A stretch of 64,000 nt of DNA from a virus. Shown one piece after another: positions 1-64,000 of this stretch. The DNA lies in IMG/VR virus record IMGVR_UViG_3300032088_001800, positions 1 through 64,000 of that record; one strand, 5' to 3'. The notes beneath the pieces were generated by a model. The model made no database searches. It was given only the letters and a program-made list of their open reading frames with translations, and was not told the DNA's origin. The position numbers and the translations under genes are program-made. Within the stretch, counting starts at the first letter, position 1. Each line of letters begins with the position of its first letter.

Positions 1-1139
1 AGTCTTATGTCAGTAATTTTGTCATACTCCTCATCAAATAATTCAGGAAATGTTTCATATCCATAGTGACGTAGAAAGTGTAGTGTGTTTACTTGGCTTG
101 CAACTAAGAAAGGATGAAAATTAACAATTGGCTGATAAATTTTTTCTGTTATGAAAAGTACGTCTTCTACATTTACAGGTTCGTATGTTGTTTCTGTAAC
201 AAAAGAAAAATCACTATCTAAATAATGATGATTAATTAATGCACGTTGATTGTATCCTTGTTCTATTTCAGTTCCGTCATAATCAATAATGTAAGGAGCA
301 TCTTGTAGGAACATGTTTAATGGCTGTTCAAGGCTTTTGTGATGTTCTTCATTTAAACAATATTTGTCAATACTTTCATACATTGCATCAGTATGAAATC
401 TATCTACATGAGGTTCAAAATATCTATTCAACCAACTGTAATAACTATGTCTTAGTAAATCACGTTTATAAAATTCCGCTGCAAAGAATACACGTTGATG
501 TCTTGGATTGGCATTCTTAAATATAAACCGTTTGCTTTTTGGAGCATCGTAGTTTAGAAACGTGTCTACATCTAATGGCTTATCGTCCATTTGTGTAATT
601 TCCATATTATACGTTGCTTCAAAACTGTCCATGCCATATACGTTAATTTCACTGTAGCCTTTTCTCTTTCGCCAAGCTGCAAAATTTTTCTGTATGTTTA
701 TATCACCAAACACAAGAAAAACTTTATGTGCAGGTATTGCTAAGTCTTTAACACAGAAATCAATAATTTCCATAAACCTTGGCATAGTTAAACTAAAGCC
801 TTCATTTGGAAACCATAATAGTAACTTTAGTTTACTATCTAAATCACGTATTAGATTCAATGGCTCTTCATCAATATGTTCAAATACATTACGATATACA
901 AATGCATGGTCAATCCAATCAATTTCAATATGATAGAAAGCTGGCTGTCCTACATAGTCCTTAGGAGTAGTACGCTGAACAGGTATATCTAGATAGTCAC
1001 ATACTTCTGTAATAAACTTTGGCTTTACACTCTTAAATTGATTGTACTTATATGCTTCTCTAGTACGCAACTCTTTAGGAACACCATTTGGTATCCATTT
1101 CTCGCCAACAACTCCGGATTGGTAATACAGCGTTATCAT
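1..1139 (-). CDS. GT10-like glycosyltransferase-related protein (partial, C-terminus off the left edge)
   Basis: The frame is open from an ATG at 1139 to the window edge, about 379 codons, so the C-terminus is missing. The start overlaps the stop of the upstream SGNH gene in an ATGA arrangement, which supports it. Near the visible end is the motif FITEKIYQPI followed by FLRHYGYETF and FDEEYD. The same pattern occurs in the gene at 1939-2919, so the two are paralogues. A TEK motif followed by a stretch ending in a Tyr/Phe-rich turn recalls the C-terminal donor-binding half of GT10 fucosyltransferases. That resemblance is remote, and the enzymatic role is inferred. No signal peptide or membrane segment is visible. 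It is the last gene seen in the accessory operon, so a role in making or modifying a glycan fits its neighbours. Confidence 0.6.
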   Translation of the reverse strand, partial: MITLYYQSGVVGEKWIPNGVPKELRTREAYKYNQFKSVKPKFITEVCDYLDIPVQRTTPKDYVGQPAFYHIEIDWIDHAFVYRNVFEHIDEEPLNLIRDLDSKLKLLLWFPNEGFSLTMPRFMEIIDFCVKDLAIPAHKVFLVFGDINIQKNFAAWRKRKGYSEINVYGMDSFEATYNMEITQMDDKPLDVDTFLNYDAPKSKRFIFKNANPRHQRVFFAAEFYKRDLLRHSYYSWLNRYFEPHVDRFHTDAMYESIDKYCLNEEHHKSLEQPLNMFLQDAPYIIDYDGTEIEQGYNQRALINHHYLDSDFSFVTETTYEPVNVEDVLFITEKIYQPIVNFHPFLVASQVNTLHFLRHYGYETFPELFDEEYDKITDIR

Positions 1140-1948
1140 GTGTATGCTCCTTTAAAGTGTGGTAGCCAAAAGTTTTGTACAAAATCTTCGTGTGCTTCGT
1201 AACTAGGATGATTATCGTATCCATCGTCCCATGTGTTTAGATTATTGAGTGTATACTCTCGAAGCCCGCCGTCTTCATTGTCTGTAAACAAAAACTTATT
1301 CCAATGTATTTCATCTTGTAAAGTTACAAACTGATCAGCACACCATGTTTTGTATTCTTTTACAAATGCTCTGAATGTAGTAAATCTATATTCCCAACCT
1401 TTAAGTTCGCACATCTGTTGAACAAGCAAAATATTCGAAAGTGTTTGATGCCACATAGCATTTTGATTCCACATAAACTTTGAGTAAGATCTAAATGCAT
1501 CTACATACTGTATGTCAATATCAAAGTTATTGCTCCACCTTGTTTTTTCACTAACGTTACCGCCATTCAATAACCAATAATTTCCTGTTATTTTTTGAAT
1601 GTCACCGTTTGCACTTGTTAGTGCATATACTCCGGGATTCATATCGTTATTAGATTCAGTATTGTTTTGGAATAACATATCTACATAAGGTGTTTCTGTT
1701 TCATGTAGTGGAAATTCGCTTCTAGTAGGAGAACTCCACATGATGCTTATGTCAGGCGTGAATCCTTCTCGTTCTGCTTTCAATGCACAGTCAATTACAG
1801 CACTTGCAATAAATTTATTGCCGGCTCCGCTTTTACTTACATTCCGAGAATTGTTATAGTTAAGTAAATCACGTTGGATAACTCTTGCCCAGCTATTATG
1901 CATGTCTGTAAAGCTACATCCTCCGAATATATGAAATTTTACAGCCAT
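1136..1948 (-). CDS. SGNH/GDSL hydrolase-like protein
   Basis: This 270-residue protein begins with a short strand and GGCSFTD (residues 9-15), matching block I of SGNH hydrolases, with Ser12 as the likely nucleophile. A Gly/Asn-containing stretch, SKSGAGNKF, follows at about residue 40. Near the C-terminus DNHPSYEAHEDF (about 245-256) looks like the block V Asp/His motif. Such enzymes hydrolyse or transfer ester groups such as acetyl or acyl chains on sugars and lipids; the substrate here is unknown. It has no signal peptide, so it should act in the cytoplasm. It overlaps the upstream gene by 10 bases and sits between two paralogous GT10-like genes, which suggests a common glycan substrate. 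A second SGNH-like gene lies at 5898-6599. Confidence 0.72.
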   Translation of the reverse strand: MAVKFHIFGGCSFTDMHNSWARVIQRDLLNYNNSRNVSKSGAGNKFIASAVIDCALKAEREGFTPDISIMWSSPTRSEFPLHETETPYVDMLFQNNTESNNDMNPGVYALTSANGDIQKITGNYWLLNGGNVSEKTRWSNNFDIDIQYVDAFRSYSKFMWNQNAMWHQTLSNILLVQQMCELKGWEYRFTTFRAFVKEYKTWCADQFVTLQDEIHWNKFLFTDNEDGGLREYTLNNLNTWDDGYDNHPSYEAHEDFVQNFWLPHFKGAYT

Positions 1949-2919
1949 GTTTGTATTTCCTCATTTGATATCTTCATTTGTAAAAATCGTTGCTGATTAT
2001 ACTTTAGTCTTTGTTGTATATCATTTTTATCTATTGAATCTATGCTATTAAGATATTTACTTAGACTGTGTATTGCACTGTTGAATCTTGATACATCTTC
2101 GTGAATTGTATCGTATGTGTTGTCTAGTATATCGTCAAATGTATCATATCCTTGTTGCCTTAAGAATTCTAATAAATTAGGCTGTCCTATATACAATGCT
2201 AGATGGCAGTTTGCAATAGGCTTCCAAGTTTTTTCTGTTATAAATAATCCTCGACTAGCTTCAGGATACGTTTCAGTTACTAAACTAATACTTGTTTCTT
2301 CATATATCCATTTATTATGTAATCTATCATTTTTGTGTATCTCGCCATTTGATCTATCAACAACTAGATGACGATGGCTGTTACGCATGTGGTCAATTTC
2401 TGGTGTATCTTTTTTGTATATTTCTTTAAATGTATCGTAGTGATAATTGTTATCAAGCTGGTTATACCTATTTAGGAAACTTACTAATCCAGTATCATAC
2501 AACCCTGTGTCGTATAACATTTGTAGGGTATAGTAACGATGCCAGTCAGGCCTTCCATTCAAGCACAAAAACTTTTTAGCAAATGTATTTTGATTATTTG
2601 TTTGTACTCCTAATTCCTTTATATGTGTAAGATAGTCGTATGCCCAGTAATTAAAGAATATGCCTTTAGACATATTTGCGTTACAGTGAATTACTTTGCC
2701 AAAGTTGTTGAAGTAATCAATATCTATATATGCAGGATCTCCTTCAGTATGAAATATTACTAGCGGAGTATCTTTGTCATATTCTATATTACCTTTGCCT
2801 TCTATATGCTCACATATCTGCAGATTGCCATTAAAGTCTGAATATTTTTCAATGACAGAACCTAGTCTATTAGTATCAAGACACTCAAATGTACCTTTTG
2901 CTAAAGTAATTTTTGCCAT
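1939..2919 (-). CDS. GT10-like glycosyltransferase-related protein
   Basis: This 326-residue protein is a paralogue of the partial gene at the left edge. The shared C-terminal block contains FITEKTWKPI, then LYIGQPNLLEFLRQQGYDTF and an Asp-rich tail. This block is widespread in marine T4-like phages. It recalls the C-terminal nucleotide-sugar-binding half of GT10 fucosyltransferases, although identity is low and the function is inferred. The N-terminal half contains FLCLNGRPDWHRYYTLQMLY, which would be a separate lobe. It overlaps the upstream radical SAM gene by 19 bases and the downstream SGNH gene by 10, so translation is probably coupled. No membrane segment is visible. Other sugar-nucleotide transferases are possible. 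Confidence 0.6.
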   Translation of the reverse strand: MAKITLAKGTFECLDTNRLGSVIEKYSDFNGNLQICEHIEGKGNIEYDKDTPLVIFHTEGDPAYIDIDYFNNFGKVIHCNANMSKGIFFNYWAYDYLTHIKELGVQTNNQNTFAKKFLCLNGRPDWHRYYTLQMLYDTGLYDTGLVSFLNRYNQLDNNYHYDTFKEIYKKDTPEIDHMRNSHRHLVVDRSNGEIHKNDRLHNKWIYEETSISLVTETYPEASRGLFITEKTWKPIANCHLALYIGQPNLLEFLRQQGYDTFDDILDNTYDTIHEDVSRFNSAIHSLSKYLNSIDSIDKNDIQQRLKYNQQRFLQMKISNEEIQTWL

Positions 2920-3758
2920 AAACTTACACTTTCAAATCCGTTTTGCGTGCCGCTAGTATTACATCCTTTACACGCTGCTAAACTACTTCGGTTACCTTTG
3001 TCTAATTTTTTTCTAACTTCAACAAATTGTTCACTATTCCATAATTCACTAAATGCTGTATTGTTAATATTTCCAAATGGTTGTTGTTTCCTACTCCAAT
3101 CGTTACAGCATAACCGGACTTGTCCGTCCCAGTCTATAAATGCTTTGTAAAATGGTAACCAACAAGGCCTAAATACAGTTTCTTCTTTTGATACTAGTCC
3201 TCCTCGGTTATTGTAATTGTATTGTTCAATCAAATCCGGACTACCAGTATCGTGATGATTTCGTATACGATAACTTATGTTACAATCTTGCAATAGATCT
3301 TGCACTTTGTTGTACTGTTCATTGCCATCATAACAATCAACAATAAGCATACTAAGTCCTGCATCAGATAATTGTGTGTGAGTTAATTGGCCTGACAAGA
3401 GTCTATCGCCGTTAGTAATAATTTCTGTGTAGTATACAGAAAATATCTTTATAAGTTCAAGTATCTGTGGATTGAGAGTAGGTTCGCCAAATCCTGTTAT
3501 ATGTATGTCGCCAGTATAATTTGCTGCTTGCAATCCTTTGACAAGATTGTTTGCTGTGTCTAATGTCATTTGTAAATTTTGATTAGGATATACCGCAGGA
3601 TTACTACGTGGACAAAAACTGCACGTTCTATTACATAACTCAGTAGGATTAACTTCAACAACTCCTAAGCCTAGTAGTAAAGGATTACCAATGTTAGCTT
3701 TTAGATATCTGTTGTTCCTATAACTAATATGGTCTTGGACATTAAAATTTTGAGACAT
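2901..3758 (-). CDS. Radical SAM protein with C-terminal SPASM-like cysteines
   Basis: With the ATG at 3758 the protein has 285 residues. The radical SAM cluster motif CNRTCSFC is at about residues 42-49, followed by a glycine-rich GFGEPTLN segment that would contact S-adenosylmethionine. The C-terminal part carries RPCWLPFYKAFIDWDG, RLCCNDW and CKGCN, cysteines placed like those of a SPASM auxiliary iron-sulphur domain. SPASM enzymes usually modify ribosomal peptides, proteins or carbohydrates; the substrate here cannot be read. A TTG at 3794 would add 12 hydrophobic residues but overlaps the upstream gene by 53 bases, so I prefer the ATG, which overlaps by 17. This protein differs from the other four radical SAM proteins of the operon, whose auxiliary cysteines lie at the N-terminus. 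Confidence 0.88.
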   Translation of the reverse strand: MSQNFNVQDHISYRNNRYLKANIGNPLLLGLGVVEVNPTELCNRTCSFCPRSNPAVYPNQNLQMTLDTANNLVKGLQAANYTGDIHITGFGEPTLNPQILELIKIFSVYYTEIITNGDRLLSGQLTHTQLSDAGLSMLIVDCYDGNEQYNKVQDLLQDCNISYRIRNHHDTGSPDLIEQYNYNNRGGLVSKEETVFRPCWLPFYKAFIDWDGQVRLCCNDWSRKQQPFGNINNTAFSELWNSEQFVEVRKKLDKGNRSSLAACKGCNTSGTQNGFESVSLWQKLL

Positions 3759-4788
3759 AACTATCAGGAATAATAAGTTTATTACTCCAATCAATTCCTT
3801 TTCGATTTGCAGGATGCTCGTTGTTTATAATCACAATACTTTTGTCTTTTGTATGTGTTACACACTTTTGCGGGTCAACAAATAATAATAGTTCAAATAT
3901 ATCACCTAAGAATTCTTTTTCTATATGTATACTAATACCACTATACGCACACTTGCTTGGCAATTCTTCCATTGGTAAGTTGCATTGTAGTAAATCAAAT
4001 TTATTAAATAGCCCTTTAGTACGATCAAAGAATTTAAAGTTTAACATGTCCGTATGCACTTTGCAGTCAGTTGGATTGTTTACTACCATAGGCAAACTTC
4101 TAAACACTAAATCACTCCATTGATCTAATTTAATTTGTGTAAAGCCTTCAAAGTTTGTTGGCATAAGTTTTTCGGGCCAAGCGTCAGAACCTAAAAATTC
4201 GTATGTAAAGTCTTTGGTTGTTTTACCAGTATCTACACTGTTAACAAATAAACGTTCCTCAACTTCTGTTCTAAACAATATTGTATCGCTACTCAGTAAA
4301 CTTTTGCGCAATGTTTCTTCATCAGTTATTACAACACCTTTATCACGTAGTTCTTTAAATGCATTTTGTTCTTTATGTACAGTAAGCATTAAAGGCATTG
4401 TCTTACAATTAAGAAACTTTGCTGCTACACACCTATTGGTTCCGGGATGAACCATATATGTTCCATCGTCCATATGATTTACTGCCTTGACACTATTCTT
4501 CCATCCGGTCTGACAATAGCTTTGTACTAACCAAAGTATTTTTTCAAAATGATGTACAACTATGTTTTCACCGCCCATTGGTGTAATTAATGCTTTAACT
4601 GAAAAATCTTCAACTACACTTTTTGCAATACTCTTATCACCATGCGGATTTTCTAACAGCCAATCATGTAATCTATCTTCGTCAAACTTTAGCCACCAAC
4701 GTAATGTCTCCATTGGTGCTTCAAATAATATTACAACGTGGTCATCAAACCAATCTTTATCAAAGAAATCTTTACCTTGAGTAGACAT
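3742..4788 (-). CDS. Protein with ParB/Srx-like motif, function unknown
   Basis: This 348-residue protein starts at an ATG with a good Shine-Dalgarno AGGAG 7 bases upstream. The only recognisable motif is HPGTNRCVAAKFLNCKTMPL at about residues 113-132. It resembles the GxxR-xxAAkxLG-xxxvPv box of ParB/sulfiredoxin-fold nucleotide-binding domains. The remainder (an aromatic-rich N-terminus and a C-terminus with IVIINNEHPANRKGIDW) matches nothing I know. ParB-fold domains use CTP or ATP in chromosome partition, DNA modification and phosphotransfer. In an operon of radical SAM enzymes and glycosyltransferases a kinase-like or nucleotide-binding role is as plausible as DNA binding. It follows the radical SAM gene at 4790-5905 by one base and overlaps the next by 17, so it belongs to the same transcript. 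Confidence 0.5.
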   Translation of the reverse strand: MSTQGKDFFDKDWFDDHVVILFEAPMETLRWWLKFDEDRLHDWLLENPHGDKSIAKSVVEDFSVKALITPMGGENIVVHHFEKILWLVQSYCQTGWKNSVKAVNHMDDGTYMVHPGTNRCVAAKFLNCKTMPLMLTVHKEQNAFKELRDKGVVITDEETLRKSLLSSDTILFRTEVEERLFVNSVDTGKTTKDFTYEFLGSDAWPEKLMPTNFEGFTQIKLDQWSDLVFRSLPMVVNNPTDCKVHTDMLNFKFFDRTKGLFNKFDLLQCNLPMEELPSKCAYSGISIHIEKEFLGDIFELLLFVDPQKCVTHTKDKSIVIINNEHPANRKGIDWSNKLIIPDSYVSKF

Positions 4789-4789
4789 A

Positions 4790-5905
4790 TTACTCTCCTA
4801 ATAATAGTGTGTTTAGTTCAGGAAATACTTGTGCAAAATTTTCTTCCCTGTGTTTATCTAATATATGCGTATATTTAAAGAAACTATCAATTGCTCCGTT
4901 GCAATTAGACATTTGATCTGCAAATGGTTTGAATTTATCATTGCTAAGTTTATCTTTAATTACTTGATGTGCATGTTGAGGTATTGCTTGCACATTATAG
5001 TGCTTAGGCCCATGTAGTGCGTTTAAGAACAACCGGTCTTCAGGAAGACCAAGTGTGTTAAACCATTGTTGAAATTCTGGCAAATATAATATATTAAAAA
5101 TATTTACAGTGTGGCAAATACTTGTGTGCAAGAACGGTTGTTCATTTGCAAAACGCAGATTACTTTCAGCTTCTTTCCAAACTGCTGGATGACGTTGGTA
5201 TTCAAACTGTTTGCCTGTGCCGTCAATACTAAACATAAGTTCAACCCATTTAAATTCTTTCCAAAGATCTAACATTTTTTGTGTGGGCTTTATTGTAGTA
5301 TTAGTATTATAGTGTAAACTAATTTTATGTGCATGACCTCTTTCTACACACTTTTCTAATAATTCAAAATGTTTCTTAATTAATAAAGGTTCACCGCCTG
5401 TGAAATCTAGCCATTCAATATACTCAATTACTCTTTCAAGGTCACGCCAAATAGGACTATTATCTTCTATCCAGTAACTTTTAAGGTTAGGATTAAGAAC
5501 TTCTCCGTATAATAATTTTTCATCTTCGGCCCATTTGAAACTGCTAAAGCTACTACATATTCTGCACTTTAAATTACACACTGTTCCTAGCTTTAGATCA
5601 TAATAGATAGGCGGACCTAGTTTTCCAATCCTATGAAACATATGTTCAAAGCGTTCATTATCTGCTTGACGTTTACTACGTATACCCTGCGATTCGTTTT
5701 TCCAACATTGGTTACAACCAGCAGGTTTCTTTCCTGCTAAGAAATCTTTGCGCAATGTTTTCATTTCTTCACTAGACCAGATTTTGCTTAGACCGTCTGT
5801 GCCAAAGTGTCCTACAGGCGGGCCTTCATATAAGCAACAAGGCTTTGCATTGCCTACTGCATCAGCTTCAATATGTATCCAAGGATTTATACAAATATCA
5901 CTCAA
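4790..5905 (-). CDS. Twitch-type radical SAM protein (short class)
   Basis: The 371-residue protein opens with CINPWIH and a cysteine pair KPCC (residues 23-24), then GCNQCW (64-67). This is an N-terminal auxiliary iron-sulphur region of the type found in twitch/SPASM-like radical SAM proteins of marine phages. The catalytic cluster motif CNLKCRIC is at 110-117 and the SAM-contact motif FTGGEPLL at about 168-175. The auxiliary cysteines come before the TIM-barrel core, the reverse of classical SPASM enzymes. The protein is close in plan to the gene at 6596-7786. The reaction is unknown, though proteins of this kind commonly modify peptides or small molecules. It overlaps the upstream SGNH gene by 8 bases. 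Confidence 0.9.
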   Translation of the reverse strand: MSDICINPWIHIEADAVGNAKPCCLYEGPPVGHFGTDGLSKIWSSEEMKTLRKDFLAGKKPAGCNQCWKNESQGIRSKRQADNERFEHMFHRIGKLGPPIYYDLKLGTVCNLKCRICSSFSSFKWAEDEKLLYGEVLNPNLKSYWIEDNSPIWRDLERVIEYIEWLDFTGGEPLLIKKHFELLEKCVERGHAHKISLHYNTNTTIKPTQKMLDLWKEFKWVELMFSIDGTGKQFEYQRHPAVWKEAESNLRFANEQPFLHTSICHTVNIFNILYLPEFQQWFNTLGLPEDRLFLNALHGPKHYNVQAIPQHAHQVIKDKLSNDKFKPFADQMSNCNGAIDSFFKYTHILDKHREENFAQVFPELNTLLLGE

Positions 5906-6599
5906 TTGCGCTCCTAACCATAGGGTATATATATTCGTCTGCTACAAGTTTGTGTCCTTGAGGTGATATATGATAACCATTGTCAATGTAATGATTATTA
6001 TCTAAAAAGTTGTGTACACTATCTTGATGTACCGGTACTGGTAGTACTTTTTCTACATCTATAGGCGTTGGTACCCACGGAAAGAATATAATCTTGTCAC
6101 CAAAGTTTTCTATATAAGATTTAAGCATATCTAGTTGACACATTAATTGTTCGGTAGCCAATGTACTAAATGTATGATTTTCGTATAAGAATTTTGTAGT
6201 AGTGTCAATATCACTTTTCTTACTTAAACTATTAGAGTATTCACCTACAGTAATCTTGTGTGTCTTTTCTTCTGTTATTCCCCAAAGGCGTGTATGCTTG
6301 CCTTCTCGTGTCCATACTGGTTGTTCTAGATTGTCATGAAATCGGTTGTCTAGAAAATTTTTCTTACCACTAATAGATATTTGCATTCTATCAAATGTAG
6401 TTAACTGAAACAAAACAACTTTTGGTTTATACTTTTGGTAAAGTCTATATGCTGAGTATACTGCATACGCATTGTCTATGCCGGCATGTCCGCCATTTAT
6501 AACTGTTGTTCCGCACTTGTCTTGTAGATAAGCCGAAAAAGTTTCATTTGATTCTACACCAGTACCAAACGTCCAGCTGCATCCAATAGTAAGTATCAT
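5898..6599 (-). CDS. SGNH/GDSL hydrolase-like protein
   Basis: This 233-residue protein has a compact SGNH layout. Block I is IGCSWTFGTG (residues 5-14, Ser8 as nucleophile). NGGHAGIDNAY at about 35-45 is block II-like. FQLTTFDRMQIS at about 84-95 sits where block III would be. Block V is DNGYHISPQGHKLVAD with Asp206 and His210. The length is normal for a single-domain SGNH hydrolase and there is no signal peptide. Members act on ester-linked acyl or acetyl groups, and some transfer rather than hydrolyse; the substrate is not evident. It is wedged between two radical SAM genes with 4- and 8-base overlaps, implying a shared pathway. Its sequence has diverged far from the other SGNH-like gene at 1136-1948. 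Confidence 0.82.
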   Translation of the reverse strand: MILTIGCSWTFGTGVESNETFSAYLQDKCGTTVINGGHAGIDNAYAVYSAYRLYQKYKPKVVLFQLTTFDRMQISISGKKNFLDNRFHDNLEQPVWTREGKHTRLWGITEEKTHKITVGEYSNSLSKKSDIDTTTKFLYENHTFSTLATEQLMCQLDMLKSYIENFGDKIIFFPWVPTPIDVEKVLPVPVHQDSVHNFLDNNHYIDNGYHISPQGHKLVADEYIYPMVRSAIE

Positions 6600-7786
6600 T
6601 TTACCAAGTCCTGTAATTCAGGAAATGTTTCTGCAAAATTTTCATTCCTAATTATGTCTACCATTTCTATGTTTTTCTTAAACTCTAGTATTAGATGAGA
6701 TGTATCTGCATCATTCATAAATTTTGCAACTGATAAGAATCCACGCTCAACTCTTTCTTCGCCCCATCTCTTACACTTTTCTGCCATATCTGTATATTTT
6801 TTAGTTAATTCTTTTTTCATGCTTGCAGGTAGTATTTGTAAACTTAGATGCTCAGGATGATGGACAATGTTAATATGAAAGTCTCTTGGGTGTCCTATAA
6901 AGTTATCTTCTAATGCCCATTCGTAGAAATCTGTCATATGAAATGCATTTTGTACACTAACTGTAAAGTTAATAAAAAAGTTTATATCAGGTGCTTTTTG
7001 TATTATTGCTTTTCTATTAGCAACAATCTTATTCCAGTCAGTGCCTTTACGTATATATTCTGCTCTTGCGCCGTAGCCATCTATACTTGCTCCTACATGT
7101 ACGTTATCAAATCTAGGCCAAATGTCAAGAACATCAAGTTTTTTGTATCTTAACTGGCTAAGATTAGTATTATAACGAATGATAGTATCGTACTTTTGCA
7201 TTTCATCTAGTTTATTTAAGATACGGTAATGTTCTTCCATTAGTAATGGCTCGCCGCCAGCAAAATAAATATCTTCTACTTTATCAAATAACGGTTCTAT
7301 TTGATTCCACATGTTAATATTTTTACCTGGGTCAGGTAAGTCATTAGGTAATTGACCCCACATCTTTTTTTGATCTTCGTACCAACCTGTACTTAACTGT
7401 GGACCGCAACTTCTGCAACGCATATTACATATATTAGAAAATCTAAAGTCCCAGTAGTGTATACTTAAATCGTCTAAACTTCCGTCAGCATTTGTTGTTT
7501 GTAATAGATCCATATGATGTGAAAAAGTCTCATTCATATGTGTACGCAAACTTGTTCCGCCGTTTGATTCATTAATAAAGCAACGTTTACAACTTGCCGG
7601 TTGTTCATTGTTAAGAAACTGTGTACGTAGCTTTTTCATATCCTTGCCATTCCAAATTTCAGCAAGAGTATTTTCATTTAGATTACCGACTGAATCTTCC
7701 ATTGCTGTTAAGCAACAAGGATATACATCGTTGTTAGGCCATGTATGTAAATGTATCCACGGTGATATGCATTTGTTGTCAGTCAT
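6596..7786 (-). CDS. Twitch-type radical SAM protein (short class)
   Basis: The 396-residue protein has the same order of parts as the gene at 4790-5905. It has CISPWIH at the N-terminus, a YPCC pair (residues 24-25) and SCKRCF (66-69). The catalytic motif CNMRCRSC is at 120-127 and FAGGEPLL at about 175-182. The C-terminus ends in ENFAETFPELQDLV, a tail also seen as ENFAQVFPELNTLL in the paralogue. That shared C-terminal signature marks a family and may be a partner- or substrate-binding element. The start overlaps the stop of the upstream radical SAM gene by 8 bases. Function beyond radical SAM chemistry cannot be read. Confidence 0.9.
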   Translation of the reverse strand: MTDNKCISPWIHLHTWPNNDVYPCCLTAMEDSVGNLNENTLAEIWNGKDMKKLRTQFLNNEQPASCKRCFINESNGGTSLRTHMNETFSHHMDLLQTTNADGSLDDLSIHYWDFRFSNICNMRCRSCGPQLSTGWYEDQKKMWGQLPNDLPDPGKNINMWNQIEPLFDKVEDIYFAGGEPLLMEEHYRILNKLDEMQKYDTIIRYNTNLSQLRYKKLDVLDIWPRFDNVHVGASIDGYGARAEYIRKGTDWNKIVANRKAIIQKAPDINFFINFTVSVQNAFHMTDFYEWALEDNFIGHPRDFHINIVHHPEHLSLQILPASMKKELTKKYTDMAEKCKRWGEERVERGFLSVAKFMNDADTSHLILEFKKNIEMVDIIRNENFAETFPELQDLVK

Positions 7787-9224
7787 ATGTTGCTAGAGGC
7801 TCATCAATATTTTTTGGATCTGGCTTTAGTATCCAACCTTCTTTTTCTGCAAGTTCCATAATACTTGCATCAGTGTCTGGAATACTTTCAACCCAGTCTG
7901 TTAGTATTTTAGGAAATACACTTAGGCTTTTGTTCCTACGTACATCATATTGCTGATAGAAAGTTTTAAAGTCACGCCACAACGTAGCAGGGTTACTTGT
8001 ACGCCTATGCGGAGCATCTACTGTAACTAGGTAATCTATCAAACGTTCAATACTTGCCTTTTCAAACTCGTGCCATAATTCTTTGTCTTTGTTTGCTGCA
8101 TACCAAGTAGATAAATTTTTGTGGAGTTCATCTTTAATATGGTTAGGTAAAGCAAGTGGTGACTGAAAGCTAGGAAATCTCAAAAGGTTAACACTTACAC
8201 TTGGCCATTTACTTCCTGTTGTTTCTTTCAATTCATATATTTGATCTAAGAAATCTGTAATACTAAACAAGCATAAACTATTAATAGTCATCATTACATG
8301 TAGATTTGCATTTGCTTCTGACAATATACGCTTTACATTGTTTAACCATTGTTCATAAACTAGCCCGTCACGTATATATTCTGCTTGAGCACCTACAGCT
8401 TCACAACTTGTATAAATTTCAAAGTTCTTAATACCATGCGACTTTTGTATAAGTTTATCTATTATATCATTCTTAGCAATTAGATTACTATTAATTGCAA
8501 AACGCATCTTGCTATTTTGTGCTTCAAACCAATCAAACAATTTCCAAGTGTTATGGCTCATTAAAGGCTCGCCGCCTGTAATGCGTAGTTCTTCTAAACT
8601 ACTGCTAAGTCCGTTTTCCCACCATTTCCAAAATGCTTGAATGTAAGGATTATCGTCATCATCTTTGTAAGGTTGTGTCCAACTGCCGTCTTGTCTAAAT
8701 GCACCAGCACCATCACTTACTAAGTTTGTGTACTCGCCATTCTTTTTAATATCTTTAGCCCATGTGGTTGAGAAACTTGCATTACAATAACTACATGCTA
8801 AGTTACACGTTCTGTCAAACGCAATTTCAAAAGTTTTGAGGTGAACATTTTCTGTGTAGTTCATATCGTATGCACGTTGTAATTCGTCGTCATCATAGAT
8901 AATAGTTTTAAAGACTCTGTCACTAACAGCATCTTTTTTCATATCTTCCATTTTCCAACAATACTCACACTCACGTGGTCGTTGTCCAACTTGCATTTGC
9001 TTACGCATTTCTTTTTTGTGCTTTGTGTTGTGTATAGCAGTAAAGTCTGCTTCAACTTCTTCAAGCGGTATTTTGTGTGCCGGCGGGTGATGACAACTTG
9101 TAGTAGTGCCGCTACCTAACCATGTAGTTGCATTATACCATTTAGCACCACAGAAGCTAGGACTTTTAGCGTTAATAACTCTGTCTCTATACTCTGTTAA
9201 ACTTTCGTCGGGTTTCTTAGGCAT
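7779..9224 (-). CDS. Twitch-type radical SAM protein (long class)
   Basis: This is a 481-residue protein. The N-terminal auxiliary region differs from that of the short class. It has SFCGAKWYN (Cys25), SCHHPPAHKIP (Cys44) and ECEYCW (Cys86 and Cys89). The catalytic motif CNLACSYC is at 140-147 and LRITGGEPLMS at about 213-223. It is a clear paralogue of the neighbouring gene at 9217-10590, with which it shares the CxAKW, SCHHP and ECxYCW blocks in the same spacing. The region after the cluster is longer than in the short class and contains NPYIQAFWKWW. The start overlaps the upstream stop by 8 bases. The substrate is unknown; two tandem paralogues suggest two related substrates or a heteromer. 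Confidence 0.9.
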   Translation of the reverse strand: MPKKPDESLTEYRDRVINAKSPSFCGAKWYNATTWLGSGTTTSCHHPPAHKIPLEEVEADFTAIHNTKHKKEMRKQMQVGQRPRECEYCWKMEDMKKDAVSDRVFKTIIYDDDELQRAYDMNYTENVHLKTFEIAFDRTCNLACSYCNASFSTTWAKDIKKNGEYTNLVSDGAGAFRQDGSWTQPYKDDDDNPYIQAFWKWWENGLSSSLEELRITGGEPLMSHNTWKLFDWFEAQNSKMRFAINSNLIAKNDIIDKLIQKSHGIKNFEIYTSCEAVGAQAEYIRDGLVYEQWLNNVKRILSEANANLHVMMTINSLCLFSITDFLDQIYELKETTGSKWPSVSVNLLRFPSFQSPLALPNHIKDELHKNLSTWYAANKDKELWHEFEKASIERLIDYLVTVDAPHRRTSNPATLWRDFKTFYQQYDVRRNKSLSVFPKILTDWVESIPDTDASIMELAEKEGWILKPDPKNIDEPLATYD

Positions 9225-10590
9225 TCCAGTCCTCTAATATTTCTCTATATTCAGGAAACACTTTCCTAAAGTTTTTTCTTCTACGTTTATCGTATGCTTG
9301 TATGTATCTTACAAAATCCTGTCTATGTTCAATAGCTGGCTCAGAATTACGTAAATAATCACAGAACCTTTTTATTTGATCCCACTCTTCTAAATAAAGT
9401 CTAGCAAACTTATCTGGGCTATGATACTTTAACCAACTTTCACAGGTAGACTCAATTGCACTTGCATATAGTTCTCTATCCTCAGTATCTAAGAGTGTGC
9501 ATTGTAAATGCGGTGGCCACCGCATAATGTTTATGCTTAGAGGTATCCTATTATATTCAAACGCTTTGTTATACTTTTTTCTAAAGTCCATTACTACGTT
9601 AATAAATTTCTCAAATGTTGGCAATGCTAATATGTTTATAGTTGTCATCATTGCTACTGAACTGTCAGTTTGGTCTAATACTTGTTCTACGTTTGTTATC
9701 CATTGTGCATAGTCTAACCCATCACGCGAGTATTCTGCTTGCTCACCAATACTTTCTAAACTTGTGTACACATCTATTTTTTTGACTTTACCTTTTAGTT
9801 TGTTAATTGACTCTATCAACTTTGTTATTAGTTTATCAGGAACACACAAGTTTGTGTTTATTGCTATTTCTAAATTAGGCTGTGGATTTTCTACTAGCAT
9901 GTCTAGAAGTTTCCATGTTTCTTTACTCATTGTAGGTTCGCCGCCAGTAATACGCAACACCTTTAAATGAGGTAACGCATCAGGAAACCATTTCCAAAAG
10001 GCCTTAACGTAAGGATTTACTTCACTGTTAAGGTAAGGAAACTTTTGTGTCTTTTTGAGATAACTTAGATCATGTGATCCGTGCTTTGTAGGATAAGATC
10101 CGTTTTGCTGTATATCTTCCATCCACTTACTGCTAATTTCAGGTGAACAGTATGAACATGCAAAGTTACATGCATTAGAAAAACTTACTTCTAAGTAACT
10201 TGGATATGTATTTTCATTAGGATTTGATTTTGCAATTTCATCAAATCTATCCCATGCCCAATAGTCGGCTGTCTTATAGTGTCTGTCACTAAAGTAATTT
10301 TTATCTAAGTCTTCTATGTTCCAACAGTAATCACACTCTTTTGGACGTTCTCCGTTCAGCATCATTTCACGCTGTTTCTTTTTGTGTTTACTATTGTGTA
10401 GTGCATGTGGATTACCCATTATTTCACTAATAGGTATTTTATGAGGAGCAGGATGGTGACAACTATGATTATATCCGTTTTGCAAGTATAATGTAGTTTG
10501 TAACCACTTAGCTGTACAGAAACTACAACTTACAGAATTTATCTGTTTCCGTTTCTGCTCAAGTAATTCGATGCGCTTTTCATTACTCAT
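9217..10590 (-). CDS. Twitch-type radical SAM protein (long class)
   Basis: The 457-residue protein is the tandem paralogue of the gene at 7779-9224. Its N-terminal cysteines are SCSFCTAKW (22 and 25), SCHHPAPHKIP (44) and ECDYCW (86 and 89). The catalytic motif CNFACSYC is at 141-148, and LRITGGEPTMS at about 212-222 contacts SAM. NPYVKAFWKWFPD at about 192-204 is shared with the paralogue. The C-terminus, KNFRKVFPEYREIL, echoes the FPEL tails of the short class, so all four twitch-type proteins in this operon probably descend from one ancestor. The gene starts within the stop of the upstream glycosyltransferase gene (4-base overlap). The reaction remains unknown. Confidence 0.9.
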   Translation of the reverse strand: MSNEKRIELLEQKRKQINSVSCSFCTAKWLQTTLYLQNGYNHSCHHPAPHKIPISEIMGNPHALHNSKHKKKQREMMLNGERPKECDYCWNIEDLDKNYFSDRHYKTADYWAWDRFDEIAKSNPNENTYPSYLEVSFSNACNFACSYCSPEISSKWMEDIQQNGSYPTKHGSHDLSYLKKTQKFPYLNSEVNPYVKAFWKWFPDALPHLKVLRITGGEPTMSKETWKLLDMLVENPQPNLEIAINTNLCVPDKLITKLIESINKLKGKVKKIDVYTSLESIGEQAEYSRDGLDYAQWITNVEQVLDQTDSSVAMMTTINILALPTFEKFINVVMDFRKKYNKAFEYNRIPLSINIMRWPPHLQCTLLDTEDRELYASAIESTCESWLKYHSPDKFARLYLEEWDQIKRFCDYLRNSEPAIEHRQDFVRYIQAYDKRRRKNFRKVFPEYREILEDWNA

Positions 10591-11513
10591 TCAGGATCAA
10601 TCACAAACTGTTGCTTTGGGTTTCTACTTGGGTTTTGGTATACCGTCTTAAAGAACTTGCTCTGTTGAGCGTCTAAGGGCTCAACAGCAATAGGAATATT
10701 TAATTCTTTTATTAATTTAGTTCCGAGTTCTGTAGAATAATACTCAATGTCTTCTTGTACTAATTTACCTTTTTCTTCCCACATAGCGTTTAGATATTCA
10801 AAGTCACGCACTTGTACATAATCCCAGTCAGTACACATTGTTTGGTACAGCCCTTCTCTAGCACCGTATATAGCCCAAGCACCGTTTCGTACATCAGAAC
10901 CTAGCATTAACCAAATCCATAATCTATGCAAATTCTTCCAATGACCTTTTAGAAATTGTTCTTGTGTAGGCTTTACACCTTGATCTAGTGCCATCTTAAC
11001 ACCTTCTCTAAATCCTGCACGCCATGCTTGTTGTGGTGTTTCGTTATTATATACATAACTGTAACAACTATTTTGTTGTATATACTTTAAGTCCCAACAA
11101 AAGTCTACTTGTGCATGTGGATTATCTGGATCTGCATTTTCGTGTGTTTTCATATCTAATACATACTGCTTTGGCCAACACTTTAGTCCGCCATTACCAT
11201 ACATAAGTCCATTAATAACATTTTTGCCGCACCAACTAATTACACTATGTTCCAAATCGGCGTGAGCGTCAAAGTCAATTTCTTGTACAAGGAACTCTGG
11301 GTTAATTTGATTGTCACCATCAACTGTAATAAATCTGTCAGTTTCACTTAATTTTGCACATGCTTTGTGTGCAGCGTCACTACCTTTTACTCCATGTACA
11401 CGTTTAGCCCAAGGAATCTTACTACACAAGTCCGCATAGTTCTTTTCAGCGTTAGGCTCGTCATAAGACAAATAGATTATATCATAATCAATAACTTTAA
11501 ATTTATTACTCAT
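10587..11513 (-). CDS. GT-A (GT2-like) glycosyltransferase-like protein
   Basis: This 308-residue protein begins with a Rossmann-like strand, DYDIIYLSYDEPNAEKNY, then KRVHGVKGSDAAHKAC. RFITVDGDNQINPEF carries a DGDN at residues 65-68, the position and form of the metal-binding DxD of GT-A transferases. This order matches family 2-type glycosyltransferases. The later part (WGAREG-like turns and several Trp and Tyr residues) does not match a family I can name. It probably transfers a sugar from a nucleotide sugar in the cytoplasm; donor and acceptor are unknown. It overlaps both neighbours by 4-8 bases. The alternative is a non-enzymatic GT-A-fold protein. Confidence 0.65.
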   Translation of the reverse strand: MSNKFKVIDYDIIYLSYDEPNAEKNYADLCSKIPWAKRVHGVKGSDAAHKACAKLSETDRFITVDGDNQINPEFLVQEIDFDAHADLEHSVISWCGKNVINGLMYGNGGLKCWPKQYVLDMKTHENADPDNPHAQVDFCWDLKYIQQNSCYSYVYNNETPQQAWRAGFREGVKMALDQGVKPTQEQFLKGHWKNLHRLWIWLMLGSDVRNGAWAIYGAREGLYQTMCTDWDYVQVRDFEYLNAMWEEKGKLVQEDIEYYSTELGTKLIKELNIPIAVEPLDAQQSKFFKTVYQNPSRNPKQQFVIDPE

Positions 11514-12123
11514 TAATTACCTCATGCTTATATGTTTCAAAATACTTTGCAGTATAAACGCTTACAACATTATTTTTAAATTCAAACTTTGATTCAAATG
11601 GAAAATTAAATTCATCTGTTTTAATTAAATCATTTACTGAAAGACGTAATGACCTTAATAGAATATTAGGATCGTACTTTTCTGTAATACTAAAGAATAT
11701 ATTACTATTAATATTTACTGCTTCTGAATTCAAAAATTCACGCAAAGACTTACTTACTTTAATTGTCCAACTTTGTTTAATATTATCTTGGAAAATAATT
11801 AAATCACAATCACCGTCAACAAACATAGGTACTTCATAAAGTGTATTGTATACGTGATCATTTTCAGTTTCTAAGTCGCCTCTTTCTCTAAGTGTGTATT
11901 CTTTAAGGCCAATGTCAAAAACAACTTTGTATTCATTCATTGTCTTTGTGCCAGACATGATCTCTGTTATACTATTTGCATCTACTTCAATATAAGAATT
12001 ATCATCGTTACCTTTTTTGCCTACTCTAATAAGTTCTCCAGTATCTGTGTCAAATTCTACAAAAGTTTTTGTTGGTACTTGTAGCCCTTGAATCATATCT
12101 AAGAATGTATTTGTTTCAGACAT
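11506..12123 (-). CDS. Hypothetical protein of the accessory operon
   Basis: I do not recognise this 205-residue protein. It is acidic, with many Asn, Asp and Glu residues, and reads as a mixed alpha/beta soluble protein. Strand-like stretches such as KTFVEFDTDTGELIRVGKK and CDLIIFQDNIKQSWTIKVSK suggest a beta-rich domain. There is no cysteine motif, signal peptide or membrane segment. It lies between the GT2-like and the GT8-like transferase genes with 8-base overlaps on both sides, so it is translated with them. It may be an accessory subunit or a substrate of the pathway. The reading frame is long, shares the operon's coupling pattern and has normal phage codon use, so it is almost certainly a real gene. 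Confidence 0.7.
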   Translation of the reverse strand: MSETNTFLDMIQGLQVPTKTFVEFDTDTGELIRVGKKGNDDNSYIEVDANSITEIMSGTKTMNEYKVVFDIGLKEYTLRERGDLETENDHVYNTLYEVPMFVDGDCDLIIFQDNIKQSWTIKVSKSLREFLNSEAVNINSNIFFSITEKYDPNILLRSLRLSVNDLIKTDEFNFPFESKFEFKNNVVSVYTAKYFETYKHEVINE

Positions 12124-12961
12124 CTAATAACTCCTCGTATCTCTTTATAACAGCGCCTTCTATAAAGTCTTTTTCTGTGTAATGTAAAATACCTGTTTGT
12201 ATGTGATTACCTAACTTTAAATTACAATCTTTATCCATATAAACACTGATTCTGTTTTGCCATTTGTTTATTGCTTCGTGCCAATCTTGTATTCTTGGCT
12301 TCATATGTGTAAAACTTGGAAACTTTACTCTTGTATTCGTAATTTCAGAGTCACAATCTAAAATCTTAGATACAATAGCTGCACTTACATCAATACTACA
12401 ACGCTTAGGATAATGTTCTTTAACATATTGCCCGTAGAATAATTCCCAATTATTAACTACAAGTTCTAACCAAGTATAAAACTTATGAGAAAACTCACAT
12501 TTCTTAAAGTAATGCAATCCTGAGTACAAGTTAGGCAATTCATTTGCAGTAAATGCTTTGCGATAATAATCACTAGTAACTAAATCACCTCTATACGTGT
12601 AAACATTACTTACAAAGTACATTTCATAGTTTTCTAAAAACTTTACCCATGAGTCAATATCTTGCAACACTAACATATCTGTATCTAACACCAACGTTCT
12701 TGTATAAGGAGATACATGATATATTTTCCAGCGATTTGATATTTTCCAATTTTCTTTTTCTGCACTGTCAGTCCATGGTATTTCAATAATGTTATCAAAA
12801 AATCTTTGATACTGTGCAGGTACTTCGTCATTAGTGATAAGACTAACAGGAATACCAGGATTAGTTTTTGCAATACTCATTGCTGTAACACATGCTTGCT
12901 GAACATAGTCGTCAACATCATTATTTTGCGCAAGCATTACAATACCAAAATTATCTTCCAT
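12116..12961 (-). CDS. GT8-like glycosyltransferase
   Basis: With the ATG at 12961 the protein has 281 residues. That start has a Shine-Dalgarno AAGGAG about 8 bases upstream, which makes it preferable to a TTG at 12979. The N-terminus has the GT-A pattern FGIVMLAQNNDVDDY and GIPVSLITND. Then RTLVLDTDMLVLQDID carries the metal-binding DTD at 93-95. This is the family 8 arrangement (glycogenin/LgtC type). The C-terminus contains HIQTGILHYTEKDF, with a His where LgtC-type enzymes hold the donor. It is a paralogue of the next gene upstream (12951-13808). It probably adds a hexose to a glycan or protein; the target is unknown. Confidence 0.75.
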   Translation of the reverse strand: MEDNFGIVMLAQNNDVDDYVQQACVTAMSIAKTNPGIPVSLITNDEVPAQYQRFFDNIIEIPWTDSAEKENWKISNRWKIYHVSPYTRTLVLDTDMLVLQDIDSWVKFLENYEMYFVSNVYTYRGDLVTSDYYRKAFTANELPNLYSGLHYFKKCEFSHKFYTWLELVVNNWELFYGQYVKEHYPKRCSIDVSAAIVSKILDCDSEITNTRVKFPSFTHMKPRIQDWHEAINKWQNRISVYMDKDCNLKLGNHIQTGILHYTEKDFIEGAVIKRYEELLDV

Positions 12962-13808
12962 TGGATGTCTCCTTGTCAATTTGTCTTACAAGACTAAATT
13001 TATTCATTACGTGAATACTTTGTCCTCTAGTTCGAAGTGCTGTGTATTCTCCTATATGTTTTTCTTTTTCAACTAAGAAAAGCATGTTGTCATTATCTAA
13101 ATCCCACAATATATCTTTATCTAAAGTGTACAATAGTTTTCCAGGCAAAGGTGTTACAAAGCCACCTTGCTGAAATCCATTCATCATGTGTATTGCTATA
13201 CTAAATGCAAAGTCATTTCTAAACATTTTGCTAGGTATTTGATAAACTCTTCTGTAGTGATCATATTCATCTTGTATATGTGCAACTAAATCAAAAAATC
13301 TTTCGTTAATACTTGTTTTTTTGAAGTATACAACAGTAGCCCAATAAAAATCTACACTACTATCACTTACATACTTAAATTCTCTTGGATTTCTAATGTT
13401 AGATATGTCTATGCTATCTCGATATATTGAAAAGTCATTTACACTACCAAATACATTTTTAAGTAAAGAGTTAGACACTACATAATCAGTGTCCATAAGT
13501 ATTGTTTCATTATACGGAGAGAATCTGTATGCATTAAATCTATCTAAATTTTTGAAATGCGCACGTTGGCTACTCATTGCGCCATCGTTGAATGTTCTGC
13601 CGTTGTCTTTAATCCAAGGTTCAATTGGAATAACCTGATCAAATACTGCTGTATCAAATTCACGTTCTAAATAATGGATAGAATCTGTTACTAGAGTCGT
13701 TGGCACGCCTAAGTATTGCTTTACACGTTTAGCTAAGAAATATGCTTGTTTGATATAATCAATTTGATCATTATTTCTAGCAAATAATAGTACGCCTTTG
13801 CTACTCAT
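12951..13808 (-). CDS. GT8-like glycosyltransferase
   Basis: This 285-residue paralogue of the gene at 12116-12961 starts KGVLLFARNNDQIDYIKQAY, followed by GVPTTLVTDSIHYL. ETILMDTDYVVSN carries the DTD at 106-108. The acceptor half has FYWATVVYFKKTS and NDFAFSIAIHMMNGF, and the protein ends near GQSIHVMNKF, where a His could bind the donor phosphate as in family 8. The gene overlaps the small first gene of the operon by 8 bases and the next by 11. Two GT8-like enzymes side by side suggest successive sugar additions to one acceptor. The enzymatic class is reasonably secure, the substrate is not. Confidence 0.72.
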   Translation of the reverse strand: MSSKGVLLFARNNDQIDYIKQAYFLAKRVKQYLGVPTTLVTDSIHYLEREFDTAVFDQVIPIEPWIKDNGRTFNDGAMSSQRAHFKNLDRFNAYRFSPYNETILMDTDYVVSNSLLKNVFGSVNDFSIYRDSIDISNIRNPREFKYVSDSSVDFYWATVVYFKKTSINERFFDLVAHIQDEYDHYRRVYQIPSKMFRNDFAFSIAIHMMNGFQQGGFVTPLPGKLLYTLDKDILWDLDNDNMLFLVEKEKHIGEYTALRTRGQSIHVMNKFSLVRQIDKETSNGR

Positions 13809-14151
13809 AGTCTACTAAATTTTCCACTGACCTATTTGACTTTATTTTTTCATATTCTGCAAAATAATTATTTGAAGCAGTAAAGTAAACATCTAAAATG
13901 TCGTCATAGAATGATTCTAAACTTAGAATGTTTGTAGGTATATCGTTGTCATCTGTAAGCACTGCTTCTTCAAGACCCTTTTCAACTAATAGACCTACAA
14001 ATGTAATCAGTTCTTTAGTAACAGAAAATTGACATCCGTTTGTATAGTACAATAAATCTTCAAAATATTTTTCTTTAAGTAATCTTTTTTGGTTATTCAT
14101 AGTAACCATGAAGTTACTAAAGTCCAATGCTTTTTCTAGACGTTCATCCAT
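13801..14151 (-). CDS. Small hypothetical protein, first gene of the accessory operon
   Basis: The protein has 116 residues and is not recognised. It looks mostly helical, with a charged N-terminus (MDERLEKALDF), a central KELITFVGLLVEKGLEE helix and an acidic C-terminus. The start has a GGAG Shine-Dalgarno 6 bases upstream and lies about 25 bases downstream of a sigma70-like promoter, so it opens the transcript of the accessory operon. It overlaps the downstream GT8-like gene by 8 bases. Its position suggests a regulator or an assembly or translation leader for the operon, but no motif supports any one of these. Confidence 0.7.
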   Translation of the reverse strand: MDERLEKALDFSNFMVTMNNQKRLLKEKYFEDLLYYTNGCQFSVTKELITFVGLLVEKGLEEAVLTDDNDIPTNILSLESFYDDILDVYFTASNNYFAEYEKIKSNRSVENLVDYE

Positions 14152-14174
14152 AAGGCTCTCCGAGTTATTATAAT

Positions 14175-14203
14175 AGTATATAATACTTTTTGGATTTTGT
14201 CAA
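14175..14203 (-). promoter_or_regulatory. Sigma70-type promoter of the accessory operon
   Basis: On the minus strand TTGACA (14203-14198) is followed by exactly 17 bases and TATACT (14180-14175). The start codon of the first operon gene is 24 bases further down. The element lacks the late TAAATA motif, so host RNA polymerase with its housekeeping sigma factor should read it early. The -10 lies in a near-palindromic AGTAT-TAT-ATACT. Confidence 0.7.
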
Positions 14204-14214
14204 GAAGAACCTGA

Positions 14215-15426
14215 CTAGATAGTTTGTAAAATTGTACCTGTTACAGGTGAAATATCAACAGTAGTATAATCTACTTCATCTATTGTAAATGTACCAGATG
14301 GACGGAATAGTTGAACACTAGAATTTAATGTTCCAGTAACATCTTCGTCAATATCAAAGAATGGTGCTTGTGATGGAGGGCTATCAAGATCTTGGAAACG
14401 TACTCTAAATCTTATTTCAGTGTTGCTTATTTCTCTTACATAGATATCCCAGTCATTATCTACATAATCACTACCTGAATAATTAGCAAGTAAAGTGTAC
14501 CCTGCACTAAGACCTATATAATTGCCTTTATTAGCTTGTATTGTTGCAGAACCTGATGTTGTTGTTGCTGATCTGCCAAAAGTAACTATCCCAGCTGTGG
14601 ATAATAACGAGCGCCAGTCATTTGTCTTTAGTCCTGAACCACCAGTTATACTAGAAAATATTCTAATCTCGCCGCCAGCATTAAAAAATCCTTGACGTTC
14701 GTTTGCGTTTTGCCAGTTTACACTAAACTCGTGTGTAAGTGTGCCGTTCCAATTTGTAAATCTTTGTCTTGATATTGTAGAACCTGTACCGTCACGTAGA
14801 TCATCTAAATCGTACTGACCAGCTCCTTGAGCAAATAAGTTTGCTTCAATCTGTGTCATTAAAGATTCTAATTGTCCAAGTATAGTATCGTCAACTATGT
14901 CAACTTGTGCTGTCGGTGTAAAGTCTGCAAGAGGATTAGTACCTGTTTGATGTACTCTAGCTGCCATAATATCAAGGTAAAGATTAAACCACTGTGTTGC
15001 TGTTATTCTATCACCACGTACTTCACGCAATCTATGAGTACCTACTGTTCCGCTTACAGCAACAGCAATTTTAGAGCTGTTATTAATTGCAGCAGTAGTG
15101 TGTAATGTAAATGTATTTGCACCTGTTCGATTTACATAATAGTAGTCTTCGTTATTAAGGCCGTAAATATCTTGATTTCCGCGGTTATCGTATAATACTA
15201 AATCCCCGTCTATTAATCCGTGATTATTTATTGTTATAACACTAGAATTACTTATAGAACTTGCTACAGCCCAGTTTACATTTCTATAATTGATAGCAGT
15301 TACGTTTCCGCTTCTAATAGGCTGTGCATACCCTGTTGTACTAGATGGCAGTGTTGGATTGCCATAAACCGAGGCAATTCTATTTTGCAAATTATTGAAT
15401 CGTGTTGCTAGTACTGATGTAGGCAT
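14215..15426 (-). CDS. Virion structural protein, fibre/appendage type
   Basis: This 403-residue protein is a paralogue of the gene at 15467-16396. Shared parts are the N-terminal ATRFNNLQNRIASVYGN, the block around RVHQTGTNPL, and a C-terminal domain with FFNAGGEIRIF and GSGLKTNDWRSLL. It has an extra module of about 85 residues (roughly 38-125) with ITINNHGLIDGDLVLYDN and a YYVNRTGANTFTLHT turn, a beta-rich insertion common in marine phage fibres. It is probably a tail fibre or baseplate decoration protein. A late-type element lies 27 bases upstream. It is the last gene of the long structural block. Confidence 0.65.
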   Translation of the reverse strand: MPTSVLATRFNNLQNRIASVYGNPTLPSSTTGYAQPIRSGNVTAINYRNVNWAVASSISNSSVITINNHGLIDGDLVLYDNRGNQDIYGLNNEDYYYVNRTGANTFTLHTTAAINNSSKIAVAVSGTVGTHRLREVRGDRITATQWFNLYLDIMAARVHQTGTNPLADFTPTAQVDIVDDTILGQLESLMTQIEANLFAQGAGQYDLDDLRDGTGSTISRQRFTNWNGTLTHEFSVNWQNANERQGFFNAGGEIRIFSSITGGSGLKTNDWRSLLSTAGIVTFGRSATTTSGSATIQANKGNYIGLSAGYTLLANYSGSDYVDNDWDIYVREISNTEIRFRVRFQDLDSPPSQAPFFDIDEDVTGTLNSSVQLFRPSGTFTIDEVDYTTVDISPVTGTILQTI

Positions 15427-15452
15427 GCGAGCTCCGTAACTGTATCACATAA

Positions 15453-15461
15453 CTATTTATG
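15453..15461 (-). promoter_or_regulatory. Late-type promoter element (CATAAATAG)
   Basis: On the minus strand CATAAATAG lies 27 bases upstream of the start at 15426. It matches the single-box late promoters of T4-like phages (TATAAATA), which need the gp55 sigma factor. Confidence 0.55.
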
Positions 15462-15466
15462 CGTAG

Positions 15467-16396
15467 TTAAAGTATGATAGAATTAAACAGATTTGGTGCT
15501 TCTACTTCAACGCTTGGACCTGTTGCTCGGTATACTTGTATAATGCTTTTTAATATTCCGTCAACACTTTCATCAACACCGCCAGCAATACCTCCTGGAG
15601 GTACTGGTAATATAGGACTATCACCAGTGTCTTCGTCTCTATATGATATTAAAAACTTAATTACACTGTTATTTTGCTTTTTAGCAGCAATAGTATATCT
15701 GTTTTCAGCATATGCTGCATTTACGTCACTACCTACTTTTTGGTAAATTAATTGATATGTTGTAGTTAAATCATAGAATCCAACACCATATGCTTGTCCA
15801 GATCCTGAAGATGCTGTAGTATTATATTTAAACTGTACTGTGCCTGCATTGTTAAGAATTACACGCCAATCATCTGTCTTTAATTCTGAGCCACCTGATA
15901 ATGTACTGTAGAAACGTAATTGTCCGCCACTATTAAAGAAGTGCCTTGCTCCATCTGCATTTTCAAATGTTACTTCGACTTCGTGTTGTAAATTGCCACT
16001 CCAACCTGTTTCTCTTGTGCTAGTTACACCTGCTGTTAAACTTGCTTGTGAGTCATTGATCTGAAATCTGTCAGCTTCAATGTTTAGCATTAAACTTTCA
16101 AAAGCACTTACTGCTTTAGCTACATAAGGCGAAGTATCATCGTCAATAATTAAATCTGCAACATTTATTGATTGTATTTGAGTAGGAACTATACCTGTCT
16201 GATGGGTTCTTGCTCTACTCATATCTAAGTACAACCCTTGCATGTCGGCTGCTGTAACTGTTGCACTTGCAAGTGCTTGATCACTTGCTAGTGTTTGGCC
16301 GTAACCGTCGGAACCACTACCATTACCTTGTATTGTTGCAATACGAGATTGTAAGTTGTTGAACCTTGCTGCTGTAATTAGATCACCGACTGCCAT
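15467..16396 (-). CDS. Virion structural protein, fibre/appendage type
   Basis: The 309-residue protein begins MAVGDLITAARFNNLQSRIA and then GYGQ, a start typical of structural proteins in marine T4-like phages. The C-terminal domain carries EVTFENADGARHFFNSGGQL, GGSELKTDDWRVIL and a final beta-rich region. The paralogue at 14215-15426 has the same plan plus an inserted module. It probably forms a small fibre or baseplate appendage together with the adjacent fibre proteins. The gene follows the 499-residue fibre gene after 9 bases, so it shares that transcript. No enzymatic motif is visible. Confidence 0.65.
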   Translation of the reverse strand: MAVGDLITAARFNNLQSRIATIQGNGSGSDGYGQTLASDQALASATVTAADMQGLYLDMSRARTHQTGIVPTQIQSINVADLIIDDDTSPYVAKAVSAFESLMLNIEADRFQINDSQASLTAGVTSTRETGWSGNLQHEVEVTFENADGARHFFNSGGQLRFYSTLSGGSELKTDDWRVILNNAGTVQFKYNTTASSGSGQAYGVGFYDLTTTYQLIYQKVGSDVNAAYAENRYTIAAKKQNNSVIKFLISYRDEDTGDSPILPVPPGGIAGGVDESVDGILKSIIQVYRATGPSVEVEAPNLFNSIIL

Positions 16397-16405
16397 AACT
16401 TTTCC

Positions 16406-17905
16406 TTATACCTTAAGTACGCATTCTACTAGCTTTTCACCTTCGTCACTATTGCTTTCTAATGCAATACCAACTAATGCTGTTGCTGCAATAGTTGAAC
16501 AAACACCATCTTCCCAAGCATACACAGGTTGTCCTTTTGAAACTGGTCCAGATACTCTTACTGGAACACGCCCTTTAAGACCAATTGCTTGACCGTCTGC
16601 TTCACTGTTCATTAAGTATGCTGGTTTTTCTGAAATAACACCTATACACATATTACTTGCACTTGCTGCTTTTGTTTCAGCTTCTCCGCCTACTGCCATT
16701 GCTGTACCTACTGGATATTCTTCGTCAGTTGTATACTTTTCTGCAAGGTCAGCATATTGTGCTTCAGTTGCTCTACCTTCAAATGTTACTGCTCTAAGTT
16801 TGTTGTCTGATGTTCTTATAGCTATTGTACCGTTTGGCGCTGCTGCTGGACTTTGTGCTGAACTTGCAGAAATATAATTTCCACCTTCGCCTCTAAGTGT
16901 ATCAGCTTTTGTTGCTACTCCTACAAAACTTGTTGCATAAACATTTGCCCATCGTAGTGATTCACTACCAAGGTTCTTTGTATTATCTACAGCTGGAACC
17001 ATTCCATCTGATACTATTGAAAGAACATGCTGTGTTGTACTTGTACCATCATTTACTTTGAAAGCAATTTTACTATTTGCACCAACAGTATGTTCTATAA
17101 TACCTGCGCCTTGTAACGAACCTGCCGCTGTTTCAACACGAATTTTTAGATCTAAACTGTCGCCTAATGCAATTCCGTTGTCTTTTTGGAAATTAACTAC
17201 TTCAGTAAATACTGTAGCCGAGCCTGGTGCTGCAATAACATATTGACTTGCGTCAACACCGCCTAATTTCAATGCGTTTGTAGATGTTCCCCAAAATCTG
17301 TGATCACCTGTTGTTATGCCAGTGTCAGGGGTATTGACAAGCGTGATGCCTTTTTTGATTTTGGCAAATCCTGAAATTGGATTTGAATCTGAAAGTTGAA
17401 ATGCTGTAGCACTATGTATTGTAATTACTTCGTCGGAAATAATACCTTCAATAATTGTATGTGGCCCGCCAACAGTATCAAGAACTTGACGACTACGCAT
17501 TTGGGTAACACCTTCGCCTGCATTCTGTGGTCCAATTAATATAAAGTTTGTGCCATCAAACACATATAGTTGTTTGTTTGATACGTCCCACCAAAAGTCA
17601 CCTTGTGTTAGTCCTGTTGGTTGTGCTGCTTCAACTTCTGAGCCACCTGTTGTACGCCATTTATTTCCATCGTAAAACTTTAATTTGTTAATAGTACTAT
17701 CGTACCAAAGCTGCCCACTAATTGCACGTGGTGGAGGATTAGCTCCACTAAAGTTTTCTAACAAAAACAACATGTTTTCGTTTTGAATTTCACCATATCC
17801 TGCATAGTTTTTGCCGATGAATTTTAGATCAGTTGTTGTATCAACTGTACCATCTTCAACTATTGTTAGGATAGTGTTATTATATCTATCTATTTGATAA
17901 GCCAT
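16406..17905 (-). CDS. Tail fibre-type protein
   Basis: This 499-residue protein has the N-terminal module shared by three consecutive genes. The module consists of IGKNYAGYGEIQNENML, LLENFSGANPPP, GQLWYDSTINKLKFYDG and GDFWWDVSNKQLYVFDG, ending in IGPQ. The middle has beta-rich repeats with HTVGANSKIAFKVNDG and TKNLGSESLRWANVYATSF. The C-terminal third (MCIGVISEKPAYLMNSEADG, then GRVPVRVSGPVSKGQPVYAW) resembles a small beta-barrel seen in phage fibre C-termini. It has no collar domain, unlike the gene at 20017. It likely forms part of a trimeric host-recognition fibre. A late-type element precedes it. Confidence 0.75.
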   Translation of the reverse strand: MAYQIDRYNNTILTIVEDGTVDTTTDLKFIGKNYAGYGEIQNENMLFLLENFSGANPPPRAISGQLWYDSTINKLKFYDGNKWRTTGGSEVEAAQPTGLTQGDFWWDVSNKQLYVFDGTNFILIGPQNAGEGVTQMRSRQVLDTVGGPHTIIEGIISDEVITIHSATAFQLSDSNPISGFAKIKKGITLVNTPDTGITTGDHRFWGTSTNALKLGGVDASQYVIAAPGSATVFTEVVNFQKDNGIALGDSLDLKIRVETAAGSLQGAGIIEHTVGANSKIAFKVNDGTSTTQHVLSIVSDGMVPAVDNTKNLGSESLRWANVYATSFVGVATKADTLRGEGGNYISASSAQSPAAAPNGTIAIRTSDNKLRAVTFEGRATEAQYADLAEKYTTDEEYPVGTAMAVGGEAETKAASASNMCIGVISEKPAYLMNSEADGQAIGLKGRVPVRVSGPVSKGQPVYAWEDGVCSTIAATALVGIALESNSDEGEKLVECVLKV

Positions 17906-17928
17906 TTGTTACCCCTAATGCTTTAATA

Positions 17929-17937
17929 TTATTTATC
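17929..17937 (-). promoter_or_regulatory. Late-type promoter element (GATAAATAA)
   Basis: Minus-strand GATAAATAA lies 24 bases upstream of the ATG at 17905, in the short gap after the 688-residue fibre gene. Spacing and sequence match the other late-type elements of this genome. Confidence 0.55.
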
Positions 17938-17944
17938 GTAATTT

Positions 17945-20011
17945 TTATATTCCTGGATCAAGGTTTACAACTGTGAGTGGATCCCAAGTGTTTACCCCGC
18001 CAGCTTCAACACAAGTGTAGCGTTTTAACCCTCGGCTAATTGTAATACTAACTGTACCACTAGCAGGGAAAAATGCAACGTCTTGCATTACTGATTCGTT
18101 TTGTGTTCCGTTGCTGTCAACAGCAACAAATGATATGTTTTTAACTGCATCAACATCAATGTTTTCAGCAGTAGATGCTGCCGCTGTAGTTGTTGAAATA
18201 AATGCAAATGATCCAGCAATCTTTTTAGCTGATGGAAACATTGCTTCTAAATGATTGCATATATCACTATCATCTAATCCAGTAATATCTAAACTAAACA
18301 CAATTGGCTGTGTTTCTATTTCATAGTCTACATAACCTTTAGTTGCAACTGTGTCATCTTTATCTTCTATCGATTCGTCATTTTGTGCAATTGCTCTGTT
18401 TTTAGATATCGGAGTTGCTACTCCTGTAATCTTTGCCTTTGATGCTTGATTTATTCTACCTGGATCTGTTGCTGGATTAGGATTTGGTATATCAACACCC
18501 ATTGAAGTTGGATATTTAAATGATTCCGGACTACTAAAGAAATTGTAGTTAGGTTCATTTGTACCAGGTCCTGTAACAACAAATCCTGGATTGCTTAATA
18601 ACATAGTACCGTAACTATCAACTCTTAGACTTTGTCCGTTTGATGTAATTGTATTACCATTTAAATTTAAATTATCAACATTTAGGAATTGTAGTGTACC
18701 AATTCTAATTAGTCCTTCAGCAAATCTAATATCATTTTCTAATCTGTCTGCACTAAGTTTGTCTGCACCGTTAATTTTATATGACTTGCCAGTAACTAAA
18801 TCAAAGTGTTCTGTGCTTGTCCATGCATCAGTTGCTGACTTCCACGTAAGTGATTTATTTGATGTTTCAGCAAGTAATATTAGGCCGCCATCGTCCATCT
18901 GTGCATCTGGAAGCGGCGCACTATCTTCGCCTCTACCTAGTTCAATATTTTTGTCTTCTACACGCAATGTACTCACATCAACAATAGTTGAATCGCCTCT
19001 TACTGTAAGACTACCTTCAATAATAACATCTTTAGGAGTATTTGCATATATTGCATCACTTCCGCCAATATGTAACATTGCTTCTGGGTTACTATTAAAT
19101 ATACCAACTCTGTTATTTCTAGAGTCAATATATATTGAATCAACTGTTAAGTCTAACGAACTACTTTTTGTTCTTAATGTTAAATCACTATCTGTAACTT
19201 GGTTTTCAATAAAGTAGTTTCCGCCTAATATTTTGTGCGCTACGTTCGGAGCAGTACCTAAGATTAAACCACCTTGATTGTTAATTGTAATTGTACCTTG
19301 AGCAACAGCATCAACTTCTGAAGGAAGGAACTGTTCAACTGTACGTACATCACCATCAGCTGTAAGCAAAGCGTTTGACGAAGTAGCTGTTCCGTGGAAT
19401 TTAAAGTTTGTTTGGTCAACAACATTAAAGCCTTCTTTGATAATACCATTTGGATTATCTACTGTTACTAACTGAGCAATACGTTGTGAATACTGTGGAG
19501 TAAATTCAAGATTACTAAACACTCCAACTAATTCACTTGCAACAAATAATTTTGCTACAGGACGTGAGCGAGACTGTTCATCAATAATTGTATCAATTCT
19601 AAATCCACTTTCACCTTGTAGTGAACTATATTGCGGACCAGCAAGTGTTAAGTCTGTACCGTCATAGAAATATAATTGGTTATTTAGGTTATCAATCCAT
19701 AAGTCTCCGGCAACCATTGTAGGTGCTGTAGCTTGTACAAACGGGCCGCCTGATGCTTTCCAAACTGTACCGTCATAAACTTTTAATCTTTGTTCAGCTG
19801 TATCCCACCAAAGTTGCCCGTCCAATGGATTCGAAGGCGCCGCTGTGTTAGCAAAATTTTCTAACATCTTAATAAAGTTTTCGTTAATAAATTCACCAAA
19901 ACCTTCGTAGTTTCTTCCGACCAGTATTAAATTTGTGGACTGATTATCAATCTGTCCGTCAATTAAGTCTACTAGTAATGTGCCGTCGGTTTTATTTAAT
20001 TTATAACTCAT
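17945..20011 (-). CDS. Tail fibre-type protein
   Basis: The 688-residue protein shares its N-terminal module with the flanking fibre genes (LVGRNYEGFGEFINENFIKM, LLENF-like stretch, GQLWWDTAEQRLKVYDG, GDLWIDNLNNQLYFYDG, LAGPQ). The centre contains DVIIEGSLTVRGDSTIVDVS followed by LRVEDKNIELGRG, a shaft repeat well known from marine T4-like phage fibres. The C-terminal region has a KGYVDYEIETQPIVFSLDIT segment. There is no tail-collar or peptidase motif. It is a probable component of the tail fibre network. Only 5 bases separate it from the upstream fibre gene, so the two are co-expressed. Confidence 0.78.
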   Translation of the reverse strand: MSYKLNKTDGTLLVDLIDGQIDNQSTNLILVGRNYEGFGEFINENFIKMLENFANTAAPSNPLDGQLWWDTAEQRLKVYDGTVWKASGGPFVQATAPTMVAGDLWIDNLNNQLYFYDGTDLTLAGPQYSSLQGESGFRIDTIIDEQSRSRPVAKLFVASELVGVFSNLEFTPQYSQRIAQLVTVDNPNGIIKEGFNVVDQTNFKFHGTATSSNALLTADGDVRTVEQFLPSEVDAVAQGTITINNQGGLILGTAPNVAHKILGGNYFIENQVTDSDLTLRTKSSSLDLTVDSIYIDSRNNRVGIFNSNPEAMLHIGGSDAIYANTPKDVIIEGSLTVRGDSTIVDVSTLRVEDKNIELGRGEDSAPLPDAQMDDGGLILLAETSNKSLTWKSATDAWTSTEHFDLVTGKSYKINGADKLSADRLENDIRFAEGLIRIGTLQFLNVDNLNLNGNTITSNGQSLRVDSYGTMLLSNPGFVVTGPGTNEPNYNFFSSPESFKYPTSMGVDIPNPNPATDPGRINQASKAKITGVATPISKNRAIAQNDESIEDKDDTVATKGYVDYEIETQPIVFSLDITGLDDSDICNHLEAMFPSAKKIAGSFAFISTTTAAASTAENIDVDAVKNISFVAVDSNGTQNESVMQDVAFFPASGTVSITISRGLKRYTCVEAGGVNTWDPLTVVNLDPGI

Positions 20012-20016
20012 CTTTA

Positions 20017-22092
20017 TTATCCAGTGTATATAATGTAATTGATTGCCAAATATGGATTCATTGTATCAATTGGTGTACCTAATGTACCTGTTGTTTTAAC
20101 GCCGCCACTTGACGGTAATGCTTGTCCTGCTAGTGTACCTGTAGGAGCATCATATTGAATAGCCTGGTCATCATCTGGTACACCTGCATTATCACGTACC
20201 GCATAATACTGCGCATTGTCTGCGCCGCGCATATCATGTTCGTGTTCTGGTAAGTTGTCAATACCTACTGTAATAGTTTCACTACCTGCTGAGTTACCAA
20301 TTGCTTGCGCACCTGTACCAGTAACTCTACCTGCTGACGGAACGTCTCCCATATTATCAAGTCCTAGTGGGAATCTACCTCTAAAGTCTGGCAATGCAAA
20401 AAGATTAACACCGCTATCTGATAATTGATCAGGATCTTTAAAGTTAAATCCTATTGACAGGAATAATTCACTAAATTCTGATTTTCTAATTTCTTGACCA
20501 TTACAAAATAACCATCCTGTCGGAAGTGCTGATCCACCAAACGGTACAATTGTACCTGCTGGAATAAGTGGAATAGTTTTTAAGAAATTTTGCTTACTAA
20601 TTCTATATAAGCCTTGTGCATCGCCGGATGTTTTGTTAATAAGAATTTCATCGCCGGGGTTTCCGTTTGCTAAACTTTCTTTATTACTAATAAACGAATT
20701 ACTAATTGAAGTTACAAACGTTTTTGTGCCTTCGCCAGTTTTGCCATCAAATGCAAAACTTGTAGCACTTACATCTCCAGACATTGCAAATTGTGTAGCA
20801 CTCGAAAGTCTATCTGCTGATCCTGCTTTACCTGATACTGTACCTGAAACATTACCTTGTAAATTACCAAAGAAATTGTTTGAATATATTTGATCATATC
20901 TATTTAGGTTATTACCTACATTGCGTGTTCCGTTACCGTCAGGTATAATGTTTCCTGTAGACAAAATTCCGCCAATATCAAGGTTTGCGCCTACATATGC
21001 ATTTAACGCAACTCCCAATCCGCCTTTTGTAATAATACTACCTGTACCAATACTTGAAGAATTAGTTGTACTTTCAACTTTTAACTTACCTGTATTTTCT
21101 GCATCGCCAGGAGTACTTGCAATTTGTATGTTTCCTCTAACATCTAATGCTTCGTCCGGCGCAGTATTATTAATGCCTACAAAACCGTCGCTGTCAATAC
21201 GCACTACAGTATTTGTTTCTGCGCCAGAACGCACTCTAATATCAATGTTTGATCCTGAAGTATTGTGCTGAATAATGCCAGCTTCGCCTTCAACTTGTAA
21301 ACTTAACTGTCCGCCTTCACCAATTTGTATACCTTGGTTACTTTTAATTCTCATCTGGCTATCTGTTGTACTCGGAGCATCACCTCTTAAGAAGTTGTTT
21401 GCACTAACTGTTTCAATACCGTTTGCTACTAAAGGACTGTTTGTTACTTTAAGAGCTGCTGCTTTTGACGACAGTCCTATAAATTGATAGTCATCTGTTT
21501 GATTTGGGTTTGCTAAGTTAATACCCTTTGATACACTATCAAAACCAAATATCTGTGTTTTTAAACTAAATGCAGAGTCGCTTATAATAGCAACTGTTGT
21601 ATCTCTAATATCAATTTTTAAGACTGTGTAGTCTATATTATCCTGACCTACTAGTGTTACAGGTGTTGCTCCTGTTACAAGACCATCAGAGTAACTTGGA
21701 CCAACTAATATCCAGTTAGAACCTGTATACAAGTATAGTTGTTGGTTATCAATATCAACCCAAAGGTCACCTGCATTTGAATTACTAGCAGCAGGTTCAG
21801 CTGCACTTTTCTTTAAGCCAGAAGCTGAAATCCATAATGTTCCGTCATAAATTTTTAGCTGATCAACACCTTCTGTTGTGTCATACCAAAGCTGTCCTTC
21901 TACTGGTCTATCAGGTGCTGTGTTATTTGCAAAATTTTCTAGTAATCTTAACAAATCTTCAGCAATTGCTGCGCCGTAGTTTGTTGTAAATCTTCCTGGC
22001 AGTTGTAAAGAAGTATCTTGGTTGATCGTGTTGTCTTCAACCGATATAACACCTTTGTTTGCTTCGTCTGTGTATCTTACTGTATATGCCAT
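20017..22092 (-). CDS. Tail fibre protein with C-terminal tail-collar domain
   Basis: The 691-residue protein has the same N-terminal module (GQLWYDTTEGVDQLKIYDG, GDLWVDIDNQQLYLYTG, LVGPSY). The shaft has VVRIDSDGFVGINNTAPDEA and GTRNVGNNLNRYDQIYSNNF. The C-terminus is a clear tail-collar domain: PAGTIVPFGGSALPTGWLFC, then LPDFRGRFPLGLDNMG, then LPEHEHDM, where the HxH could bind metal as in T4-type fibre needles. This is the most fibre-tip-like of the three paralogues and a candidate receptor-binding protein. It begins 10 bases after the 201-residue structural gene and is part of the same late transcript. Confidence 0.85.
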   Translation of the reverse strand: MAYTVRYTDEANKGVISVEDNTINQDTSLQLPGRFTTNYGAAIAEDLLRLLENFANNTAPDRPVEGQLWYDTTEGVDQLKIYDGTLWISASGLKKSAAEPAASNSNAGDLWVDIDNQQLYLYTGSNWILVGPSYSDGLVTGATPVTLVGQDNIDYTVLKIDIRDTTVAIISDSAFSLKTQIFGFDSVSKGINLANPNQTDDYQFIGLSSKAAALKVTNSPLVANGIETVSANNFLRGDAPSTTDSQMRIKSNQGIQIGEGGQLSLQVEGEAGIIQHNTSGSNIDIRVRSGAETNTVVRIDSDGFVGINNTAPDEALDVRGNIQIASTPGDAENTGKLKVESTTNSSSIGTGSIITKGGLGVALNAYVGANLDIGGILSTGNIIPDGNGTRNVGNNLNRYDQIYSNNFFGNLQGNVSGTVSGKAGSADRLSSATQFAMSGDVSATSFAFDGKTGEGTKTFVTSISNSFISNKESLANGNPGDEILINKTSGDAQGLYRISKQNFLKTIPLIPAGTIVPFGGSALPTGWLFCNGQEIRKSEFSELFLSIGFNFKDPDQLSDSGVNLFALPDFRGRFPLGLDNMGDVPSAGRVTGTGAQAIGNSAGSETITVGIDNLPEHEHDMRGADNAQYYAVRDNAGVPDDDQAIQYDAPTGTLAGQALPSSGGVKTTGTLGTPIDTMNPYLAINYIIYTG

Positions 22093-22102
22093 TTAATGCT
22101 CC

Positions 22103-22708
22103 TTATACACCTGACAAGCTCTGAATTCTAACTGTATAATCAATTTGAATTAATCTGTTTAAAGATTTTTGTACTGGGTGGAAAATAACGTGTGTCAAAA
22201 GTCTACCCGAGCCACTAGTGTCATAACTACGTAATCCTAGTTCGTCAAATATATAATTGTTAGTTAAGTCATTAGCTGTATCAAATGCATCTTGTCCATT
22301 AGGCTCACCATAATCAAGTAAACAACTTACAATTACATCTGTATAATTTGTTCCGCTAACATGTCTTGTTTCTAATTTATTTCTAGCAGGGTCTGTATTG
22401 TTAACTGACCTATCGTCTACTACCTTTGTGTATGTTTGGTTATATAGACTTGCATTTGTGCCTGTACTATTTGGAGTCAAGTAAGTAATAATGCCTGTAG
22501 GATCTACACTAGTACCACCGTTACCAAAACTCATTTCATACACAAAACCTTCACCTGCATTAGTAATACTTTCAGCAAGTGCTATACTCATATTTTCGTA
22601 ATGAATAGCATTACGCTTGTCCACAATAACTTTGCCTGATTCTGGATCAGATATTTTAATGTGTCCCTGTAATAGTACACCGTTTTGTTCGTTTATATTA
22701 TCAGTCAT
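22103..22708 (-). CDS. Virion structural protein, fibre-attachment candidate
   Basis: The protein has 201 residues. It begins with GVLLQGHIKISDPESGKVIV and VDKRNAIHYENMSIALAESI, followed by VYEMSFGNGG. This opening is common in small structural proteins encoded beside fibre genes in marine T4-like phages. The C-terminus, FDELGLRSYDT then LNRLIQIDYTVRI, reads as beta-sandwich. There is no catalytic motif. Its place between the giant virion protein and the fibre genes suggests a connector or short fibre, but this is inference. A late-type element sits immediately upstream, overlapping the end of the giant gene, so it may start a new late transcript. The Shine-Dalgarno TAGGA is about 11 bases from the ATG. 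Confidence 0.65.
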   Translation of the reverse strand: MTDNINEQNGVLLQGHIKISDPESGKVIVDKRNAIHYENMSIALAESITNAGEGFVYEMSFGNGGTSVDPTGIITYLTPNSTGTNASLYNQTYTKVVDDRSVNNTDPARNKLETRHVSGTNYTDVIVSCLLDYGEPNGQDAFDTANDLTNNYIFDELGLRSYDTSGSGRLLTHVIFHPVQKSLNRLIQIDYTVRIQSLSGV

Positions 22709-22728
22709 TTTTTTTGTTTCCTACAATG

Positions 22729-22736
22729 TATTTATT
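22729..22736 (-). promoter_or_regulatory. Late-type promoter element (AATAAATA)
   Basis: Minus-strand AATAAATA lies 21 bases upstream of the ATG at 22708 and overlaps the stop codon of the giant virion gene. It would give the fibre genes their own late start. Confidence 0.45.
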
Positions 22737-25700
22737 CAATAAAGTTTATGCTGCCACTACGCAAGAAATTAGCAATATTATTATCACTATTAGCTAGTGA
22801 TGTGTCTGGATCATTCCAAACTTTGCCTTGTTTTCTTATTATATGTACCTGTACGTTAGCAGGTGGAATATAATTTCCGTAAATTCCTGTGTCAGGATCG
22901 GCTATATTTAATGTTAGTATGTTTCCAACTACGCTAAATTCTGGCGGTAATATAATGTCGCCTTCGTTACTATCTAATGCAGTAGTTGGATTGAAAGATA
23001 ATTGAGATGTTTTTCTCAATCTACGTCCTTGATAAAATACTTCAAAAAATTCTACTGCACTAACTTCTAAGTCATGTGCTGCATTATACACTTGTACGCT
23101 GTTGTCTGGATCAAAGTCTAAATCAATAACTTTAGTTGACCCGTCAGTTGTATGTATTCTTGTAATAGTTTCATCTTTGTATGGTATTGACTTGTTTGGA
23201 CCTTGGTCATATACTGAAGTACCACTTGTAATTGATTCATTTACACTTGTACCTAATGTTCCTCTGCGCAATTGACGTAAGGTGTTATCTTCTTTAACAA
23301 GATATTCTATACGTTCTTTATTAATCCAAATTATGCCAGGTATATTTTTGCCTTTGTTTGGTTCAGGTAATGCGCTACCGTCAGCTACTTCAATCCTTAA
23401 ATCATAATAATTTAAGTTTTGTGTAAGTGTTGTAGTTGCTTGATCAATACGCTTAAAGTGTGTTCTGTTTAGCATGTCTTTAAACTGCCTATATGCAAAT
23501 CGTTCTGTAGCAATCGGAGCAGAGAAACTTAATACATCAATAACATCATCTGGGTTTAATTTTTGCTCTATTCTAACTTTTGTTCTGTCATCTGTAACAT
23601 GATAATCTAAACTAGGTATTAGCAATTCTCCGTTTACACTTATCCAAACATATTGTGCATCTATTACAGGTTTGCGTAATAGAATTTCACCTGTTGATAG
23701 TCTATGATATGTAGAATACTCTTTAGATCCTGCTGTAAGTAAACTTCTAGCAGCAACTTCATAATTTATACGCTCAGAATTTAGTATATCATGATTAGTA
23801 AATGTAATTAATTCTATACCAACATCATATCCTGGTGTATCTGCAAATGTAATAACATTGTTTGTTATTGTGTACTCACCGTCACCTACAATATAAACTT
23901 CTAGTATATCACCTGGTTTTCCAACTCCCGGTTGTAATTCAATAATACTGTTACTACTATCAAATACCCATTGATTAGGGAAAGTAATTGCTTTGCCGTT
24001 GATAAATGGTTTAACATTGTTTTCAACGTTCGAAATACTACCGCTCGGTTTTTGGAATAATTCTAATTGATATTGACGTTGTCTATCTTGTGGAATTGTA
24101 AATTCTGCATTATAACCCGGATTCAATACTTTATTGCCTACTTTTACAAGCATCTTGTATTCTAATGGTGTTTGATATAATGGTGTAGAAGGTAATGTAA
24201 ACGATACTGTGCTGCCATCACCTATTAGACTTGATCTTGCCATTTGACTTACATTAATAATAGTGTCATCTGCAAATATTACATAATCAATTAATGCACC
24301 TGTATCAGGTTCAGATTCAAAACGTATTACAGTGTTACCGCCAAAGTTTGGAAAACTGTCATCGGCTTCTATTAGAATTATATCTTGCTTTATGCCATTT
24401 ATTGTAACATATGCTGACATACTTTCTTGATACTTAACAGCAGTTAAATAATCAGCAGTGTCGCCTGTTGCAACAAAACGTCCTGTATCGAGTACATTTT
24501 GTTGTCCAGTTCCTACTGCAACAACACTTAATACTTGATTAACTGCTAAGTTTGCACTATCAAGTACTAATTTATTATTTGTCCAATCAATAGTATATTC
24601 ACTTGGGCTTAACAATGTATTATCAAGTTTTACAAGAATAGAATCAACACTTGCTGGAATAATCTTAAGATCAAACTCAGTATCGTTAGCACCCAACACA
24701 AATGTTTGTGCATATATCATGCCTTGACCGCCAGTTTCTCTTTCGTATACTTGTATGTCTAAACTATCAATTAACTGTCCTGGAACTAACTCTTCTGTAC
24801 CTTTTGATGTTGTTGGGGTAACAAATCCATCACCGTCTATAATAATTTCTTCTGCTGCAATACCTTTTGCAGTTGAATATGCTAAGTCGCCGCCGCTTAA
24901 TGCAGTGTCAAAGCTAAGATCATCTGGTTCAAAACTTCCGTCACTAGTTTCTTTTCTTATAATGATACTATCACCATCTTTTACAGTAATGCCTAGTTCA
25001 TCTAACTCAATTATATCAGTAGTACCATCGCCGATAAGTGTTTCTATCCATGGTCCGTCGTATGTTGTATCTGAACTATCAGGACTAGCACCATCTATTC
25101 TTGTATATTCTGTTTCGCCAAGAAGTCTTACATAAACATTGTAGTTAGTTGCTGCTTCTAATGGCTGTCCTAGCTTTATACTAATAGTAGATCCATCAAA
25201 TATAAACACTTCATCTTCAAATGTATTAATATATGAGTCCCAAGTTGTTGAGTACCAAGAATCACTATCCCATCCACTTGGACCAGTAAATTCAAAACTA
25301 CGTATCTGAACACCACCATAATCAATGCCGTCCATTAATTGGTTAAGTTCTTTACCTAACATTCCTGAAGTAGGATTATAGAAAAAGTTTACTCTATCTT
25401 GTGCATGTAACATGTCAACACTTTTTTCGTATTCGACAGTTATTACTGCTAAGTTACTAGGTGGTGTAGTGAAGTCAATTACGCCTTGTAATCTTGTATA
25501 CGACTTATCATTATTTTCTTTATTGTAATATGTATATTCACTTCTTAATGCTTCTTCACCATCTACGCTAATTTTAACTTTTGTAGAATCATTTGCAATT
25601 GGCCATTCTAAGTTATATAATGTCTTGAATCCTGTTCCAGTAAATGTTTCTGTAGTATCAAGATCCATTATATACATACTGCCTGACGTTCTGTCAAACT

Positions 25701-28700
25701 TAACTTTCATTAATGCAGTTCTAATTAAACTATTACCAATTATTACACTTGCACTAGCTTCAATACCGCCTGATGCTTGCGAACCTTGTATTGTAATAGT
25801 TGGAGCAGATATATAGCCACTTCCTGGATTAGTAACTTCAATTTTAGTAATTGCACCACGTCCGAGGTATGCTTGTGCTGTTGCACCAGAACCGCCTCCA
25901 CCTTCAATTATTATTTTAGGTGTAAATGTATACTTACTTCCTGGATTAGCAATTTCAATTGATGTAATTTCATATCCAACATTATCAGTAAAGTCCTTAC
26001 GAGGAAATTCGTTAATTTTAGTATCATTAGAAACTACAACATCATCAACTACCTTTATAATTGGAACTGTTATCTTTTTAGAAACAGTATCATAATATGC
26101 AGGAACATCAAAGTCACTAATTTTACTATTTGACTCGTCAATTGCTTCATAGTTACTTACAAATTCTCGTATAGATGTTTTAAATGGTTTTGCTTCTTCA
26201 ATATATGCTTCATAACTAGGTAATGTATCGTTATTAAATGTAATATCCTGCTGTAGAACTCCTAAGTTATGTTTTACTTTTACAAAACTTGTCTTAAATG
26301 CCCAGTCAACATATAGTTGCTCAGAAAATACATAACGTAAACTTGCAAACCATAAGTTGTTGTATTCAACTTCTAATTCATCAACAAATATATTATCTCT
26401 AATAGTGTTTAGAATAATTCTTAATTCTTGTACAGGCTGATTATCATAGAAATAACTGTCAAAACTTCTTACATCATAACCTAAACTATTGTTTAATAAA
26501 TCATAAAGTGAATTATCAAAGATAATAGTACCGCTTTGTCTACCAATTGTTTCATAATTTATTGTAAAGTCTTCTGTATCTTCGTTTGCAACTTTTCTAA
26601 GTAACAGCCAACCGCCTGTTCCTACAGAACTAATCTTAACAATATCGCCAATTCTGTTTTCCAAGCCGTAAAGTTCATATGTTCCTTGTAGACTATAATC
26701 AATATCAGTAAATTCATTATACCCGTTAGCATACCAATCTGCGTATGACCAAAATAAAGACGTATCAAATTCTTGTACACGTTTTCTAAACCATTCTTTA
26801 GAAGAATTATCCCAATCATATATTGCCCACTTGCCATATACAGTTGAATCTGTAATTACAAGTACCGATAATTTTCTAACAAGTAATCGTGTTGCATTAG
26901 TGTAATTTTCACCTTGATTGATAACTTCTACACTAGTAACTTGACCTAAATTATTAATAAACGTTTGTATTTCTGCACCAGTACCTTGTCCTACTATCTC
27001 TACAGTAGGACCTTTTCTAATAGTATCAGTCTCAGGATTAAAGTTAATATCTTTATATCCTCTTCCTGGCTCTGTAATTTCAACTGATCTAATTGCACCG
27101 TTTGAAATAACTGGTGTAAGCTGTGCTTGTACAATTTTACTTGTACCTATAAACCGCAATTCTTCAACTGTGTCAATTTCAAAGTCATATAAATTTGTAA
27201 ATTTGCTTGGTATTGACTGTGAAGATGTTAATGGTGATAAATCAAAATCATCAACAATTAGTTTTTCTGCTAATACTAAGTTTACTCTTTCAATAACTTG
27301 CTTTAGTGCTTCAGTTTTGTTTACAAACATACCTTGACGGGGACTAAATCTGTTACCATACTTTAATTTAACTGGTAAATTAGGATCTGGTACTTGACGC
27401 ATTTGAGCATCATAACCAACTAAGCTATCAAACCACTTTTGTTCAATTTCTGGATTTAGTTTGCTTGTTTCTAAACCGTCACTCATAATTTGATACTGTG
27501 TATGAACGTTTTGCTCTCTATCATTATTAGCAAGCCATCTAACATTTAGTACAATATCTTTATCATTTAATAAACTGTCACAGTTATGAACAATAAATCT
27601 GTCTTGTGCCAATAGTGCTACATGCTTATAACCATTTCCTGCAGGATTTTGTATTAAATTTCCTATATCTAGAACTGATAGCTTTCTATTCGTTGAATTT
27701 TTTGGGACATCTTTTTTACGTGTTACCCAAAAGTAGAACTTACTACCAAAAGTCTGTGTTGCTGAATCATAATTAACAACTTGTGTATACTGTGCATCCG
27801 AATAAACTGTTTGCCCTGTTATGCCTGCTTGATATCCGATCTCAGTTTCACTTAATTCGTCCCACTTAGCTGGTGAATAATCACTTTCTACCCATTCATG
27901 TACTGAAACCAAGTAGTCTGGCATCAATTTATTGAAGTTGTTTTTTTGGAATGTTATATCGCCTTGGTAAGCATTTACAAATTTACTTAAACTAATATCA
28001 TACCATACACTACCAACATAGTTTGCGCCCCATGGATCGCCTTCATCAAACATTCCTTCAAGTGGAGTAACATTATAACGTGCTGGATCGTAAGGTACTT
28101 TGTAATCAATTTCTTGTTCAGCAGGACCAGGCAGTTTGCCCTGTATAATGTCAACATAATCTAAATCTAGTACCTTTTGATTAGTACGTTTGTTGTATAG
28201 GAACATTCCTTCTATCAATTTGATATCAACTGCATCTACTGGACTACGTAATATGTTCCAAGCCGACTTGTCAAATGGTTTTCTATAGTCAATTATTTCG
28301 CCTTGGTAAGTATCTTTCTCTATTCTTGGCATACCAACATATGTATGGTTGTCATTTATAACAAGTACTTCACCAAATGCTTGTGTCTCGCCTGTGTAGT
28401 TAAATCTTTCTGCAAATACAAAACTATCATTTAAGTTTTCAAATACATATACAACTCCACTATTAACCAACACGTTATTAAACGTTGTAAATCCTGAATC
28501 ATATGTAGTTGTTGGTTCAGTATTACCTACTATCGTTCCATCAAATGTAGTCGGCGATGTAATGTCACCATTTTTGCTTGTAATTACAATTTCATTTTTA
28601 GAAAAGTCAATGTTAAATCCAAATAATTCTGACTGTTCGTTATTTGGACTTATCAGTGTTTGAGAAAGTTCAAACACACCTGCTGCATTTTCTTTGTATA

Positions 28701-31700
28701 CTAGTACTCGACCTTGATCAATATTAATACTATCATTATACGGTTCGCTTACTGCAAAGAATTTGCCGTCATCACTAACTGCAATATCATGATATATACC
28801 GTCTTTGGTTAATGTATCTTCAAGCAATTGCTTAAACATATATTTTGAGCCGTCTAATTTATAAATGCCAATTGTAGCAATAGTATCATCAACTGTAAAG
28901 TTAGTAATATAGATTCCTTCAGCATACTCGTCAAGTGCTAAGTATTCCCAAGTACTATCAGCTGTGTCGGCTGCTAGAGTTGCATCACGCACAGTTTCAT
29001 CATTAAACAATGTTGAACTAATTCTAAATGTTGTGTCGCTTAGAATACTATGAACATAATATGTTTGGTTTTCGGCTAGTGGTGACTGAGCAGCAGCATT
29101 AGATGAATCAAGTTCATTTGGTATTCTAACTCTAACCGGCATACCAATATAAAGCCATGCTGTTGAATCAATTGTAATAGTATCAGCATCAGTATCAATT
29201 GACTCTACTTTAGCTTCAACTGAATGTTCATTTAGTACTACTAATAGTTTTCCGTCTTTGCTTAGATCAAAACTCTTTGCAAATTGTGTTAATGGCCATT
29301 TAGATTCAAATAACATTTGTGATTCGTATAGTGTGTTATTAGTTTCTGTTGGTAAGTAACCTAAATAATCTTCGCCACTTGTAACTATTTCCCAATCGTT
29401 AGTGCTAAATGGCTGTGTGCCATCTACTTTAGTTTTTGCTTTATAAAGTTTTAGTGTACTATCGTCATCTGGATCAGCATATTTTACAAGTTCTCCTGGT
29501 GCATAATCTAGTACAGGATCGTTTTGGAACAATCCTCTATAATCATCGTCCTTGCCGTATCTCCAACTTATTCTATTCCAGTAAGTAGTATTTCCTATGT
29601 CAATTACAGGTTCAAGTTGAGGTACATCTCTTTTTGCTTCATAAAACTCTCCCTGATACTCAACTATTACACCTTGTTCAAATGTATTAAGAGGTCCCCA
29701 TTCGCCAAAATAGTTATCGGCTTTGTCAATAGGTACTCCGTGCTTAATAATTTCAAGTTGTCCGGTTCCTAATGTACTAGAAACAAGCAATGTATAATCT
29801 AAGCCTGATTGTACTAGTTTAAGTTTTGTACCGTACCCTCTATTATCACTAGCTCTTTCACTAACAAAACTATCTACGTATCTAAATCCTGAAGTGCCAT
29901 TAAATTTAAAGATACTTATTGTACCTTCATTGACATTCTGTACTTGACCAAATTCGTCAACTGGTATACTATAAACTTGTGTATAATCTCTATTAAATGC
30001 ATCTGGGTAGTTTGCAGGAACTTGTGCTCCTTGTTGAGCTACTGCATCATAGAACCAATATTCTTCGTCTACAATTTTGCTGTACTGCCAACTTGGATCT
30101 TCAGCAGCTGGTGGCAATGATACTAATGGTAAATTACCTTCAGCATTTTCAAAGACCATTAATCCGCCAATTTGATCAGTACCCATAGCAACATCTTGAA
30201 GCACACTATCAATTTTGCCCATTACTCTTCCAGGCTGTCCTGGGAATAACGTAGCATCAGGTTCTCTGCGAATTTCATATCTACCAATATTGTTTAACTG
30301 TGACCAGTCGCCTGATATATTTTTAAGATAAACTCTTACTTTATTAAAGTCTCTTTGATATAATACAACTTCAGCTCGGCTTGTGGTTCTAGTACTTAAA
30401 CTTAGGCCGCCAAAGCCGTCAAACGGTGTTTGTACATCTGTAATAATTGAGCCAACTAACGGTTCATATGGTAAATCGTTTTGGAATTCTGTAAATTCAA
30501 AATCAATAAATCCATCCCAAATATCTGTTATTGTATGTTTTTTATTTAATTGTTCAAAAGTAAAGCCTGCAGAAGCAACGTCAATAATATAGTTGTCAAG
30601 ATCATATAATTGTAATCTAACTTTAACATTGTTTCCTGTATTAGGATCTACTAATACATTTCCATTTATATCAGTAATTTTATTTTGATACTGTTTACTC
30701 ATTCTTACTACAAATTTATCTGTAGCAAATGTAGCAGGAGTAGCTAAGTTTCCATTATCACCTAAATATGTAAGGTTAATAATTTGTCCAGCTTGCTGCT
30801 GTTGACCTGTATAACTTCCTATACTACTAATTAAATTTTGTAAGTTAAAGTATTCAAAAATATTTCTATTATCACTTTGTCGCTTAACATCATTATATAT
30901 TAAACCTGTACCAGTTTCAATCCATGTAGAACCATTTTCATAAACTTTACTTACTGTTTTTTCAGCATCCGAATAAACATTAACTAACCAAAAACCAGAT
31001 AGTCCATCAATTACATTATCTGCAAGTATATTATATGTTCCCATTATGTCGGCATCATTTACATATAAATCACCAAATGCATCAAACACACCGTTGACAT
31101 TAATTAGGTACATTACAACACTATCATCTTGTGTTTCAATGTAATAAACTTCGCCGCTGCCTGTTGGAGTAGTAACTGAATTTCCTATCTGTGGTAATAT
31201 CGTAAACGTATCAACGTATATTACTAAGTCAACTTTTTGTACAATAGTATGAGTATCAGTAATATCTTCGTATGTAAGTGTTCCGCTATCACCGTCCCAA
31301 GGTAATGTTAAATCTAAAGTAGGATTACTTCTAGAAAATCTGTTCCAAGTAAGACCTACACTGTCGCCCGGCTCTGTTGCAAGATATGCTGTCTTCGGAG
31401 CTCTAATTAAGAAGTGATCAGTTGGTTTATCAGTAAGACCAGGATTACCAGTAAGTAGTAAACTGATTAAACTACTATCAGCATCATCTTGACCTGCAAT
31501 ATCTGTATAACTGTTAAATGTATTAAATTCAACACTAGGTTGTTGAGGTATAATAGTTCTATTGGCTTTGTATAATCCTTCTCTAAACGAAATTACATCA
31601 TTTTTACTATATTCTTGTGTTGGTACAAAATCACCTTGAAATCTTGTTCTTATTTCTGCTGCGTCTGGAGTACCTACTGCTAAGAAATTGCCGTCTGGTG

Positions 31701-34700
31701 AAATTGCTATATCACTACCAAAGTTAATATCACGCTGTGTTACAACAAAACTATCAAAAATACCATTATTACCTAATAATGTTTCGATTGTTCCGTTGAC
31801 TGAAATCAAGTCAGCACCTTCTACATTTAGCTGTCCTCGGACATTTTCTAAATAAACTGTGTTACCAGATGTTGTTTGTGATATAGTAGCTGTGCAATTT
31901 CCTTGTTTAAATTTGTGTCCTGCAACTACATTTACTGACTGTGATAATGTAAGCACTGCATCGTTGACTCTAATATTATCTGGTGGTAAAATAGTCTGTG
32001 TTAATACTAAGTTATTAGTTTCTACTGATCTTCTATAGTAATGAACTTTGCCATCATTATCATCAGATGCAGATACCATTAAGTTTCTATTGTCGTCACT
32101 AACTGAAAGAGCTACACCGTATTTTTGAAAGTTATCTGTAGGAGTTGCAGGATTAAAAATAACCTGTTGTTCTACATAATTCTCAGTATTTTGAATTACA
32201 CTCCAACTCTTATCTAATTTGTCAATCCAAACTTTTTGGTTTTCATCTTTATAACTTTCGATAAGAGTATTCAATTCATTTATATCTTTTACTCGTACGC
32301 TTCTAAATCTAGCAACTAGATAGTTTACATTTTCTATTGCTGATACCACAACGCCTTCTGGTACTTGTAGTACCATTGTGTCTACACTTACTTCTGAAAC
32401 ATACAAAAAGTTTAGAAGATTTGATGATGCTGCGCCATATATACCAACTACATCACCTTTCTTTATATCGCCGCCTACAAATTTTGTAGTATTAACTCTA
32501 ATAAAAGGAGTTATAGATCCAGCAATTTCGTCAGCACCTTCGTCTTCTGGTGTTATGCTATTAACGTTGTAAGGTGTATCAACTAACTGGTACACATTCC
32601 AATCTTTATCAAAACTAATATTATCATCAGTTACCCAAACATAATCGCCAACAGTAATTTGCGGAGTTTGAATTTTAAGTAGATCGTCTTTGGTCCTAAC
32701 TCTAAACTTTATATCTTCAGTTCTAACATAACCAGCTGACTGAATATATTCTTTTACATCATCAATTTTAGGAAATACTTTTGATTGATATTCAGAATCT
32801 CTTGAATATACTTCGTATGGCTGTATTTCAATTGCTGTGTCAGATCTTGTAGGATTCTTAATATCTACTAGTTCAATTGGTTGAGGAGTAATTCTAAATT
32901 TAGATTCGTCTAAAATAAAGTCTACATCTTTATACTTAGAAGTAGCACCATATTGTCCTAATTGCACAGCCCATTCTTCAAAGAACTCTAAACTATCTTT
33001 TTCAGCATAATTTAAAGCGTCAAATAATTTACTAAGTGCATTAACAGTACCCTTATCCTGTATCATACCTTGATAGAATTTGTATTGACTTACGTCATCA
33101 TTTATAATATTAGCAAGATAATTTCTTGGTTGATAACCTATAAGATGTTGTGCGAGTTTTTGTTGCTCAATATCAAAGTTGTCACTATCGAGATCATAAA
33201 AGTCTGCAAATTGATTAATTTTATAATCAAAGTTTACCATTAATTGGGACTCTGGCTTTTCTGCAAGTTTTTGCCAACTAGATGTTTGAAAGAACTGACT
33301 TCCTGGAGTGTTTAATAATGCTACATAATAAAACTCTTTATATTTTACAACATCGCCAATTATATAATCTTTATAACTATCCCATACTGTGATATTTGTG
33401 TCATCGTAAATAAACCCTGGCACATCCATTCCGCCAGTCCATTCGTCACTTCTGTATCCTATAACTTTAATACGTTCTTGCCTATATCCAGTTGCTGGAT
33501 GAAAGATTGTATCTCCAAACTGTGTTGTGTTATCTAGCAAGCATACATGCTCTTTTTGTACTAATGGTAGTTGTGCTTGATATATACCTTGATCAGTATT
33601 CTTAAGAATCATTCCAAAACTATTTTGTTGTCTAATAGTATGATCAAACTCTTTCTTAATTTGGCGTGCATCAGCATCTAATATACTGTAAGGATAAAAG
33701 TTATCAAATATATTATCTATTACTGCGTAGTCTTTCTTAAACTGTAATACATTTGCTGCTGGACTTAAACTAATTGCTGTGCCTGCTGCCCAGTTTTGTG
33801 TTGTCCAGAATAAAAATTCTTTACATGTGTATGTCCAGTCATCAATATCATCTGTATTGGCATTAAAGGTGTCAAAAACAAATCCTTGATCTTCTAAGTA
33901 TTTTCCGTACCCTAGAAGAAAATCTACAACCTCTTGACTTGTTCTAAATTGCGTTCCGTAATTTAATCTTTTTATTTTTTTACTAAATGTTTTTCTAATA
34001 ATTGCACGTTTGCCGCCTTCAACTGGAACTTCTGGCATTGAAACTAAATTATCAGTTGTAAATACTGTTGTGCTTTCAAATGCTGTTGTTGCTCTATAAT
34101 AACGGCCTGCATTTTCTATAACAGCACCTTCTGAAAATCTTCTATTCGGTGTCCAAGATTCAAAAGTTTCACTGATGCCGCCGACAGTAATTGTTCTATC
34201 TACTGTAGACTCAATATGAGGGTGATATGAAAAGTAAGGAGTATCAAATGCATATCCTCTTATAATAAATCCGCTGGATTGTTTTTCGACTGTTACACCA
34301 CTGTATATTTGGTTTTCTAAAGGTGAACTTGTATTAAATATTATTTGGTAATTTTCTTCTGGAACAAAAACATTGCCTTGATTATACGGTGTTCGTGAAT
34401 CCAATACTAACTTAAATTTAGACTTGTCAGTAAATCCACCAATCTTAAATCCAAGTTGATTTGTTAGCGTTGTTAATTCATCTTTATATTCTTGATATAT
34501 TGAACTTACGTTAGCACTTATATAATTGTATAGATAATTAATCAATCCGCTTGTTATAACTCTTTCAGTACCATTATAAGAGTTAGGAAATTGTATGTCT
34601 GCTAATGTAATAAATTTACCTGTAGTAGAATAAACATGTTGTCCTGCAAGGTTTGGGGTAATTCTAGAAAGATCAAAACATCTACCAAACATTTCGTTAG

Positions 34701-37700
34701 GTTTATTTAGAACTAATCCAGATATAATAGCAAACGGATATTCACTACTACGTCTCCAAGCATTTTCAACTGGTGATACATCACCAAATTTAAACTTGTT
34801 TCTTGTATTTCTTGAAACATAATTTTTTGCAAAGTTTGCTTTTAAGGGTGAAGCTATATTACCAGCAGAATCAACTGGAATATGCTTTAATAAATTAGGA
34901 CGAGCATATCTTACATCACGTCTAGTATTAGCAGGATCTTTAATTAGTCCTTCTGAAATATCTTCCCAAAGAATTAAGTTATCGCCTGTGTACGGAGCCT
35001 TGCCATATGTATCTTCCCACCAAGTAGGTTTCACTGTGATACCGAGCATTTCCCAAGGATGTGTATGCGGACGATCAGTGTCGTATGCTTTTCTATATAC
35101 GCCGCGCCAAAAACCCGGAAGTTCTTCACCATTAGGAGCATTCATATAAGAGTAGTTAAACGTTAATTGATTACCTCTATCGTAGAATGAGTTATCTGTA
35201 TAATCTGCATCAACTAACTGTTGCCATTCAACAAAACTACTTAATAATGAATTATTAAAGTCATCATACTTAATACCAGTGTTTCTATAATATCCAGGAA
35301 TATAATCGTGTATATTAAATATTTCTTGGTTGTACTCGAACTTAATATTATTAAAGATTCTTTTTTCAAGTTCTAATAACAAGTTATCTCTATAATCATT
35401 AAATGCAACAACTATAGACCCGTCATGTCCTTGTATAACTTTAGTTTCTTCTTGATAAGTGTTGTCTACAAAAATAGCCGGTTCATATTTTGGATACAAT
35501 CCTAACTTAGTAGGTGTTGCCGGAATAAAGGATCCGTCAGTTGATTCCCATTCAACTATTTCAATCTCATCGCCAACATTTTGTTCTGCCACAATTAGTA
35601 CAAAACCTTCAGTACTAAAGCTGTAGTCAATGCCATTAGCTAATAACAAACCATTTAAGTATACTTGTACAGATTTACTAGACAAAGCTGAAGCATCAAA
35701 TGCTGATGTTAATTGATAATAAGGATTTCTTGAATCAAGTACAGAGTTTCTAATAACATTGTTTGCTCCAGTAGGAACCATATCACTAAAGTAATAAGGC
35801 ATATTAGGAGTTTTATCTTTGTTTAATTCTTTTAATATTAAGTCAACATGTGTCCTTGTCGGACCATCATAACCTAATGTTTCTGCTGTTTGTAGAAATA
35901 CTCTTTTAAATTTTGCATAATCATTTTTTGATTGCTTTAAAGATTTTACAATGTTAAAGTTTTTATTAGTTATATGATATCCTGCTAGATTCATAGGAGC
36001 AGTATGCTTTACAAATCTTTTACCGTATCTATTAATATTTTTTATATCACGTAAATTACTTGGACCTGGATATATACCTGAAAACGCATTTATATCTTCT
36101 ACCATAGAATCTACATGATCAATAACTTCGCCTAATGTAAACTGAGCTATATCATCGTTGCTCGGGTTTCTTTCTAAATTAATTGGAAAATCGTAATGTC
36201 CGTTTTCATTTTTATCAGCTGTTGTCTTTACCCTTAATTCTACCACATCGTTTTCTAGTAAGTCTGTTAGAAAACGTACAAATACTCGGCCGTTAATTCT
36301 ATCTAATTCATAATCTAAAAGATTACTCTTTAATTGTTTATTAACATAAACTGCAACACGCAAGTCAGTAACATTTACTGCATTATCTACAACATCTACT
36401 TCAAAATTATTCTGTTGATCTATTGTAGATACATATTGTCTAATAATTTTCTGTACCATTTTAGTAGGTTTTGATTCCCAACCATTTTGGTAACTATATT
36501 CTTTATTATTATTATATTTTTTGAGGAATGATGTGTCAGTCTTTACAGTATAGAAGCCAGCAGCATCTTGATAAACAAATGTATCAGTAAGAAGATTAAA
36601 GTTAAATAATATATCTCCTGAATTTTCAATTGATTGATATTCTAATGGAAATCCTAACTCACTATCTGCTGTTCCTTCACCTTGTGAATAACTGAATAAT
36701 TTAGTACCTGTAAAATTACTTGCTTCGTATGTTGTAGTATCTGAATAACTTACTTCGTTTGCATCAAACAAATCAAACGTTGGATTTGTGTTTACTCCAG
36801 CTTTTGTTTGTGACGCTTTCCATTGTGAATTATCATAGTAAAATAAACTACCTGCAAATTCAACACCTTGTGTAATAAGCACTGTCTGTAAATCTTGAGG
36901 TATAGTGTCAGCTGTTTCGATTAAAGTTATTTGGCGTCTATTATTAGTTGTTACAAATTTTACTTCATAAATTTTTCCGCTAACAAGTATATCAGTATCA
37001 GCTGCAAATAGTACACGCATGCCTTCTGCTAATGCAACACCATCAACACTATAACCTAATGATCCTTCAATTATTGAAAATACATCTGTTGTATAGTTGT
37101 CAATTAAGTCAATATCTTTTTTAGCAAATACTCCGCTATTGTGCAACTTTAATCCTGGTTCAAATTCAATAATAGGTCTTTTTGCTCTAGCACTTTGATC
37201 TATATTGCTTGGTTGATTATTTCTTGATGCTGCATAATCAATAACATCTTTGTGGAACCATCTATTGTATCTTGCCCAAGGATTTTTATCAGGACTAGCT
37301 CTGTTTATAATAATGTAATCTTTAGTACCTGCATAACTACTTTGGTTTGCAAAAGGTAATCTATCGAATCCTTCGCTATCAAACAAGACAGCTTTTTCAG
37401 AAGCATAAGCAGCAGGAATAATTAAGTCTTTATCTCTAACTAATGTTATTTGGCTTCCGACTCCTTCAACATAATATGTTCCTTCACTATATGTATTTGG
37501 AGTAACTTTTCCTAAGAATTCAACTTTAAGACCGTTTGTAAATTTAACACCATTAGAACTTGTGTATTCTTTTTTTCCAATAATTTCTGCATCTATATTA
37601 ATTGCTGTATTTTCTTCAATATCAAAAATTCTTACTTGGCCACTAGTATTCAAATCATTCTTACTAATATAGAATAAGAAGTCAGGAGCATTTAGCGGAA

Positions 37701-38616
37701 TAGTAAATTCTATTACTCCGCTTTCAATATATACATTTGCAATTTCTGTACCTTCTTCATCAAATCTAGCTATTCCATTAGGATATAATTCACTAATGTT
37801 TTCATCATCGCCAATTTCAATGCCGCCTTCACGCGGCTGTACAATAAATTCTCCAAGATCATATGCTTCGCCATACAATGTAGCATCAAATAATCCTTCT
37901 CCTCTAACACCTTCTCTTGTTGCTGTTATTACAGAGTTGCCAGGTGTAAATGATCTTGATATTGCAAATGCCATTGGGTGGCCCGGTGTATCAATTTCAA
38001 ACCTATATGTTTGACCTCTATATAATACAAGATTTGGATTAGCAGTTAGTCCGTCCGGAGTAAACAAAAATGCAGTATCTTCTCCGGCAGTAGTTAAGCC
38101 TACTGAGTATGTACTTGTAACTGATTGAGATTGTCCTAAAACTTCAACTGTTTGTGGACCAGTTGGTAACCAATAGTATTCTCTAAAGTTTACAAATTTA
38201 TCCCAATCAATATGCGGGTTCCATGGATGGTAATCTTGAGCATAAGTTGCTGAATGATTAATAGTGTTGCCGCCAAATACACCTATTTGGTTTGTAATAT
38301 CATTATAATCTTTGTAAAAATTAACAGTGCCTAATTCATCCTTTTGAACTATAGCTGGTTCAAATTGGTAGTCTGTTCTTTGCTTAGATACGTCAGGAAC
38401 ATAATTATCTCCTGGTGCAAATGCTTTTGCTGTTGTTCTTCCATAATAAGATGTAAGTTTTTCAGCTACGCCAGGTTGTATTAACTGATCTAAAGTTGCT
38501 TGTAAAAAGTTTACGTTTGCTGTTGTTCTAAAGTAACGAGGTAATAAATCTGAGCTACGTCTTTTTTCACTACCTTCACCTGGTAGTGGTTTATCGTTTT
38601 GATTATCTATAGCCAT
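22732..38616 (-). CDS. Giant virion structural protein (5294 residues)
   Basis: One uninterrupted frame of 15.9 kb encodes about 5294 residues. The N-terminus (LLPRYFRTTANVNFLQATLD, DNYVPDVSKQRTDYQFEPAI, HIDWDKFVNFREYYWLP) is a recognised opening of very large structural proteins of marine T4-like phages. Residues roughly 2180-3420 contain repeated blades such as IAISPDGNFLAVGTP and IAVSDDGKFFAVSEP, suggesting a beta-propeller-like region. GGGGSGATAQAYLGRG and nearby NPGSGY repeats occur around 4220-4290 and again near 3850. Near 5050-5110 is INKERIEYLVKEDNTLRQLR and GTLGTS. No enzymatic motif was seen. The start overlaps the gp6 stop by one base (TAATG). It is probably a tail- or baseplate-attached fibre or whisker, although its location is inferred. 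Confidence 0.85.
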   Translation of the reverse strand: MAIDNQNDKPLPGEGSEKRRSSDLLPRYFRTTANVNFLQATLDQLIQPGVAEKLTSYYGRTTAKAFAPGDNYVPDVSKQRTDYQFEPAIVQKDELGTVNFYKDYNDITNQIGVFGGNTINHSATYAQDYHPWNPHIDWDKFVNFREYYWLPTGPQTVEVLGQSQSVTSTYSVGLTTAGEDTAFLFTPDGLTANPNLVLYRGQTYRFEIDTPGHPMAFAISRSFTPGNSVITATREGVRGEGLFDATLYGEAYDLGEFIVQPREGGIEIGDDENISELYPNGIARFDEEGTEIANVYIESGVIEFTIPLNAPDFLFYISKNDLNTSGQVRIFDIEENTAINIDAEIIGKKEYTSSNGVKFTNGLKVEFLGKVTPNTYSEGTYYVEGVGSQITLVRDKDLIIPAAYASEKAVLFDSEGFDRLPFANQSSYAGTKDYIIINRASPDKNPWARYNRWFHKDVIDYAASRNNQPSNIDQSARAKRPIIEFEPGLKLHNSGVFAKKDIDLIDNYTTDVFSIIEGSLGYSVDGVALAEGMRVLFAADTDILVSGKIYEVKFVTTNNRRQITLIETADTIPQDLQTVLITQGVEFAGSLFYYDNSQWKASQTKAGVNTNPTFDLFDANEVSYSDTTTYEASNFTGTKLFSYSQGEGTADSELGFPLEYQSIENSGDILFNFNLLTDTFVYQDAAGFYTVKTDTSFLKKYNNNKEYSYQNGWESKPTKMVQKIIRQYVSTIDQQNNFEVDVVDNAVNVTDLRVAVYVNKQLKSNLLDYELDRINGRVFVRFLTDLLENDVVELRVKTTADKNENGHYDFPINLERNPSNDDIAQFTLGEVIDHVDSMVEDINAFSGIYPGPSNLRDIKNINRYGKRFVKHTAPMNLAGYHITNKNFNIVKSLKQSKNDYAKFKRVFLQTAETLGYDGPTRTHVDLILKELNKDKTPNMPYYFSDMVPTGANNVIRNSVLDSRNPYYQLTSAFDASALSSKSVQVYLNGLLLANGIDYSFSTEGFVLIVAEQNVGDEIEIVEWESTDGSFIPATPTKLGLYPKYEPAIFVDNTYQEETKVIQGHDGSIVVAFNDYRDNLLLELEKRIFNNIKFEYNQEIFNIHDYIPGYYRNTGIKYDDFNNSLLSSFVEWQQLVDADYTDNSFYDRGNQLTFNYSYMNAPNGEELPGFWRGVYRKAYDTDRPHTHPWEMLGITVKPTWWEDTYGKAPYTGDNLILWEDISEGLIKDPANTRRDVRYARPNLLKHIPVDSAGNIASPLKANFAKNYVSRNTRNKFKFGDVSPVENAWRRSSEYPFAIISGLVLNKPNEMFGRCFDLSRITPNLAGQHVYSTTGKFITLADIQFPNSYNGTERVITSGLINYLYNYISANVSSIYQEYKDELTTLTNQLGFKIGGFTDKSKFKLVLDSRTPYNQGNVFVPEENYQIIFNTSSPLENQIYSGVTVEKQSSGFIIRGYAFDTPYFSYHPHIESTVDRTITVGGISETFESWTPNRRFSEGAVIENAGRYYRATTAFESTTVFTTDNLVSMPEVPVEGGKRAIIRKTFSKKIKRLNYGTQFRTSQEVVDFLLGYGKYLEDQGFVFDTFNANTDDIDDWTYTCKEFLFWTTQNWAAGTAISLSPAANVLQFKKDYAVIDNIFDNFYPYSILDADARQIKKEFDHTIRQQNSFGMILKNTDQGIYQAQLPLVQKEHVCLLDNTTQFGDTIFHPATGYRQERIKVIGYRSDEWTGGMDVPGFIYDDTNITVWDSYKDYIIGDVVKYKEFYYVALLNTPGSQFFQTSSWQKLAEKPESQLMVNFDYKINQFADFYDLDSDNFDIEQQKLAQHLIGYQPRNYLANIINDDVSQYKFYQGMIQDKGTVNALSKLFDALNYAEKDSLEFFEEWAVQLGQYGATSKYKDVDFILDESKFRITPQPIELVDIKNPTRSDTAIEIQPYEVYSRDSEYQSKVFPKIDDVKEYIQSAGYVRTEDIKFRVRTKDDLLKIQTPQITVGDYVWVTDDNISFDKDWNVYQLVDTPYNVNSITPEDEGADEIAGSITPFIRVNTTKFVGGDIKKGDVVGIYGAASSNLLNFLYVSEVSVDTMVLQVPEGVVVSAIENVNYLVARFRSVRVKDINELNTLIESYKDENQKVWIDKLDKSWSVIQNTENYVEQQVIFNPATPTDNFQKYGVALSVSDDNRNLMVSASDDNDGKVHYYRRSVETNNLVLTQTILPPDNIRVNDAVLTLSQSVNVVAGHKFKQGNCTATISQTTSGNTVYLENVRGQLNVEGADLISVNGTIETLLGNNGIFDSFVVTQRDINFGSDIAISPDGNFLAVGTPDAAEIRTRFQGDFVPTQEYSKNDVISFREGLYKANRTIIPQQPSVEFNTFNSYTDIAGQDDADSSLISLLLTGNPGLTDKPTDHFLIRAPKTAYLATEPGDSVGLTWNRFSRSNPTLDLTLPWDGDSGTLTYEDITDTHTIVQKVDLVIYVDTFTILPQIGNSVTTPTGSGEVYYIETQDDSVVMYLINVNGVFDAFGDLYVNDADIMGTYNILADNVIDGLSGFWLVNVYSDAEKTVSKVYENGSTWIETGTGLIYNDVKRQSDNRNIFEYFNLQNLISSIGSYTGQQQQAGQIINLTYLGDNGNLATPATFATDKFVVRMSKQYQNKITDINGNVLVDPNTGNNVKVRLQLYDLDNYIIDVASAGFTFEQLNKKHTITDIWDGFIDFEFTEFQNDLPYEPLVGSIITDVQTPFDGFGGLSLSTRTTSRAEVVLYQRDFNKVRVYLKNISGDWSQLNNIGRYEIRREPDATLFPGQPGRVMGKIDSVLQDVAMGTDQIGGLMVFENAEGNLPLVSLPPAAEDPSWQYSKIVDEEYWFYDAVAQQGAQVPANYPDAFNRDYTQVYSIPVDEFGQVQNVNEGTISIFKFNGTSGFRYVDSFVSERASDNRGYGTKLKLVQSGLDYTLLVSSTLGTGQLEIIKHGVPIDKADNYFGEWGPLNTFEQGVIVEYQGEFYEAKRDVPQLEPVIDIGNTTYWNRISWRYGKDDDYRGLFQNDPVLDYAPGELVKYADPDDDSTLKLYKAKTKVDGTQPFSTNDWEIVTSGEDYLGYLPTETNNTLYESQMLFESKWPLTQFAKSFDLSKDGKLLVVLNEHSVEAKVESIDTDADTITIDSTAWLYIGMPVRVRIPNELDSSNAAAQSPLAENQTYYVHSILSDTTFRISSTLFNDETVRDATLAADTADSTWEYLALDEYAEGIYITNFTVDDTIATIGIYKLDGSKYMFKQLLEDTLTKDGIYHDIAVSDDGKFFAVSEPYNDSINIDQGRVLVYKENAAGVFELSQTLISPNNEQSELFGFNIDFSKNEIVITSKNGDITSPTTFDGTIVGNTEPTTTYDSGFTTFNNVLVNSGVVYVFENLNDSFVFAERFNYTGETQAFGEVLVINDNHTYVGMPRIEKDTYQGEIIDYRKPFDKSAWNILRSPVDAVDIKLIEGMFLYNKRTNQKVLDLDYVDIIQGKLPGPAEQEIDYKVPYDPARYNVTPLEGMFDEGDPWGANYVGSVWYDISLSKFVNAYQGDITFQKNNFNKLMPDYLVSVHEWVESDYSPAKWDELSETEIGYQAGITGQTVYSDAQYTQVVNYDSATQTFGSKFYFWVTRKKDVPKNSTNRKLSVLDIGNLIQNPAGNGYKHVALLAQDRFIVHNCDSLLNDKDIVLNVRWLANNDREQNVHTQYQIMSDGLETSKLNPEIEQKWFDSLVGYDAQMRQVPDPNLPVKLKYGNRFSPRQGMFVNKTEALKQVIERVNLVLAEKLIVDDFDLSPLTSSQSIPSKFTNLYDFEIDTVEELRFIGTSKIVQAQLTPVISNGAIRSVEITEPGRGYKDINFNPETDTIRKGPTVEIVGQGTGAEIQTFINNLGQVTSVEVINQGENYTNATRLLVRKLSVLVITDSTVYGKWAIYDWDNSSKEWFRKRVQEFDTSLFWSYADWYANGYNEFTDIDYSLQGTYELYGLENRIGDIVKISSVGTGGWLLLRKVANEDTEDFTINYETIGRQSGTIIFDNSLYDLLNNSLGYDVRSFDSYFYDNQPVQELRIILNTIRDNIFVDELEVEYNNLWFASLRYVFSEQLYVDWAFKTSFVKVKHNLGVLQQDITFNNDTLPSYEAYIEEAKPFKTSIREFVSNYEAIDESNSKISDFDVPAYYDTVSKKITVPIIKVVDDVVVSNDTKINEFPRKDFTDNVGYEITSIEIANPGSKYTFTPKIIIEGGGGSGATAQAYLGRGAITKIEVTNPGSGYISAPTITIQGSQASGGIEASASVIIGNSLIRTALMKVKFDRTSGSMYIMDLDTTETFTGTGFKTLYNLEWPIANDSTKVKISVDGEEALRSEYTYYNKENNDKSYTRLQGVIDFTTPPSNLAVITVEYEKSVDMLHAQDRVNFFYNPTSGMLGKELNQLMDGIDYGGVQIRSFEFTGPSGWDSDSWYSTTWDSYINTFEDEVFIFDGSTISIKLGQPLEAATNYNVYVRLLGETEYTRIDGASPDSSDTTYDGPWIETLIGDGTTDIIELDELGITVKDGDSIIIRKETSDGSFEPDDLSFDTALSGGDLAYSTAKGIAAEEIIIDGDGFVTPTTSKGTEELVPGQLIDSLDIQVYERETGGQGMIYAQTFVLGANDTEFDLKIIPASVDSILVKLDNTLLSPSEYTIDWTNNKLVLDSANLAVNQVLSVVAVGTGQQNVLDTGRFVATGDTADYLTAVKYQESMSAYVTINGIKQDIILIEADDSFPNFGGNTVIRFESEPDTGALIDYVIFADDTIINVSQMARSSLIGDGSTVSFTLPSTPLYQTPLEYKMLVKVGNKVLNPGYNAEFTIPQDRQRQYQLELFQKPSGSISNVENNVKPFINGKAITFPNQWVFDSSNSIIELQPGVGKPGDILEVYIVGDGEYTITNNVITFADTPGYDVGIELITFTNHDILNSERINYEVAARSLLTAGSKEYSTYHRLSTGEILLRKPVIDAQYVWISVNGELLIPSLDYHVTDDRTKVRIEQKLNPDDVIDVLSFSAPIATERFAYRQFKDMLNRTHFKRIDQATTTLTQNLNYYDLRIEVADGSALPEPNKGKNIPGIIWINKERIEYLVKEDNTLRQLRRGTLGTSVNESITSGTSVYDQGPNKSIPYKDETITRIHTTDGSTKVIDLDFDPDNSVQVYNAAHDLEVSAVEFFEVFYQGRRLRKTSQLSFNPTTALDSNEGDIILPPEFSVVGNILTLNIADPDTGIYGNYIPPANVQVHIIRKQGKVWNDPDTSLANSDNNIANFLRSGSINFIE

Positions 38617-41600
38617 TAGTAACTATAACCTCCGCTTGAAGAACTTCCTGAAGAACTACTAGAACTACTTGAAGAAGAACTTGAACTACTTGCACTGCTT
38701 GAACTACTGCTTGCACTGCTAACATTTGCTACATTACTACTACTTCTTGTGCTTAATACAGGAGCACTTTGTACCCCTACTACTTCTGCTGGTGTAGACG
38801 TAACAATTTTTCCAGACGACTGTAATTTAGAAGATGTAATTTCATCAATTACATCGATATCTTTTACTGTTGCGCCATTTATAAATATTTCATCGTTTTC
38901 TGAATTAATTTGGAATAGGCTTCCAAATGATTGATCTGCTTGTTCTGGAACAATAAGAAAACTTACTAAATCAGGACTCATAAAATTCATTACATAAGAA
39001 CTAAGTTCTTGGAAATAAAATGTGTCTCCAAAGTCCCAATTTTCTGTGCTAAAGAATCTATTAATTAAAGCAACTATACGTGATTTAATATCATTGTCAT
39101 TTAGTACAAGATCAGGATTCTTTACAACTTTAAATTTAACTTGCAAGTCAGGCATTGCTTTTGATCCAAATAATACTTTGTACTTAACAGGGTGATATAT
39201 TATTTCATCACTTATTGATTTAATTGCATTTAACTCTTTTCCATAAAGTCTAAATAATTCATCACTGCTAGGTGGCTTTGGTTTCATTGGCAGTTCGCCT
39301 GAAAGATAAAGTCTAAACTGTGTATCATAATTTCTACTTAATACATGAGTATCAATAATATTACTTAAACTTGGATCTATTCTATTTTCAGAATCAGCTA
39401 CATGTAAGTAGTTAAACTTCAACGAGTTTCTACCAATATATGCTCTATAATTTGAAATTGTAGTTAAGCTATTTGCAGTCGAATTATACTGTTTAAATAC
39501 ACCTTCCTCAACTAGATAAAATATCTTTCCGTTGTTATTACTAATACGCTCTACTGCTGCTTCGTTTGTTACTTGTATAATATCTGCATTAGTATTATCA
39601 AAATATTTAAAGTCTTCAACACCATCAGATGTAGTATATAATTTTTGGTATATGTACTCATTAGAATTAACTATTTCTTCAAATATTTCAGGGTCATCAA
39701 ATATACCATCATTGTTTGAATCATAGAATGTTACTTCTAATTTTCTAGTATCTCTGTATCCTGCTGGATCTCTAAATTCTTTAGCTGCACTCCATGTATA
39801 ATCTTTATTAAACGGAACTCCAGAACCATCAGGTTTTGAATTAATAGACAAAACATCTATTTTGTCTTTAAGAACTTTACCTGTCCTCGGATTAAAGACT
39901 TTATTTGCTTCATCAAAATAAAACTTTAGTTCGTCAGCACTTTCAAAAACATATCTTAAATTTCTGTAAGTTATTGTATATGTTTCACCATTTGTTTTGA
40001 AGTAAAGCAACCAACTAGAATCTAGTTGCTGTCCACTAACATCGCCAGTTTTACCTGTACTAAAGTCAGCTGTTGTATTAATATTATCAGCTGTAATTAA
40101 TTTCCAACGTCTTGCAATATCGTCATATCTAATAGCATAATCGTTGTAAGCAAATGTTTGGTCAATAATCTGTGTCTTAAGGTCATCTAATAATACCGAA
40201 GACAATTTAGGTTTAATTTGTGTCAATATTGGTTTGATATTTGCATCGCCGTTTGAAACAGGCAATATTTCATTTAGAATAATATTTCCTATGTTGCCTG
40301 TTGTACCAGTACCGTCACCTGTAACACTTACAACCTTTACCCATCTATATAAAGATGCGTTTGGATGATCAGCTGGTCCAGGCATTATGATATTTTCTGC
40401 ATCGTCCATAAAGTGATAACCTTCTGGTGCAGCAAATCTTAACATTGATCCTGATTCAATTAACCTTAAACTATTACTTGTAAATGCTCCAACTTTATAT
40501 GATACTGCATCTTGGTCAATAAAGTTACCTGTGTCAGCATTAGTTGACGTAGACGTTGACGACCATTGTGCATTTAAATCAGTAACAATAATTTTTGGAT
40601 ATTTTGCCCAATAAAAGTTTTTCATATTAGTGCTAGTTAACAATCCTTGTATAGTATTATAAATTACACCTTCAACATCACTTTGTGTTACAAAACTAAA
40701 GTTATTCTTTTCGTCAAATTTTTGCTGGTACAAAATGCCGTCTGTTCCAAATAAATTTGTATTACTGTATTTTCCTGTAGTATCTTTTAAATCTAAATAT
40801 CTGCTTATTCCGCTGCTAACTCTATTAACTGATCTTGTCTTAATAATATCCTGACTTACACCCAATGGTGCAACATTATAGTCTTCACCTGTAATCATTC
40901 GATTTTGAGTATAATACGTTGCAGGAGCATTTGATTTTATGCTTTCATTTGACTCACTTTGTGTAGCATTATTAACAGCATACTTAAGACTCATTGTTAT
41001 AGTAAGTTTTTCGTTAGTATTTTTTCTACCAATATAAGGTACAGAAATAGTAATATTTGACATACCTGCAGGATTAACAGAAAGGTTTCTGTTAGCACTT
41101 GTTCTATAATATGTTCTAAAATTGCCAGCTGGAAGATTACCAAATACGCCGTCACTAAACACTAGATTAATTCTATCACTAACTCTTGTAGCAACTGTAA
41201 ATACATTTCTAATATTTTTAGACAAACTATTATAGATAATATTGTTACCTTCAACAGCAGCTAGTTTTGTCCAAAGTTCGTTTTCAAATCCATTTGAATC
41301 AATACTATATAACCAGACATCACTGTTGTTTATGTTTGTTACATCAATAGCAATGTTTTGGTTAGGGGTAGGATTTTCAACAAAAAATTCTCCAGACTTT
41401 AGTGTTCCTTGTCTAAAGTGCATAAAGAAACCTGTATTAGAACTGCCGGCGCCTCTGCCGTCATCTCTAAATAGAAACGCAGGATTATTTCCTGGTAACG
41501 GTGGTTCTTCTAATATTTCTCCGTCTTGAATATCTGTACTTACTGCTTCAAATGCTACAGTAGATCCTTCAACAGTTTTTGTAAACTTAAATCTTGGAAT

Positions 41601-42185
41601 ATCTGTGTTTAAAGAATTTAATCTGTACTGCTCTGTTGATATGCCTGATACTTGTTCAGTCTTTAAAGGTGTACCTACGCCGTTATTTACAGGTAATGCT
41701 GCATTAAGTATTTTTGTAAATTGCTCAAACCAAGAGCTACTACTAGCATCATTCCAATTGACTGTAATACCAGCTAAATTTGTTCCTGAACTATCAATAA
41801 GTGTTTCAGTAGTTTTTATGCTATCAAACTTTAATAGCCCTGATGCTGCTTGATTTCTTTTAGGGTTATAAGAAATTAGTCTTGCTAAACGTAATATGCT
41901 TTCTCTACGTTCTGCTGTTTCAAGAAAGTTTTCTCTAGCATTTAAATCTGTTCTAAATGACAGATTTTGGCCGAGGAAAGCTATCATGTCAATTAGTGCT
42001 AAGAATTCACTAGATTCAATATAATCGTTAAAGTCTTCTGGATAGTTTTGGCGCAGATAATTAATTAAAGTTCTGCGCAGGCTATCAAAATCATAACTTT
42101 GGAAATCAGCATTCCTGTATGATTGGTATATGCGTTTCCAGTCTTCTGTTACTAACAGTCGATTTTGTCTGTCTGTTGATGACAT
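38616..42185 (-). CDS. gp6: Baseplate wedge subunit gp6
   Basis: The N-terminus (RQNRLLVTEDWKRIYQSYRN, DFNDYIESSEFLALIDMIAF, RTDLNARENFLETAERRESI, RLISYNPKRNQAASG) is the conserved gp6 signature. gp6 forms the ring of heterotrimeric wedge arms in the T4 baseplate. From the ATG at 42185 the protein is 1189 residues, much longer than T4 gp6 (660). The start has a GAGG Shine-Dalgarno 8 bases upstream, and a TTG two codons earlier is less likely. The central part carries the gp6-type LFGSKAMPDLQVKFKV and NRFFSTENWDFGDTFYF near the C-terminal domain. The last 45 or so residues are almost pure serine, ending GGYSY. A late-type element lies upstream. Confidence 0.93.
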   Translation of the reverse strand: MSSTDRQNRLLVTEDWKRIYQSYRNADFQSYDFDSLRRTLINYLRQNYPEDFNDYIESSEFLALIDMIAFLGQNLSFRTDLNARENFLETAERRESILRLARLISYNPKRNQAASGLLKFDSIKTTETLIDSSGTNLAGITVNWNDASSSSWFEQFTKILNAALPVNNGVGTPLKTEQVSGISTEQYRLNSLNTDIPRFKFTKTVEGSTVAFEAVSTDIQDGEILEEPPLPGNNPAFLFRDDGRGAGSSNTGFFMHFRQGTLKSGEFFVENPTPNQNIAIDVTNINNSDVWLYSIDSNGFENELWTKLAAVEGNNIIYNSLSKNIRNVFTVATRVSDRINLVFSDGVFGNLPAGNFRTYYRTSANRNLSVNPAGMSNITISVPYIGRKNTNEKLTITMSLKYAVNNATQSESNESIKSNAPATYYTQNRMITGEDYNVAPLGVSQDIIKTRSVNRVSSGISRYLDLKDTTGKYSNTNLFGTDGILYQQKFDEKNNFSFVTQSDVEGVIYNTIQGLLTSTNMKNFYWAKYPKIIVTDLNAQWSSTSTSTNADTGNFIDQDAVSYKVGAFTSNSLRLIESGSMLRFAAPEGYHFMDDAENIIMPGPADHPNASLYRWVKVVSVTGDGTGTTGNIGNIILNEILPVSNGDANIKPILTQIKPKLSSVLLDDLKTQIIDQTFAYNDYAIRYDDIARRWKLITADNINTTADFSTGKTGDVSGQQLDSSWLLYFKTNGETYTITYRNLRYVFESADELKFYFDEANKVFNPRTGKVLKDKIDVLSINSKPDGSGVPFNKDYTWSAAKEFRDPAGYRDTRKLEVTFYDSNNDGIFDDPEIFEEIVNSNEYIYQKLYTTSDGVEDFKYFDNTNADIIQVTNEAAVERISNNNGKIFYLVEEGVFKQYNSTANSLTTISNYRAYIGRNSLKFNYLHVADSENRIDPSLSNIIDTHVLSRNYDTQFRLYLSGELPMKPKPPSSDELFRLYGKELNAIKSISDEIIYHPVKYKVLFGSKAMPDLQVKFKVVKNPDLVLNDNDIKSRIVALINRFFSTENWDFGDTFYFQELSSYVMNFMSPDLVSFLIVPEQADQSFGSLFQINSENDEIFINGATVKDIDVIDEITSSKLQSSGKIVTSTPAEVVGVQSAPVLSTRSSSNVANVSSASSSSSSASSSSSSSSSSSSSSGSSSSGGYSY
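38632..38745 (-). repeat. Low-complexity serine-codon tract at the end of gp6
   Basis: About 110 bases of AGT/TCA/TCT-type codons encode the serine tail of gp6. Imperfect iterations of gaactact are visible on the plus strand. This is a slippage-prone coding repeat, not a CRISPR or regulatory repeat. Confidence 0.7.
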
Positions 42186-42207
42186 TGGCAATTCCTCATT
42201 TGTTGTA

Positions 42208-42215
42208 GTATTTAG
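42208..42215 (-). promoter_or_regulatory. Late-type promoter element (CTAAATAC) before gp6
   Basis: Minus-strand CTAAATAC lies 23 bases upstream of the gp6 ATG at 42185, in the 52-base gap after gp25. The core TAAATA is shared with the other late-type elements in this window. Confidence 0.5.
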
Positions 42216-42237
42216 CGTTAGAGATTAACTACTACTA

Positions 42238-42681
42238 TTATATCAGGCCTGCAGCCTGATCAAACTTAAATCGCAATGTTTCAGATATATCAAAAGCTAT
42301 ATATGTTAAATCTGCTTCAATTTGAAGACCAAACTCATACGGAGTAACAGTGATACTGTTAACTCCTACTCTAGGATCATAGTTTATAATTTCTGTAACG
42401 TTTTGAATTACTGCTTCTTTAACATCGTCAGTAAACGGTTCAAATAATATGTCCCAAATAATTGTACCAAATTCAGGATCTGATAATTTTTCGCCTTGTC
42501 TAATATGAAAGTGATTTATAATATCTTGTTTAATAATATCTAAATCGTATAATGCATAAGAATCTTTACTAATATCAACTGTTGAAAATCCTCTATAAGA
42601 CTTTTCTTGCTTAGTATCCGTGGATTGTGCAGCATTTTTTACTGTAACTCTTTTGTATAAATTCTTTTCAATAGTACTCAT
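42238..42681 (-). CDS. gp25: Baseplate wedge subunit gp25
   Basis: The 147-residue protein matches gp25, the small sheath-initiator-like wedge protein with which the contractile sheath starts to polymerise on the baseplate. T4 gp25 has 132 residues. Diagnostic stretches are GEKLSDPEFGTIIWDILFEP (residues 63-82) and NYDPRVGVNSITV (100-112), where the DPR stands for the conserved EPR-type motif of the family. The last part, LTYIAFDISETLRFKFDQ, completes the beta-sheet. The gene lies between gp5 and gp6, as is usual in marine T4-like phages. Its Shine-Dalgarno is AAGG, within the short gap after gp5. Confidence 0.93.
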   Translation of the reverse strand: MSTIEKNLYKRVTVKNAAQSTDTKQEKSYRGFSTVDISKDSYALYDLDIIKQDIINHFHIRQGEKLSDPEFGTIIWDILFEPFTDDVKEAVIQNVTEIINYDPRVGVNSITVTPYEFGLQIEADLTYIAFDISETLRFKFDQAAGLI

Positions 42682-42693
42682 AACGTATTTACC

Positions 42694-45144
42694 TTAAACT
42701 GTTGCTGTGTTTCCTGATCCGCCAACTGACCTTGCGCCGATTACATAGTATTCATCTGGCTTTGTACCATATCCGTCAGTTTGTCCACGCTGACCGTTTC
42801 TCCAGTTTTTCATTGCATTAGCACCTAATAAATGTGCGCCAGCTAACATGCCTGCCTTTTTATCGTTTGTATCGCCGGAACGTATACCGCCGTTGTTTGT
42901 TAGATAACTGTAGTTTTTGTTTGTATATGCTATCATTGCTTTTTCTTGACAGTTACCGACATTTGTTAACCAATCTCTTTTGTTATTAACTCCGTCTTTG
43001 CCTGTCCAAGCAGATGGATTATCAAGTGTTCTGTTATTACCACTAGAACCTAAAATAATATATCCTGCTTCTTGACACGCTAATGATCCAAATTGATACT
43101 TGCCGGAATAACCAATAGTATTAACAACATCATATTTGTTACCACTTTCACGCTGTCCAATTGCACTCATATAGTTTGCCGTTTCGCCTTTACTAAATCC
43201 TGTAATTGTTCCAGGAACTTCAGCAGCAGATAGAACAGGTGCAGCTATTGTGCCCGGCTGTTGAAGAGCAGAATCAAGTGTTCTGTCAACTGTTGGATCT
43301 AATGGATCGCTTCCTGCTGCTAAACTAAATCCTCCTGCACTACTGTTTGAGAAACTTGATATTGCAGGGTTAAGAGATGCAACTTGCTGGTTTGAATTTT
43401 TTCTAAATGTATCAGGTGTTTGAGCTGGTCTGCCGTCTATTAGTTGTCCAACTTGCTCTCTATCAGTTTCTTCTAATTTAAATGACTGCGGATTTTGATT
43501 TTCATGATGCGGCCAAGGTTCGTGCTGCGGAGATCTTGCTAGAATACTTTGGTACGTTCCTGGAACACTAACACCTGGTGTAATTTGAGGTAGTGAAATT
43601 AAAGATAATCTTACAACTGGTTCAGGAGTTTCTGCGGCGCCGGCTGCGGCTGCACTACCAGACAATCCACTGTTCCAATGTACTTCGCCTGCATCCCCTG
43701 AAAGTACGCCTTCGGCTGCTAAACTAATATTAGATCCTGATGATACTAACGTACTTGCTGCTGAAGTAATATTAACACTTGCTCCTGATTGTAGGTTCAT
43801 AGCTGCTGTTGAAATAACATTTATAGCAGCATCAGAATCTATATTAGTTGCACCTGCTGATTTAATATTAACAGCAGCACCAGCTTCTGCTTTGATTGCA
43901 GCGCCAACAAGCAATTGGTGGTTAGCACCAACAGTTATTTTAGATTCTGTACCTACGTCTAAATTAAAGGCATGCTTAGATTCAATTTGTACTCTGCCAG
44001 CTTCATTTCCACGTCCATCTTTATTTGCAAAGTTTGCATATCTAGCACTTGCTTTCATATTGATGTTTCTACCAGCTTCTACATTAAAGTCTCTAAATGC
44101 AGTAAAGTTTACATCATTTTCACTATTAACACTAATACTATCTTGACTATGAATATCTATTTTACCATCACTAGTAATTTCTATCCATGCAGTTCCTCGT
44201 GAATTAGCAATATAAATTAAATCTTCTGAATTGTGTAGTAAAATTTGATGACCAGTACGTGTCCTAAATCTTAATAATTCGTTGTGTGGTATAGTTTCGT
44301 CGCCACCTGCTTCGCCTGCTTCTAAACTAGCATAGAAAGGCGGTGCTTCTTCTGCATGTCCTTTCCTAAGTAACTTATCGTCACCATCATCCATAACAAT
44401 ACTAGAACCACCTAAGCGGCTTGCATAGTAATTTGCTCTATTTTGTTCTGAACCTGTTTCAAGTGTAGGTGCTCCAGGACGTTTATCTGTTGGGCCTGGT
44501 GTTGACATACCAAAAACTCCACTAGGTACTTCTCTTCTAGCACTTGTAGTTGTAGTACCTCGTGTTTCGTCCGATATTAATCCTTGAATTTGTAAAATTT
44601 GACTAAAGTCTTTGTTGTAAGGTTTTACAAACCTAGTCGGATCTTTGCCAGCGCCTGTTTCAGTTTTCTTGTTATACTCGCCAACTGGTAATTTAATACC
44701 TTGTAAATCTTGAGGAGTATTAGGTGTAGTTAAATCAGTACTTGCTCTTCCGTCAGGAACCATAAAGTTCATATTTTCGTCTTGAATACAACCTATCCAA
44801 TAAGCATAATTTGTATTATCTTCTGCAAACATAACTAGAACTTTTGTTCCAACATCTGGCGGAACAGCCCAAAAGCCATAGCTTTTTTGTGTATATTCAT
44901 AACCGTCGTTTGCTGTTGTACCCATTGACGGAGTAACCCCATAAAATGGACTTAGGTATTTACATGTTACAAGTTGTCCAGTTCTCTCAGGATTATTACC
45001 TGCACCTTGCTTAAGAAGTTCAACTTCTAGTGTTCCCATATTATAAGGATCAAGATGGTTAACAATGATTGCTTCATATGGTCCGCCGGAATTTGGTGGT
45101 CCTGCACTGTTTACTGTCCTTGATAACGTATTTGGTCTAGACAT
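42694..45144 (-). CDS. gp5: Baseplate hub/needle gp5 with C-terminal lytic transglycosylase domain
   Basis: This 816-residue protein starts with a gp5 OB-fold region (GGPYEAIIVNHLDPYNMGTL, QLVTCKYLSPFYGVTP, PPDVGTKVLVMFAEDN). The middle, from about 330 to 500, is a repetitive beta-helix spike (NINMKASARYANF, INVISTAAMNLQSGASVNIT). T4 gp5 carries its lysozyme between these parts. Here no lysozyme is visible in that place. Instead the C-terminus has IGQRESGNKYDVVNTIGYSG and KYQFGSLACQEAGY, a lytic-transglycosylase-like domain with Glu666 as catalytic candidate. It should pierce the outer membrane and cleave peptidoglycan strands during injection. Shine-Dalgarno GGAG precedes the ATG. Confidence 0.88.
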   Translation of the reverse strand: MSRPNTLSRTVNSAGPPNSGGPYEAIIVNHLDPYNMGTLEVELLKQGAGNNPERTGQLVTCKYLSPFYGVTPSMGTTANDGYEYTQKSYGFWAVPPDVGTKVLVMFAEDNTNYAYWIGCIQDENMNFMVPDGRASTDLTTPNTPQDLQGIKLPVGEYNKKTETGAGKDPTRFVKPYNKDFSQILQIQGLISDETRGTTTTSARREVPSGVFGMSTPGPTDKRPGAPTLETGSEQNRANYYASRLGGSSIVMDDGDDKLLRKGHAEEAPPFYASLEAGEAGGDETIPHNELLRFRTRTGHQILLHNSEDLIYIANSRGTAWIEITSDGKIDIHSQDSISVNSENDVNFTAFRDFNVEAGRNINMKASARYANFANKDGRGNEAGRVQIESKHAFNLDVGTESKITVGANHQLLVGAAIKAEAGAAVNIKSAGATNIDSDAAINVISTAAMNLQSGASVNITSAASTLVSSGSNISLAAEGVLSGDAGEVHWNSGLSGSAAAAGAAETPEPVVRLSLISLPQITPGVSVPGTYQSILARSPQHEPWPHHENQNPQSFKLEETDREQVGQLIDGRPAQTPDTFRKNSNQQVASLNPAISSFSNSSAGGFSLAAGSDPLDPTVDRTLDSALQQPGTIAAPVLSAAEVPGTITGFSKGETANYMSAIGQRESGNKYDVVNTIGYSGKYQFGSLACQEAGYIILGSSGNNRTLDNPSAWTGKDGVNNKRDWLTNVGNCQEKAMIAYTNKNYSYLTNNGGIRSGDTNDKKAGMLAGAHLLGANAMKNWRNGQRGQTDGYGTKPDEYYVIGARSVGGSGNTATV

Positions 45145-45168
45145 TAATGTACTCCATTAAATTGTTCC

Positions 45169-45921
45169 TTAAGACGGTCCTGAAGAACCACCGAACTGCT
45201 CAAAAGGTTCACCATTTTGCTGATGTGTATACTTGTATAGCTTATCCCATTCAGCTCTCTTTGCTCTTTCCCGCGGATCAAGCGGTCTTGGATCTACAGC
45301 TTCAAACGCTGGAGCATTTTGATGCTCCGCAGTACTATGTGTATTAGATCCGCATTCTTTACACGCAGCAAGATTTCCTTGTGGTGTATTTACTCCTGCA
45401 CCGGTACTCCCTAGTCCACGTTGTGATCCTAGTTGTGCAGCAGCATTAGATAATGTAAATACTTTTTGTCCAGTACGATAATCATATCTATTATCTAAAG
45501 GATCTGTTGGTAAGTAGGGTCTATTAGGAACTGATTGTATTCCGCCTCCGGAACCTTGTGCAGTTAAATTACTCGGCAATACTGATGCAGCAGCCGTTGC
45601 AGGCGAAACTGTAGCTAATGATGTTACATCAGGACCTATACCTCCAAAAGGATCTAGTTGGGCTGCTATAGATCCGACATCAGGCAACCCTGGAATAGAA
45701 CCTGCTATACCATCAATACTAGGTAAATTTGGGATAGCATCTGCTATATTACCAATGTTAGGTACACCTGAAATGTTTGGTGTTAAATTTGCTATTTCAG
45801 TTGCCTTAGCAGCAATTTTTCGTGTTGTTGCTTCTAATCTTGCTTTTTGAGTTTCGACAATAGTGCCAACAGGACCTGCGGCTATATAATCTCCTGCTTT
45901 TAAGAAATTGTTAATTGCCAT
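45169..45921 (-). CDS. Hypothetical baseplate-region protein with a Cys/His motif
   Basis: This 250-residue protein has no family I can name. The first 110 residues are Ala/Gly/Ile/Pro-rich and quasi-repetitive (IPNLPSIDGIAGSIPGLPDV), like the low-complexity N-termini of the two upstream baseplate proteins. The C-terminal part has CKECGSNTHSTAEH, where two Cys and two His residues could bind zinc. It ends in a charged PRPLDPRERAKRAEWDKLY stretch and a Gln/Gly-rich tail. The start lies within the stop of the upstream M15-peptidase-containing gene, so translation is coupled. Its place between two hub proteins suggests a hub-associated or assembly function. That is inference. Confidence 0.65.
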   Translation of the reverse strand: MAINNFLKAGDYIAAGPVGTIVETQKARLEATTRKIAAKATEIANLTPNISGVPNIGNIADAIPNLPSIDGIAGSIPGLPDVGSIAAQLDPFGGIGPDVTSLATVSPATAAASVLPSNLTAQGSGGGIQSVPNRPYLPTDPLDNRYDYRTGQKVFTLSNAAAQLGSQRGLGSTGAGVNTPQGNLAACKECGSNTHSTAEHQNAPAFEAVDPRPLDPRERAKRAEWDKLYKYTHQQNGEPFEQFGGSSGPS

Positions 45922-48900
45922 TATTGCGCTCCGCCTGTTCTAGCTTGAGGTGTTTCAGTAGCAGGTAAAGACGTTGCACCACCAGAAGGAATTACTCCTC
46001 TACGTAGGCCTTGAAGCGATCCACCTTCGTTTGATGCAGCTGAGAAATGCATAGCATCTTTGCTTTTTCCTGTCCAGGCTCCGCCCCAACCCATTCCGTA
46101 TTTGTTTGCTAATGCAACCATTTCACTACCTGTGCCGCCTGCTGGCATGTCTGTTATGTAGTTTGGACCAAATGGGTTTTCAGGAGGGTTAATATCAATA
46201 GCAATGCCGCCGGAGTGCCAACTCAGTGTTGACGTTTTGCCAATATATCTATAATTATAGCCGCCAATGCTGTATATTTCATACCCGTAGACATTTTCTA
46301 ATTCGTCAATCATTGCTTGAAACTGCGGTGCTAGTGATGCTGCTACTTGTGTTGATTTGCCTTGCTTACTAGTTGTAATAGTTGCAAGTTGTCCCCCGCT
46401 TCCAGCTGGACTACCGGCTGGTGCTGTACTGTTTCTCGCACCTGGACCAGTTCCTCCGCTTGTTACTGGAGAATTTGCATTTGTTAGTGTACGGTTTTGT
46501 TGGTTTCCTACTACGCCGCCTGGTCCTGAACTACGTCCTCCTGACATTCTGTCAGCTGCACGAGGATCCATATTATTTGCATCACCTTCTCTTATTGCTT
46601 CAGACTCACCTGTTGCTTCATCATTTTGACCGCGGCGTCTAATCAGTTTTAAATTAGTCTTAAATTGACCTTTACTGAATGTATTTGTAACTTCATTTAC
46701 TTGGAATAGTCCACTGAACGGCTTTACTATAGTGCTAAATTGCATTAGTCCGCCTTCGGCATAATCTGTAGGAGTTCTAAAGTTTACAACAATTAATACT
46801 TCTTCATTTTGATAGTCCATGCCGCCGTCAGCATTTGTATTACGCTTCACTCCACTTGCTGGTGCATTGTAATTTCCCATTCCGCTTGTTGGAATAAAGA
46901 ACGGATCTCCCCAAATTTCCATTTCAGCTTGTACCATATCAGTATCACCATTAATTAATGTATTATGAAATGCTTCAGCAATTGCACGTTTTGTACCCGA
47001 TGATGCAGTTGTAGCTATTCCGTTCGGAACAACTGATTTACCATCTGAGTTTCTAACAGGCGCTTTTGGTTCTGCTAAGCCGCCGCCACCTGCTGGACCA
47101 AGTCCGGGTGGTGCTACAACTGTTCCAGGAGGTGGTGTATTTGCAACTACTTCACTTCCAGCACCCGATCTAGTTGGTAAATTAAACTGTCCTAAATCTG
47201 CATACAAGTTTTGATAGAACGCTCCTTTAAATTCAATTGCAAAATCTAATACATCTTCATTTTTTCCTGTGTAGAAATAGTTGTATTCTTTTACTGCGTT
47301 TGCCTTTAATTCTTCTGTACTAGAAGGTATTCTACCAGGTCCCATAAATTTAGCCTCATCTGCTAAAAAAGGAACAACACTGTATACATACACTTTTGCT
47401 TTAGTACCTCTTGATAATTCGCTTGCTACATTTTCAGTATCAAAAACCATTGTTTCAACTTTGAACCATGTTTTAAACCCATTTTGAGCAGGAGTTTCTG
47501 CAAGTGCTTTTCCGTATTCACTACTAATAATAACATCTTCTATAATACCAACAATATTTGTACCTTGTACATACTGTCCTGTTCTTTCAAGATCCTGTTG
47601 TGCTATTGCTTGGCGATTTATAAATCTTAAAGGCCCGTCATCATACATTGCATCGACATGGCTTCCCATTGGTCTGGTTCCGCCTTCATTTGTATCGTTA
47701 GTTAGTACAGCTCTACCAATTTCATTTACGTTAGTTTCTGAAAAATTCTTTAATGTTTCGTAAACATTGGCTCCGCCAGCGGCTTCTACTGCACTTGTAG
47801 CACCTTGCTTATCATCAGGAAACATAATGATATATCTATCTTCTTGAGGAGTAACATTAGCATCTTCACGTGTTTCGTTTCTAGCGTTTAGTACATTTGT
47901 TAAACTGCGTTCGCCTCTTTGCAAATATTCATCAACAGCATTACCACTGATTGATACATCTGTTGGTACTTGTGCAATTTCATCAACAAGTGCTTGTTCA
48001 TTCCATGGCAATGCTTCAACTGAATATCTACTACCTTGTCCGTCAACTTGAAATTCAACATTAGTTAGTTTTATCGGAACGTATTTTGTTGTAACGTTTT
48101 GTTCTTGTTTATTTGGCATTGGAGCACTATTTTCATCAAATCCCAAAAACTGTATTCTCAATATATACGGTGCTTCGATATAATTTGCATGATTTGCTTG
48201 TACCGCTGCTACCTGCATAGCTTCTAAAAACTGTCCCATACTATATGGTTCTAGTACTGTAAATGCAATATTTGTACCCATTGCGATACCAGTTTTAGAA
48301 TTTGGAGCAATAAGTGCATCTATTTCTAAATCTTCTAAATAATACTCTCCAGTAGTATTGTAGTTTACTTCGCCAAATGTAGTAACTCTATCTGCAATGG
48401 CGCCGCCACCGGTTTGACAAACTACATTAGTTAAACCACTAGACCTAAATCCACTTTCAGGCGTGTTTACTTCAGCACTAGTTATACAAGCTAATGTAAT
48501 TCTGTAATTATATGCAGCGTATGATCTTAAAGGATTTTTTAATCTACCATTAGCATCAGTTGCTATAGCTGTGTTAGATCTATCAGTTCTACCGCCTGAG
48601 CCTATTGATGCTAGTCCAAAAAACGCTCCTCCTAAGTCGCCGCTGAGTAGACTTGTTGCTGAATTTAAGAGGCCGCCAATTGATCCACCTGCTACTTTTG
48701 ATATAGCACTGTTAAGAACATTTTCGCCAATGCCTCCGGGTAATCCGCTAGGCAGTACTTTGATAGAACTACTTAATGATTCAAAATCTTTGATTAGAGG
48801 TATCTTTCCAAGAAGACCCATTTCAAAATCTTGCATACCAGCTCGCTGAATACTTTCGAACTTTCTAGTAAAATTATCTGTTATGCCTTGTACGTTTCCT

Positions 48901-49064
48901 GGTAGTCCTGATACACCAGATATTGCGCCTCGCAGATCTTTATTAAATCCGCCAAAATTAACTTTAGATAATTGATTTTGAGCCGCAGATAAATTTTTAT
49001 TAAAGTTTCCAAGAGAAGCTGCTGATCCTGCAATATTTGATGATATGAAACTGCCAAAACCCAT
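45921..49064 (-). CDS. Large baseplate-hub-region protein with C-terminal M15 peptidase domain
   Basis: The 1047-residue protein has a low-complexity N-terminus (Gly/Ser/Leu-rich, residues 1-150), then a structural domain beginning NPLRSYAAYNYRITLACITS. The latter resembles large hub-region proteins of marine T4-like phages. The C-terminus is a D-Ala-D-Ala-carboxypeptidase-like M15 domain: YRYIGKTSTLSWHSGGIAID (His950, Asp957) and WGGAWTGKSKDAMHFSA (His1006) give the HxxxxxxD...H zinc-binding set. It should cut peptide cross-links in the host wall and so complement the transglycosylase on gp5. A Pro/Gly-rich linker (about 820-900) separates the halves. T4 gp27 or gp29 equivalence is possible for the N-terminal part but I cannot show it. 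Confidence 0.8.
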   Translation of the reverse strand: MGFGSFISSNIAGSAASLGNFNKNLSAAQNQLSKVNFGGFNKDLRGAISGVSGLPGNVQGITDNFTRKFESIQRAGMQDFEMGLLGKIPLIKDFESLSSSIKVLPSGLPGGIGENVLNSAISKVAGGSIGGLLNSATSLLSGDLGGAFFGLASIGSGGRTDRSNTAIATDANGRLKNPLRSYAAYNYRITLACITSAEVNTPESGFRSSGLTNVVCQTGGGAIADRVTTFGEVNYNTTGEYYLEDLEIDALIAPNSKTGIAMGTNIAFTVLEPYSMGQFLEAMQVAAVQANHANYIEAPYILRIQFLGFDENSAPMPNKQEQNVTTKYVPIKLTNVEFQVDGQGSRYSVEALPWNEQALVDEIAQVPTDVSISGNAVDEYLQRGERSLTNVLNARNETREDANVTPQEDRYIIMFPDDKQGATSAVEAAGGANVYETLKNFSETNVNEIGRAVLTNDTNEGGTRPMGSHVDAMYDDGPLRFINRQAIAQQDLERTGQYVQGTNIVGIIEDVIISSEYGKALAETPAQNGFKTWFKVETMVFDTENVASELSRGTKAKVYVYSVVPFLADEAKFMGPGRIPSSTEELKANAVKEYNYFYTGKNEDVLDFAIEFKGAFYQNLYADLGQFNLPTRSGAGSEVVANTPPPGTVVAPPGLGPAGGGGLAEPKAPVRNSDGKSVVPNGIATTASSGTKRAIAEAFHNTLINGDTDMVQAEMEIWGDPFFIPTSGMGNYNAPASGVKRNTNADGGMDYQNEEVLIVVNFRTPTDYAEGGLMQFSTIVKPFSGLFQVNEVTNTFSKGQFKTNLKLIRRRGQNDEATGESEAIREGDANNMDPRAADRMSGGRSSGPGGVVGNQQNRTLTNANSPVTSGGTGPGARNSTAPAGSPAGSGGQLATITTSKQGKSTQVAASLAPQFQAMIDELENVYGYEIYSIGGYNYRYIGKTSTLSWHSGGIAIDINPPENPFGPNYITDMPAGGTGSEMVALANKYGMGWGGAWTGKSKDAMHFSAASNEGGSLQGLRRGVIPSGGATSLPATETPQARTGGAQ

Positions 49065-49065
49065 A

Positions 49066-49356
49066 TTAAGCTCCTATCAATGTTTTCATATTACTTTCTT
49101 TAGGCAAACGTATTTTTGTTCCTGCTGAAAAATCGTATATTGGATCTTTTATTATATCCATATTACGCTGTGCAAATACCCACCATAAATCCTTTGTACC
49201 GTATAAATCATATGCTAGTAGATCTGGTCGATTATGATAATTAGGTGTAATTTCAAATGTTATATCATTATCTTCAGCTGGGATTGGTATAATCTTTAAT
49301 ATATCTAAGTAACCTGATCTTGTTACACCTGTTTTTGCATAGGGGTTCATACTCAT
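49066..49356 (-). CDS. gp53: Baseplate wedge subunit gp53
   Basis: The 96-residue protein carries the gp53 core: ITPNYHNRPDLLAYDLYGTK, then DLWWVFAQRNMDIIKDPIYD and FSAGTKIRLP. In T4, gp53 links wedges around the hub and contains this LysM-like fold. T4 gp53 has 196 residues, so this is the conserved domain with little else. The start overlaps the upstream gene by one base (TAATG). AAGGA about 10 bases upstream is the ribosome site. It sits at the promoter-proximal end of the structural block, next to the gp48-like gene. Confidence 0.85.
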   Translation of the reverse strand: MSMNPYAKTGVTRSGYLDILKIIPIPAEDNDITFEITPNYHNRPDLLAYDLYGTKDLWWVFAQRNMDIIKDPIYDFSAGTKIRLPKESNMKTLIGA

Positions 49357-50339
49357 TAGATAAATCCTTCTGTGCCACTAGACGCATAATCGCCGTTTGC
49401 AAACTTCTTTAAGTTAAAGGTAGATTGTGTTGTTCTGCTGTACTGTGGTAATAGTGTTACTGTAATTGTAGATTGTACAGGAACATAGTTAGCTTGGTTT
49501 TGTAAATCAATTTTTATATAATCTACTTCTGCAGGTAAATCAGTTGTAAAGTTACTTACAACTACAGGTATGTTATTAAGAACATGTCTGCCATATCCGT
49601 TTAGTCTAGCAACCAAAGGCGGATTACCACTGTGTGCTCCGTCACCATAGAACATTTTAGTCATTGTTCTAAGATAATGTAACACAGCAATCCAGTATTT
49701 TGCATCAGCTGACGATTCGCTATAAAATTCACCTGTAATTGTTATTGCATCTACTTGACTGTTTTCATATGCATTATAAGGATAGTTTACATGAGTTGGA
49801 TGTATTTGACTATAACTTGCTGTATTACCAAATAATATTGTAGGTGTAAACGGAAAAACTAGTTTGCCGTTGCTGTTATCAAATGGTGAAAATAAAGCAC
49901 TGCCAGAAATAGCTTGAGGTACAGATAAACTAACTCTCCAATCATTTGATTCGGGATCAATTCCGCCAGTTGACACACTTTGACTTATTAGTTGAGCCTG
50001 TGCTGAATTAGATGAAATAGGGTTAGCGCCAGGCGGAGGACCACCTGCTGCTCCCATTCTGCTTCTAGTTCCAAAACCTCGTGTAAATGTACCTTTGAGA
50101 GCGTTAAAGTCATCTGTGGCACCTTTAGCAAGATTAAGCAAATCTGATCCTTGAGATATTAGGCCTGATAGACCACCAATTGATGGCTTACTAGCAAAGT
50201 TTCCAATAGCACCTTGTAAGCCACTAACTCCGCCGAAAGCTGATGTAGCATTTGATTTTAGATTATTAAATGTACTCTGAGCATTCTTTACAGAGCTTGC
50301 TATTGATGATAATTGATTAAATCCGCTAAAAAGTCCCAT
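49356..50339 (-). CDS. Baseplate tail-tube-cap-like protein (gp48 candidate)
   Basis: This 327-residue protein has a Ser/Gly/Ala-rich N-terminus (1-110), then a beta-rich domain. The domain begins NDWRVSLSVPQAISGSALFS and continues FPFTPTILFGNTASYSQIHP. ITITGEFYSESSADAKYWIA, LRTMTKMFYGDGAHSG and RLNGYGRHVLNNIPVVVSNF follow. The last segments resemble the tube-like domain of gp48/gp54, which cap the baseplate and start the tail tube. Position beside gp53 at the head of the baseplate operon agrees with gp48. I could not separate gp48 from gp54 or another tube-domain protein. A late-type element is 21 bases upstream. Confidence 0.6.
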   Translation of the reverse strand: MGLFSGFNQLSSIASSVKNAQSTFNNLKSNATSAFGGVSGLQGAIGNFASKPSIGGLSGLISQGSDLLNLAKGATDDFNALKGTFTRGFGTRSRMGAAGGPPPGANPISSNSAQAQLISQSVSTGGIDPESNDWRVSLSVPQAISGSALFSPFDNSNGKLVFPFTPTILFGNTASYSQIHPTHVNYPYNAYENSQVDAITITGEFYSESSADAKYWIAVLHYLRTMTKMFYGDGAHSGNPPLVARLNGYGRHVLNNIPVVVSNFTTDLPAEVDYIKIDLQNQANYVPVQSTITVTLLPQYSRTTQSTFNLKKFANGDYASSGTEGFI

Positions 50340-50359
50340 ATTCTTTATCTCCTACATAG

Positions 50360-50365
50360 TATTTA
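50360..50365 (-). promoter_or_regulatory. Late-type promoter element (TAAATA) of the baseplate block
   Basis: Minus-strand ACTAAATACT is centred here, 21 bases upstream of the ATG at 50339. It would start the minus-strand structural block. It faces away from the gp55 promoter and sits immediately beside its -35. Confidence 0.5.
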
Positions 50366-50366
50366 G

Positions 50367-50409
50367 TTGACAAATTTAACTACGTATATTATAATAGTAT
50401 ATATACTAT
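50367..50409 (+). promoter_or_regulatory. Sigma70-type promoter of gp55 with a palindrome at the start site
   Basis: TTGACA (50367-50372), 17 bases, then TATAAT (50390-50395) is a near-consensus housekeeping promoter. A 16-base perfect palindrome, ATAGTATATATACTAT, follows at 50394-50409. It covers the expected transcription start and could be an operator. Confidence 0.7.
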
Positions 50410-50424
50410 AAGCCTGGAGCGAAA

Positions 50425-51252
50425 ATGAGAAAAAAGAACTACCTTAATAATAAGGACATTTTAAAAGAAATACACAAATCTAAGAATACATATAACAGTT
50501 ACGTAGAAGAAGCATACGGACAGTTTGATATTATTTTATTAGATGTTGATAGAATTAATATTAGAACTATTGCAGAAGCAAAACGCAACAAAGCAAAACG
50601 CCTAAGTACAGCTGATTACGAAGCACGTAAAATGGCTGGACAAAAAGTTAAACAAGCAGAGTGCGAAGTTGATTATAGAAAAATTACAAAAGAAGAACTA
50701 ATTTTTCGTGTCATGACATTTGATCATATTCCAGAAGAACCTGGAAGAAAAAAGAATCCAAAGACAGTTGCAGACACAAAAACAAAACTAAACTTTCCTC
50801 CATTTAAACATTATAAGTTTACAGATGACGGCGAATTAGTATGTGTAGGAAAAAGTCATTGGGAAGGCGGCATGGAAAATGGTTGCTTTAGTAAGTCACA
50901 TGGCAAAGCAACAAACAATCTAGCTATGATGTGGATGAAGCTTTGTGATAGATACGCAACAAGAGGCAATGTACGTGGTTACACTTACAATGACGAAATG
51001 CGTGGTCAAGCAATCTTGCAATTAGCACAGATTGGCTTACAGTTTGACGAGTCAAAATCACAAAATCCATTTGCTTATTATACTGCGGCTGTAACTAATA
51101 GCTTTGTACGTGTTATCAATATAGAAAAGCGTAATCAAAATATTAGAGACGATATTCTTGAAATGAATGACTTGAATCCAAGTTATACAAGACAACATGC
51201 AGGCGAATGGGAAGCTGCCCTAAAAAGAGAAAAAGAACTTTCAAAAAAGTAG
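50425..51252 (+). CDS. gp55: Late-transcription sigma factor gp55
   Basis: The C-terminal region (about 162-260) carries a sigma region 2-like sequence. It includes NNLAMMWMKLCDRYATRGNV, YNDEMRGQAILQLAQIGLQF, NPFAYYTAAVTNSFVRVINI and EKRNQNIRDDIL. This is the pattern of gp55, which directs RNA polymerase to TATAAATA-type late promoters together with the sliding clamp. The N-terminus NYLNNKDILKEIHKSK also fits gp55. The protein is 275 residues, longer than T4 gp55 (185), because of roughly 100 extra residues between the two parts. It has a housekeeping-type promoter, as expected for a gene needed before late transcription. The start has GGAG 8 bases upstream. Confidence 0.87.
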   Translation: MRKKNYLNNKDILKEIHKSKNTYNSYVEEAYGQFDIILLDVDRINIRTIAEAKRNKAKRLSTADYEARKMAGQKVKQAECEVDYRKITKEELIFRVMTFDHIPEEPGRKKNPKTVADTKTKLNFPPFKHYKFTDDGELVCVGKSHWEGGMENGCFSKSHGKATNNLAMMWMKLCDRYATRGNVRGYTYNDEMRGQAILQLAQIGLQFDESKSQNPFAYYTAAVTNSFVRVINIEKRNQNIRDDILEMNDLNPSYTRQHAGEWEAALKREKELSKK

Positions 51253-51286
51253 TTGACAAGTGTACATTTTTGTTATATAATATAAC
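51253..51286 (+). promoter_or_regulatory. Sigma70-type promoter of gp47/gp46
   Basis: TTGACA (51253-51258), 17 bases, TATAAT (51276-51281). The -10 lies inside a 15-base palindrome GTTATATAATATAAC (51272-51286). The -35 begins one base after the gp55 stop. Confidence 0.7.
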
Positions 51287-51311
51287 AAGTAGATAACCCG
51301 GAGACTATATT

Positions 51312-52319
51312 TTGTTTAAGAAAGCAGCAGTTTTTACTGACATACACTTTGGCCTTAAAAGTAATAGCCGAACGCATAACTCAGACTGTGAAGAATTCAT
51401 TGATTGGTTTATTGCTAATGCAAAAGAAAAAGGTTGCGAAACCTGCATTTTTTGCGGCGATTGGCATCACAACAGAAATTCACTTAATCTTACTACTATG
51501 GATGCAACAATTCGTAGTATGGAAAAGTTAGGCAAAGCATTTGATAAAGTTTTAATGTTTGTAGGAAATCATGATTTATATTACAAAGACAAACGTGATG
51601 TAAGTTCTACTGAGTTTGCTAGGCATATACCCGGTATTACAGTAGTTGATGAGATACTAGTTGAAGATGATGTTGCTCTTGTTCCATGGTTAGTCGGTGA
51701 TGAGTGGAAAAAAGTAGGAAAAATTAAAGCCAAATATTTGTTTGGTCATTTTGAACTACCTAGCTTCTATATGAATGCTATGGTACAGATGCCTGATCAC
51801 GGAGACTTAAAGGCTGAACATTTTGTTAATCAAGAATATGTGTTTTCAGGGCACTTTCATAAACGTCAAAAACAGGGCAAAGTACATTACTTAGGTAATG
51901 CATTTCCGCACAACTATGCAGATGCATGGGATGATGATCGTGGAATGATGGTACTAGAACACGGAGGCGAACCTGAGTACATTAACTGGGAAGCCTGTCC
52001 AAAATACAGAACAATAAAACTTTCTAAACTAATTGATGACACTGACAAACTTATTAAAGATAAGATGTATTTGCGTGTTACATTGGACTTACCAATTAGT
52101 TATGAAGAAGCTAACTTTATTAAAGAAACTTATATTAGCAATTACGGTGTTCGTGAACTAACACTTATACCGCAAAAGCAGATGGAAGAAATTAGTACAG
52201 ATTTAGATATTGCACAATTTGAAAGCGTTGATCAAATTGTAGCAAGTGAAATAGCAGAACTAGATACTGCCAACTACGATAAGAACACTCTCTTACAAAT
52301 ATATAATGGTTTAGAATGA
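51312..52319 (+). CDS. gp47: Recombination endonuclease subunit gp47 (SbcD/Mre11 type)
   Basis: The 335-residue protein has all metallophosphoesterase motifs: FTDIHFG (8-14), GDWHHNR (49-55), GNHDLYY (85-91), GHFELP (145-150) and GHFHKR (180-185). It is the nuclease partner of gp46, and the pair processes DNA ends for recombination-dependent replication and degrades host DNA. Length is normal (T4 gp47 has 339). The start is a TTG at 51312 with GGAG 9 bases upstream. The first conserved residues follow directly, and no in-frame ATG lies at a suitable place. The stop overlaps the gp46 start as ATGA. Confidence 0.94.
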   Translation: MFKKAAVFTDIHFGLKSNSRTHNSDCEEFIDWFIANAKEKGCETCIFCGDWHHNRNSLNLTTMDATIRSMEKLGKAFDKVLMFVGNHDLYYKDKRDVSSTEFARHIPGITVVDEILVEDDVALVPWLVGDEWKKVGKIKAKYLFGHFELPSFYMNAMVQMPDHGDLKAEHFVNQEYVFSGHFHKRQKQGKVHYLGNAFPHNYADAWDDDRGMMVLEHGGEPEYINWEACPKYRTIKLSKLIDDTDKLIKDKMYLRVTLDLPISYEEANFIKETYISNYGVRELTLIPQKQMEEISTDLDIAQFESVDQIVASEIAELDTANYDKNTLLQIYNGLE

Positions 52320-54088
52320 TACGAATTAAAGATTTAACAGTTAAAAACTTCATGAGCGTGGGCAATCAAACCCAAGCTGTAGATTTCAATCGAGAACAGT
52401 TAACACTGGTACTTGGTGAAAATTTAGACCAAGGAGGTGATGATACTGGCTCAAGAAACGGTACAGGCAAAACTACAATAATTAATGCACTAAGTTATGC
52501 ATTATATGGTACTGCCTTGACTAATATTAAACGAAATAATCTTATAAACAAAACCAATTCTAAAGGTATGTTAGTCACACTTCATTTTGAAAAGAATGGT
52601 GTTGATTATCGAATTGAACGAGGCAGATCGCCCAACATTCTAAAGTTCTACATTAACGAACAAGAACAAGAAATGATTGACGAGTCACAAGGTGATAGTC
52701 GCAAAACACAAGAGTCAATCCACGAATTATTAGGTATGAGTCACGATATGTTTAAGCATATTGTTGCACTAAACACATACTCTGAGCCGTTCTTATCTAT
52801 GAGAGCTAATGACCAACGTGCAATTATTGAACAGCTACTTGGTATTACTATACTAACTGAAAAAGCAGATAGACTTAAAGAAAGTGTTAAACAAACTAAA
52901 GATAGTATCACAACTGAAACTTTAAAGATAGAAGCTATACAAACAGCCAACAGTAAGATTGAAGGAACAATTTCTAGTTTACAAAGAACACAACGAGCTT
53001 GGCTTTCTAAGAAATCACAAGACGTTGAAAAACTAACTTTAGGTATTGACGAATTAGAACATGTAAACATTGATATTGAATTAGATTCACATGAAAAACT
53101 ATCAAATTGGACTGAACATAACAATTCTATTTTGGCTCTTAAAAAAGAACTTAGTACTTTGGAACCAGCACTATTACGTGCTGATAAAAGTGTAATAAAA
53201 CTTGTTAAAGATGTCGCAGATTTAGAAGATGCTACATGTTATACTTGTGGACAAGAGCTACATGCAGACAAAAAAGCAGAAATTGCAGAACGTAAAGAAA
53301 AAGAATTAGATGATGCAAAAGCATACGCACTAGAAATTACTACAAAAGTAAAAGACGTTATGCTTGCTTTAGATGAAATAGGCGACATTAATGGTAAGCC
53401 TACTACGTTCTATGAAACAGCTAAAGAAGCATACGAGCATAGACAAAATGTTGATAGTTTAAGGACTGCACTTGCTTCAAAACAGGATGAAACTGATCCT
53501 TATCAAACGCAGATTGACGAATTAAACAACAGTGCTATACAAGAAATTAATTGGGACGAAATTAACGTATTAACAGATTATAAAGAACATCAAGAATTTT
53601 TGTTAAAGTTACTAACAAACAAAGATAGCTTTATTCGTAAGAAAATTATTGATCAAAATTTAGCATACTTAAATAATCGATTGTCTTATTATTTAGACAA
53701 ACTAGGATTGCCGCATCAGGTTGTGTTCTTAAATGATTTAAATGTTGAAATTACACAACTAGGACAAGATTTAGACTTTGACAATTTAAGTAGAGGTGAA
53801 CGTAACAGACTTATACTCGGCTTATCGTTTGCATTCCGTGATGTTTGGGAAAGTTTATATCAAGGCGTAAACTTGTTGTTTATTGATGAACTTATTGACA
53901 GTGGTATGGATGCTGCCGGTGTTGAAAATTCATTAAGCATCTTAAAGAAAATGGGTAGAGAACGTGAAAAGAACATTTATCTTATTTCGCACAAAGACGA
54001 ACTAATTGGTCGTGTTAATCATGTTCTAAAAGTTATCAAAGAAAATGGATTTACAAATTATGAAAATGATATTGAAGTTGTAGAATAA
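52316..54088 (+). CDS. gp46: Recombination endonuclease subunit gp46 (SbcC/Rad50 type)
   Basis: This 590-residue ATPase has Walker A GSRNGTGKTT (45-54), two coiled-coil arms around a zinc hook CYTCGQ (308-313), the ABC signature LSRGERNR near 495, and Walker B LLFIDELIDSG near 525. ISHKDE supplies the switch His. With gp47 it forms the T4 counterpart of Rad50/Mre11. Length matches T4 gp46 (560). Overlap with gp47 by 4 bases and with the next small gene by 1 base indicates one translationally coupled transcript. Confidence 0.96.
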   Translation: MIRIKDLTVKNFMSVGNQTQAVDFNREQLTLVLGENLDQGGDDTGSRNGTGKTTIINALSYALYGTALTNIKRNNLINKTNSKGMLVTLHFEKNGVDYRIERGRSPNILKFYINEQEQEMIDESQGDSRKTQESIHELLGMSHDMFKHIVALNTYSEPFLSMRANDQRAIIEQLLGITILTEKADRLKESVKQTKDSITTETLKIEAIQTANSKIEGTISSLQRTQRAWLSKKSQDVEKLTLGIDELEHVNIDIELDSHEKLSNWTEHNNSILALKKELSTLEPALLRADKSVIKLVKDVADLEDATCYTCGQELHADKKAEIAERKEKELDDAKAYALEITTKVKDVMLALDEIGDINGKPTTFYETAKEAYEHRQNVDSLRTALASKQDETDPYQTQIDELNNSAIQEINWDEINVLTDYKEHQEFLLKLLTNKDSFIRKKIIDQNLAYLNNRLSYYLDKLGLPHQVVFLNDLNVEITQLGQDLDFDNLSRGERNRLILGLSFAFRDVWESLYQGVNLLFIDELIDSGMDAAGVENSLSILKKMGREREKNIYLISHKDELIGRVNHVLKVIKENGFTNYENDIEVVE

Positions 54089-54279
54089 TGGATGATACAC
54101 AAGATAAATTAGCTCAAGCATATTTAGAATACTTTCGAGCAAACGAGTTGTTTGAAACACGGAATAGTGTACGTACACACCGGTATGTAAGAAAATGTTT
54201 AAGAGATATTAGAACACTTGCAAAAGATAGAATGGAAGAAGTACACGTAAAGTATTTGGATAAGAAAAATAATGTTTAA
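54088..54279 (+). CDS. Small conserved-type hypothetical protein
   Basis: The 63-residue protein is predicted all-helical and highly charged (AQAYLEYFRANELFETRNSV, CLRDIRTLAKDRMEEVHVKY). It starts in the gp46 stop codon (TAATG) and overlaps the next gene by 8 bases, so it is almost certainly translated. I recognise no domain. Its link to gp46 suggests a role in DNA metabolism or simply co-expression. No function can be assigned. Confidence 0.65.
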   Translation: MDDTQDKLAQAYLEYFRANELFETRNSVRTHRYVRKCLRDIRTLAKDRMEEVHVKYLDKKNNV

Positions 54280-54991
54280 TATTTGGAAAAAGAAAGAAAA
54301 ATTACACATAGATTGCTTTACTAATTTTGGTGGTATTACTAAACTTTTTCCAATAGAATCTAGTTCTGCTTTCATGCCTGAATGGTTTAAAAAGTTGCCT
54401 ACAACAGCACAAACTGATACTGGTGGTAATGTAGGAACTGTAAAATTATGTCCTGGAATAACTGATACATTAAAGGCCGGTATTGTTATTCCTGTTTGGT
54501 GTGATATGTTTGTAGACCATGCAAACGGAGTTGTTAAAACTGAGCCAGAAGAAATGGCAGACGGACATCCAAGTTGGCAATGGGGGAATCATTCATTGTT
54601 TAAAGGTTATCATCATTTAAAGATTTCATCACCTTGGCGATTTAGAGAAAAAACAGGTGCAAAATTTATGATGACTAATTCTTTTTGGAATGATCCTCAA
54701 ACTAATTATTTTGTTCCAAATGGTATTTTAGATTTCAAGTATCAAACTACAACTAATATTAATATTTGGATACCAAAAAATAAATTTGGTGGCAGCGGAA
54801 AATTTTTACTTGAAGCAGGAAATCCGCTAGTACAAATAATACCATTAGAGGATAAAGAAATTGTAATTCATATGCAAGAAGTTGGTGATGATGTATTTTA
54901 CGGAGACGAATTAGATTATATCTTTACACAAAAAGGCATGTATTATAAGAGAAAAAATATTTTGTCCAAACGAGAAGGCAAAAAAACTTAG
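54272..54991 (+). CDS. Hypothetical protein of marine-phage type, beta-rich
   Basis: The 239-residue protein is not assigned to a family. It begins with a lysine-rich segment, then IDCFTNFGGITKLFPIESSS, FMPEWFKKLP, VIPVWCDMFVD, and HLKISSPWRFREKTGAKFMM. The C-terminal part, GGSGKFLLEAGNPLVQIIPL, reads as a double-stranded beta-helix (cupin-like) turn. Similar Trp- and Pro-rich proteins occur in marine T4-like phages without known function. It overlaps the preceding small gene by 8 bases. It has no signal peptide or membrane span, so it is presumably cytoplasmic or virion-associated. Confidence 0.65.
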   Translation: MFNIWKKKEKLHIDCFTNFGGITKLFPIESSSAFMPEWFKKLPTTAQTDTGGNVGTVKLCPGITDTLKAGIVIPVWCDMFVDHANGVVKTEPEEMADGHPSWQWGNHSLFKGYHHLKISSPWRFREKTGAKFMMTNSFWNDPQTNYFVPNGILDFKYQTTTNINIWIPKNKFGGSGKFLLEAGNPLVQIIPLEDKEIVIHMQEVGDDVFYGDELDYIFTQKGMYYKRKNILSKREGKKT

Positions 54992-55008
54992 GCACACATA
55001 TATACTGG

Positions 55009-55458
55009 ATGCAGTGGACATTTGAAGGAAAAATAATAGACGAAATACCAGAAGAGTACGAAGGCTTTGTTTATCTTATTACAAATATCACTACAGGACA
55101 AAAATACATAGGCAAGAAACTAGCAAAATTTAAAACTACTAAGCCACCGCTTAAAGGCAGAAAAAATAAGAGACGTGGAACAAAAGAAAGCGATTGGAAA
55201 ACCTATTGGGGATCCAGTGATAGACTAAACGCAGATGTTGCACAACTAGGCGAAGACAAGTTTACAAGAGAAATATTATACCTATGTAAAGGTAGGGGCG
55301 AAATGTCCTACATAGAGGCACGAGAACAGTTTGACAGGCGAGTACTTGAAACAGATGATTACTACAATGGTATCATCAATGTTAGAGTAGGCGGATCAGA
55401 CAAACTCAAACAGGCATTGCTAGAACAAAACATCAAGGCAAAACAATCTAACACATAA
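55009..55458 (+). CDS. GIY-YIG endonuclease (homing endonuclease-like)
   Basis: This 149-residue protein has the GIY-YIG catalytic start: GFVYLITNITTGQKYIGKKL (residues 19-38), where VYL and YIG stand for the two signature triplets. The usual Arg position and Glu are likely in the later SDWKTYWGSS and SYIEAREQF parts. It resembles T4 Seg-type free-standing homing endonucleases. Such enzymes cut phage DNA at one site and spread their own gene. The gene follows a 17-base gap after the preceding gene and its ribosome site is weak. The following 508 bases hold no convincing gene but have strong RNA-like folding, so the endonuclease and that region may have moved in together. Confidence 0.75.
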   Translation: MQWTFEGKIIDEIPEEYEGFVYLITNITTGQKYIGKKLAKFKTTKPPLKGRKNKRRGTKESDWKTYWGSSDRLNADVAQLGEDKFTREILYLCKGRGEMSYIEAREQFDRRVLETDDYYNGIINVRVGGSDKLKQALLEQNIKAKQSNT

Positions 55459-55459
55459 G

Positions 55460-55930
55460 GTTGGCGGGCCAGATTAATTTACCGCTGTGGAAAAAGCTCT
55501 CGTATAGAAGCACACGTAACACGTTGAGTCGCGTCTGGTAATAAGGCGTTGGATTGACGTAGATTGAATGTTAGCAATTGAAAAACACAAACACAGTACA
55601 TAAAAACTCTTTAGCAATAGGAACGAAGCGAGAGGTAGCGTAAGCAATGTCGACGTAGGTTGGGAAAGGTCAGAGCCCATTGTACTTTGTGTATAAACAA
55701 TTACCTACTTCCAATGTCTCGGCTGGTGCAAACTCACATGAAGCGCATTTTGAGATTAGATGGGACCGTAACAGGTTCCGTCTGACTGAAACAATCTACA
55801 TGAAACTTAAACATTATTACATTCGTAATAATGCATTTGTATCATATTCATTACTTCTATCAACAAACGAAGTATGTAGTTTGAGCGTTAAGCGAAAACA
55901 AATATCTACGAAGTAGATATTGAAACTATA
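55460..55930 (+). ncRNA. Structured non-coding region, candidate RNA
   Basis: These 470 bases lack a credible gene: the small open frames have no ribosome sites or phage-like composition. Several stems stand out. One is a 12-bp stem (55756-55767 with 55774-55785, loop GUAACA) that contains three G-U pairs, which favour plus-strand RNA. Others are a 9-bp stem (55812-55820 with 55825-55833), a 9-bp stem with loop GAA (55901-55909 with 55913-55921), and a three-way junction closed by GUAGGU/ACCUAC (55655-55660 with 55703-55708). A long-range 7-bp pairing CUCUCGU/GCGAGAG links 55497-55503 and 55628-55634. It is no tRNA and has no group I or II intron core I could recognise. A trailing late promoter starts the next gene. 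Confidence 0.45.
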
Positions 55931-55933
55931 TAG

Positions 55934-55941
55934 TATAAATA
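55934..55941 (+). promoter_or_regulatory. Late promoter TATAAATA
   Basis: A perfect T4-type late box lies 25 bases upstream of the ATG at 55967, immediately after a 9-bp hairpin. It would drive the two genes at 55967-58098. Confidence 0.75.
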
Positions 55942-55966
55942 CATTAACTACTAAGGATTCTTCTAG

Positions 55967-64000: not shown

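Follow-up and report, generated by a model that had tools for sequence, protein, structure and literature searches.

A phage gene island beside tail fibre genes that joins a constant transferase-type core to a variable array of radical SAM enzymes

Serotype-conversion operons of the gtr type combine a membrane flippase with membrane transferases. The host recognition cluster (HRC) of pelagimyophages is described, in the available part of its account, as hypervariable and as carrying tail fibres and several glycosyltransferases, GT8 being the most represented family, with radical SAM (rSAM) cassettes in one comparison and UDP-glucose 6-dehydrogenase among the genes listed (PMC7029224). A marine T4-like genome, TARA_ERS488813_N000010, contains 12 rSAM genes, which the accessible text discusses through Fe-S cluster metabolism (PMC5332604). 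Cyanophage clusters of transferases and tailoring enzymes have been proposed, in the portion of the paper at hand, to change a surface polysaccharide or to make a metabolite (PMC7824862), and the "moraphages", uncultured large aquatic phages, hold four putative glycosyltransferase orthogroups in their core genome according to the part available (PMC12619734).

Here we analyze the window, a stretch of 64,000 nucleotides from a large phage known by its sequence alone (positions 1 to 64,000 of the IMG/VR virus record IMGVR_UViG_3300032088_001800), in which positions 3-14151 hold 15 tightly packed open reading frames (ORFs), lettered A to O from the contig end. The minus-strand orientation of all 15 genes agrees with the original prediction, and its overlaps of 4-19 bp are found at 11 junctions; overlaps are longer at D/E (53 bp) and M/N (29 bp), falling to 17 and 11 bp if an internal ATG is the real start, and E and F are separated by 1 bp, so that 13 of the 14 junctions between neighbors overlap. 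Rfam and tRNA scans returned no matches. The features, in descending coordinates, are:

14215..17905, minus strand: three neighboring fibre-type genes, two of which have PHROG tail/structural matches
14175..14203, minus strand: promoter TTGACA-17-TATACT, 24 bp before gene O, 11/12 consensus match
13801..14151, minus strand: O, conserved 116-aa core protein (family alignment), adjoining the fibre gene
12951..13808, minus strand: N, GT8-like putative glycosyltransferase, aligning with M; joint profile matches glycogenin
12116..12979, minus strand: M, GT8-like putative glycosyltransferase, ATG start probably at 12961; joint profile as for N
11506..12123, minus strand: L, core protein with a possible C-terminal beta-sandwich (AF2 model)
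10587..11513, minus strand: K, predicted GT-A-fold protein with conserved DGDN (AF2 and fold match), the most conserved core gene
9217..10590, minus strand: J, N-terminal-twitch radical SAM (N_Twi_rSAM), NF033640 330.9 bits
7779..9224, minus strand: I, N_Twi_rSAM, NF033640 303.7 bits
6596..7786, minus strand: H, N_Twi_rSAM, NF033640 410.7 bits
5898..6599, minus strand: G, SGNH-like putative hydrolase, conserved G-C-S, N and H, weak PF13472/PDB matches
4790..5905, minus strand: F, N_Twi_rSAM, NF033640 353.9 bits
3742..4788, minus strand: E, HPGTNR-motif protein, possibly ParB/SbnI-like (sub-threshold SbnI matches only)
2901..3794, minus strand: D, radical SAM with C-terminal SPASM (PF04055, PF13186), ATG start probably at 3758
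1939..2919, minus strand: C, GT10-like by motif only (motif block in family consensus)
1136..1948, minus strand: B, possible SGNH-like protein, GCSFT start block and conserved H
3..1139, minus strand: A, truncated at the contig end, GT10-like by motif only

The five predicted rSAM proteins are borne out, as all match PF04055 (E 2.4e-7 for D, 2.1e-7 for F, 1.1e-5 for H, 5.7e-4 for I and 1.9e-8 for J; three of the five reach the Pfam cut-off) and all retain an intact CxxxCxxC in translation; cysteines 120/124/127 are invariant across 10 aligned rSAM sequences. F, H, I and J pass the N_Twi_rSAM model NF033640 (304-411 bits, cut-off 170), a family for which no function was found in open-access papers. 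D stays below that cut-off at 44.5 bits, matching only through its SPASM part (residues 211-284), and scores 31.5 bits against PF04055 and 56.1 bits against PF13186. In a FastTree phylogeny of 228 N_Twi sequences, indicative because it is midpoint-rooted and built from representatives only, phage tips are interspersed with cellular ones (21 parsimony changes), and the genes that follow K do not form one clade; on this basis simple tandem duplication is rejected as the sole origin of the array.

The transferase-type labels fared unevenly. M and N singly have no Pfam match; when 30 M-type and 4 N-type sequences are joined in one profile, glycogenin is matched over profile positions 3-105 (E 1.8e-7), and M carries a DxD in which D101 is invariant and D99 nearly so, which upholds the prediction of two GT8-like proteins. 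For K, predicted to be GT2-like, no Pfam family matches at E<=0.1 and hence no GT2 model. What stands is a GT-A-like predicted fold (AF2 pLDDT 84.4) that aligns with B4GALNT1 over 142 residues (VIA Z 10.5, rmsd 3.0) and has D65, D67 and N68 invariant in 31 sequences; same-fold nucleotidyltransferases score alike, and transferase activity of K is putative. The model of L (pLDDT 84.7, pTM 0.59) gives only fold matches with Z<5, which does not make L a new fold, and its profile finds no useful match in the PDB. Among 50,697 phage records K has no match, nor do M, O or a second K at E<=1e-5, and a 525-aa protein of the window likewise has none in the isolate-phage collection.

SGNH hydrolases are recognized by the catalytic blocks GxS, N and DxxH. 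In seven of seven aligned SGNH-like sequences G-C-S, N and H are conserved, DxxH not being present in all, and searching the set against the PDB gives 10 weak matches (E 0.05-0.67), nine of them SGNH enzymes by name. Of the two SGNH proteins predicted, G reaches only 12.4 bits against PF13472 (cut-off 32.9; E 0.22) and B, which has the GCSFT block and the histidine, has no Pfam match, so that both assignments are weak. The GT10 label for A and C comes down to a motif, the block TEK..KPI..G..LR..GY.TF in the family consensus of C, as neither protein has a GT10 match in Pfam or solved structures. E carries an HPGTNR motif and may be ParB/SbnI-like; its family matches are sub-threshold, to SbnI (13.8 bits against a cut-off of 350; PDB SbnI E 0.76).

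The contig, and not the cluster, ends at position 1, an end of the cluster there being ruled out by the longer copies in related contigs: in near-identical phages the cluster runs to about 40-42 kb, and the window thus shows about a third of a roughly 40-kb island. The full island of one near-identical phage has 16 rSAM-matching ORFs, and a whole copy of A encodes 439 aa in a related contig (L007:16648-17967) where the cluster continues. All 15 genes recur in the same order in five contigs (L006, L007, L008, L009 and L011), so the block does co-occur elsewhere, and in a comparison of 17 genes between the window and L008 every one has pN well below pS; with their motifs intact and pN this low, the notion that the rSAM genes are remnants is ruled out. 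Beyond the window the island carries a UDP-glucose/GDP-mannose dehydrogenase (UGD; PF03721, 71 bits), B12-binding rSAMs, a redoxin, a nitroreductase, methyltransferase-like and QueC-like PP-loop proteins, and TctA; a PDB search with the protein following TctA gave nothing useful. Between near-identical phages the distal genes (x0-x13) share 38-99% identity and include gene swaps, and the proximal genes (x14-x27) share 91-100%, with one (x22) missing. Among the 44 ORFs of one related island (G005), a hydrophobic segment over 1.8 occurs only in TctA and in the over-long start of a nitroreductase, as would be expected of a cytosolic pathway.

An accessory operon forming one unit, as first proposed, finds no support, because only part of the island behaves as accessory: O-N-M-L-K forms a core that is nearly constant, and mainly the genes after K vary. 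The core stands in this fixed order behind fibre genes in 69 of the best 80 K loci (the remaining 11 are cut); O immediately follows a fibre gene in 73 of the 78 loci anchored on it (among the best 80 O matches); and in loci anchored on a structural gene (best 80 matches, 49 with enough sequence) the core directly follows a fibre gene in all 41 that have O in view, these three samples being non-random and sharing some contigs. The gene after K is an N_Twi_rSAM in 53 of the best 80 K loci (46 of them J/I-like and 7 other). Within the flanks of all 80 (up to 10 kb; some loci cut short), D is found in two, G in two, and E and B in none.

Of 149 distinct sequences upstream of O, 108 match TTGACA-17-TATA(A/C)T at 10 or more of 12 positions, with variable spacers. 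Other gene starts are a better control than shuffles, which preserve base content only, and sigma70-type matches precede N in 5/154, M in 6/152, L in 8/143 and I in 2/115 cases, and seldom precede fibre starts (16/433, 18/214 and 3/10). K (31/136) and the second K (22/63) are also preceded by promoter-like matches, and the island therefore need not be one operon; a sigma70-type promoter also precedes the late-sigma and SbcD genes of the window's phage. The late-type [ACT]TAAATA lies 26 and 23 bp before the fibre starts at 15426 and 17905; because the exact TATAAATA is rarer in the window than chance predicts (5 against 11.55 expected), the looser motif was considered solely at positions immediately preceding gene starts. 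One gene (104470-105153) carries both motif types. With the promoter of O conserved and the fibre genes unlike it in this respect, the island has the look of a unit of its own, probably an early one, and the sigma70-type promoter leans toward activity during infection.

Beside bacterial N_Twi_rSAM genes, SGNH hydrolases are commoner than chance, though in 5 of 20 genomes only: within 5 kb there are 13 SGNH matches against 0.58 expected (the Poisson value for this excess treats matches as independent, though they are not), and the 20 genomes were hand-picked from 77 loci. PF13472 is matched by 12 of 103 flanking proteins, a set drawn from 159 candidate entries, among them duplicates and over-long ones, after five phage-like loci and 16 loci of already represented MAGs had been skipped. 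Six loci picked for SGNH proximity hold GT2 matches in six and PhyH matches in four of 66 proteins (66 of 75 entries used).

We tentatively prefer to read the island as a cytosolic pathway of saccharide building and tailoring, acting most likely on a host-envelope glycan. Its first layer would be the constant core, comprising O, the two GT8-like proteins, L and the GT-A-fold protein K, and its second an exchangeable downstream array of twitch/SPASM rSAM enzymes and SGNH-like proteins, joined beyond the window by the UDP-glucose/GDP-mannose dehydrogenase, methyltransferase-like and other tailoring-type proteins. Host RNA polymerase would transcribe the island from its own sigma70-type promoter, probably early; in the order that we suggest, the core enzymes would work in the cytosol and put sugars on an acceptor, the rSAM enzymes would perform radical chemistry on these sugars or the acceptor, and the SGNH proteins would attach or strip acyl groups. 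The target would most likely be an envelope glycan assembled on the cytosolic side, for example the LPS core, and its alteration could change phage adsorption to the infected cell. The original prediction of a phage-encoded pathway finds support in the co-occurrence of the genes elsewhere, purifying selection on the rSAM genes and the glycosyltransferase-type proteins. The dehydrogenase speaks for a saccharide pathway, and the distal tailoring genes vary most, which is the pattern of a diversifying product and also counts in favor, as do the GT8 and GT-A assignments, the SGNH neighbors of bacterial N_Twi_rSAM genes, the near-absence of hydrophobic segments in G005 and the sigma70-type promoter before O. 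Against this reading, 41 of the 149 O upstream sequences are without a strong sigma70 match and about 15% of the O upstream regions have a TAAATA motif; 15 of the 20 bacterial genomes have no SGNH match within 5 kb of N_Twi_rSAM, and only 3 of the 103 immediate bacterial neighbors match GT2. Whole O-antigen synthesis is unlikely, given that the single flippase family searched, PF01943, occurs in none of 12 partial records, which were chosen by hand, four of them from the K search and thus containing K by construction. A bolder version is possible though doubtful: a fixed early transferase core would build a common saccharide scaffold on which up to about 16 rSAMs and the SGNH proteins would add lineage-specific decorations, the array having been accreted repeatedly from different sources, so that the infected cell or the phage's fibres would become serotyped by radical chemistry and the N_Twi_rSAM/SGNH combination would represent a general bacterial saccharide-tailoring pair.

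The fixed place behind the fibres suits modification of the virion equally well. The island could instead modify the phage's own tail fibres, with N, M and K glycosylating and radical tailoring following, so that the receptor-binding proteins are chemically diversified, and we regard this as rather unlikely. It gains from the position of the core directly behind a fibre gene in the best-match samples (41/41 and 73/78), from the shared strand, the cytosolic enzymes, the late-type motif before O in some loci, and the top Foldseek match of K, a PBCV-1 transferase linked by its title to major-capsid glycosylation (no more than a weak fold match, at E 2.3e-4 and TM 0.22); it loses by the core having its own sigma70-type promoter where most fibre genes have none, and by metabolic-type genes (UGD, TctA) in the array with no obvious need at a fibre site. 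Genes of the continuation, namely those for the B12-binding rSAMs, redoxin, nitroreductase, methyltransferase-like and QueC-like proteins, would fit a soluble sugar- or amino-acid-derived small molecule, a secondary metabolite, as has been proposed for a cluster of jumbo cyanophage S-SSM6a in the available part of PMC7824862 and as an analogous tailoring island in the Pelagibacter phage Mosig, seen in part, would suggest. We think this unlikely, as no NRPS or PKS family appears among the island ORFs scanned and the constant part is transferase-like rather than scaffold-forming. The sole small ORF inspected (x24, 74 aa; ORFs of 60 aa and up) is conserved throughout in 33 copies without a leader/core pattern, which rules it out as an obvious RiPP precursor. 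Early expression together with glycosyltransferases is typical of DNA glucosylation, for example in T4. Hypermodification of the phage DNA by the transferases and rSAM enzymes, giving resistance to host nucleases, would match that pattern, and relatives have QueC-like genes and a gene that is QueE-like by motif. It is nonetheless highly improbable, with a thymidylate-synthase/hydroxymethylase family in only 2 of the 12 partial records and the island linked to fibres; the TET family was found in 0/12, where a control search was likewise silent.

Against the described systems, the island differs from a gtr-type operon in that only TctA is polytopic by hydropathy among the 44 ORFs of G005. Many rSAM enzymes per genome are common to TARA_ERS488813_N000010, in the accessible part of PMC5332604, and the island phages; Fe-S assembly genes are excluded as a general part of the system here, the A-type carrier PF01521 occurring in 2/12 records and NifU_N in 0/12. 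The cyanophage text (PMC7824862) has 0 mentions of "radical SAM", and the epimerases, kinases and halogenase named in its available part did not turn up in the scanned ORFs of the island. Moraphages lie outside the T4-type families and nearer the Lak phages, with 0 mentions of "radical" in the part available (PMC12619734). The island of Mosig EXVC030M (MT647606) lies, in the stretch of the record seen, between tail fibres and VrlC and has three MoaA-like rSAM genes, nitroreductases, methyltransferases, Asp/Arg hydroxylase-like genes and a peroxiredoxin; unlike the window's island it has no product named glycosyltransferase in that stretch, and of the island queries only x23 matched Mosig (21.5% identity over 54%).

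The original view that no named system has this composition is not supported, since rSAM cassettes and glycosyltransferases are printed for the pelagimyophage HRC (PMC7029224) and a 12-rSAM Tara genome is on record (PMC5332604), as far as the available parts of both go; with such cassettes near fibres already in print for marine phages, the island is a variant thereof and not the first case. Like the HRC, as described in the part of PMC7029224 available, it is fibre-linked and combines glycosyltransferase-type genes (GT8) with radical SAM; in contrast, the portal and SbcC of the window are closest to Phosso/Atu_ph07/PA5oct-type jumbo phages, and the fixed O-N-M-L-K core with its promoter has no counterpart in that part of the HRC account. 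Islands of rSAM and transferase-type genes beside fibres thus extend to an apparently separate phage lineage, common in viral contigs and without a match in the phage record collection, which is recognizable by its fixed core and own promoter and offers a practical handle in a few core genes, the lineage marker K and the N_Twi_rSAM/SGNH enzyme pairing.

The virus record is 135,383 bases long, the window being its first 64 kb, and 15 closely packed minus-strand genes, lettered O to A, occupy the stretch between 14151 and the contig end. The outermost genes are:
13801-14151, minus strand, O, uppermost gene of the run
3-1139, minus strand, A, cut by the contig end
Fibre-type, baseplate and tail-lysozyme genes lie upstream of this island, and those for a late sigma factor, SbcCD and the portal lie on the opposite strand to it. 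A single ORF of 5294 aa (22732-38616, minus strand) sits between the baseplate and fibre genes. The record probably represents part of a large myophage genome, because the nearest relatives of its portal and SbcC (~44-55% identity) belong to Sinorhizobium phage Phosso, Agrobacterium phage Atu_ph07 and PA5oct-type jumbo phages, with the portal alone additionally near GAP32- and XbC2-type jumbo phages, and because contigs bearing a relative of gene K reach 275 kb (best 80 of at least 594 K matches).

The five radical SAM (rSAM) genes of the original prediction all have family matches and an intact CxxxCxxC motif: F, H, I and J are full N_Twi rSAM proteins (NCBIfam NF033640, 304-411 bits vs a cut-off of 170) and D is a conventional rSAM with a C-terminal SPASM domain. 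M and N are GT8-like, their joint, mostly M-type profile matching glycogenin at E 1.8e-7. K has no match in Pfam; its AlphaFold2 model (pLDDT 84) contains a GT-A-like core (Z about 10 over about 140 residues), which nucleotidyltransferases of GT-A fold match with similar scores. G and B look SGNH-like, from conserved residues and weak matches only, and the labels GT10 (A and C) and ParB (E) were not established.

A scan with K found at least 594 stretches encoding a K relative, of which the best 80 were kept. Among these 80, the order fibres-O-GT8-GT8-L-K occurs in 66 and fibres-O-GT8-GT8-K without a labelled L in three, the locus start cutting the order ahead of K in 11. K is followed by a J/I-like rSAM (46/80), another N_Twi rSAM (7/80), a second K (13/80) or some other gene of the array downstream of K (13/80), and in one locus the next gene lies off the end; eight of the 62 loci that extend 5 kb or more beyond K show no N_Twi rSAM. 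When loci were anchored on the structural gene at 22103-22708, O was in view in 41 of the 49 with at least 9 kb downstream (not in view in eight), in every case immediately behind a fibre gene, and a GT8 gene came next in 40 of the 41. Loci anchored on O have a fibre gene upstream (73/78), two GT8-like genes downstream (72/76), K within five genes (62/65) and an N_Twi rSAM within eight (51/55). All 13 larger records chosen by hand, four of which had been fetched by K, contain K, and 11 a second K-like stretch; of 12 records, 11 contain at least one NF033640 match at E<=1e-10, and one contains 17, the maximum. Composition and order are conserved for O-N-M-L-K; by contrast, D and G each occur in 2/80 and E and B in none of the flanks of the best 80 K loci, so that all 15 genes together seem to be a feature of close relatives alone. 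Against phage records, K, M, O and the second K had no match at E<=1e-5, and rSAMs 20-24% identical to H were found in 19 Vibrio phage records. A group of loci, several of them short (L171, L173, L174, L176, L177, L181-L188), show the core and two K genes with no N_Twi rSAM in view, and none is present in the 109-kb record of L171. A sub-cassette also recurs (L021:1984-5793 and homologues): second K, x25 (no family match), the 74-aa x24 and an S-type rSAM, x24 being present in 28 of the best 80 K loci.

The cluster is present and tightly packed as predicted, and its extent has to be revised: three near-identical contigs (L006, L007, L011) carry the same 15 genes and continue past gene A. In the relative G005 (L020, L021, L011) the island runs for 42 kb up to the contig end, with 44 ORFs as picked, one on the opposite strand. 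Matches to rSAM models were found for 16 of them, some below a cut-off, and two of the 16 have B12-binding domains; QueC and methyltransferase models each match two ORFs, one over cut-off in each case; Redoxin, Nitroreductase and UDPG_MGDP_dh are also matched, with TctA at the far end, and many of the 44 match no family. The island of G002 stops about 40.6 kb from O, after TctA and one more protein, facing convergent genes. At the island's end (L020:157-1449 and L023:2454-3227) the TctA transporter gene is followed in G002 by a protein with a signal-peptide-like start that had no match in a PDB search. The two QueC-like PP-loop genes lie inside the relatives' island (L020:3000-3599 and 14068-14742), and outside it lies L022:8653-9630, which we take from its motif to be a QueE-like rSAM gene; 7-deazaguanine or sugar-amidination chemistry is possible for these genes.

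The genome search for N_Twi rSAMs yielded 77 loci, five of which contain the core of the phage island and resemble phage contigs that were binned with a genome; K, M, N and O were not seen in the remaining 72. L033, L034, L035, L103 and L104, filed under bacterial MAGs labelled Pelagibacter, Betaproteobacteria, Rickettsiales (two) and Rhodobacteraceae, read fibres-O-GT8-GT8-K-rSAM and have the look of phage DNA in these bins. The commonest Pfam family among 103 neighbours of N_Twi genes in bacteria is Lipase_GDSL_2 (12), then Lipase_GDSL (6). In 20 genomes, 13 SGNH matches lie no more than 5 kb from an N_Twi gene vs 0.58 expected, all 13 coming from five genomes and the other 15 showing none. 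H-G-F in the phage has an rSAM-SGNH-rSAM arrangement, insofar as G is SGNH. Elusimicrobia MAG bin-0981 has many contigs with tandem N_Twi runs (L045, L049, L050, L052, L073, L102 and others), with eight genes in L049.

Upstream of O in the window stands TTGACA-17-TATACT. At least 10 of 12 promoter positions match in 108 of 149 distinct O upstream sequences vs 4.3% of shuffles, and at other starts in few (N 5/154, M 6/152, L 8/143, I 2/115); the hexamers are the conserved part, since the spacers vary. Sigma70-type matches also precede K (31/136) and the second K (22/63), so that inner promoters are likely. The window's record has 15 matches of 11 or 12 (shuffles 3-10), five of them followed after 24-56 bp by a gene start, namely that of O, of the late-sigma gene, of SbcD or of one of two further genes, and [ACT]TAAATA stands ahead of 22 of 102 genes (fibre, baseplate and others), one gene having both motif types. 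Since O has a sigma70-type promoter and fibre and baseplate genes have [ACT]TAAATA, the island is, judged by promoter sequence, a separate unit of sigma70 type. We infer its early expression from the other genes that share this promoter type; TAAATA lies upstream of O in 15% of loci, and in this minority O may have a late-type start.

The island pathway looks cytosolic, since multiple membrane segments are predicted for TctA alone among the 44 ORFs of G005 and the single flippase family looked for is absent; the hydrophobic segment of the nitroreductase falls in the over-long start of its ORF. The transferases would extend a cytosolic acceptor, and the rSAM and SGNH enzymes would tailor what they had built. 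GT8 enzymes that act on LPS core are known, and so are rSAMs that act on sugars. The original prediction left the product as a glycan or small molecule; our first choice of target is a host-envelope glycan completed on the cytosolic face, with modification of the phage's fibres second and a small-molecule product third. Between G002 and G005, island ORFs x14-x27 are 91-100% identical and the distal x0-x13 are 38-99% identical with gene swaps, and array N_Twi sequences are intermixed with cellular ones on a tree; this diversification fits a surface-type role.

The analysis adds the fixed core and its separate promoter, the extent of the N_Twi array, the phage lineage and the pairing with SGNH; none of these turned up in searches of open-access papers. 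The general kind of island is already known: pelagimyophage host-recognition clusters combine glycosyltransferases with rSAM cassettes (PMC7029224), a Tara T4-like genome has 12 rSAM genes (PMC5332604), cyanophage surface or metabolite clusters have been published (PMC7824862), another large-phage lineage has core glycosyltransferases, radical enzymes going unmentioned (PMC12619734), and the isolate phage Mosig carries an island comparable to that of the window.
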